Below are positions 1 through 33,761 of a stretch of 33,761 bases of DNA, piece by piece. The notes below the pieces were generated by a model. The model searched no databases. It was given only the letters and a program-made list of their open reading frames with translations, and was not told the DNA's origin. A program made the translations under genes and the position numbers. The first letter of the stretch is position 1; the number at the start of each line of letters is the position of its first letter. The stretch comes from an uncultured Oscillospiraceae bacterium. Its GTDB lineage: Bacteria > Bacillota > Clostridia > Oscillospirales > Oscillospiraceae. Location of the stretch: NCBI GenBank assembly GCA_947588955.1, contig CANPYX010000028.1:1-33761 (forward strand), read 5' to 3'.

Positions 1-44
1 GTCTCGGTGAGTTCCTTTCACATTGTGGCACTCTTTGAGTCCGT

Positions 45-344
45 GTGCAATCCGTCATTGTATTTGACGCTTACTTTGTATCTGCTGTGCACGATGCTAT
101 GACTCAATTAAGAAATTATAAAAGAATTCTCAATCAGGATAAAGTAAAGAGAGACTTTGAATCTAAGGGAATCAAGTATTATAGTCCACAGTTCAATTTA
201 GTAATTGGGAAAAAGCCAAATATATCTGATGAGCAATGGAATTGGCTTCTTTCTCATCATAGTGACCTTAATATTATTACCTATGACAATTTGTTAGAGT
301 CGGCAAAAATAAGATTAGATGCCTTGAAAGACTTAATACCTTAA
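45..344 (+). pseudogene. C-terminal fragment of a Shedu/DUF4263-like protein
   Basis: The 99 residues resemble the C-terminal half of DUF4263 (Shedu SduA-type) nucleases. They have a helix with QLRNYKRIL, a PQFNLVIGKKP strand that matches the family's conserved 'vIGR' segment, and a final IITYDNLLESAK motif. The family protein is several hundred residues long, so the catalytic N-terminal part is missing. The GTG at 45 is only the first possible start; an in-frame TGA lies at 36-38, and I see no matching upstream sequence in the other frames of the first 44 bases. I therefore read it as a decayed remnant of an anti-phage gene, although the window edge prevents certainty. Family assignment is from recalled motif similarity. 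Confidence 0.55.
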
Positions 345-391
345 TATCAAACAACGGGTACGAAAGGTTATCTCCCATGCCTGTTGTTCTA

Positions 392-474
392 TAAGCGTCA
401 ACTCATAAAACAACACCCCCAAGGGCCAACGCTTTGGCCTCCCAGGGGTGCTGCTTTGGGTGAGTTGACGCTTA
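392..474. mobile_element. 83-bp palindromic MITE-like element with IS66-type ends
   Basis: The perfect 14-bp inverted repeat TAAGCGTCAACTCA occupies 392-405 and 461-474. The interior is also partly self-complementary: GGCCAA/TTGGCC near the centre, and AAACAACACCCC against GGGGTGCTGCTTT. A single strand could therefore fold into one long hairpin. Read from the minus strand the element begins GTAAGCG, the usual start of IS66-family termini as I recall them. It begins exactly after codon 51 of the IS66 tnpA fragment and supplies that reading frame's foreign tail. I see no convincing 8-bp target duplication. Confidence 0.6.
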
Positions 475-628
475 CCTTCTGCCAGTTGTAATACATCTTG
501 ACATTGATCCCATTCTCCTGATACCACCGGCTGACTGGCAGTCCGCTTTCACGGCACTCCGCCACCCGCTGGCTCCATACCCGCAGATTTGCCATCTTCC
601 CCACTCCAAGAATCGTCATCTCGTTCAT
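398..628 (-). pseudogene. tnpA: IS66-family accessory protein TnpA, truncated
   Basis: Residues 13-51 (ANLRVWSQRVAECRESGLPV, then a WYQENG and YYNWQK segment) match the DNA-binding IS66 OrfA/TnpA protein that accompanies TnpB and the IS66 transposase. The start at 628 is supported by GGAGGC five bases upstream. After residue 51 the protein runs into the palindromic element at 392-474 and ends in an unrelated tail. The normal remainder of tnpA, tnpB and the transposase are absent, so this is a non-functional relic. Confidence 0.7.
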
Positions 629-755
629 GCACTGCCTCCGTTCTCTGTGATTCCCTGAGACTCCATGGGACTCCTTTAGTGTCTATGAGACTCTACGGCT
701 CAGTCAAGGCATCTCGTAGAATCGCTGTTTTTGCCCTGCCACAGATTTCGATTGA

Positions 756-935
756 AGGAAAGAGGAAAAGCTTGCGGAGACGTTAAATGAGGAGCAACTC
801 AAAATGCTTGAGACCCTCTTGGACAAGCACCTGACTCTCACCGCCGACCTTGAGTACGACTCCTTCACAACCGGCCTCCGCCTCGGGGCGCGGATGATGG
901 AGATACTTGATGTTGACGACGGTCAAAATTTGTGA
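756..935 (+). pseudogene. C-terminal remnant of a DUF6809-like protein
   Basis: The open frame reads EEKLAETLNEEQLKMLETLL and then FTTGLRLGARMMEIL before a TGA at 933-935. This matches the conserved C-terminus of DUF6809-type proteins, small proteins common on Clostridia mobile elements ('FxxGFRLGArlm'). An in-frame stop at 753-755 and unrelated sequence upstream show that the 5' half has been lost. The TGA lies inside direct repeat R1 (923-950), so the gene ended in the repeat, as the second recombinase gene does at R4. Family assignment is from memory of the motif. Confidence 0.5.
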
Positions 936-950
936 CGGTATAAGCAAAAA
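923..950 (+). repeat. Direct repeat R1 (candidate recombination site)
   Basis: First of six 28-bp repeats: TCAAAA, TTTG, then TGACGGTATAAGCAAAAA (one mismatch to the majority in the core). It overlaps the stop of the DUF6809-like remnant and lies 24 bp beyond the stop codon of the minus-strand aldo/keto reductase gene. Confidence 0.75.
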
Positions 951-974
951 GAGAGAAATCAGGGAAAGCACTTT

Positions 975-2075
975 TCAGAGAGTGGAAGAAGCAAAATACT
1001 CCGCGATTTCCCTCATCCTGTCCTCCTGCTTCACATGGAACGGGCAGCGGCTTTCGCAGTGGCCGCAGTGGAGGCAGGCGTCAGCGTGGAGGGGGAGATT
1101 GAGATAGTGGTTCTTTGCCAGCTCGTCGCCGACGCGGGCGAGGTCGTAGTATTTGTTGATGAGGCCCACGTTCAGGCCGGCGGGGCAGGGCTGGCAGTGG
1201 TTGCAGTAGACGCACACGCCTTCGGCGTCACGGGGCGTGAAGCGGCTGATGTCCGAATAGTCCAGCTCCTCCGGCGTGGCGTCCAGGTAGTGGAGCACGG
1301 TTTGGAGGTCCGCCATGTCCCGGACTCCGGGGAGCACCGTCAGAACGGCGGGGCGATCCAGGGCGTACTGGAAGCATTGAGCATGGGTGAGGGCGTGACC
1401 GAAAAGGGAACGTTTTTCGTCCAGAAGCTGGCCGCCGGCGAAGGGCTTCATCACGGAGATGCCCACGCCCATCTTCTCGCAATCCCGGTAAAGGGCGGCG
1501 CGCTGGGCAACCTCGCCGATGGCGTACTCGCCCTTTTGGTAGTCATAGGCGGGGTTGATGCTGAACATGAATAAGTCGATGAGTCCGGTGTCTAAAACGT
1601 GCCTTGCAATAGTGGGATCGTGGGAGGAAAAACCCAGGTGACGGATGACGCCATCTGCCTTGAGGCCCTTCATGTAGTCCCAGAGACCGCCGTTTAGAAC
1701 CTCGTCCAAATCTTCCGCGTCATCTACGCAGTGAATGAAGCCGAAGTCCGTATAATCCATCTTGAGGGTGCGGAAATTCCAGGCAATCTGCTCCTTGATC
1801 TCGTCAAGGTCGCGTGTCCAGCCGTACTCGCCGGTTTTGTAGATCGCGCCAAAGTGCATCTGAGTGAGGACCTTGTCACGCCTCCCGGCGAACGCTTCCG
1901 CGTAAGCGTGCAATGGCGCTTCGATGGACGGGGCCAGATCGAAATAGTTGATGCCATTCTCGATGGCGGCGTTCAGCACAGCGACCATCTCATCCTTCGT
2001 ACCCGAAAGGCTCCCGGCGCCAAGGCCGATGACGCTTATTTTCTCGCCGCCGTGGGGTAAAGTGCGATATTCCAT
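975..2075 (-). CDS. Aldo/keto reductase with C-terminal 4Fe-4S ferredoxin-like domain
   Basis: An NAD(P)H-dependent aldo/keto reductase TIM barrel (start VIGLGAGSLSG, then INYFDLAPS with the catalytic Asp, DFGFIHCVDD and MKPFAGGQL) is followed by a cysteine-rich end. This carries CVYCNHCQPCP and CLHCGHCESRCPF, two clusters of the type that bind 4Fe-4S centres. This AKR subtype probably couples reduction of aldehydes or quinones to ferredoxin-type carriers; the substrate is unknown. The start at 2075 is chosen because GGAGGT lies 5 bases upstream; an in-frame ATG at 2096 has no such site. It is the last gene of a three-gene minus-strand operon and ends 24 bp from repeat R1. Confidence 0.88.
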   Translation of the reverse strand: MEYRTLPHGGEKISVIGLGAGSLSGTKDEMVAVLNAAIENGINYFDLAPSIEAPLHAYAEAFAGRRDKVLTQMHFGAIYKTGEYGWTRDLDEIKEQIAWNFRTLKMDYTDFGFIHCVDDAEDLDEVLNGGLWDYMKGLKADGVIRHLGFSSHDPTIARHVLDTGLIDLFMFSINPAYDYQKGEYAIGEVAQRAALYRDCEKMGVGISVMKPFAGGQLLDEKRSLFGHALTHAQCFQYALDRPAVLTVLPGVRDMADLQTVLHYLDATPEELDYSDISRFTPRDAEGVCVYCNHCQPCPAGLNVGLINKYYDLARVGDELAKNHYLNLPLHADACLHCGHCESRCPFHVKQEDRMREIAEYFASSTL

Positions 2076-2111
2076 ATGTACCTCCGAAAAATCCATGTTA
2101 ACCGGACGAAT

Positions 2112-2438
2112 TTAGTCTTCCTTCCACACGTCCTTGGCGAGTCGGAACACCGCCCATGCCTTGGGCCAGCCCACGTAGAGGCCCACGTGGGTCACGATGG
2201 CGGCAATCTCCTCCCGCGTCACCCCATGGGCCTTGGCGTTCTCCAGGTGGTAGATGAGGGACGAATCGGTGATGCCGGAGCTCATCAGCGCCACAACGGT
2301 GATGATGCAGCGGGTCTTCAGGTCGATGTCCTGGTTGTTCCAGTTTTCGCCGAAGAGCACGTCGTCGTTGAAGTGGGCGAAGTCCGGCGCGAAATTGCCG
2401 AGCTGGTCTCGGCCCGCAGTTTGAGTGATTTTTTCCAT
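2112..2438 (-). CDS. Carboxymuconolactone decarboxylase (CMD)-like protein
   Basis: A small helical protein of the CMD/AhpD-like family. The conserved central stretch (LKTRCIITVVALMSSGITD, then a YHLENAKAHGVTREEIAAIV segment and YVGWPKAW) is present. The AhpD CxxC redox pair is not seen, so an alkylhydroperoxidase activity is doubtful. The family includes gamma-carboxymuconolactone decarboxylases and many uncharacterised members that travel with aldo/keto reductases. The start at 2438 has GGAGG nine bases upstream; the ATG at 2447 directly abuts that site. The ribosome binding site overlaps the stop codon region of the upstream lipoprotein gene, which indicates coupling. Confidence 0.82.
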   Translation of the reverse strand: MEKITQTAGRDQLGNFAPDFAHFNDDVLFGENWNNQDIDLKTRCIITVVALMSSGITDSSLIYHLENAKAHGVTREEIAAIVTHVGLYVGWPKAWAVFRLAKDVWKED

Positions 2439-2452
2439 GTGAAACATCCTCC

Positions 2453-2926
2453 TTATTCTAGGGACAGGGTGATGACGACGTCGCCGTTTGAGAGCAACTG
2501 CGCCATCTCCTCATCCGATTTGTCCATGATATGTCCGAGCCGCGTGTACGCCCAGGAGTTGGAGCCGTAGAAAACCACGATCTGGTCGCCGGAGTAGAGC
2601 ACAATGTCGCCGCTCCGCGTCACGGTCTGCGCGTCGTTTCGCGGCAAATCGGTCCCCAGGTACCCCACCTGCTCGAACCAGCCGTACATGGACATTTGAA
2701 CCGAGAGCGGTCCGTCCTTTGCCAGTTCATTAAGTGCCTCAACGGACTCGTTGTCCTCCCACTCCACCGAAATGTCCGTGTCGTTGATCCTCATTTTCAA
2801 TGTCCCGTCCACTTGTATTTCCTCCTTGTCTGTTGTGGAAGTCTCCCCTTGCGCCTCCCCACCGGAGCACGATGCAAGAGCGAGAAGCAAGAAGGGGAGA
2901 AGCAGTAAAATTGTGAGTTTTTTCAT
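2453..2926 (-). CDS. Cyclophilin-like fold lipoprotein
   Basis: The first 20 residues form a lipoprotein signal (KK, a leucine-rich core, then LASC), so the protein is probably tethered outside the membrane at Cys20. The remaining domain (LKMRINDTDISVEW, ALNELAKDGPLSVQMSMYG, GDIVLYSGDQIVVFYG, then YTRLGHI) matches the bacterial cyclophilin-like fold family PF18050. Members usually lack proven peptidyl-prolyl isomerase activity. First gene of the operon with the CMD-like and aldo/keto reductase genes; AAAGGA precedes the ATG and a promoter lies at 2962-2990. Confidence 0.8.
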   Translation of the reverse strand: MKKLTILLLLPFLLLALASCSGGEAQGETSTTDKEEIQVDGTLKMRINDTDISVEWEDNESVEALNELAKDGPLSVQMSMYGWFEQVGYLGTDLPRNDAQTVTRSGDIVLYSGDQIVVFYGSNSWAYTRLGHIMDKSDEEMAQLLSNGDVVITLSLE

Positions 2927-2961
2927 ACGGTTCCTTTTAAATGCTTTGTTGAACAGTATAA

Positions 2962-2990
2962 ATTATACCCGCTTCGACCCCGGATGTAAA
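2962..2990 (-). promoter_or_regulatory. Sigma-70/A promoter of the lipoprotein-CMD-AKR operon
   Basis: On the minus strand TTTACA (2985-2990) and TATAAT (2962-2967) are 17 bases apart, about 35 bases upstream of the lipoprotein start. Confidence 0.65.
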
Positions 2991-3057
2991 GGGCGGAATG
3001 CGGGTTTTAATTGATGGTGTAAAGCAATTTGGCAATGCTGAATAGGGCGAGAATACG

Positions 3058-3085
3058 TCAAAAATTGCGACGCTATAAGCAAAAT
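3058..3085 (+). repeat. Direct repeat R2 (candidate recombination site)
   Basis: TCAAAA, ATTG, then CGACGCTATAAGCAAAAT, with one mismatch at each end of the core. It lies 8 bp beyond the stop codon of the minus-strand kinase gene and 68 bp upstream of the operon promoter at 2962-2990. Confidence 0.75.
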
Positions 3086-3093
3086 AAGGCTAA

Positions 3094-3972
3094 TCAAGCG
3101 TAACGTTTTGCGATGGAAGAGACATTAGAAAGGTAGGATAGGCCGAAAAGGTTTAGGTGGTTGAGCAGGTGGTAGAAGTTATAGAGATCGCGGCGGTCAC
3201 GGTAGCCGCAGTCGATGGGATTAACCTCGTTGTAGGCCCGGTAGAAGCGCTCCGGGAAGCCACCGAAGAGCTCGGTCATGGCCAGCTCCGCCTCAAAGTA
3301 TCCCACATAGGCCGCTGGGTCCAGAATCCATGCCTTACCGTCAGGACCGCAGAGGGCGTTGCCGGACCAAAGATCACCGTGGATGAGGGAGGGGAAGGCG
3401 GGCTCCGGCAGGAGAGTGTCAAGACGCTCAATGACACTGGTCAAATCGCGCCGTGTGCGGTCATCCAAAAGTCCCCAGGCGAGCTTCATCTGTGGGATGA
3501 GGCGTCGCTCATGGAAAAACGCCACCCAACTGTCCATGGGAGTATTGATTTGTGGCGTGGAGCCGATGTAGTTGTCGGTTGGAAAGCCGAAGTAGGACCC
3601 GCACTCCGCCCGGTGGAGCGCCGCCAGCTCGTGCCCGAAAGTCTCCCAGTAGTCGGCACGACGTGAGGCGGGGGAGAGGTATTCCATGATCAAAAACGCC
3701 TCAGTTGCATCTACTCCAACTGCCAAAGGCTCCGGCACGCCAATGGTCCCGGGTGCCCTCAACGCCTCCAAACCGCGAGCCTCGGCGTTGAACATGTCCA
3801 GAAGTCCCGCCCGGTTGCATTTGAGAAAGACGTATTCGCCGCTTGAAAGCCCCAACCGATACGCGCGGTTAATATCCCCACCGGCCACCCTCTGCCGGTC
3901 AACAACCCTGACCGAGGGGCCAAAAAGGGCGGAGATTGCACTATCTATTGAGTTCACAGAAAGCATTGTCAT
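3094..3972 (-). CDS. Fructosamine kinase / aminoglycoside phosphotransferase-fold kinase
   Basis: A protein-kinase-like small-molecule kinase. An N-terminal lobe (VAGGDINRAYRL, FLKCN) is followed by the hinge IMEYLS, the catalytic loop LIHGDLWSGNAL (HGDxWxxN) and the metal-binding ILDPAAYVGY. These match the fructosamine-3-kinase family (YniA type), which phosphorylates ketosamines for protein deglycation. Length of about 290 residues is normal. Start choice is weak: ATG at 3972 or 3966, or TTG at 3984, and none has a strong ribosome binding site. The gene stands alone and its 3' end nearly touches repeat R2. Confidence 0.85.
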   Translation of the reverse strand: MTMLSVNSIDSAISALFGPSVRVVDRQRVAGGDINRAYRLGLSSGEYVFLKCNRAGLLDMFNAEARGLEALRAPGTIGVPEPLAVGVDATEAFLIMEYLSPASRRADYWETFGHELAALHRAECGSYFGFPTDNYIGSTPQINTPMDSWVAFFHERRLIPQMKLAWGLLDDRTRRDLTSVIERLDTLLPEPAFPSLIHGDLWSGNALCGPDGKAWILDPAAYVGYFEAELAMTELFGGFPERFYRAYNEVNPIDCGYRDRRDLYNFYHLLNHLNLFGLSYLSNVSSIAKRYA

Positions 3973-4053
3973 CACCCAAACCAATTTAGTAAATCCATTT
4001 TACTCCAAGCTGCGCTTGTTTTCAATATACTGCGTCGTGATGGACATTGTTTG

Positions 4054-4082
4054 TTGAAATCACCAGAAATATAGAGTATAAT
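4054..4082 (+). promoter_or_regulatory. Sigma-70/A promoter for the NTP-PPase/helicase pair
   Basis: TTGAAA (4054-4059), a 17-base spacer and a perfect TATAAT (4077-4082), 31 bases upstream of the ATG at 4114. Confidence 0.75.
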
Positions 4083-4113
4083 ATTGGAAAACCACGGGAA
4101 AAGAGGCGGCTCT

Positions 4114-4434
4114 ATGCCCAAAATTACATACAACAAGCTGGTCCGGGACCGTATCCCGGAGATCATTGAGGCCTCCGGGAAAAGCTGCGTAGTGGAGACG
4201 ATGAGTGACGATGACTACCTCCGTGCCCTCGACGCCAAGCTGGAAGAGGAGCTGGCGGAGTATCACAGGGAGCGGAACATCGAGGAGCTGGCCGACCTCA
4301 TGGAGGTCATCCGCGCCGCCGCTGCGGCACGCGGGTATTCGGTTGAAGAGCTGGAGCGGGTGCGTGCGGAGAAGGCCGCCAAGCGTGGCGGATTTGAGAA
4401 AAAGCTGTTCCTCATAGAAGTCATTGAGAAGTGA
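4114..4434 (+). CDS. All-alpha NTP pyrophosphohydrolase (MazG-like house-cleaning enzyme)
   Basis: About 106 residues beginning MPKITYNKLVRDRIPEII, the hallmark of the MazG-like phosphoribosyl-ATP pyrophosphohydrolase-related family (COG4997 type). The metal site is visible as EEELAEY followed by EELADLMEVI, the paired acidic helices that coordinate magnesium and cleave noncanonical NTPs to NMP and pyrophosphate. The start at 4114 follows GAGGCGG; an in-frame ATG at 4084 overlaps the promoter region. It ends 9 bases before the helicase gene, so the two are probably translated from one message. That pairing with a nuclease-helicase hints at a nucleotide-pool or defence role, which is inference. 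Confidence 0.85.
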   Translation: MPKITYNKLVRDRIPEIIEASGKSCVVETMSDDDYLRALDAKLEEELAEYHRERNIEELADLMEVIRAAAAARGYSVEELERVRAEKAAKRGGFEKKLFLIEVIEK

Positions 4435-4443
4435 GGTGCCGTT

Positions 4444-6711
4444 ATGTCTGAATACCGGGCGGTTTCAGGGAGCCCTGCGGAGGACGAGTTTATCGAGCTC
4501 TTCTGCGACACCTTCGGGGCGGAGAAGGCGGGGTACCTCTATACGCAGTACCCCTTTTTTGACATCTACCAGAACAGCCGGTACGCGGACTTCCTCCTGG
4601 AGAGCGGGGAGCGGAAAATCGCCATTGAGATCGACGATGAAGCGTCCCACAACCGGCAGCTGGTGGCCTCCGGGAAGTTCTACGACGACCTTCTGAAGCA
4701 AAACAGCATGGTCTACCTGGGCTGGGACGTGTACCGCTGGGCGGTGCGGCAGATTCGGCAGCAGCCGGACGCCGTGAAGGACGAGCTTAGAGTATTCCTG
4801 GGCAGTGATCCGCATTTCAAAGAGATTGAGGACTACCTGCCCACCCAGCAGGGCAAGGCCCTCAGCGGGGACAAGCTGGAGCTCAGGGAGCATCAGAAGG
4901 CGGCGCTGGCCTCCCTCCGGCAGATGCGGGAGAATCATGAGACCATCGCCCTTCTCTACCACGCCACGGGCACCGGCAAGACGGTGACGGCGGTGACGGA
5001 CGCCAAAAGCTGCGGCGGACGCACCCTCTTCCTGGCCCACACCCAGGAACTGGTGGAGCAGGCGGCGGAGACATTCGAGGAGCTTTGGCCGGAGGCGACT
5101 GTTGGCCGTTTTGTGGAGGGACGCCGGGAGAGCGGCGCCCATGTTGTCTGCGGCAGCGTCCAAAGCGTGGCGCTCCACCTGGAGCTTTTCCGGGACGACG
5201 CCTTTGACTACCTCATCGTGGACGAGGCGCACCACGCCTCCGCCGATACATATCAGAAGATTTTGGCCTATTTCAAGCCGAAATTCACCCTGGGCCTCAC
5301 CGCCACGCCGGAGCGGGCGGACGACAGGAGCATCCTGGACATCTTCAAAAACACCGCCCACAAGCTGGATATCCAGACGGCGGTGCAGATCGGGGAGCTG
5401 GTGCCCATCCGGTGCATCCGCATCCACACGAATATCGATTTGACCAAAGTTCGCTTCAACAGCGTCCAATATAACATCCGGGATCTGGAGAGCAAGATCT
5501 ACGTCCCGGAGCGCAACCGGCTCATTGTGGACACGTGGCTCCAATACGCGCGCGGCCGCCGGACGGTGATGTTTTGCGCTTCGGTGAGGCACGCAGAGCA
5601 GATCGCGGAGATTTTCCGGGAAAACGGCGTCTTGGCCGCGGCGGTGTCCGGCGGGATGAAGCAGTCGGAGCGTCGGGAGTTCCAGGACCGGTTTGTCAGC
5701 CGTGAAATTCAGGTCCTCTGCGCCTGCGACCTTCTCAACGAGGGCTGGGACTGCCCGGAGATCGAGGTGCTTTTCATGGCCCGGCCCACCATGTCCAAGG
5801 TGCTGTACACCCAGCAACTTGGGCGCGGGATGCGGCTTTTCGAGGGCAAGGAGAGCCTGATGGTCTTCGATTTCGTGGACAACGCCAGCCTTTACAACAC
5901 GCCCTATTCGCTGCACCGGCTTTTCAGGCTCCGGGATTACCGCCCCGGCGCTCTGGTGGAGGCTCCCGCGGAACGGAAAGCGGCGGAGGCGGAGCTTTAC
6001 GCCAGGGGAGAGAAGCCGGAGGCCCTTCTCGACTGGCCCGTGGACGCCACGGATTACGAGCTGGTGGACCTTTTCAACTGGCAGGACGAGGCGGCGGGGA
6101 TGATTTCCCAGATGGAGTTTGTGCGCCGGGTGAACGTCCAGAGCGAGACGATTGAGAGCTATGTCCGTGAGGGCAAGCTGGTGCCGGATCTGGTGGTCCC
6201 CATGAGCGAGCACCGGCAGTTTAAGTATTTCAAGGAGGAGACGCTCCAAAAATACGCCTTCCAGTACGGCTGGACCCTCATCGACGACTCCAACCGCAAG
6301 GATCTGTTCATGGACATGGTCCGCCAGATGGACATGAGCTATTCCTACAAGCCCGTCCTCATCAAGGCCATTTTGAAATACGCCGACAGCAAGGGACGGG
6401 TGAAGCTGGAGGATATAGTCAATTATTTCCGCGACTATTACGAGTCCCGCCGCTCCGTCGGTCTTGTCGTCGAGAAGTCCAACAGCATCTTCGCCAAGGG
6501 CGCCTACACCGACAAGGACGCCCAGCGCAACATCCTCTCCAACCCCTTCAAACGCTTCGAGGACATGCAAATGCTCCGCCACACCAAGACCCTCGGCATC
6601 ATCCAGGTAGACGAGTCCGTCTGGAAACGGCTGACGGAGGAGGAGAAGCGGGAGATTGAGGACGTGTGTGACGAGAAGCTGGGGGAGTATTATGGGAGGA
6701 TAAATCAGTGA
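4444..6711 (+). CDS. SF2 DEAD/DEAH helicase with N-terminal restriction-endonuclease-like domain
   Basis: A 755-residue protein. Residues 1-110 look like a PD-(D/E)xK/DUF559-type nuclease: ADF (Asp49) followed by KIAIEID (Glu62, Asp64), with ExD in place of the usual ExK. The helicase core follows: LREHQKAAL, Walker A ATGTGKT (174-180), DEAH (260-263), LTATPER (285-291), and the second RecA lobe with LNEGWDCP and the arginine-finger motif QQLGRGMR near 458-465. The C-terminal 250 residues are unassigned. The architecture resembles type III/type I restriction translocases and several defence helicases that work on duplex DNA. No partner methyltransferase or specificity subunit is present. Strongly GC-rich, unlike the next gene. 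Confidence 0.88.
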   Translation: MSEYRAVSGSPAEDEFIELFCDTFGAEKAGYLYTQYPFFDIYQNSRYADFLLESGERKIAIEIDDEASHNRQLVASGKFYDDLLKQNSMVYLGWDVYRWAVRQIRQQPDAVKDELRVFLGSDPHFKEIEDYLPTQQGKALSGDKLELREHQKAALASLRQMRENHETIALLYHATGTGKTVTAVTDAKSCGGRTLFLAHTQELVEQAAETFEELWPEATVGRFVEGRRESGAHVVCGSVQSVALHLELFRDDAFDYLIVDEAHHASADTYQKILAYFKPKFTLGLTATPERADDRSILDIFKNTAHKLDIQTAVQIGELVPIRCIRIHTNIDLTKVRFNSVQYNIRDLESKIYVPERNRLIVDTWLQYARGRRTVMFCASVRHAEQIAEIFRENGVLAAAVSGGMKQSERREFQDRFVSREIQVLCACDLLNEGWDCPEIEVLFMARPTMSKVLYTQQLGRGMRLFEGKESLMVFDFVDNASLYNTPYSLHRLFRLRDYRPGALVEAPAERKAAEAELYARGEKPEALLDWPVDATDYELVDLFNWQDEAAGMISQMEFVRRVNVQSETIESYVREGKLVPDLVVPMSEHRQFKYFKEETLQKYAFQYGWTLIDDSNRKDLFMDMVRQMDMSYSYKPVLIKAILKYADSKGRVKLEDIVNYFRDYYESRRSVGLVVEKSNSIFAKGAYTDKDAQRNILSNPFKRFEDMQMLRHTKTLGIIQVDESVWKRLTEEEKREIEDVCDEKLGEYYGRINQ

Positions 6712-6757
6712 ACAAACTTGGTTCCCAATTCAAATTCACAACAAAACTGAGGGCAAC

Positions 6758-7645
6758 ATGGAAAAGAAAATGACGAGAGATCAGCACTATGTTCCTCAAT
6801 TTTACCTTCGCAATTTTACTGATGAAAGAGGAGAAGTGTGGATATACGAACCTGATAACAATAGAATATTTAGCGCAAAACCGAAATCAATATGCTTTGA
6901 AAAAGATTTATATGAGACACAATTTCAGAATGAAAATACGCCTTTTGGAAAGTATCTGCTTCCAAATAATATAGAAAATATCTTTCAAGGCCAAGAAGGG
7001 AAATATGCTAAACTAATTAATAAAATTAAATCAATATGTACGATTGGCCTTGGGAGGGATGTGTTAATTCTTAAGCCGTGCGAAGAAGAAATGTTGAGAT
7101 CTCTTGTAGCGAATTTACTTGTAAGAAATCCCAAAAATATGAAAAGATTAGGGCTAAATGACTCGCTTGATGATACTATTGATCAAAGTATATACAATCA
7201 AATTGACAGTTTACTTAGTCAATTAGGGATTGGTGAGGCAGAAACATTCATTAAAGCGGCACGAATGAAGGTGACCTTGACGGAAGAAATAGAGGGGTCA
7301 TTACCTCTAAAAATAAATGAAGATTTAGCAAAACTTAACTTCACTTTTCTGTATGCAAATAGCGACGAATTTATAACAAGCGATATTCCGATTGCTTTTG
7401 GAAGTGATATTTATGCTATGGGAGAAAACAAAATGTGCTTGTATCTGGCCTTAACTCCCAAAATCGCAATACTTTTTGGGAATTATAAGAGCATGTCGCA
7501 ATATAGGAACGGGTTGCTACCCCTAAATGAGAAAACTGTGCGTAAGTTTAATTTCCAAATTCTAAGCAAAAAGCACTATATCCGATATATTATGAGTTCT
7601 AACCAAGAAATACTTCAAACATATGTACGTGAGGTTATTGAATGA
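6758..7645 (+). CDS. DUF4238 domain protein
   Basis: Begins with TRDQHYVPQFYLRNFTDERG, the signature 'HYVPxFYLRnF' of DUF4238, and has the expected length of just under 300 residues. The function of the family is unproven; it is frequent in defence islands and may be nuclease- or toxin-like. The gene is markedly AT-rich, with AAT/AAA/ATA codons throughout, in sharp contrast to the GC-rich helicase gene 46 bases upstream, so it was probably acquired separately. The start at 6758 has GAGGG upstream (ATG at 6770 is an alternative). Its stop overlaps the first codon of the following macrodomain gene. Confidence 0.8.
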   Translation: MEKKMTRDQHYVPQFYLRNFTDERGEVWIYEPDNNRIFSAKPKSICFEKDLYETQFQNENTPFGKYLLPNNIENIFQGQEGKYAKLINKIKSICTIGLGRDVLILKPCEEEMLRSLVANLLVRNPKNMKRLGLNDSLDDTIDQSIYNQIDSLLSQLGIGEAETFIKAARMKVTLTEEIEGSLPLKINEDLAKLNFTFLYANSDEFITSDIPIAFGSDIYAMGENKMCLYLALTPKIAILFGNYKSMSQYRNGLLPLNEKTVRKFNFQILSKKHYIRYIMSSNQEILQTYVREVIE

Positions 7646-8147
7646 ATACTCAGATTATAATTGCCGACATCACCGCCCTCCACTGTGACGCCACCGTAAA
7701 CCCGCAAACCGGAGTTTGCTGGGCGGTGGGGGAGTGGATGGAGCGATTCACCGGGCGGCGGGAGCGGAACTTTTAGAAGAATGCCGGACGCTTGGCGGGT
7801 GCCGGACGGGGGAGGCAAAGATCACAAAGGGGTACCGGCTGCCGGCGAAATTCGTCATCCACACCGTGGGACCGGTGTACAGCGGAGCTCCGGAGGACGC
7901 CGTTTTGCTGGCGGACTGTTACCGAAATTCGCTGATATTGGCGCGGGAGAACGGCATCCACACTATCGCATTCCCAGCAATCTCTACGGGCGTGTACGGA
8001 TACCCGGTGAGGGAGGCCACAGAGGTCGCCGTGGACACAGTGAAAAAGTGGCTAGCGGACAACGCCGACTATCCAATGGAAGTGACCTTCTGCTGCTTCG
8101 ACGGGCGGACGAGGAAAGTTTACGAGGAGCAGACAACCCGGATATAG
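7642..8147 (+). pseudogene. Macrodomain (ADP-ribose-binding/deacylase) gene with frameshift
   Basis: From ATG 7642 the frame reads [20 protein letters not shown], the normal macrodomain start, and then goes out of frame. The protein resumes one frame over with [43 protein letters not shown] and [13 protein letters not shown], all standard for YmdB/MacroD-type O-acetyl-ADP-ribose or ADP-ribosyl hydrolases. A single base is missing at about 7702, in the codon after VN of the VNAAN motif. Restoring one base yields a full domain of about 169 residues. Either the gene is freshly inactivated or this is a sequence error. The ATG overlaps the DUF4238 stop, which argues for translational coupling before the lesion. 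Confidence 0.88.
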
Positions 8148-8152
8148 ATACG

Positions 8153-8189
8153 AAAAGACGGCTTGTGAGCAATCACAGGCCGTCTTTTT
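8153..8189. terminator. Bidirectional intrinsic terminator between convergent genes
   Basis: The stem AAAAGACGGC (8153-8162) pairs with GCCGTCTTTT (8179-8188), with an inner GTGA/TCAC helix. A-rich and T-rich flanks on either side let it serve both the plus-strand macrodomain gene and the minus-strand GNAT gene. Confidence 0.85.
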
Positions 8190-8195
8190 ATATTT

Positions 8196-8615
8196 TCAAA
8201 TCGCTTTCACCAGAAACAGCTCCATCGGCTGTACGTGACCCGGACTGTCCAAGACCATCCCACCGCAGTCGTGGTAGCCGAGGGTGCGGTAGAAGTGTTG
8301 TGCCTCCTCGTCTGACTGAGTGGAGGTCAGGACCAGGTCATGGCCTTGGGAACGCATGTCCGATTCCCAAAACTCCATCAGCGCTCTGCCGTAGCCAGTG
8401 CGTTGGTGGGCGGGGGATATGTAGAGCAGGGTGCAGAAGGGGGTGTTATCCCAAAAGAGGTTGTATCTCAATATCCCGACGGGCGTGGTGTCCTCAGTGA
8501 GGACATACGCCCGTTTTAAATTTACCTTGTTTTCAAACTCCGCCTCCGACAGGTGCCGGTCAAGGGTAAACCAGAAATCCCTGTCGCTAATTTGCGCGTA
8601 TCTGATTTTCCGCAT
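8196..8615 (-). CDS. GNAT family N-acetyltransferase
   Basis: A 139-residue GNAT fold. The acetyl-CoA pyrophosphate-binding motif A is seen as LLYISPAHQRTGYGRALMEF (Q/RxxGxG/A form), and motif B as EEAQHFYRTLGYHDCGG. The acceptor substrate is unknown. The start at 8615 has AGGAGG eight bases upstream. It lies 18 bases after the stop of the hypothetical gene, so it is the last member of a minus-strand operon that ends at the terminator 8153-8189. Confidence 0.85.
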   Translation of the reverse strand: MRKIRYAQISDRDFWFTLDRHLSEAEFENKVNLKRAYVLTEDTTPVGILRYNLFWDNTPFCTLLYISPAHQRTGYGRALMEFWESDMRSQGHDLVLTSTQSDEEAQHFYRTLGYHDCGGMVLDSPGHVQPMELFLVKAI

Positions 8616-8633
8616 ATATGAACCTCCTGAACG

Positions 8634-9134
8634 TCAATAGTAAAATCCCTTCCTGCGCAGGAGCTTGCAAAAGTCGTAATACTCCTCGGTGGGCTTGTCG
8701 AAGGGGAAGGAGAAAGCGAAACCGATCTCACGCTCATCGGAGGCGCGGATCGACTTGCGCATGGCCTCCAAGCTCCCGCCGGGGCGGTAGTGTGTGTCGT
8801 AATAGTGCTCCACGCCGAAGACCTCCACGGGGATGCCACCGAAGATGCCCATGTCCAGGGCCAGGGCGTCGTCTCGACTCAGCCTCGCGGTGACGGTGAC
8901 CTCGCCAGGCTCAATATGTATCTCGCTGAAGCCCTTCACGGAGATGACGGGGACGGGAAAGCTGTCGATCTGCCATGTGCCGTCGGGCAATTCGTGCTCG
9001 TGGCCGTTGTACCAGCCGGCATCGACTTGAAAGATCCTGTGCGTCAGCGCCACGGCGATCTGCGTCATCTTTGAAGACAGCTCGGAGTACATCTCGTTGA
9101 GCCCGCGCCGAAAATCCTCTGTCATTTCAAACAT
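8634..9134 (-). CDS. Conserved-looking hypothetical protein (about 166 aa)
   Basis: I do not recognise this family. The protein starts MFEMTEDFRRGLNEMYSELS and is soluble, with mixed alpha/beta character. It contains no signal peptide, membrane segment or cysteine motif. It is rich in aromatic residues in the middle (DAGWYNGHEHELPDG, EVFGVEHYYDTHYRPG) and ends in an FCKLLRRKGFYY tail. The start at 9134 is chosen because the purine-rich GGAGGAGGC precedes it; a longer frame to 9350 would run through the upstream gene. It sits in the middle of a minus-strand operon between a zinc-ribbon protein and a GNAT acetyltransferase. Confidence 0.65.
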   Translation of the reverse strand: MFEMTEDFRRGLNEMYSELSSKMTQIAVALTHRIFQVDAGWYNGHEHELPDGTWQIDSFPVPVISVKGFSEIHIEPGEVTVTARLSRDDALALDMGIFGGIPVEVFGVEHYYDTHYRPGGSLEAMRKSIRASDEREIGFAFSFPFDKPTEEYYDFCKLLRRKGFYY

Positions 9135-9226
9135 CGTCTGCCTCCTCCGAAAAAAATCAAAATTTTTTAAAAATAAAGTACGCTTTTGGGCCTTGGAAGT
9201 TGTGGTAATAGAAGTAGGGGGGAAAA

Positions 9227-10036
9227 TCACTCCGGTGTGTCGGACCTGCGCTTTCTGCTCCGGCTCACGTTCTCCACATTCCTGCACGACGCCGAACAAT
9301 ACTCCGCTCTGGTGCCGTGGGTGAGGAGAGGGGCGCCGCAGTGTTTGCACAGGCGCACAGCGGGCTTGGGGCAGGTCAGCATCTCCATCATGTAAAAGTC
9401 GACGAGGCTCTTGAGGGAGTCATACCAGACCCGCCGCCTGCCAATGCCGCCGCGGATCTCGTACCGAAGCTCCACGTTGCCGTGCAGGAGCACCATGTCC
9501 TCCCCAGCCTGGGCGCGGCGCATCAGGTCATAGAGCTGAAACCCATATCTCCCGTACCACTCCACGGCCTCGCAGTCGCGGTAGTCCGGGTGCAGGACCG
9601 GCTCCCGGTCATCCTGAAGCGGCAGCTCGTCGACGCGCTGGATACTCACCCTCCGGCTCTGCCGCCGCTGCTCCTTCGGAAACAGGCGGAACAGGTCAAT
9701 GTACTCCCGCTGCGTCGCGGCCTTCCGGCCCAGGACGTTCCCGGCGTAGAACTTCACGGATTTGTCGTCGTAGGTCTTCTCCACCAGCGCGTCCTCGAAA
9801 TCCAGCAGCCCAAATCGGTTGCAGAAGCTTTGGATGTCGCGGGCGTAGTCCTGATGCTTCTCGAGCTTTAGTCCAATGCGCAGAAGCTCCAGCACAATCT
9901 CCGGCATGACCTCTATGGGGTCATACTCTCTGCTGTACACGTCCAAATTCCCCACGACGCACAGCTCACCCCGGTGGTTGTACTCCAGACCGTAATACCG
10001 CCCGGTGCTCCAGCGGTCAACGTACTCGTCCCGCAC
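9227..10036 (-). CDS. Zinc-ribbon protein, DUF6076-like
   Basis: A 269-residue protein. The last 45 residues hold a clear zinc ribbon, CKHCGAPLLTHGTRAEYCSA then SCRNVENVSRSRKRR, with CxxC and CxxxC pairs plus a basic tail, as in DUF6076 and CGNR-type nucleic-acid-binding proteins. The N-terminal 220 residues are unassigned. The start is a GTG at 10036, with AGAGGA about 10 bases upstream. It is the first gene of the three-gene minus-strand operon. The DUF6076 name is a recalled resemblance, not a search result. Confidence 0.65.
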   Translation of the reverse strand: MRDEYVDRWSTGRYYGLEYNHRGELCVVGNLDVYSREYDPIEVMPEIVLELLRIGLKLEKHQDYARDIQSFCNRFGLLDFEDALVEKTYDDKSVKFYAGNVLGRKAATQREYIDLFRLFPKEQRRQSRRVSIQRVDELPLQDDREPVLHPDYRDCEAVEWYGRYGFQLYDLMRRAQAGEDMVLLHGNVELRYEIRGGIGRRRVWYDSLKSLVDFYMMEMLTCPKPAVRLCKHCGAPLLTHGTRAEYCSASCRNVENVSRSRKRRSDTPE

Positions 10037-10642
10037 AGATCAACATCCTCTGCTAATAGAAATGAAATGATACTATTATCTTACCACACTCCGCGGCGAA
10101 AGTCACGCGAATATTTCCAAACGTCGGAGGTATTGGCGGAGCGTGATTCTTCGTCGAACCTGATAAAAACGAGTGGTCCAAAATGTGCAGGTCTACAAAA
10201 ACATTAAGTTTTTTCTGATAAACCCTGGTCACTACCCTTCTGTTTCGGGAATAGAGGTGAGAGGACTTTTTCGGTCATGGTGCAGAAGAGAAAAATTATC
10301 AACATCCCCCTCGTTTTGGCGTGTAGATGTCCGATGAATAGTGAGGGGATACGAAGGCGGGGAAAATGGATTGATGCGTTTTTTGTAAGAGAAGGTTATA
10401 GATACGAGAAAAATTCGGCAATAGGGAAGGGGGAGGGCGAGTCGTTGGTGTCGCCAATGAGAATATAAAATCCCGAAAAATTATTCCAAGGCAGGGTGTG
10501 ATTTGAAGTAAAAATGTCCGTTGTTGGGTGAGGGAGTATTCAAAAACAATGACGCAATAAGCAAAAAGAGGGGTGAGAGCTCGACAGGAAATCGGTAAGT
10601 GAGAAATGTGTTCAACTGATAGATCTATGAAAGGAGTACAAC
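10037..10642. other. Noncoding 0.6-kb boundary region holding repeat R3
   Basis: No convincing gene is present; a 63-codon frame at 10277-10468 lacks a ribosome binding site. The stretch contains the promoter region of the minus-strand zinc-ribbon gene, repeat R3 (10540-10567) and the leader of the HTH gene at 10643. GAGGACTTTTT near 10262 resembles AAGGACTTTTT, which lies just before repeat R5. Confidence 0.6.
10540..10567 (+). repeat. Direct repeat R3, left boundary of the recombinase block
   Basis: TCAAAA, ACAA, then TGACGCAATAAGCAAAAA (one mismatch in the core). It lies 75 bp upstream of the excisionase-like gene and, together with R4, brackets the block of five DNA-binding and recombinase genes. 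Confidence 0.75.
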
Positions 10643-10852
10643 ATGAAAGAGACGACCTACAAAAGTTACGACGAGCTGCCGCTGTTCCTGAACGCGGAGA
10701 CGGTGGCGAAAGCATTGGGGGTGTCCATCTCGTCCGGCTACGAGCTGATGCGCGAGCCTGGGTTCCCGGCGCTGAGAGTGGGGAACAGGATCGTGATCCC
10801 CAAGGAGCGGTTCATCCAGTGGGTGAACGAGCGCAGCGGAGGTGTGAGATGA
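10643..10852 (+). CDS. Excisionase-like helix-turn-helix protein
   Basis: A 69-residue protein with a single MerR/AlpA-like winged helix-turn-helix: LFLNAETVAKALGVS for the first helices, GYELMREPGFPALRVGNR for recognition helix and wing, and IVIPKERFIQWVNE. This is the PF12728 pattern of excisionases, which bend DNA and set recombination direction. AAAGGAG lies upstream of the ATG. The stop codon overlaps the ATG of the next gene (ATGA). Its position at the left end of a recombinase block, just inside repeat R3, fits an excisionase or regulator of the recombinases downstream. Confidence 0.82.
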   Translation: MKETTYKSYDELPLFLNAETVAKALGVSISSGYELMREPGFPALRVGNRIVIPKERFIQWVNERSGGVR

Positions 10853-11307
10853 TCGTTCAAAACTCCGGGCTCTTCTTCCCGGTGCCAAAATCGTTGTTCT
10901 ATTTCAACCTGGACGCTTGCGAGATCGCCACCTACGTCTACTTAAAGCTGTTGGAGGATCGGAAGAAATACGTCTGCTGGCCCAGTTACCGCACCATCGG
11001 CGACGCTATCGGGCGCAGCCGCAACTCGGTACAGAAGTACGTGGAGGGCCTGGAACGCATGGGCCTCATCACCACCGAGCCCACGAAGATGGTGACGAAG
11101 TTCGGCGACGTGTGCAACGGGACGCTGATGTACCACATCAATCCCATCTGGGATGTGGTGACCAAGTATCAGCAGTTCCTCCTGGAGCAGGACGAGTACA
11201 AAAACGAACAGCGGCGCGTTGCGGCCCTGCTAAGCTCGAAGCCTGAAGCGCCCACTGCGCCGCAGGAAGCGGCGGAGCCTGGACTTTCGCCGCGGAGTAA
11301 CGCGTGA
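10849..11307 (+). CDS. Helix-turn-helix protein (plasmid/phage replication-type)
   Basis: A 152-residue protein with a winged helix-turn-helix in residues 20-85 (YLKLLEDRKKYVCWPSYRTI then GDAIGRSRNSVQKYVEGLERMGLI), the HTH_36 arrangement found in phage and plasmid replication initiator proteins and in regulators of mobile elements. The C-terminal 50 residues are low-complexity, rich in Ala, Pro and Glu. The ATG overlaps the stop of the excisionase-like gene and AGCGGAGGTG lies upstream, so the two are translationally coupled. It may be an autonomous replication or regulatory protein; no ATPase or nickase partner is nearby. Confidence 0.75.
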   Translation: MIVQNSGLFFPVPKSLFYFNLDACEIATYVYLKLLEDRKKYVCWPSYRTIGDAIGRSRNSVQKYVEGLERMGLITTEPTKMVTKFGDVCNGTLMYHINPIWDVVTKYQQFLLEQDEYKNEQRRVAALLSSKPEAPTAPQEAAEPGLSPRSNA

Positions 11308-11369
11308 ACACGTCCGCAAAGCAAGCGCCGACGTGGGGCGTTCTGCGCGGCGTGACGAGGAGCACGTTT

Positions 11370-11562
11370 CGGGCAAAAAAGCCCGTTCGATTATGGAACA
11401 AGATAAAGGACCGCGCCGTCAGCGACGGCGGTCCGGCCACAAACCCCCGCAGTGCGGGGCTTTTCACCGACCTCGGTTCAGGTGCACGGTTTCTTGAAAA
11501 AACGGATTTTAGCGGTCGGAAAAAGAGAAAACGCCCGGTTTTCAGACGTTTTCACCGACGTC
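11370..11562 (+). promoter_or_regulatory. Chain of hairpins in the leader of the ribbon-helix-helix gene
   Basis: A 273-base gap holds several inverted repeats in a row: CGGGC/GCCCG (11370-11385, A6 loop), GGACCGC..CGTC with GACGGCGGTCC (11408-11434), CCCCGCA/TGCGGGG (11445-11459) followed by CTTTT, GAAAAC/GTTTTC (11527-11543) and GACGT/ACGTC (11545-11562). This density is well above chance for a short spacer and suggests a structured RNA leader or a cis-acting DNA site. Confidence 0.5.
11445..11464 (+). terminator. Terminator-like hairpin downstream of the HTH gene
   Basis: A perfect 7-bp CCCCGCA/TGCGGGG stem with a one-base loop as written (smaller stem in practice), followed by CTTTT. It would end or attenuate transcription from the two HTH genes before the ribbon-helix-helix gene. 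Confidence 0.5.
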
Positions 11563-11580
11563 AGAAAGGAGAAATCAGAA

Positions 11581-12017
11581 TGGATTACGAAAACAAGGTC
11601 AAGACCACCTTATGGCTCCATCCCAGTATTATCGAAAAAGCGGACAGCACCATGAAGCTTGCCAAATGCCACAGCAGAAGCGAGCTCATGGAGGACGCCC
11701 TGCAATTCTACTGCGGCTACGTGCAGAGCAAGGACGCCTCCAAGTATCTGTCCACTGTGATAGCCGAGACAATCCGGGAGGTCATGGAGAACAACGACAA
11801 CCGCATCCGCTCTCTGCTGTTCAAATTGGCGGTGGAGCTCAACATGGCCTGCCACACCATCGCCGCCCACTTCCGGGTGGACGACATCGACCGAAATGCC
11901 CTCCGGGCGTTCGCGGTGAACGAAGTGAAGAAGACGAACGGACAGATCAGCTTCGACCACGCCCTGGATGTGCAACGGCGTATCCCCGTGAAGGATGACC
12001 AGAAGTGGCCGGAATAA
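11581..12017 (+). CDS. Ribbon-helix-helix DNA-binding protein
   Basis: A 145-residue protein. Residues 5-45 (NKVKTTLWLHPSIIEKADST, CHSRSELMEDALQFYCGYV) form the beta-strand plus two helices of a ribbon-helix-helix (CopG/MobC-like) domain. The rest is helical, with VIAETIREVMENNDNRIRSL as a likely coiled segment. Such proteins repress mobile-element promoters or act as relaxosome accessories. No relaxase is present here, so regulation of the recombinases downstream is more likely. AAAGGAG lies just before the ATG. It follows the structured leader and precedes the first recombinase by 87 bases. Confidence 0.78.
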
Positions 12018-12062
12018 TTTTTCAGGGAGAGCGCGAAAAAGGTATAGCTATTTTTCTCAAAG

Positions 12063-12080
12063 TGTGGTATGTGTTGTGGT
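12063..12080 (+). repeat. Candidate recombinase arm site upstream of int1
   Basis: TGTGGTAT (12063-12070) and TGTGGT (12075-12080) are 12 bases apart. The same two-part motif with identical spacing occurs right of repeat R6 (16687-16704). Located 25 bases before the int1 start, it could let the recombinase control its own transcription. Confidence 0.45.
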
Positions 12081-12104
12081 TACAAAATCGAAAGGGGTGA
12101 TTGA

Positions 12105-13286
12105 ATGGCAAAGCGCAGACCCTCCGGCGACGGGATGGTGCGGCACCGGGCGGACGGGCGCTGGGAGGGGCGGATCGTCATCGGACACAAGGCGGACGGC
12201 GCGTCCGTCTTCCGGTACGTCTACGCGCCCACGCAGAAGGAACTGACGGCAAAGCTCCACGGTGAGATCGAGGACTGCCGGGGCGTGGATCTCAAGGAGA
12301 AGTGCCGCCTCACGGTGGAAGAGTGGCTGATGCGGTGGCTGGGCGAGTACGCCGCGCCGCGGGTGCGGGAGGGTACGCTGAGAGGCTACCGGCTCAGCAT
12401 AGAGAAGTACATCGTACCGCGCGTCGGCGAGCGGAGGCTGACGGCGCTGAAGGAGCGGGATCTGAGACGGCTCTACAAATACCTCCTGCGGAACGGGAGA
12501 TTGAGAGAAGCCGGTGGGCTATCGCCCACGACGGTGCGAAAGACCCACGCCCTCCTGCACCGGGCGCTGGACGACGCTGTGAAGGCGCGGCTCATTCCGC
12601 GCAACCCCGCCGACGGGATCACACTCCCCAAGGGCGAGCGCCCGCCGCTGAGGGTGCTGACCGACGCGGAGCTGACGACGTTCATGGACGCGCTGGAGAA
12701 CGATCCGTGGCACGACTTCTTCTACCTGGAGCTGACCACGGGACTGCGGCGAGGTGAGATCTGCGGGCTCATGTGGAGCGACCTGGACGCCGCCGGCACG
12801 CTGAAAATCTCCCGCACGCTCCATGTCAAACGGGGCGGCGGCGTGACGGTGGGCGAGCCAAAGACGGCGACGGGCGTCCGCAAGTTACTCCTGCCGCCCA
12901 GCACGGCCCAGCTCCTGCGGGAGCGGAAACGCTCGGCGGTGTCCCAGTGGATCTTCCCGAACCCCCTCCACCCGGAACGCCCAATCAATCCGGGCTCGGC
13001 GCACACGAACCTCAAGCGCCTTCTCAAAAAGGCGGGTCTGCCGGACATACGCTTCCACGACCTCCGTCACACGTTCGCCACACACGCCATCGCCGGGGGC
13101 GTGGACGCTAAGACGCTGTCCGGCATCCTGGGTCACACCGACGCGGCGTTCACGCTGAACACATACACCCACGTCACCGGCGACATGCACCGCCGGGCCG
13201 CCGAGATCGTGGGCGGGTTCATGGAGGACATCTTCGGAAAGGAGCTCAGACCATGGCAAGACGCAAATCAGGCACCGGCACCGTAA
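12105..13286 (+). CDS. Tyrosine recombinase/integrase 1
   Basis: A 393-residue phage-type integrase. Residues 1-60 are an arm-binding domain of the AP2-like type (GDGMVRHRADGRWEGRIVIG); 70-165 are the core-binding SAM-like domain (VEEWLMRWL, YIVPRVGERRL); 180-380 are catalytic. All active-site residues are present: Arg215 (TTGLRRGE), Lys253 (EPKTATGVRK), His318 and Arg321 (FHDLRHTFATHA), His344 (ILGH) and nucleophile Tyr354 (LNTYTHV). GAAAGGGGTG precedes the ATG. Its 3' end overlaps the start of integrase 2 by 34 bases in another frame. The protein looks intact and should act on the repeats that bracket the block, though this is inferred from position only. Confidence 0.92.
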   Translation: MAKRRPSGDGMVRHRADGRWEGRIVIGHKADGASVFRYVYAPTQKELTAKLHGEIEDCRGVDLKEKCRLTVEEWLMRWLGEYAAPRVREGTLRGYRLSIEKYIVPRVGERRLTALKERDLRRLYKYLLRNGRLREAGGLSPTTVRKTHALLHRALDDAVKARLIPRNPADGITLPKGERPPLRVLTDAELTTFMDALENDPWHDFFYLELTTGLRRGEICGLMWSDLDAAGTLKISRTLHVKRGGGVTVGEPKTATGVRKLLLPPSTAQLLRERKRSAVSQWIFPNPLHPERPINPGSAHTNLKRLLKKAGLPDIRFHDLRHTFATHAIAGGVDAKTLSGILGHTDAAFTLNTYTHVTGDMHRRAAEIVGGFMEDIFGKELRPWQDANQAPAP

Positions 13287-14692
13287 GACATCGCCGGGAC
13301 GGACGTTGGGAGGGCAGAATCGTTGTCGGCTACGACGACAAGGGACTGCCCGTCACGAAAAACGTCCTGGGCAGGACAAAGCGGGAGTGCGAGACAAAGC
13401 TCAAAAGCTTGCGTTCTCAGCTCACGCCGCTGAAGCCGGACAAGCTCCGAGCGGACATGCCCTTCGGCGACTGGCTGGACCGGTGGTATCAGGAGCTGGT
13501 TAAGCCCCGCCTCCGGCCCAAGTCCCGCGAGGACTATGAGAATGAAATCTACAACCACATCATCCCGCGGATAGGGAAGGTGCCGCTCAATAAAATCTCC
13601 GTGGAAGTCCTGCAACAATTCTACACCGACCTCAAGCAAAATGGGCGCCTGACGCTCCGGGACATCTACGGCCCCGGCGTGTCGGACAGGCTGGTGGAGG
13701 GGTGCCACCTCCGTGTCCGCTCGGCGCTGGCCGAGGCTGTGGAGCGGCGGCTGATTCCCAGGAATCCAGCCGAGGAATGCAAGCTCCCCCAAAGTGCCCG
13801 CCGCGAAAAGCAGGTGCTGACCCGCGAGGAGCTTCAGCGATTTCTGACTCAGGCACAGGAGGAGGGGTACTACGAGCTGGTGCTGTTGGAGCTGGCGACG
13901 GGGCTCCGGCGCGGGGAGATATTGGCGCTGAAGTGGTCGGATTTGAATCCCAAAACGGGGGAGCTGAGAGTTGAACGTCAGGTCTACCGCACGGGCGGAA
14001 AGCTGACGTTGGCCCCGCCAAAGACAAAGACGTCGGCGCGGAGCCTGTTGATCCCCAAGGCCCTGCTCGACGTCCTCAACGATCTGCGCACCCATACTGC
14101 GTCAGAGTGGATGTTCCCATCCCCGGTGAAACTCGATTCGCCCCTGGACCCGGCCTCGGTGCGCAAGCGAATCCAGACGATCCTGGACCACGCCGGCTGT
14201 CGCAAGCTCCGCTTCCACGACCTCCGCCACACCTTCGCCACGCTGTCGCTGGAGGCCGGAATGGACGTGAAGACCCTCTCCGCCATCATCGGCCACAACA
14301 GCGTCTCCACGACCCTGAACGTCTACACCCACGTCACCGACACCATGCGCGCCCAGGCCGCCGCGGCCATCGACAGGGCCATCACCGGCACCGCCGCCCC
14401 CACGCCCACCCCAGAGCCGGAAAAGCCCTCCGCGCCCTTCCAACCCTACAAGGGCATCCGCCGCAAACCCGGCACCGGATGCATCACCCAAGTCAGCGAA
14501 CACTGCTACGAGGGCAAATACACCCCCCGCCTCCTCAATGGCACCCGCCTCATCAAACCCGTCTACGCCCCCACCCGTGAAGAGTGCGAGAGAAAGCTGG
14601 CAGAGATGATCGAAAAGGTCAAGCCGGAGGTGGAGCGGATGAAAAGAGAGATGCGGGAGAGGATGACGATGTCAAAAACCATGACGCTATAA
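13253..14692 (+). CDS. Tyrosine recombinase/integrase 2 with duplicated arm-binding domain
   Basis: A 479-residue paralogue of integrase 1. It has an N-terminal arm-binding domain (SGTGTVRHRRDGRWEGRIVV), a core-binding domain (80-180) and a complete catalytic set: Arg219 (ATGLRRGE), Lys257, His322 and Arg325 (FHDLRHTFATLS), His348 (IIGH) and Tyr358 (LNVYTHV). Unusually, after a proline-rich linker (381-398) a second arm-type domain follows at 401-455 (RRKPGTGCITQ, YAPTREECERKLAEM), matching residues 3-55 of the same protein. Start at 13253 has AAAGGAG upstream. The last codons and stop lie within repeat R4, so recombination at R4 would change or preserve the C-terminus. Confidence 0.92.
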   Translation: MARRKSGTGTVRHRRDGRWEGRIVVGYDDKGLPVTKNVLGRTKRECETKLKSLRSQLTPLKPDKLRADMPFGDWLDRWYQELVKPRLRPKSREDYENEIYNHIIPRIGKVPLNKISVEVLQQFYTDLKQNGRLTLRDIYGPGVSDRLVEGCHLRVRSALAEAVERRLIPRNPAEECKLPQSARREKQVLTREELQRFLTQAQEEGYYELVLLELATGLRRGEILALKWSDLNPKTGELRVERQVYRTGGKLTLAPPKTKTSARSLLIPKALLDVLNDLRTHTASEWMFPSPVKLDSPLDPASVRKRIQTILDHAGCRKLRFHDLRHTFATLSLEAGMDVKTLSAIIGHNSVSTTLNVYTHVTDTMRAQAAAAIDRAITGTAAPTPTPEPEKPSAPFQPYKGIRRKPGTGCITQVSEHCYEGKYTPRLLNGTRLIKPVYAPTREECERKLAEMIEKVKPEVERMKREMRERMTMSKTMTL

Positions 14693-14699
14693 GCAAAAA
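14672..14699 (+). repeat. Direct repeat R4, right boundary of the recombinase block
   Basis: TCAAAA, ACCA, then TGACGCTATAAGCAAAAA, a perfect majority core. It contains the last six codons and the stop of integrase 2. With R3 it defines a 4.1-kb unit. Confidence 0.8.
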
Positions 14700-14728
14700 A
14701 GGCCGCCCCGGATATATCTGAGCGGCTT

Positions 14729-14748
14729 TGTGGTGTGTGGAACTGTGG
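14729..14748 (+). repeat. TGTGG cluster right of R4 (candidate arm sites)
   Basis: TGTGGT (14729), TGTGG (14736) and ACTGTGG (14742), the last 70 bases from the start of R4. R5 and R6 each have ACTGTG 72 bases from their starts. Confidence 0.4.
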
Positions 14749-14876
14749 GCGCAGGAAAATCATGGAACACGAAAAAGCAAGCTGAGATACAGCGAAAACG
14801 CACGAAAAAGCAATCTGGACCTTCAATCAAGTCATCAGTTTCAGAAAAATAATTATTGCCCCTCTTAAAAACTAAT

Positions 14877-15060
14877 AAAAATGTGATGATATAACACATA
14901 TTTCTATATAAAAATGTGATACACGCCCTATAGTTAAGAAAATAATATGGCGTGAAAGAAAACTACTTCGAGGGACTTTAGAATAGAAATCACAACTTTT
15001 TCAAAGGAGTTTTGTAGTAGAAGTGCAACTTTTCATAAGGACTTTTTACTGAGAGGACAT
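14877..15060. repeat. Degenerate 33-bp periodic repeats (iteron-like)
   Basis: Two copies of AAAAATGTGAT start at 14877 and 14910, 33 bases apart. Two copies of CAACTTTT followed by a TCA/CAT and AAGGA element are also 33 bases apart (units 14976-15008 and 15009-15041, 20 of 33 bases identical). A weaker copy fills 14943-14975 and a partial one 15042-15060, directly before R5. The region is AT-rich and noncoding, and it could bind an initiator or recombinase. Confidence 0.45.
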
Positions 15061-15088
15061 TCAAAATCTGTGACGCAGTAAGCAAAAA
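15061..15088 (+). repeat. Direct repeat R5 (candidate recombination site)
   Basis: TCAAAA, TCTG, then TGACGCAGTAAGCAAAAA (two mismatches in the core). ACTGTG at 15133 is 72 bases from its start. It lies 65 bp beyond the stop codon of the minus-strand ATPase gene. Confidence 0.75.
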
Positions 15089-15153
15089 TAGGAAGAAAAA
15101 AACCAGAGAGAAGAGGTCGGGGGAATCAGGCCACTGTGTATTTGAACAAAGAA

Positions 15154-16431
15154 TCAATTCTTCAGCGCCGTAATTGGCACCACATACACGCCATCCTCAC
15201 GCCTGTAGGCATAGGGTGAGACGCCGGTCAGGACCATCAGGAAGGAAGGTTCCTTCATCTTTGATGTATCGATTTTGTCCGCCACGGCCTTCAACGTGTG
15301 AACGCCTTCCTCGATGAGCTTATCGCCGCCGAGCTTGACCTCTATAAGACCATAACTTCCATTGCGCAGGTGGATAACGGCATCACACTCCAATCCCTCT
15401 TTGGTACGGAAATGGTACACGTTTCCACCCAACGCCTCCGCATAGACGCGCAAATCGCGAATGCAGAGAGTCTCAAAAAACAACCCGCAGGTTTTCAGAT
15501 CGTTCAGCAGGTCGCCGGGGCCGACACCGAGCGCAGCTGTGGCAATGGAAGGGTCAACAAAATAGCGTGTATCAGATGTGCGGATCGCCGTTTTTGAGCG
15601 GAGATTAGGGCTCCAAGCCGGGCAATCCTCAATCACAAAGATTTTTTTCAGCGCATTTGTATAGGAGACGACAGTATCCATGCTCAATTCCATATCGTCG
15701 CTGACATTGATATCCTCGCAAATCGTGGTGTTTGGCGCCTGGGTCCCTTGATGCCGCGCAAGGGAACGCATCAAAAGCCGGGCACGGGTCTCGTTACGGG
15801 AAACACCGTCCACACGGCTGATATCAGATTTTACGACGGCGTCCAGGTAATCAAAAGACTGTACCAGTGCGTCCTCCCCCTCCAAGAAGGTCGTCTGCGG
15901 CCATCCACCGCGACAGATGAGAAAAGCAATATCCTCCAGCGTGGCCTTGCTTTCAGAAAAAATCTGATTGTCACCGGGAGAAAACAGCGCGCCAAGGCTG
16001 ACAGCACCGGAAGACTCCCCGGATTCGTAGAGGCTCATGGGCCGCATTTTGATCCAGGCGAAGCGGCCGGTTCCCGTATGATGTACCTGATCCATCTCCG
16101 CGGGCACCGCAGAGCCAGTCAGCAGAAAGTGACCGAAGCCATTCCGGTGATCCACCTCAAACCGCGCAGCGTCCCACAGCTTGGGAGCCATTTGCCACTC
16201 ATCGATCAAACGTGGCGTATTACCCTGCAGGAGGGAACGAGGGCTAATATCTGCTAATTGAAGATTTTGTTTCATCCGGTCAGGATCGCTCATATACAAA
16301 ACACTGGCGGCGTGTTGTTCACAGGTAGTGGTTTTGCCGCACCATTTTGCGCCTTCCACGAGGATCGCCCCTTTGCTTCTCAGACGATTCGCAATAATCT
16401 CGTCAATGACTCTCGGCTTATAGCTTGCCAT
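15154..16431 (-). CDS. AAA ATPase with DUF4143 domain
   Basis: A 425-residue protein. Residues 20-140 form an AAA_14 domain with Walker A GAKWCGKTT (27-35), Walker B-like LIDEWQ and sensor HFLLTGSA. The C-terminal DUF4143 region includes ECDAVIHLRNGSYGLIEVKL, which has the D..ExK layout of a PD-(D/E)xK nuclease-like fold. These STAND-like ATPases are very common in Clostridia and Bacteroidetes genomes, and their role is unknown. GGAGGG lies upstream of the ATG and a consensus promoter at 16463-16491. It is the only gene of the R5-R6 unit, carrying its own promoter, like a single-gene cassette. Confidence 0.88.
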   Translation of the reverse strand: MASYKPRVIDEIIANRLRSKGAILVEGAKWCGKTTTCEQHAASVLYMSDPDRMKQNLQLADISPRSLLQGNTPRLIDEWQMAPKLWDAARFEVDHRNGFGHFLLTGSAVPAEMDQVHHTGTGRFAWIKMRPMSLYESGESSGAVSLGALFSPGDNQIFSESKATLEDIAFLICRGGWPQTTFLEGEDALVQSFDYLDAVVKSDISRVDGVSRNETRARLLMRSLARHQGTQAPNTTICEDINVSDDMELSMDTVVSYTNALKKIFVIEDCPAWSPNLRSKTAIRTSDTRYFVDPSIATAALGVGPGDLLNDLKTCGLFFETLCIRDLRVYAEALGGNVYHFRTKEGLECDAVIHLRNGSYGLIEVKLGGDKLIEEGVHTLKAVADKIDTSKMKEPSFLMVLTGVSPYAYRREDGVYVVPITALKN

Positions 16432-16462
16432 TCAGTGTCCCTCCATGCTATAGAATGACTAT

Positions 16463-16491
16463 ATTATAGCGTATGGACATGTAAGATTCAA
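16463..16491 (-). promoter_or_regulatory. Sigma-70/A promoter of the DUF4143 ATPase gene
   Basis: On the minus strand TTGAAT (16486-16491), a 17-base spacer and TATAAT (16463-16468), about 32 bases before the start codon. Confidence 0.75.
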
Positions 16492-16543
16492 GAAAAACCT
16501 GCGATTCGGCAAAGAAATTTCCTGCGATTTGGAGAAAATATTT

Positions 16544-16581
16544 CCCGAGAAGTGGCGACAATACAACCGCCACTTCGCGGG
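16544..16581. terminator. Strong hairpin between the ATPase promoter and R6
   Basis: GAAGTGGCG (16549-16557) pairs with CGCCACTTC (16568-16576), extended by CCCG/CGGG. ATTTTGTT follows on the plus strand and AAATATTTTC on the minus strand. It may insulate the ATPase gene from read-through; its use is uncertain. Confidence 0.5.
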
Positions 16582-16612
16582 ATTTTGTTAAGACGAATAG
16601 CGGCGTGGTATG

Positions 16613-16640
16613 TCAAAATTTGTGACGCTATAAGCAAAAA
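16613..16640 (+). repeat. Direct repeat R6, rightmost copy
   Basis: TCAAAA, TTTG, then TGACGCTATAAGCAAAAA, a perfect majority core. It is the last copy before the tRNA operon, about 115 bp from its terminator, and marks the right end of the repeat array in this window. Confidence 0.8.
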
Positions 16641-16686
16641 TAGGGAAGCGGGGGAGGAGAGAATGCGGTCACGGGAAAAACGCAAC

Positions 16687-16704
16687 TGTGGTATTTCATG
16701 TGGT
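16687..16704 (+). repeat. Candidate recombinase arm site right of R6
   Basis: TGTGGTAT (16687-16694) and TGTGGT (16699-16704), the same pair and 12-base spacing as upstream of integrase 1 (12063-12080). ACTGTG at 16685 is 72 bases from the start of R6, as at R5. Confidence 0.45.
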
Positions 16705-16754
16705 CAACGGAAAAACTGAAAATTGCGCAATAACTTTTCACCCCAAAAAGTACG

Positions 16755-16790
16755 AAAAATCCCTGGTTTCTTGCGAAATCAGGGATTTTT
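16755..16790 (-). terminator. Terminator of the tRNA operon
   Basis: Perfect 11-bp AAAAATCCCTG (16755-16765)/CAGGGATTTTT (16780-16790) with an inner TTTC/GAAA helix. It starts three bases past the CCA of tRNA-Val and gives a T-run in the direction of transcription. Confidence 0.9.
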
Positions 16791-16792
16791 GG

Positions 16793-16869
16793 TGGTGGAG
16801 ACTGCTGGACTCGAACCAGTGACCTCCTGCGTGTGAAGCAGGCGCTCTAACCAGCTGAGCTAAGCCTCC
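16793..16869 (-). tRNA. tRNA-Val(CAC)
   Basis: Cloverleaf on the minus strand: acceptor GGAGGCT/AGTCTCC, anticodon stem CCTGC/GCAGG with loop TTCACAC (anticodon CAC), T-arm loop TTCGAGT, and encoded CCA at 16793-16795. Last of three tRNAs in the operon. Confidence 0.93.
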
Positions 16870-16872
16870 ATA

Positions 16873-16944
16873 TGACCCGTACGGGACTCGAACCCATGTT
16901 ACCGCCGTGAAAGGGCGGTGTCTTAACCACTTGACCAACGGGCC
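16873..16944 (-). tRNA. tRNA-Glu(TTC)
   Basis: Cloverleaf on the minus strand: acceptor GGCCCGT/ACGGGTC (one G-U pair), anticodon stem CCGCC/GGCGG with loop CTTTCAC (anticodon TTC), T-loop TTCGAGT. CCA is not encoded, unlike its two neighbours. Only 3 bases separate it from tRNA-Val. Confidence 0.93.
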
Positions 16945-16956
16945 GTAACTTATTTT

Positions 16957-16986
16957 CGGGTCTTACAGGCTCGCCTGTAAGACCCG
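16957..16986 (-). other. Perfect 13-bp hairpin between tRNA-Met and tRNA-Glu
   Basis: CGGGTCTTACAGG (16957-16969) and its exact complement (16974-16986) flank a 4-base loop. It directly abuts the CCA of tRNA-Met. No T-run follows in the transcribed direction, so it is more likely an RNA-processing signal than a terminator. Confidence 0.75.
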
Positions 16987-17063
16987 TGGTAGCGGCGACT
17001 GGATTCGAACCGGTGACACCGCGGGTATGAACCGCGTGCTCTAGCCAACTGAGCTACGCCGCC
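16987..17063 (-). tRNA. tRNA-Met(CAT), elongator
   Basis: Cloverleaf on the minus strand: acceptor GGCGGCG/CGCCGCT, anticodon stem CGCGG/CCGCG with loop TTCATAC (anticodon CAT), T-loop TTCGAAT, and encoded CCA. The anticodon stem lacks the three consecutive G-C pairs of initiator tRNA. First of the operon. Confidence 0.93.
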
Positions 17064-17078
17064 GTGGCAAGCATGAAG

Positions 17079-17107
17079 ATTATACCCACTTTTCCTCTGT
17101 CTGTCAA
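17079..17107 (-). promoter_or_regulatory. Consensus sigma-70/A promoter of the tRNA operon
   Basis: On the minus strand a perfect TTGACA (17102-17107), a 17-base spacer and a perfect TATAAT (17079-17084), 15 bases upstream of mature tRNA-Met. Confidence 0.9.
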
Positions 17108-17305
17108 GACTTTTTGCGAGAAAATTTTTATTACCGTAAATTTATCCGTTCTAAAATATGCTTCACACATTCCTTGACCGGTCTCGTCCCGCCTACCCCT
17201 TATAATGGGACAATGAATAGCTTCAAGGCGTTCTTCTGCATAATCGCCCTCTCCGCAAATCTGTATTTGACAACGATTACCGCCGTCAGCCAGGCGCTTG
17301 GGCGG

Positions 17306-17986
17306 TTAATCTTCAGCTGTGCCCGCAATATGCCCGTACAGCACCTCGCGCAAGGCTTTCACTGTCTGCATATTTCCCTTTGCGCCTGCCGCGCAAAGCT
17401 CCCACAGTCCGCCGCGCTTTGACTTGCCGGCGGATATGGCGTACCGCAGCGAACGCTCCGCGTTGGAAAGCCCGGTGTTACCCATAACGGCAAGGTCCGC
17501 GTACAGCTCCTTTGCCAGACTCCGGGGCTTTTCGGAAAGAAGAGCGTACAGGAGCGAATCGTATCCGTCGGTATACTCCGCCACGCCCAGCTCCCTCAAA
17601 AGGCATCGGGCATCGTCCCTGCCCACCTTTTCGGGACGTTTTCTGAGAGACGCGGCATACTCCGCCGCACGGACAAGCCCGTCCGCGTCGCGTATGAAGC
17701 TGCCATATTCTACTCTTCTTGCCGAGCCGTCAACTGCCGCCACAGCCACCGCGGGTCTGAACAGGGGAGTGAGCGCGTTGAGCCTCGTCATGAATTTTTC
17801 ACCATCCCTCGCAAACGCGACCGGTCCCACCGCCACGGCGTCCACCGGCGTGGCAAGGCACAAGTCCGCCGCCAGATCGAGCGATCCCACAGCCTCAACC
17901 ACGTGGAGCCCCGTGTCCCTGAGCTCCCGTGCCCATCTTTCCGCCGGCACCGCCTCAGCCAAAATTACAGTGTACTCTCCGTCCAT
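17306..17986 (-). CDS. Spo0A-like regulator with degenerate receiver domain
   Basis: A 226-residue protein with two parts. Residues 1-115 look like a CheY-type receiver gone astray: at the end of the third strand, where phosphoacceptor Asp should be, the sequence is VDAVAVGPV. Residues 125-222 resemble the Spo0A DNA-binding effector: LLRELGVAEYTDGYDSLLYA, LAKELYADLAVMGNT, and NAERSLRYAISAGKSKRG in place of the Spo0A recognition helix region. It is shorter than Spo0A (about 265 residues) and diverged, so it is a paralogue rather than the sporulation master regulator. GGAGGTG precedes the ATG. It follows the glycosidase gene by 17 bases on the same strand, so the two are probably co-transcribed. 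Confidence 0.7.
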   Translation of the reverse strand: MDGEYTVILAEAVPAERWARELRDTGLHVVEAVGSLDLAADLCLATPVDAVAVGPVAFARDGEKFMTRLNALTPLFRPAVAVAAVDGSARRVEYGSFIRDADGLVRAAEYAASLRKRPEKVGRDDARCLLRELGVAEYTDGYDSLLYALLSEKPRSLAKELYADLAVMGNTGLSNAERSLRYAISAGKSKRGGLWELCAAGAKGNMQTVKALREVLYGHIAGTAED

Positions 17987-18003
17987 TCTCCGTCACCTCC
18001 AAT

Positions 18004-20913
18004 CTATCTGATCCTCACCATCTCCGGCGGGCATAAAAGTCCCGCGGGCGCAAGAATGTGCCTTTCGCTCCAATCCCTGCCTGTCGTCCTCCATGAGTCC
18101 GGTCCGCGCCAGGGGTTTCCGACCGCGGCGTTGTGCAACGCACCCAGCAAATTCCTTCTGCTGCCGTAAACCGTCAGCCTCAACCTGTGACGCCCCGCAG
18201 CCAATCTACCCAGCTCCACAGGCGCCTCCGAAAGCGCCGCCACGGGATTCGCACCGTCCACAAAGACGTCAACAAGCGGGCAGACCATCTCCGGAACGCG
18301 CAGTGCGTAGACGCCGTCCTCCGGAAGCTCCGCCTCAAACTCATATGTCAGGTTCCCGGTGTAATACGGAAGTCCTTGCGCTGTGACGTCCCCAAGCCCC
18401 ACCTTCTCCATTGGCGCAAGCACACCGCCGCGGACAGAGAAATCCCCCAAAAGGTACATGGGCTCAAGATTCGTCTTCGCGTCAAATCTCCGCCGTATCA
18501 CAAGCTCGTTTTCGCCGCGCTTGACAGGCGGAAGGCCAAGGAGCCGGAACGCCCTGTCAATGAAGTGCCCGTTCTTTGCTGAGGCGGGTTCGCCGTTCAA
18601 CGTGACACTTTGAAGCTCCGGCCTTTCCAGCGCCAGTGTGAGCCCCTTAAGCTGCGCAAGTGAATCAAATTCATAGTAAAGCGTCAAATCATGGGCGCTT
18701 CCCGCCATTGTCGCCCAGGGCTCGCGCATATTGTCGCGCCTGGGCTCAAGTCCCAGCTCCCGCCGGACGCGGTTGTCAAGCCGCAAAATTTCCTCCCGGT
18801 CCGAGAGCTCCCCGCCGTCAAGCGAAAACCTCGCCGCGTCCAGGAGAAGCGCGTTTGGCTCCGAACGCGTCACCGAAAGGGGAGGGGAGAGCGGGACTGC
18901 TTTTTCCACGGCTGTGGGCGCGGGGGAGAATGCCCGGTCCTCACGCTTACGCGGCGAAAGCTCAAAAAGCCCGCTTCCGTCGTAGTACGTCCTCCACTCA
19001 AACTCCGTCCACCCGTCCCGGACACGGGAGGGGACGTCCCCGATCTCGCCGCTCATAGTGTCCCAAAGCCGCACAGAGTACGTCCCGCGCACGGAGATAA
19101 TGTTTATCTCCTGCGACTTTACAATATCCTCTCCCGTGTGGGCGGCAAACAGCCACATTTTCCCGCCGTCGCGCCTGAGTTCACAGACCACCGGGTTTTC
19201 CGCGCCGCGCCTTTCAATGCGCACGTCCCTGAACTTATCAAGCTCACAAAGACCGTCGTCGCAGCCTGAGATCACCCTTCCTCTGAACCCTTTGAGAGCT
19301 TCGGCGGTGGACTCCCTCAGCTTATGAGGCTCCGGCGCCACCACCGCCTCAAACCTGTCAAGAGACACCGTCCCCGCCGCCAAAAGCCCCTCGGAGACGA
19401 GGCAGACGTCAATATTCGCCAGCAGAAGGGATTTTATAAGCCCTTCAAATTTGGCGCTGAGCTCCCTGCGCTCATTTTCGGCGCCGCAAAGTGGAAGCTC
19501 CCAGACCGCCTCCACCGGATGAATCACCGCGACGCGCACGACGCGCTCGCCCCGCCGCAGTACGGAATTTAGACGCGCGAAGTGGTCCTCAATAAGCCTG
19601 TACCTCTCCCACCAGGGCGCCTGGGTGAATATGGACCCCGGCCAGTCCCGCTTTGCCTCGCCCTCCAGCGACATGTGCGCCAGGTGCGGAACGCGGTGCG
19701 TCACTCCCAGCGCCGCCTGCCAGTCGCCCTGGAGCTTGTAGGTGAGGAACGGACATTCCCACCCCGTTGAGCCGTAAAGCTCGCTCATGACACCGTCCTT
19801 TCCGGCAAGGAGGGAAACCGAGGACGCCTGGAGAGCCGCCGCGTAGTCCCGCCCGTCCACCAGCACGTCGATGCCCGGAATGTCCATGCCACGGTAGCAC
19901 CTCATCGCCTCGCCAACAGTGTCCGTCTGGGACAAAAGTGACTCCTCGCCCAAAATATGACCCGTGGATTTGACGCCGTGGGACGCGCACCACCTGTTTA
20001 TCCTGTCAAAATACGCCCGGTTGAAAGACTCGCACATGACCTCCCGGTATTTTCGCCGTATCCCCGCAGCCTCGGGCGATTCGGACGGCCACACCAGCAG
20101 CGGCACCGCGTCCAGAGCGTCAAGACCCGTTTCCTCCCGGAACCTTTTTGCGAAGATAGGAGTGTAGGCAAACGCGAAATCCTCCGCCTGACGGGGATGC
20201 CTGAGCCCCAGACGCCCTCCGAGCCTTGGAAGGTATCGCGGCTCGTCGGTGAAAAACGCCGTCACAGTGGTGCCGAAAAACCGCTTGAGGCGCTTATAGT
20301 ACCTCTCATGCGTGAGCTCAATAAACGCGTCCACCGCCTCGGGGTCGGTGACGTCGATGTAGCTGCCGCCGTTGAACCAGGGCTCGTCCGGCGCCGTGTC
20401 AAGATAGGCAAACTTGACGCGCCTGTCCTCGCTGCGCCTCTCCATTGTTCTGTCAATATCTGCGCTGTGCATGAGCCTCCGGCAGGATACGGCGGCGTCC
20501 CCATCAAAGCGCACCTCCCAGCAGGCGATGTACCCCTCCTCGCGGTTTTCGCTGACACGCAGGTACTTCTGCCGGTGTCTTCCGTCCACGGTCACAAGCC
20601 CGCCCGCGGCGCCGCTTGGGAATCTGTCGTCGTCGTAAATCCAAAGGCATATCCCGCGCTTTTCGCACCCCTCGGCGGCGTATTCCGCCAGGTCCATGTA
20701 CTCCTCGCTCAGGTACTCAACGTCCAGCCCCACCCGCGGGTGCAGGCATACGCCTCCGAACCCCATTTTCACAAAGCTGTCCAGGTCCGCGTCGATAAGC
20801 TCCCGCGTAACCCGGCAATTCCAGGACCAGAAGGGCACAGCCCGATACTCCGCCCCCGGCGATTTGAACCCGTCCTTCAACCTGCCCGCCTCCGATCGTT
20901 GCGTTTTCTCCAT
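18004..20913 (-). CDS. Glycoside hydrolase, GH106-like (putative alpha-L-rhamnosidase family)
   Basis: A 969-residue protein without a signal peptide, so it probably acts on imported oligosaccharides. The N-terminus (YRAVPFWSWNCRVTRELIDA, MGFGGVCLHPRVGLDVEY, ICLWIYDDDRFPSG) is typical of the large GH106-related barrel family. The central part holds FFTDEPRY and GHILGEESL, with acidic residues suited to catalysis. The C-terminal 250 residues look like a beta-sandwich carbohydrate-binding domain (YYEFDSLAQLKGLTLALERP, VFVDGANPVAAL). Family is assigned from recalled N-terminal pattern; true specificity is unknown. GGGGAG lies 14 bases upstream of the ATG, somewhat distant. It is divergent from the methyltransferase at 21035. 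Confidence 0.65.
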   Translation of the reverse strand: MEKTQRSEAGRLKDGFKSPGAEYRAVPFWSWNCRVTRELIDADLDSFVKMGFGGVCLHPRVGLDVEYLSEEYMDLAEYAAEGCEKRGICLWIYDDDRFPSGAAGGLVTVDGRHRQKYLRVSENREEGYIACWEVRFDGDAAVSCRRLMHSADIDRTMERRSEDRRVKFAYLDTAPDEPWFNGGSYIDVTDPEAVDAFIELTHERYYKRLKRFFGTTVTAFFTDEPRYLPRLGGRLGLRHPRQAEDFAFAYTPIFAKRFREETGLDALDAVPLLVWPSESPEAAGIRRKYREVMCESFNRAYFDRINRWCASHGVKSTGHILGEESLLSQTDTVGEAMRCYRGMDIPGIDVLVDGRDYAAALQASSVSLLAGKDGVMSELYGSTGWECPFLTYKLQGDWQAALGVTHRVPHLAHMSLEGEAKRDWPGSIFTQAPWWERYRLIEDHFARLNSVLRRGERVVRVAVIHPVEAVWELPLCGAENERRELSAKFEGLIKSLLLANIDVCLVSEGLLAAGTVSLDRFEAVVAPEPHKLRESTAEALKGFRGRVISGCDDGLCELDKFRDVRIERRGAENPVVCELRRDGGKMWLFAAHTGEDIVKSQEINIISVRGTYSVRLWDTMSGEIGDVPSRVRDGWTEFEWRTYYDGSGLFELSPRKREDRAFSPAPTAVEKAVPLSPPLSVTRSEPNALLLDAARFSLDGGELSDREEILRLDNRVRRELGLEPRRDNMREPWATMAGSAHDLTLYYEFDSLAQLKGLTLALERPELQSVTLNGEPASAKNGHFIDRAFRLLGLPPVKRGENELVIRRRFDAKTNLEPMYLLGDFSVRGGVLAPMEKVGLGDVTAQGLPYYTGNLTYEFEAELPEDGVYALRVPEMVCPLVDVFVDGANPVAALSEAPVELGRLAAGRHRLRLTVYGSRRNLLGALHNAAVGNPWRGPDSWRTTGRDWSERHILAPAGLLCPPEMVRIR

Positions 20914-20965
20914 AATACACCCAAATTCTCCCCGTTACAAGCCCCGAACATCTCCATTCCGCCAG

Positions 20966-20994
20966 TTGACTTTTGCCCGGTAAAATGCTATTCT
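20966..20994 (+). promoter_or_regulatory. Sigma-70/A promoter of the methyltransferase-ECF genes
   Basis: TTGACT (20966-20971), a 17-base spacer and TATTCT (20989-20994), 40 bases before the ATG at 21035. Confidence 0.65.
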
Positions 20995-21034
20995 TTATCA
21001 TTGGAGTATTATATTGCCAAGAGGTCGGAAAGCT

Positions 21035-21892
21035 ATGTGGACATCAAACAAATGGGAGGATTACGAGCTCATCGACTGCTCCTCTGGCGAGCGGCTTGAG
21101 AGGTGGGGCGACCGTATCCTCATTCGCCCGGACCCCCAGGTCATATGGGACACCCCCCGCCGCGACAGGCGTTGGCGCGAGGCTGATGCCCGCTATCAGC
21201 GGTCCGGCACGGGCGGCGGCGCATGGGACAAGCGGAGCCTCCCCGAAAGCTGGCAGATACGCTACGGCTCCCTGACCTTCAACGTAAAGCCCATGAACTT
21301 CAAGCACACGGGCATTTTCCCGGAGCAGGCGTCAAACTGGGACTGGGCGATGGACAGGATAAAAAACGCCGGCCGTCCCATATCCGTTTTGAACCTCTTT
21401 GCCTACACCGGCGCTGCCACCGTCGCCGCGCTGTCGGCGGGCGCCTCCGTCTGCCATGTGGACGCGGCAAAGGGCATGGTCCAGTGGGCGAAGGAGAACG
21501 CCGCCGCATCGGGCGTGGCAGATAAAAACGTCCGCTGGATAGTGGACGACTGCGCCAAATTCGTGGAGCGGGAGATACGCCGCGGCCACAGATATGACGC
21601 TGTCATCATGGACCCTCCCAGCTACGGCAGGGGACCCGGAGGCGAGATATGGAAGCTTGAGACGAGCCTCGCCCCCTTCGTCCGTCTCTGCGCCGGAGTG
21701 CTCTCCGACGACCCATTATTTGTCCTCATCAATTCATATACCACCGGGCTCTCCGCCTCCACCGTCTCTTACGTCGCCCAAACCGCCCTCGCCGGCAGGG
21801 GAGGGCGCGCCGAAAGCCGGGAGCTTGGACTTCCCGTGACAGCCACAGGTCTTTGCCTTCCCTGCGGCGCTTCCTGTAGAATGGAGTTTTGA
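21035..21892 (+). CDS. Class I SAM-dependent rRNA (RlmI/RlmK-like) methyltransferase
   Basis: A 285-residue protein of the PF10672 type. An N-terminal segment ([35 protein letters not shown] with GIFPEQ) precedes a Rossmann methyltransferase: motif [36 protein letters not shown], and the target-amino motif MDPPSYGRG. The closest characterised relatives methylate cytosine or guanine in 23S rRNA. The start at 21035 has GAGGTCGGA upstream; a TTG start seven codons earlier is less likely. The gene ends one base before the EcfA1 start, so it heads a co-transcribed group with the ECF genes. Confidence 0.87.
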
Positions 21893-21893
21893 A

Positions 21894-22751
21894 ATGGACC
21901 AGATCGCCGTAAAAATCAACGACCTCACCTTTTTTTACACCCCCGACGAGGAGGATGAGACCCCCCGCGACGTGCTCAGCGGCGTACGCCTTGAAATAGA
22001 AAAGGGCTCCTTCGTCGCCGTTTTGGGGCACAACGGCTCCGGCAAATCCACCCTCGCCCGCCACTTGAACGCCCTCCTTCTCCCGCGCGGCGGCACCGTC
22101 ACCGTCTTCGGAATGGACACGAGGGACGAGGAGCTGACGCTTGAGATACGCCGTCGCGTCGGCATGGTTTTCCAGAACCCGGACAACCAGATAGTCTCCA
22201 ACGTGGTGGAGGAGGACGTGGCGTTTGCCCCGGAAAACCTGGGCGTCCCCACCCCTGAGATCCGCAGTCGGGTGGACGAGGCGCTGAAAACCGTGGGAAT
22301 GTACGAATTTCGCACTCACGCCCCGCACCTTCTCTCCGGCGGGCAGAAGCAGCGCATAGCCATCGCCGGGGTCCTGGCGATGCGCCCGGAGTGCGTCGTC
22401 TTCGACGAGCCCACCGCCATGCTTGACCCGCGCGGCAGGCGCGACGTCATGAACATAATCCGCCGCATGAAAAACGAGCTTGGCTCCACCGTCGTCCTCA
22501 TAACCCACCACATGGAGGAGGCGGCAATGGCGGACCGGGTCATAGTGATGTCCGACGGCTCCGTGAAGATGGACGGCGCGCCAAAGGAGATATTCACCCG
22601 CGTGCGGGAGCTTGAGGACCTGGGACTCACCGTCCCACGCACCACGCGCCTCATGTACGAGCTGCGCGAAAGGGGAGTGGACGTCCCCCTTGACACCCTC
22701 ACCGTGGAGGAGTGCGCCCAGGCTCTCGCGTGTCACTTCAAGGCCGGATAA
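21894..22751 (+). CDS. ecfA1: Energy-coupling factor transporter ATPase EcfA1
   Basis: A 285-residue ABC ATPase of an ECF vitamin or metal transporter. Walker [10 protein letters not shown] (45-53), Q-loop FQNPDNQIV, signature LSGGQKQR, Walker [13 protein letters not shown] and H-loop ITHHMEE are complete. The 'NPDNQ' Q-loop is characteristic of CbiO/EcfA. It pairs with EcfA2 to power uptake through EcfT and a separate substrate-binding S component, which is not encoded nearby, so this module probably serves several S components elsewhere. The ATG follows the methyltransferase stop by one base. Confidence 0.93.
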
Positions 22752-22792
22752 CCGGGCGGTATCCCAAGGGAATCGCACCGAAAGGAAATATT

Positions 22793-23662
22793 ATGAACGA
22801 ACCCATTCTCAAAACAGAAAACCTTACCCACGTCTATTCCCCCGGCACCCCCTTTGAGCTGACGGCTCTGCGGAACGTGAACCTGGAGATACGCAAGGGC
22901 GAGATACTTGGCATAATCGGACACACAGGCTCCGGCAAGTCCACGCTCATTCAGCACCTTAACGCCCTCATCAAGCCCACCTCCGGCAGGGTCCTTTTGG
23001 ACGGACAGGATATAAACGCGTCCAAAAGCTCCATACGCCTGGTCCGCTCCCGCGTGGGACTGGTGTTCCAGTACCCGGAGTACCAGCTCTTTGAGGAGAC
23101 GGTCTACAAGGACATCGCCTTCGGACCCAAAAACATGAAGCTGGACGCGGCGGAGATCGACCGCCGCGTGCGTGACGCCGCCCGCTTCACCGGAGTGGAG
23201 GAGGAGCTTCTTGACCGCGCCCCCTTTGACCTCTCTGGGGGCCAGAAGCGCCGCGTGGCAATTGCCGGCGTCATCGCCATGATGCCAGAGGTCCTGGTCC
23301 TGGACGAGCCCATGGCGGGCCTTGACCCGTCGGGCAGGACGGAGATAATGGAAAATATCCTCACCTACCACCGGGAGACCGGCGCCGCCATCGTCATAGT
23401 CACCCACTCCATGGAGGAGGCGGCGCGACACGCCGACCGCATGGTGGTACTGAACCACGGTGAGATCGCCATGGAGGGCGCTCCGGCGGAGATATTCACC
23501 CACGGCGACGAGCTTCGCCGGATGGGTCTGGACACGCCCGTCATGACCGATGTGGCCGACAGGCTCCGCGCCCTGGGTGTTAATATCCAGGGCTCCGTCT
23601 ATACCGTGGAGCAGATGGTCTCCGCGCTTATGGAGCTGGAAGGGGGCGGCCGCCGTGCTTAA
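22793..23662 (+). CDS. ecfA2: Energy-coupling factor transporter ATPase EcfA2
   Basis: A 289-residue ABC ATPase, partner of EcfA1. Walker A GHTGSGKST (43-51), Q-loop FQYPEYQLF, signature LSGGQKRR, Walker B VLVLDEPMAGLDP and H-loop VTHSMEE are intact. FQYPEYQLF is the usual EcfA2 form. The start at 22793 is chosen for AAAGGAAA just upstream; a longer frame from 22712 overlaps the end of EcfA1. Its 3' end overlaps the GTG start of EcfT by 8 bases, consistent with fixed stoichiometry of the complex. Confidence 0.93.
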   Translation: MNEPILKTENLTHVYSPGTPFELTALRNVNLEIRKGEILGIIGHTGSGKSTLIQHLNALIKPTSGRVLLDGQDINASKSSIRLVRSRVGLVFQYPEYQLFEETVYKDIAFGPKNMKLDAAEIDRRVRDAARFTGVEEELLDRAPFDLSGGQKRRVAIAGVIAMMPEVLVLDEPMAGLDPSGRTEIMENILTYHRETGAAIVIVTHSMEEAARHADRMVVLNHGEIAMEGAPAEIFTHGDELRRMGLDTPVMTDVADRLRALGVNIQGSVYTVEQMVSALMELEGGGRRA

Positions 23663-24458
23663 GGACGTGACCCTGGGGCAGTATTTCCCCGGCGACACCG
23701 TAGTTCACAGCCTGGACCCCAGGACAAAGATTTTAATGGTCATCCTCTACATCGCCGCCCTCTTCACGGCAAAGAGCTGGTTGGGCTACGCCCTGTGCCT
23801 TGTATTCCTCGCCTCGGCGGTTGCTGTGTCGAAGATCCGCCTCTCCGCCATGCTCAAGGGGTTGAAGCCAGTGGTGTTCGTGGTCATACTCACCTCGGTT
23901 TTGAACCTCTTTTACGGCGCGGGAGAGCCCATATTCCAGTGGTGGATATTCAAGATAAGCCGCGAGGGGATAAAGGCGGCGGTCCTCATGGGCTCCCGCA
24001 TAATAATGCTGGTGATGGGCACCTTCATGCTCACCTACACCACCTCCCCAATAATGCTCACCTACGGCCTGGAGCTCCTGCTGGGGCCGCTTAAAAAGCT
24101 GAAGGTCCCCGTCCACGAGCTCGCCATGATGATGAGCATGGCGCTGCGCCTGATCCCCACCCTCATCGAGGAGACGGACAAGATAATGTCCGCTCAAAAG
24201 GCCAGGGGCGCGGAGTTTGACACCGGCAACCTCATAGAAAAGGCAAAGGCGATGCTCCCGATCCTGGTCCCCCTGTTCCTCTCCTCCTTCCGCCGCGCCG
24301 ACGAGCTGGCGACGGCGATGGAGGCCCGCTGTTACCACGGCGGCGAGAACCGCACCCGCCTCAACGTCCTGAAGCTCGCCCCCCGCGACTTCACAACCCT
24401 CACTGTCGGCGCCCTCCTCCTCGCCGCCTCCATAGCCCTCGCAAGAATAGGACTTTGA
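23655..24458 (+). CDS. ecfT: Energy-coupling factor transporter transmembrane protein EcfT
   Basis: A 267-residue inner-membrane protein with five or six hydrophobic segments (ILMVILYIAALFTA, YALCLVFLASAVAV, PVVFVVILTSVLNLF, RIIMLVMGTFMLTY, and a C-terminal LTVGALLLAASIALA). Both coupling motifs that grip the ATPases are visible: QKARGAEFD (Ala-Arg-Gly) and MEARCYHGG, where the usual Gly is Cys. The GTG at 23655 follows GGAAGGGGGC and overlaps the EcfA2 end; an upstream ATG at 23550 would extend the protein with non-family residues. Confidence 0.92.
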   Translation: MLKDVTLGQYFPGDTVVHSLDPRTKILMVILYIAALFTAKSWLGYALCLVFLASAVAVSKIRLSAMLKGLKPVVFVVILTSVLNLFYGAGEPIFQWWIFKISREGIKAAVLMGSRIIMLVMGTFMLTYTTSPIMLTYGLELLLGPLKKLKVPVHELAMMMSMALRLIPTLIEETDKIMSAQKARGAEFDTGNLIEKAKAMLPILVPLFLSSFRRADELATAMEARCYHGGENRTRLNVLKLAPRDFTTLTVGALLLAASIALARIGL

Positions 24459-24510
24459 AAATCCCCCAGTTTGACGTTACAATCCTAATATAACCGGAGG
24501 TGATCCGAAC

Positions 24511-25497
24511 ATGAAAACCGTTGCCTTCAGCATGGAAAACCTATGCGTTCCCTGTGGCTGCCGGTGCAGGCATTGCCTATTGGGGTTCGACGGCAATACC
24601 GTTGGCGCGGGTTATGAGCAGGGAAAGGCTCTTGCACGGCGGCTCGCGGCGGAATCGCCGATACAATTCAGCTACTATATTGGCTTCTGCATGGATACGC
24701 CCATGCTATTCGACCATATCGCCTTTTGCCGAGAGATCGGTTCGATTGGCGGACGGTTTTTGCAGATGAACGGGTTTCGTGAAAGGTCTTATGACGAGCT
24801 CGAGGACCTTATGGAGCGGATCAAAAGCTCCGGCGTGGAGCTTATAGACCTGACGTTTTACGGCCTCCCGGAGTACCACGACGCCTTTGCCGGCAGACGT
24901 GGAGATTTCAGCCTCCTGACAAAAATGCTCAAGGCCGCCAACAACGCCCGGCTCCCCGTCGAAATCAGCGCCCCAATCACCGAGGATAACGCTGGACAGC
25001 TCCAGCGCCTCTTGGACATTTTCTCGGAGTATAGGACCGACAGCATAAGCCTTTATCTGCCTCACGCAAAGGGACGCGGTAGGTTTTTGGAGGAAAAAAG
25101 GCTGAGAAGCTCCACGCTTGAGCAGTTACCTGCCACGGTGCGGGAGCATATGCCCAAGGTCAAAACCCAAAGCGAAGCCCAGTGGCTTTCCGAAAACGAA
25201 TTTCCCGTGCCGGATGAACGCCAACTCACGCTGTCGCTTACGCCGGAAAATTTTGAGCGTTACAGTGTCATGTCCGCTGAGAATATCATCGGCGAATTGG
25301 AAGCACTGGACGACGCGTTTTACGCCGCTGTCCCACCGGCAGCCGAGCTTGCGAAATTATACGGGGACCCTTCGGGGGACAGATTGTACAGGTATCGGGA
25401 CCTGGTGCTTTTATGGACAAAAAGATATGTCAACGAAAACAATATAAAGCTTCACGATATGACCGACGAGCGCGGACATTTCAGCGTGAGGTACTGA
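24511..25497 (+). CDS. Radical SAM protein of unknown function
   Basis: A 328-residue protein with the radical SAM cluster motif near the N-terminus, CGCRCRHCLLG, where Cys-x3-Cys-x2-Cys binds the 4Fe-4S centre. The region after it (IQFSYYIGFCMDTPMLFD, SIGGRFLQMNG, VELIDLTFYGLPEYHD, LPVEISAPIT) reads as the partial TIM barrel. There is no obvious SPASM or B12 domain, and the C-terminal 120 residues are unassigned. The ribosome binding site GGAGGTGATCC matches the 16S rRNA 3' end over 11 bases, so expression may be strong. It ends one base before the next gene; with the ART-like gene and the methyltransferase it forms a tight operon. Confidence 0.82.
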   Translation: MKTVAFSMENLCVPCGCRCRHCLLGFDGNTVGAGYEQGKALARRLAAESPIQFSYYIGFCMDTPMLFDHIAFCREIGSIGGRFLQMNGFRERSYDELEDLMERIKSSGVELIDLTFYGLPEYHDAFAGRRGDFSLLTKMLKAANNARLPVEISAPITEDNAGQLQRLLDIFSEYRTDSISLYLPHAKGRGRFLEEKRLRSSTLEQLPATVREHMPKVKTQSEAQWLSENEFPVPDERQLTLSLTPENFERYSVMSAENIIGELEALDDAFYAAVPPAAELAKLYGDPSGDRLYRYRDLVLLWTKRYVNENNIKLHDMTDERGHFSVRY

Positions 25498-25498
25498 A

Positions 25499-26299
25499 AT
25501 GATCTACCGCGTCGATACGTTTTCCGAAAGCAGTAGAAATCCCGTCACGGGGCGCGGCTATGACTGTTCGTGGAGAGTTTTGATGCTTACGGAGAGCCCG
25601 AATTATCAGCAGATGTGCGGGAGCTTCAACGGCTGTGCCTATACGGTAAAGGTGAGCCGCCTCAATTGCGAAAATTGGGAAATGGCGGTGGGCGACTTCG
25701 CGGGCTTTTGCGAGGCGAACGGGAAAAACGCGATTTTGGTCATGTCCGAGGCGGAGCTGGATTCCGCGAAGGAGCATTATGAATGTCACAGATACAATGA
25801 CCCCTTCCTGCGTGAATACGAGCCCTCTCATTTAGTCCACAGCACACCCATGAGCTCGTGGGAGCTCATACGCCGCGACGGAATGTTAAAGAGCTGGAAC
25901 TTACTAAAGACGGAAAAAGCCGTTGCGGAGGAACAGCCTATCGGGATCGAGCTGGGGGACCCGCCGGATTTCAGCGACTATATCATGTTCGGCGGCGGCG
26001 TCACCGGAGAGATCGTTGTAAACTCGAAGCAGCAGGGAAGGATCGTAATGGACACCGACGCTGAATATCTCACCGGCGCGAGACTGTATTTTGACGCGAG
26101 GCGTATGGCCCAGGACGGTCTGCTCGTTCGGGACGGGTGCCATATAAAGGTAAAGGATACGCTACCCCTTGAACCGTATCTCATCTGGACCGCCACATGG
26201 GAGACGGTGGGACTTCCAGGCCGGGTATCTACTCCAAGGATATTTGCCGAAATGTCCGACAGGCGGTTTCAAGCGGTGCTGACCGATTACAGAGGATAA
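25499..26299 (+). CDS. Unrecognised protein, possibly ADP-ribosyltransferase (KptA-like) fold
   Basis: A 266-residue protein I cannot place with certainty. Its C-terminal half has features of the KptA/Tpt1 2'-phosphotransferase and related ADP-ribosyltransferases: LVHSTPMSSWELIRRDGMLK resembles 'HGT..W..I...GL' at the NAD site, and MDTDAEYLTGARLYFDARRM, then DGCHIKVKDTLPLEPYLIW resembles the 'VD...a...G..f..S..' and 'ippeyl' end. The N-terminal 110 residues have no known match. The ATG overlaps no gene but follows the radical SAM stop by one base, and the methyltransferase follows by one base. The fold call is low-confidence inference. Confidence 0.5.
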   Translation: MIYRVDTFSESSRNPVTGRGYDCSWRVLMLTESPNYQQMCGSFNGCAYTVKVSRLNCENWEMAVGDFAGFCEANGKNAILVMSEAELDSAKEHYECHRYNDPFLREYEPSHLVHSTPMSSWELIRRDGMLKSWNLLKTEKAVAEEQPIGIELGDPPDFSDYIMFGGGVTGEIVVNSKQQGRIVMDTDAEYLTGARLYFDARRMAQDGLLVRDGCHIKVKDTLPLEPYLIWTATWETVGLPGRVSTPRIFAEMSDRRFQAVLTDYRG

Positions 26300-26300
26300 T

Positions 26301-26954
26301 ATGAAGCTTGAGAAAATGGACGATTTTTTCGCCGCCCGCATAGACGGATACGACCGGCACATGCTGACGGAAATTGAAGGCGCGGAGGAGTTTTATCCGT
26401 ATACGGCGTCTCTGCTGCCGAGGGAGCACGGCGTGAATGTCCTTGATCTGGGCTGCGGCACAGGGCTTGAGCTTGAATATTACTTTTCCCTCAATGGTGA
26501 AGCGTCAGTGGTGGGGATAGATCTGTCAGCCGATATGCTGGCGGCGCTGAAACAAAAATTTTCGGACCGTAAAATCAGGCTGATTTGCGGCTCTTATTTC
26601 GACGTTCCTTTTGAAGAAAGCCGCTTTGACGCCGCCGTGTCAGTGGAATCGCTCCATCACTTCACCGCCGGGCAAAAGCTGAGGCTGTATAAAAAGCTTA
26701 ATGCCGCGCTGACCCACAGCGGATATTTCGTCCTGACGGATTATTTCGCCGAGTCCCAGGAGGCCGAGCACTTTTACTTTTCCGAATTGGAGCGGCTGAA
26801 AAGCCGGCAGGGGCTTGAACCGGACGCGCTTTATCACTATGACACGCCCCTGACGGCGGAGCATGAAATTGAGCTCCTGAGGGAAGCCGGCTTTTCCGAC
26901 GCGCGAATTTTGCGAAGCTGGAATTCCACCCGCACAATACTTGCCCGCCGGTGA
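26301..26954 (+). CDS. Class I SAM-dependent methyltransferase
   Basis: A 217-residue Rossmann methyltransferase. Motif I is VLDLGCGTGLELEYYF, the acidic motif II is VVGIDLSADMLAAL, and motif IV/post-I is FDAAVSVESLHHFTAGQKLR. These belong to the Methyltransf_11/25 (UbiE-like) group that acts on small molecules or peptides; the substrate is unknown. It starts one base after the upstream gene and lies 18 bases before TruA, so it probably shares a message with the radical SAM and ART-like genes. Confidence 0.88.
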   Translation: MKLEKMDDFFAARIDGYDRHMLTEIEGAEEFYPYTASLLPREHGVNVLDLGCGTGLELEYYFSLNGEASVVGIDLSADMLAALKQKFSDRKIRLICGSYFDVPFEESRFDAAVSVESLHHFTAGQKLRLYKKLNAALTHSGYFVLTDYFAESQEAEHFYFSELERLKSRQGLEPDALYHYDTPLTAEHEIELLREAGFSDARILRSWNSTRTILARR

Positions 26955-26972
26955 CCTGAAAGGAGGCGGCAC

Positions 26973-27740
26973 ATGAGGAACATAGCTCTCAGGCTCCGAT
27001 ATGACGGCACCGCCTACCACGGCTGGCAGGTGCAGAAAAACGACGTCACCGTGGCGGAGACGGTGGAGGACGCACTTTATAAGCTCACCGGCGAGCGCGT
27101 TCGTCTCACCGGATGCGGCCGCACCGACGCCGGCGTCCACGCCCTGCGCTACTGCGCCAACTTCAAAAGCGAAAAATGCACCATTCCAGCGGAGCGTATG
27201 CCCCTGGCGCTCAACTCCCGGCTCCCCGGTGACATATCCTGCCTTGCCGCCCTGGACGCGCCCGAGGACTTCAACGCCATTCTCTCCTGCAACAAAAAGG
27301 AGTACACCTACCGCATCCTCAACTCCCGTATACCCGACCCCTTTGAAAGGAACGCCGCGTATTTTTACCCCGCGCCCCTCGATTTGAACGTCTTGAAGAG
27401 AGCCGCCGAAAAATTCGTGGGCACCCACGACTTCGCCGCCGTCCGCTCCGTGGGGACCGAGACGAAAACCACCGTCCGCACCGTCTACTGGTGCGAGGTG
27501 GAGCGGCAGGGGAGCGTGATAACGATGCGCGTGTGCGCCGACGGCTTCCTTTACAACATGGTCCGCGCCATCACAGGAACCCTCATCTACTGCTCCGAGG
27601 GCAAGCTTGACCCGGAGGAGCTCCCGGCGCTTCTTGAGACACGCGACCGACGCCTCACAGGTCCCACAGTCCCTCCCCAGGGGCTATACCTCACCCGTAT
27701 CTGGTACGACGGTCCCGTGGGAGAGATGATGTCGAACTAA
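26973..27740 (+). CDS. truA: tRNA pseudouridine synthase A
   Basis: A 255-residue enzyme that isomerises uridines 38-40 of tRNA anticodon stems. The N-terminal RLRYDGTAYHGWQVQ and the catalytic motif GCGRTDAGVHA (nucleophile Asp52) are standard, as are FNAILSCNKKEYTYRI, GTHDFAAVRSVG and the C-terminal GFLYNMVRAITGTLI. GGAGG precedes the ATG. The gene follows the methyltransferase operon closely, but its conserved neighbours in Clostridia are usually ECF genes, so the radical SAM, ART-like and methyltransferase block may be an insertion between EcfT and TruA. Confidence 0.95.
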   Translation: MRNIALRLRYDGTAYHGWQVQKNDVTVAETVEDALYKLTGERVRLTGCGRTDAGVHALRYCANFKSEKCTIPAERMPLALNSRLPGDISCLAALDAPEDFNAILSCNKKEYTYRILNSRIPDPFERNAAYFYPAPLDLNVLKRAAEKFVGTHDFAAVRSVGTETKTTVRTVYWCEVERQGSVITMRVCADGFLYNMVRAITGTLIYCSEGKLDPEELPALLETRDRRLTGPTVPPQGLYLTRIWYDGPVGEMMSN

Positions 27741-27754
27741 AACATCATCTTAAT

Positions 27755-27783
27755 TTGCAAATTGTTAATCTTTGTGCTATAAT
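27755..27783 (+). promoter_or_regulatory. Sigma-70/A promoter of the DUF5711-CvpA-Clp genes
   Basis: TTGCAA (27755-27760), a 17-base spacer and a perfect TATAAT (27778-27783), 55 bases before the ATG at 27839. The surrounding bases are AT-rich. Confidence 0.75.
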
Positions 27784-27838
27784 TTTATGTTACAATAATA
27801 TGCTGAACCGTAAGCTGACGGGGAAATAAGGAGAACAT

Positions 27839-28951
27839 ATGGAAGGGAAGAAGAAAAAAAACAGATGGTTCACCAAAGCCGTTCTCATACTTCTCCTTTT
27901 GACCGTGGCGATCCTCGCCGCGGCGCTGGCGGTCCGCGCCCACGAGGAGGGCGGGCTCAAGGCGCTGTGGAGGGACATTCGCGGGGACAAGGTCACGGAC
28001 GAGTTTTTCTTTGAAAACGCCTCCGGCGGCGACGCGTCCGACATGGACCTCCGCCTTGCTGTGGCGGCGGACTCCGGGCTTTACGTCTTTGACGAGACCG
28101 GGGCGCTTGCCTTCAACCGCCTCTACTCCTGGTCCTCTCCGGCGCTGACGGTCCGCGGAAATTACGGCGCCGTCTACGATATAGGCGGCACCACCGTCAT
28201 ATTCTTTACCGGTGACAAAATAATCACCGAGGTCACCGCCGAGCAGCCAGTCATCTCCGTCACGGTGAACGACTTAGGCTATATGTGCGTCTCCACTGAG
28301 GCGGAGGATTACCGGGGAGCCGTCACCGTCTACAACTCCCTGGGCACCGCCATCTACCGCTGGTCCGCCGGGGTGGACAGGATACTCTCCGCCCGCGTAT
28401 CGGGGCGCGACAGCCTCCTCACGCTGGAGGTCGGGCGCGGCGGCAGCCGCATGGTCCTCCTGAGCCTTGACAGCACCGACGTTCAGGCGGAATACGAATA
28501 CCCCGGACTTCTCATTGACGCCTGCTTCACCGACTCCGGCATCACCGCCGTCGCCACCGACAAGGCGATTGGTTTCTCCTCAAAGCTGGAGGAGCGATGG
28601 AGCGTGGATTACTCCGGCAGGTTCCTGGAGTGCTATTCCATGTCCGCCTCCACCCTCGCCCTGGGGCTCACCGATTACCGGGTGGGCGGCGGCAGGACCG
28701 TGGAGACCTACTCCGCCTACGGTGAGCAAAAGGGCGTCCTCGCCCTCGCCTCGCCTCCCGCGGACATGGACGTGAGCGGCGGTGCCGTTGCCGTCCTCAC
28801 CTCCGATACAGTCACCCTTTACACCGACGCCATGGAGGAGTCCGCGTTCTACGACTGCTCCTTCGGCGCTGAGCACGTGTCCATCCGCTCCGACGGCTCG
28901 GTGCTCTGCTCCGGGACCTTCTCAGCATATGTGTACGGAGCGAAACAATAA
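27839..28951 (+). CDS. DUF5711 family membrane-anchored protein
   Basis: A 370-residue protein. The short positively charged start KKKKNRW is followed by one membrane helix (AVLILLLLTVAILAAALAV), leaving about 335 residues outside. That part consists of repeated short beta-blade stretches (GLYVFDETG, GAVTVYNSLG, GISFSSKLEERWS, VETYSAYG), which suggest a beta-propeller-like domain, as in DUF5711. Function is unknown. AAGGAG lies before the ATG. It heads a group with CvpA and a ClpE-like unfoldase, an arrangement I associate with Oscillospirales-like genomes. Confidence 0.8.
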   Translation: MEGKKKKNRWFTKAVLILLLLTVAILAAALAVRAHEEGGLKALWRDIRGDKVTDEFFFENASGGDASDMDLRLAVAADSGLYVFDETGALAFNRLYSWSSPALTVRGNYGAVYDIGGTTVIFFTGDKIITEVTAEQPVISVTVNDLGYMCVSTEAEDYRGAVTVYNSLGTAIYRWSAGVDRILSARVSGRDSLLTLEVGRGGSRMVLLSLDSTDVQAEYEYPGLLIDACFTDSGITAVATDKAIGFSSKLEERWSVDYSGRFLECYSMSASTLALGLTDYRVGGGRTVETYSAYGEQKGVLALASPPADMDVSGGAVAVLTSDTVTLYTDAMEESAFYDCSFGAEHVSIRSDGSVLCSGTFSAYVYGAKQ

Positions 28952-28984
28952 CCACACCTATTCGATTCAAAGGAGATTACTGCT

Positions 28985-29701
28985 GTGAGCCTGGTCATTG
29001 ATCTTGCGCTGGTGGGCATAATTGCCCTGTGCGGTTGGAGGGGCTTCCGCACGGGCATAATAAACGGCGTTTGCTGGGTCCTCGCCATAGTCATCGCCAT
29101 ATACGGCGCGAACCTCATCGCCACCGCCTACTCCGGAGACTTTTCCGATATGCTCCACCCCTTCGCCCTGGGTGTCATTGAGAACACCATGAGCGGCGAC
29201 GACAAGGAGGAGACGGAGGGCGAGACGGTCATCGACCCCAACATCTCTGTGGACGAGCGGGATGAGCTGGACGTTTACACCGTGGCAAAGGCCGTCCTCA
29301 CGCGCCTGGGTCTTGCCGACGGCGCCGCGGACTCCCTGGCAACAAAGGTCGCCGGGACCAACGACAGGGTTTCCTCCGCCATGGCCGCCGAGCTCACTAC
29401 CCTCCTTTGCGACAGAGTGAGCTACGTCGCCGTATTCGCCATAGCATTCACCCTCATCGCCATAATCTTCACCGTCATCGGCAACGTCTTCGACCTGTCC
29501 TTCGGCATACCGGGACATGAGAATCTGAACCACGTCACCGGCGCCGCCCTGGGTGTGATCAGGGGTATCTTGGTGGTCATGGTCATCTGCTGCGTGGGGC
29601 GCTACTTGGGTATCCTCATTCCCGACGGCGTGACGGAGAAGACCCACATCTTCAAAAGCCTTGTGGAGGCAAACAAAATAGCCTCCCTTCTGAATATATG
29701 A
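28985..29701 (+). CDS. CvpA family membrane protein
   Basis: A 238-residue integral membrane protein of the CvpA (colicin V production) family. Four hydrophobic segments are visible: LVIDLALVGIIALCGW, VCWVLAIVIAIYGANLI, YVAVFAIAFTLIAIIFTVIG, and GVIRGILVVMVICCVGRYL, with an acidic soluble loop between the second and third (GDDKEETEGETVIDPN). The start RGFRTGIINGV is typical of the family. The GTG at 28985 follows AAAGGAG, and no upstream ATG is in frame. Its precise role is unknown; in other Firmicutes it is linked to envelope homeostasis. It lies 33 bases after DUF5711 and 45 bases before the Clp gene. Confidence 0.87.
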   Translation: MSLVIDLALVGIIALCGWRGFRTGIINGVCWVLAIVIAIYGANLIATAYSGDFSDMLHPFALGVIENTMSGDDKEETEGETVIDPNISVDERDELDVYTVAKAVLTRLGLADGAADSLATKVAGTNDRVSSAMAAELTTLLCDRVSYVAVFAIAFTLIAIIFTVIGNVFDLSFGIPGHENLNHVTGAALGVIRGILVVMVICCVGRYLGILIPDGVTEKTHIFKSLVEANKIASLLNI

Positions 29702-29746
29702 TTAATCCGTTCGCTGCCCGCCTTAATGCGGGGAAAGGAGTGAAAA

Positions 29747-32059
29747 ATGGAGCCTACACTGTGCGCCCGCTGTCACAAGAACGTGGCGGTGATATTTGTA
29801 ACGAAGATAGAAAACGGAAAGACCACCAGCGAGGGCCTGTGCCTGAAGTGCGCCCGTGAGCTGGGCATGAAGCCGGTGGACGACATCATGCGCAAAATGG
29901 GCATAACCGACGACGACATCGACAGCCTCGCCGGCGAGATGATGGAGGCGTTCGGCGGCGCCGAGGAGGTGCCCGAGGCGGAGGGCGAGGACGAGTCCGG
30001 CAAGACCGCCACCTTTCCTTTCCTCAGCAAGCTCTTCGGCTCACAGCCACCCCAGGACGTCCAGCCCCCCGCCCAGGGACAGTCCGGGGGAGGGGAGAAG
30101 CGCCAGCGCGAGCGTGAGAAAAAGCGCAAATACCTTGACACCTACTGCATCTCCCTGACGCGCCGCGCCGCCGAGGGCAAGCTTGACCGCATAGTGGGCA
30201 GAGAGGAGGAGATGGAGCGTGTCATCCAGATCCTCAACCGCCGCCAGAAGAACAACCCCTGTCTCATAGGCGAGCCCGGCGTGGGCAAGACCGCCATCGC
30301 CGAGGGCCTTGCCATACGCATAAACGAGGGCGACGTCCCCTATAAGCTCAGGGACAAGGAGGTCTACCTCCTGGACCTGACAAGCCTTGTGGCGGGGACC
30401 CAGTTCCGCGGCCAGTTCGAGTCGCGCATGAAGGGACTCATCGAGGAGATAAAGTCCGTGGGCAATATAATCCTCGTCATAGACGAGGTCCACACCCTGG
30501 TGGGCGCCGGCGACGCCGAGGGCTCCATGAACGCCGCCAACATCCTAAAACCCGCCCTCTCACGGGGCGAGATACAGGTCATAGGCGCCACCACTTTCAA
30601 CGAGTACCGCAAGCACATCGAAAGGGACTCCGCCCTGGAGCGCCGCTTCCAGCCCGTCACCGTCACCGAGCCCTCCATCGAGGAGGCAATAGAGATAATC
30701 CGCGGAATATCCCACTACTACGAGGCGTACCACGGCGTCAAAATATCCGACGCCATGTGCCGTCAGGCGGTGCTGCTCTCCGAACGCTACATCACCGACC
30801 GCTTCCTCCCCGACAAGGCCATAGACCTCATCGACGAGGCGTGCTCCGACGTGAACCTGAAAAGCAAAAACTACGCCCGCCTTGCCGAGATCGACCGTGA
30901 GCTTGCCGACATCGCCAAGGAGCGGGATATGCTCTTAGAGCGCCCCGAGTCCGACCAGAGCCCTTACGTCGAGGAGGACTACGCCCGCCTTGCCAAGCTG
31001 CGCGGCCGCGAGATCGCCATAGCCGACGAAAAGCAGCGCCTCCAGGCACAGGGAATGCCCGAACTGGGGCTTGACAACTTCGCCAGGATAATCGAGCTGT
31101 GGACAAAGATACCCGCCTCCTCGATCCGCGAGGACGAGCACGAAAAGCTCGCTCACCTGGCAGAACGCCTCCGCGAGCACATCGTTGGCCAGGACGAGGC
31201 GGTGGACGCCGTCTGCGCCGCCATAAAGCGCAACCGCGTGGGCATCTCCGCCAAGCACAAGCCCGTGAGCTTCATCTTCGTGGGCTCCACAGGCGTGGGC
31301 AAGACGGAGCTTGTAAAGCGCTTCGCCGCCGACATGTTCCGCACCCCCGAATCCCTCATACGCCTCGATATGTCCGAGTTCATGGAAAAGTTTGCCGTCT
31401 CCCGCATCATCGGTTCGCCTCCGGGCTACGTGGGCTACGACGAGGCTGGACAGCTCACCGAGAAGATCCGCCGCCGCCCCTACTCCGTGGTGCTGTTCGA
31501 CGAGATAGAAAAGGCCCACCCGGACGTGATGAATATCCTCCTTCAGATCCTTGACGACGGCAGGATCACCGACGCCCAGGGCAGGACCGTCAACTTTGAA
31601 AACACAATCATCATCATGACCACCAACGCCGGCTCCGACAGGCGCGGCTCCGGCACCGTGGGCTTCGGCGGCACCGCCGCCGACCAGGACAGGGAGCGCG
31701 TCATGAAGGCGTTGCGCGACTTCCTGCGCCCCGAGTTTATAAACCGCGTGGACGAGGTCATATACTTCAACCGTCTCTCTGAGGAGAACTTCCGCTCCAT
31801 AGCGGCGCTCATGCTCGAGGAGCTGCGCGACGGACTTTCCCAGCGCGCCATGACCTTCACCTGGGACGATTCCGTCATCGACTACCTGGTGTGCAAGTCC
31901 TACTCCGTGGAATTCGGCGCCCGCAACCTCCGCCGCACCATCCAGAAGGACATCGAGGACCGCATAGCTGCGGAGCTCATAGACAACTACACCCGCGACT
32001 TAAAGCGCGTTGGCGTCACCGCCGACGGCGACAACGTGACCGTCATAGTGGCGGAATAA
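29747..32059 (+). CDS. ClpE-like ATP-dependent Clp protease ATP-binding subunit
   Basis: A 770-residue Hsp100 unfoldase that feeds substrates to ClpP. It starts with a small zinc finger (CARCHK at 6-11 and CLKCA at 32-36, giving CxxC..CxxC), as in ClpE, and lacks the double N-repeat of ClpC. The first AAA module has Walker A GEPGVGKT (175-182) and Walker [13 protein letters not shown]; the second has GSTGVGKT (about 513-520) and [12 protein letters not shown]. The ClpP-docking tripeptide VGF is present near 638-640 (GTVGFGG). An acidic, proline-rich linker joins finger and D1. Ribosome binding site AAAGGAG. No CtsR box is seen upstream. Confidence 0.9.
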
Positions 32060-32071
32060 AATAACGAAAGG

Positions 32072-32098
32072 AAGCCGAAGGGTAAAACCTTCGGCTTT
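32072..32098 (+). terminator. Hairpin between ClpE-like gene and rlmD
   Basis: A perfect 10-bp AAGCCGAAGG (32072-32081)/CCTTCGGCTT (32088-32097) with loop GTAAAA, then TTTACCC. It looks like a weak intrinsic terminator for the Clp gene. It lies between a purine-rich GAAAGGAAG and the rlmD start codon. Confidence 0.7.
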
Positions 32099-32112
32099 AC
32101 CCAATATATACA

Positions 32113-33750
32113 ATGGACGAGCTGAAGAAAAACGACATAGTTGAGACCGTCTGCGACGGCTATACCTCCGACGGCTCTGGCGTCGCTAGAATAGGCGGTA
32201 TGGCGGTATTCGTCTCCGGCGCGATAGCGGGGGAGCGGTGCCGCGTCCGCATCCTCAAGACCCTGAAAAACGCCGCCTTCGCCAAGGTGGAGGAGGTCGT
32301 CTCCCCGTCGCCGGAGCGTATTTTGCCAGACTGCCCCCATTACCCCGCCTGCGGAGGCTGTAGGCTCCGCCACATGAGCTATTCCGAGGAGCTTCGCTTC
32401 AAAAGGCAAAAGGTGGAGGACGCCCTTCGCCGCATCGGAGGCGTGGACATAAAGCTCAGCGCCGTCCATCCCGCCTCGCAGACTACCCGTTACCGCAACA
32501 AGGTCCAGCTCCCCGCCGCTCCTGGACCTAAGATAGGCTTCTACCGCGCCCGCAGCCACGACGTAATAGACGTGCCCGACTGCCTCCTCCAGCCTGTGTG
32601 CGCCGCCAATATCCGTGCCGCCGTCAAGACCTGGATGGAGGATTTCGGCGTCCCCGCTTACGATGAGAGCACCCGCGCGGGGCTCCTGCGCCACCTGTAC
32701 GTGCGCTCAAGCTCCGCGGGGGAGTGCCTTGTGTGCCTCGTTGTCAACGCTCCGGCGGACCGAAGGCTCCCCCACGAGCCCGACCTCATTGAATGTATCC
32801 GCGCCGCCGAGCCGCGCACCTGCGGCGTCGTCCTTTCCTCAAATACCGCCTGGACCAACGTGATCCTGGGTACCGCCTACCGCACGCTTTGGGGCTCGGA
32901 CACCCTCACCGACACCATCCACGGCCTCACCTTCCGCCTCTCCGTCCCCTCATTTTTCCAGGTCAACCGGGATATGTGCGAGGTTTTGTATTCCCGCGCC
33001 CTGGCGCTCGCCGGCCTCACCGGGACGCAGACGGTCCTGGACCTATACTGCGGCATAGGCACCGTCTCCCTTTGCATGGCGCGAAGCGCCCGGCGCGTCG
33101 TCGGCTGTGAGATCGTCCCCGAGGCGGTGGAGGACGCCAGGGAGAACGCCCGTGTCAACGGCATAACCAACGCCGAATTTATCTGCGGCGACGCCGGCGA
33201 GATCTCCGCCCGCCTGTCGCGCGAGGGTGCCCGCCCCGACATCATAACCGTCGACCCTCCCCGCAAGGGCCTCTCCTCGGAAGCAATCGACGCCATAGCC
33301 CAAATGTCCCCGCAAAAGATAGTCTACATCTCCTGCGACCCCGCCACCCTCGCCCGCGACATAAAGCTCCTTTCCGCCCACTCCTACACCCCCAATTCCG
33401 CCGAAGCCGTAGACCTCTTCCCCCGCACCGAGCACGTGGAGACGGTTGTTCAACTTTCCAAGGGAGAAATCCAGTCAAAGAAGATTCGTGTTGACTTTTC
33501 GCTGGAGGATATGGATATGTCCGGTTTCCAGAAAGGTGCGACCTATGGAGAGATCAAGGCTTATGTGAAAGAGCATACAGGCCTCAAGGTTTCTTCCCTC
33601 TACATCGCACAAGTGAAACAGAAGTGTGGGATTATTGAACGGGAGAATTATAATAAGCCCAAGTCAGAGGATGCCCGGCAGCCCCAATGCCCGCCGGAGA
33701 AAGAGGCGGCGATCAGGGAGGCGCTGAAGCATTTTAGAATGATTGGTTGA
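32113..33750 (+). CDS. rlmD: 23S rRNA (uracil-5-)-methyltransferase RlmD with C-terminal extension
   Basis: A 545-residue enzyme, longer than typical RlmD (about 430-460). An N-terminal TRAM domain (1-60) is followed by the Fe-S binding cysteines CPHYPACGGC (Cys74, Cys80, Cys83) with Cys157 (DCLLQ), the SAM motif VLDLYCGIGTVSL and the catalytic SCDPATLARD. After the usual end (HVETVVQLSKGE) about 95 more residues follow (MSGFQKGATYGEIKAYV, LKVSSLYIAQVKQKCGI, AIREALKHF). From about 33460 the sequence is less GC-rich than the core gene, with TTT, AAG and GAA codons. The ATG at 32113 has no ribosome binding site within 15 bases; the hairpin at 32072-32098 stands in its place. Confidence 0.9.
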   Translation: MDELKKNDIVETVCDGYTSDGSGVARIGGMAVFVSGAIAGERCRVRILKTLKNAAFAKVEEVVSPSPERILPDCPHYPACGGCRLRHMSYSEELRFKRQKVEDALRRIGGVDIKLSAVHPASQTTRYRNKVQLPAAPGPKIGFYRARSHDVIDVPDCLLQPVCAANIRAAVKTWMEDFGVPAYDESTRAGLLRHLYVRSSSAGECLVCLVVNAPADRRLPHEPDLIECIRAAEPRTCGVVLSSNTAWTNVILGTAYRTLWGSDTLTDTIHGLTFRLSVPSFFQVNRDMCEVLYSRALALAGLTGTQTVLDLYCGIGTVSLCMARSARRVVGCEIVPEAVEDARENARVNGITNAEFICGDAGEISARLSREGARPDIITVDPPRKGLSSEAIDAIAQMSPQKIVYISCDPATLARDIKLLSAHSYTPNSAEAVDLFPRTEHVETVVQLSKGEIQSKKIRVDFSLEDMDMSGFQKGATYGEIKAYVKEHTGLKVSSLYIAQVKQKCGIIERENYNKPKSEDARQPQCPPEKEAAIREALKHFRMIG

Positions 33751-33761
33751 TATAAAATAGA

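Follow-up and report, generated by a model that had tools for sequence, protein, structure and literature searches.

Contig CANPYX010000028.1, from an uncultured gut bacterium of the Oscillospiraceae, raises the question of why one 28-bp sequence recurs along it, always in the same direction, and what the blocks of genes between the copies are. The window analyzed was the whole 33,761-nt stretch of this contig. A sequence-only reading of this DNA had listed six oriented copies of the repeat, and all six were recovered on the + strand: R1 (923..950), R2 (3058..3085), R3 (10540..10567), R4 (14672..14699), R5 (15061..15088), and R6 (16613..16640), with 1, 2, 1, 0, 2, and 0 mismatches to TCAAAANNNNTGACGCTATAAGCAAAAA, respectively. 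The spacings from R1 to R6 (2135, 7482, 4132, 389, and 1552 bp) agree with the block sizes given in that reading. No match appeared in 100 dinucleotide shuffles of the window, i.e., 0 copies expected and 6 observed, and a search of all 58 contigs of the draft genome (2.56 Mb) allowing ≤3 mismatches returned exactly the six copies of the window, 6 forward and 0 reverse, in agreement with the sequence-only reading, which had found no copy in the ordinary chromosome. The reversed-repeat control gave 0 matches in the same genome at the same threshold. Together, the shuffles and the whole-genome search rule out a chance origin of the six copies. The 18-base core of the repeat had 0 exact matches in the viral collection, and searches with 16-base cores returned 18 and 19 stretches, each carrying a single match, which were taken as chance; a viral origin was set aside.

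The copies are in general found at gene ends or between genes, as had been proposed, with the refinement that two of the six overlap coding ends, since the stop codon of a DUF6809 gene fragment (780..935, + strand) falls within R1, and R4 includes the last codons of a recombinase gene and its TAA (14690-14692). The R1–R2 block carries, all on the − strand, an aldo/keto reductase with a ferredoxin-like C-terminus (975..2096), a carboxymuconolactone decarboxylase family protein (2112..2447), and a cyclophilin-like protein (2453..2926), the last assigned to its family by search and lipoprotein-like at its N-terminus by eye. The R2–R3 block includes a fructosamine kinase (3094..3984, −), a ResIII-type helicase partially matched by restriction/defence helicase models (4444..6711, +), a DUF4238 protein (6758..7645, +), a macro domain protein (7716..8147, +), and a GNAT acetyltransferase (8196..8615, −). 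The 389-bp R4–R5 block (14700..15060) is A+T-rich, has no likely gene and no ORF of 80 aa wholly inside, and 282 bp of it are inverted in the congener G024. The R5–R6 block encodes an AAA_14/DUF4143 ATPase (15154..16431, −) that belongs to the PADLOC candidate defence family PDC-S01. A tRNA-Val(cac) gene (16793..16869, −) follows.

The sequence-only reading had also placed two intact tyrosine recombinases in one block, and the R3–R4 block bears this out. Recombinase 1 (393 aa, 12105..13286, +) overlaps recombinase 2 (479 aa, 13253..14692, +); both are open frames, both match Phage_integrase, and both keep the aligned positions that we take to be catalytic. Structure prediction and fold search, applied solely to the description of recombinase 2, predicted an extra C-terminal three-strand-plus-helix region. 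Upstream are a 69-aa excisionase-like HTH protein (10643..10852, +; HTH_17 above cut-off, TIGR01764 below its cut-off), an HTH_36 protein (10849..11307, +), and a 146-aa protein (11577..12017, +) for which family searches returned nothing and which we take, by eye, to be ribbon-helix-helix-like. Across the genus, 23 of 27 repeat-bounded blocks have no recognizable tyrosine recombinase, and in the remaining 4 it is always recombinase 2 ending in the right-hand repeat (a decayed copy in G033 stops 18 bp short); two of the 27 blocks, G014 841-1247 and G016 4604-10626, extend across a tRNA fragment and are perhaps not genuine units. No exact overlap of 15-399 bases was found between the two ends of any of the four human-faecal records that carry homologous recombinases (4.4, 4.6, 5.6, and 15.9 kb); they gave no support to a circular driver.

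If the repeats are sites of exchange, homology between genomes should switch at their edges. The repeat was found in 16 of 33 congeners and in 0 of 115 other genomes. At least two copies shared a contig in 11 of the 17 carrier genomes, always in one direction within each contig, and several of these arrays adjoin the same tRNA-Val or its 3′ fragment. Inter-species alignments ended at repeat starts in 128 of 571 cases (null mean 2.3) and at repeat ends in 72 of 551 (null mean 2.1), exceeding the chance mean roughly 55-fold and 34-fold. The count covered 21 contigs of the tRNA-Val array type; G001 C18 and G014 C8 were deliberately excluded. G001 C4, G024 C40, G011 C26, G002 C5, G002 C16, and G030 C26, which represent other loci, lie outside the count, as do G005 C25 and G001 C52. 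One of the contigs outside the count, G001 C4, has R2-type right flanks and may belong to an array. In the congeners, R1 has a conserved left flank and a variable right one, R2 has a conserved right flank (the end of the fructosamine kinase gene) and a variable left one, and R4 is variable on its right. The tRNA-proximal repeat, R6, has 10 other copies homologous on the right flank and several unrelated types of left flank. Congener alignments showed no homology breaks at the edges of R3, which bounds the recombinase block on the left. Slots in which the contents have been exchanged between conserved flanks measured 403, 404, 1767, 1768, 2135, 2135, and 3673 bp for the R1–R2 type, and 1941, 3651, 3657, 5189, and 10398 bp for the R4–R6 type. 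In a column test, repeat columns 7, 10, and 15 tracked the left flank.

Parallel systems behave in a comparable manner. A paralogous recombinase pair has its own, different repeat at the homologous codons in 10 of 11 contigs examined, and the homology of its driver stops ≤2 bp from that repeat in 35 of 45 pairs. In this sister array, an insertion has added a 4,057-bp unit, which encodes a short pAgo and a partner with a TIR domain, together with a single further repeat. Arrays of a further repeat, R″, switch at the repeat on the left joint and not always on the right one. These results support well the earlier suggestion of successive tandem integrations at one site: block boundaries coincide with repeat edges far above chance, so that the refutation test named in the sequence-only reading, boundaries away from the repeats, did not overturn it, and in the sister array a unit comes and goes along with exactly one additional repeat copy.

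Looser oriented arrays occur in other genera, an exploratory result. Related repeats were found in 26 of 57 genomes of the same family, outside the genus, that carry recombinase 2, and neighboring repeats pointed in the same direction in 24 of 24 pairs from 14 contigs, which had been selected because the pattern matched. The degenerate family-wide pattern was made after the human-faecal copies had been seen, and 10 of the 64 genomes searched were chosen for earlier matches and 54 solely for carrying recombinase 2; it matched 10 of 10 and 23 of 54, respectively. Whether a repeated site lies at the stop codons of recombinase 2 homologues was tested by alignment at 45 loci, and same-strand matches showed no excess over opposite-strand ones (p = 0.28); two of these loci, L111 and L268, appear to be one and the same, which leaves at most 44 independent.

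Starting from the observed repeats, their orientation, the switching at their edges, the recombinase content, and the parallel systems, we propose, with a probability of about 0.72, that the window holds a site-specific tandem-accretion (cassette) array, in which the 28-bp repeats would be core attachment sites of a tyrosine-recombinase system and the R3–R4 pair its likely recombinase. The R3–R4 block would be the driver, with the excisionase-like protein by its left repeat and two overlapping recombinases, the second of which ends inside the right repeat. The other blocks would be recombinase-less units, inserted, lost, or exchanged through recombination between directly repeated sites, and probably moved in trans by the R3–R4 pair or a relative. 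We infer recombination itself, the action of the pair on these sites, circular forms, and movement in trans from the arrangement of the sequences. Exchange most likely takes place within columns 17-26 (ATAAGCAAAA), the right-hand and nearly invariant portion of the repeat, either at the recombinase 2 stop codon or 3′ of it, so that an insertion at R4 would spare the gene and each crossover would leave one repeat per joint. The array would lie within an island at the tRNA-Val gene.

Several observations count against this proposal. Most alignment ends lie away from any repeat (443 of 571 and 479 of 551), and some block edges lack a repeat, for example that of the aldo-keto-reductase block in G002. 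At repeat columns 6, 11, 16, 23, and 27, the column test favored the right flank by 0.10-0.20. Recombinase 2 is damaged or partial in several congeners that still keep their arrays, recombinase 1 is near that of the window (91-92%) only in G024 and G012, and G009 and G011 have no recombinase 1 above threshold. In other genera, the recombinase is often just right of the repeat and does not end in it. The possibility of scattered copies, raised in the earlier reading, was not borne out in the genome of the window; about 10 repeat-like copies do lie at other loci of congeners. Some of these off-array copies adjoin a hairpin repeat and have no neighboring recombinase.

An alternative with serious weight, although at somewhat less than even odds, is stepwise accretion, in which each block was once a complete element whose own recombinase has since decayed, leaving attL/attR pairs (CIMEs) and requiring no movement of recombinase-less units in trans. 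Passages of the IME review PMC5704250 give this route for tandem structures. In other genera, a tyrosine recombinase persists in 7 of 24 repeat-bounded blocks, one human-faecal relative of the pair adjoins a relaxase gene, as in an IME, and the final ~70 bp of the 4,057-bp unit resemble the recombinase 3′ end. However, the other window blocks hold no convincing recombinase remnant (the best, 41 residues at 15742-15864, E = 0.004, is antisense to the ATPase gene), units of only 230-406 bp exist, and the 4,057-bp unit is a tidy two-gene defence system. We consider it improbable that tRNA-Val integrases built the islands and that the repeats are mere conserved recombinase-gene or island ends shuffled by homologous recombination. 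Fragments of 45-46 bp from the 3′ end of tRNA-Val do lie at several congener island edges (in G024, a 45-bp fragment is 600 bp left of the first repeat), and R6 is 152 bp from the tRNA 3′ end. TGGTCA-type motifs were seen on the right of R6-type copies only (two in 8 of 11, one in 3 of 11, 0 of 33 other copies), the 11 R6-type copies being homologous and thus not independent for this count. Nonetheless, the intact tRNA-Val alone was found in the window, with no fragment at R1–R5, homology switches at the repeat between unrelated flanks, 28 bp is short for homologous recombination, and a second system with a different repeat at another locus behaves alike. The TGGTCA motif was rejected as a general arm site because it was seen beside the homologous R6-type copies only and shows no enrichment across the family (present at 1 of 45 loci, compared with 20 of 900 background windows).

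The earlier description of the locus as integron-like holds only as an analogy, in that most blocks are recombinase-less, the sites are oriented, and the variable joint is at a recombinase 3′ end. That the repeats are attC sites and the array a genuine integron is very unlikely: folding at the six copies was no better than in shuffles (z -0.1 to -1.6), one GTTRRRY match was found, near 1 of 6 copies, and the integron-integrase model TIGR02249 scored 39.5 and 61.2 bits against a 265-bit cut-off. A true integron was ruled out on the fold, the boxes, and the integrase models. In addition, blocks in the genus range from 0.2 to 26 kb, the genes of the window run in both directions, and the recombinase ends inside the site. 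It is equally hard to credit that the repeat serves as a regulatory element or terminator and sits between genes by coincidence. Its positions at gene ends or in intergenic regions would suit such an element, but it has no strong fold, keeps one orientation regardless of the direction of neighboring genes, and has homology breaks at its edges.

The proposed array shares features with several known systems. In SCCmec composite islands, same-direction repeats separate elements with and without recombinase, as they do here; those islands use serine (Ccr) recombinases and one staphylococcal target gene, whereas no serine recombinase family was found among the 19 window proteins scanned. Dehalococcoides ssrA islands, in the passages of PMC3146451, are tandem, lie within 100 kb of ssrA, and are bounded by 20-bp direct repeats; 15 have no integration module, the module has two recombinases, and the repeat is embedded in a dsiB homologue. 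The likeness extends to tandem blocks, recombinase-less members, two recombinases, and a repeat inside a gene, but those are serine recombinases (with a CcrB homologue) targeting ssrA, and the present system has tyrosine recombinases and a different repeat. In ICE/IME-derived tandem accretion, e.g., in ICESt1-related CIMEs, directly repeated attachment sites bound tandem elements, many of them without integration genes (passages of PMC5704250). As there, several elements lie at one locus between directly repeated putative attachment sites, the recombinase adjoins its site, and element boundaries match the repeats between genomes, with exceptions such as G002. The window differs in that its joint, an imperfect 28-bp repeat, also occupies the 3′ terminus of the recombinase gene that the element carries, most units are recombinase-less, and the driver has two recombinases; furthermore, in contrast to IMEs and ICEs, no relaxase or conjugation family was found among the same 19 proteins. 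The "Tyr duo" IMEs MTnPi1-3 of Prevotella belong to another phylum, and the passages of PMC5704250 on them describe no repeat-divided arrays. GInts (PMC5385486) and SEs (PMC9345347) also combine several recombinases with cargo, GInts having imperfect flanking repeats, but in the passages available the ginABCD operon comprises three tyrosine recombinases plus ginD, compared with two recombinases in the R3–R4 block, SEs are arranged intA-CDS2-intB-CDS4 with imperfect inverted 19-bp motifs, and multi-joint oriented arrays do not appear for either. Among the open PMC matches listed, we recognized no literature on this repeat or on such arrays in the family.

A broader interpretation, which we put forward tentatively and regard as rather doubtful, is that these arrays belong to a cassette-capture system that is widespread in gut Oscillospiraceae and has yet to be named. 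Its driver, with two recombinases, would have the capture site overlying its own stop codon, and the crossover would be placed so that the gene is spared; recombinase-less units, some of them complete defence systems, would be added there and exchanged along the oriented array; and several site families (R, R′, R″) would coexist in one genus. If so, the system would be the functional equivalent of an integron that does without attC hairpins. Should the pair indeed mobilize recombinase-less units in trans, this would amount to gene capture outside integrons, and the several site families would allow specificity to be tested. Judging from the pAgo/TIR unit and neighboring retron-type genes, the stretches between repeats also merit a search for defence systems. 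Because the joints are tagged, one can count the units, assign them to types, and compare them between metagenomes, and the arrays show in readable form how accessory and defence genes may be exchanged as complete units in a common gut family.

The six 28-bp repeats described by the sequence-only reading (R1 to R6, at 923, 3058, 10540, 14672, 15061 and 16613) were all present in one direction, with none expected from shuffles, and its finding of no copy from 16750 to the end of the window extends to the genome: the whole 2.56-Mb draft contains just these six at up to 3 mismatches. The two intact tyrosine recombinases that it had placed in one block were also found, as overlapping open frames on the plus strand between R3 and R4 (recombinase 1, 12105..13286; recombinase 2, 13253..14692). 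The same block, the presumed driver of the array, also encodes a 69-aa excisionase-like (HTH_17) protein, an HTH_36 protein and a 146-aa protein without a family. Structure prediction gave recombinase 2 an extra C-terminal region of three strands and a long helix, which we think is similar to an N-terminal arm-type domain, judging by eye and from a weak sequence match. The nearest solved folds in a fold search were the Tn1549 and lambda integrases. Recombinase 2 terminates within the right-hand repeat of its block in the window and in congeners G002 and G024, and in G033 a recombinase remnant ends 18 bp before that repeat. Both genes of the pair are open frames in the window and G024; G002, G009, G011, G016 and G033 have a recombinase 2 that is broken, split or partial. 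A recognizable tyrosine recombinase is present in 4 of 27 blocks between neighbouring repeats.

R was found in 17 of 149 genomes searched, namely the genome of the window and 16 of 33 congeners; none of the 115 non-congener genomes in that search carried it, and among 400 genomes sampled evenly across the family there were two single 3-mismatch matches outside the genus. At least two copies share a contig in 11 of the 17 carriers, with uniform direction within every such contig (for example, seven copies on G002 contig 11, five in G024 and four in G033). In the congeners, some copies lie outside the array: about ten repeat-like copies are on other contigs (G001, G002, G005, G011, G014, G024 and G030), and the flanks of two, both from G001 contig 4, are of R2 type. 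At other loci (L043, L053, L192 and L193), a common hairpin-rich repeat, approximately CCCCTCAAATTCTGCGGGGGACCCCCTGCAA, comes after several R-like copies, as does, in G014, a tRNA-like 3′ end recognised by eye. Self-alignment of a G033 array block (L040 18985-20000 and L041 1-975) showed an internal tandem repeat nearly 2 kb long, with offsets of about 67 bp.

Homology between genomes was examined in 21 aligned array contigs, allowing a distance of 8 bp from each repeat edge and using 1000 random placements. By this measure, left alignment ends coincided with repeat starts in 128 of 571 cases (random mean 2.3, maximum 17) and right ends with repeat ends in 72 of 551 (2.1, maximum 16); counting distinct positions only, the values were 21/264 (random 1.0, maximum 6) and 18/279 (1.1, maximum 5). 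The proposal that block boundaries coincide with the repeats holds, with exceptions: ends at repeat edges are far above chance, but the majority lie elsewhere, as expected if gene turnover also occurs within blocks, and no repeat was found at the start of the aldo-keto-reductase block in G002. R1 and R4 have a conserved left flank (DUF6809 and recombinase 2, respectively) and a variable right side, and R2 and R6 a conserved right flank (fructosamine kinase at R2) and a variable left side; therefore, R1-R2 and R4-R6 act as slots with exchanged contents, whose length in the genomes compared is 403-3673 bp for the former and 1941-10398 bp for the latter. No homology breaks were seen at the edges of R3 in this comparison. 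A 282-bp stretch of the R4-R5 block (14746-15027) is inverted in G024 at 91% identity, while the right end of the block and both repeats keep their orientation; it is a possible invertible segment. Left of R1, a short ORF (45-344) is similar to the C-terminal part of SduA, a defence protein (Shedu), with a match slightly under the cut-off in Pfam and better in PADLOC; lying at the edge of the window, it is probably a gene fragment.

The position of the crossover was approached by comparing 48 R copies column by column in 35 pairs sharing the left flank only and 22 sharing the right flank only, the pairs not being independent. Agreement was higher in same-left pairs at columns 7, 10 and 15 (+0.50, +0.36 and +0.32), and columns 6, 11, 16, 23 and 27 leaned toward the right flank (-0.10 to -0.20). 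There is almost no variation in columns 17-26, which include the recombinase 2 stop codon (columns 18-20). We read this as a crossover right of column 15, within or beside the invariant core.

Paralogous recombinase pairs occur in nine other species of the genus (50-55% identity for recombinase 2, 52-59% for recombinase 1). The second recombinase ends in another repeat, R′ (AAAANTACANNGCCTAATCTAAAAAAG), aligned to R by eye on the stop codon, in 10 of 11 contigs examined, G026 being the exception. Driver-end homology stops within 2 bp of the R′ end in 35 of 45 pairs (10 contigs); in the others it extends 3-6 bp (three), 25-37 bp (three) or 184-486 bp (three), or ends 103 bp short (one). In G014, a 4,057-bp unit plus one extra R′ copy lies between the driver and downstream DNA that, in a between-species comparison, is directly driver-adjacent in G002 contig 60. 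The unit has two genes, which match PADLOC models, one for a short Argonaute and the other for an Argonaute-associated partner that contains TIR; farther right on the contig are a reverse transcriptase (best model type I-B RT) and an ATPase (best model ATPase-Toprim I-B). A pair of a third repeat, R″ (TACNNNGCCTTATCTAAAAGAG), is located on contig 36 of the genome of the window (15242-17010, L200), with no related recombinase found within the stretch examined. Its contents are partly swapped in G018, G024 and G002, and the G024 slot contains a NADAR-domain gene.

Recombinase 2 homologues (E<=1e-125, most aligning beyond residue 460) were present in 64 of 400 family genomes and 25 of 106 genera, seven of the 64 being from the same genus. 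Alignment of 45 loci, meant to reveal a site repeated at the stop codons of these homologues, gave a negative result (p=0.28). Three R-like copies, all on one strand, lie in the human-faecal record MT835887. They have 5, 7 and 0 mismatches to a pattern built in part from this record; the third starts 36 bp past the second recombinase's stop, with a tRNA-Pro adjoining. When copies of this kind were combined into a degenerate pattern, it matched in 33 of 64 chosen family genomes (reversed control, 0), including 26 of the 57 that carry recombinase 2; 10 of the 64 had been selected for earlier matches. On 14 contigs chosen for matches, all 24 neighbouring repeat pairs share direction and 7 of 24 blocks contain a tyrosine recombinase, which often begins immediately right of the repeat, unlike in the window. 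Alignment ends at repeats (14/371 and 14/358; chance 1.2 and 1.2, maxima 16 and 12) gave a weaker signal than within the genus. In another human-faecal record, MT839295 (L215), which is labelled bacteriophage, the recombinase pair adjoins a MobA/VirD2-type relaxase gene, so that the record resembles a mobilisable element more than a phage.

R6 lies 152 bp from tRNA-Val (16793..16869, minus strand) on its right, with tRNA-Glu and tRNA-Met next in order. TGGTCA-type motifs occur to the right of R6-class copies only (11/11 homologous copies vs 0/33 others) and could mark an arm-bearing site, although these copies share descent. The tRNA-Val or its 3′ fragment is present on many multi-copy contigs, not on all stretches examined. 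Judging by the 45-46 bp of its 3′ end at island edges in several congeners, the array locus is also a target of tRNA-Val-type insertions, and such fragments (L042, L046, L035-L037, L085, L089 and L090) suggest several islands in tandem. In G021, G030 and G032, about 172-174 bp separate the ends of recombinase ORFs from the intact tRNA-Val, and this stretch contains GTGGGTCA direct repeats.

The pattern is consistent with site-specific recombination at core sites in direct repeat, yielding a tandem array whose units mostly have no recombinase. Position, co-occurrence and parallel systems point to the R3-R4 pair as the likely enzyme. Units without a recombinase may have been moved in trans (cassette capture) or may be decayed former elements (CIMEs), and both readings are possible together. 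As for the suggested cassette array or tandem integration, the tandem array of repeat-bounded units stands and integron membership does not, since the integron features tested were not found. Among known relatives, 'Tyr duo' IMEs and tandem accretion involving CIMEs have been described (PMC5704250). The closest layout among the systems compared is that of the Dehalococcoides ssrA islands (PMC3146451), which unlike the window use serine recombinases; GInts and SEs have gene sets unlike that of the driver.
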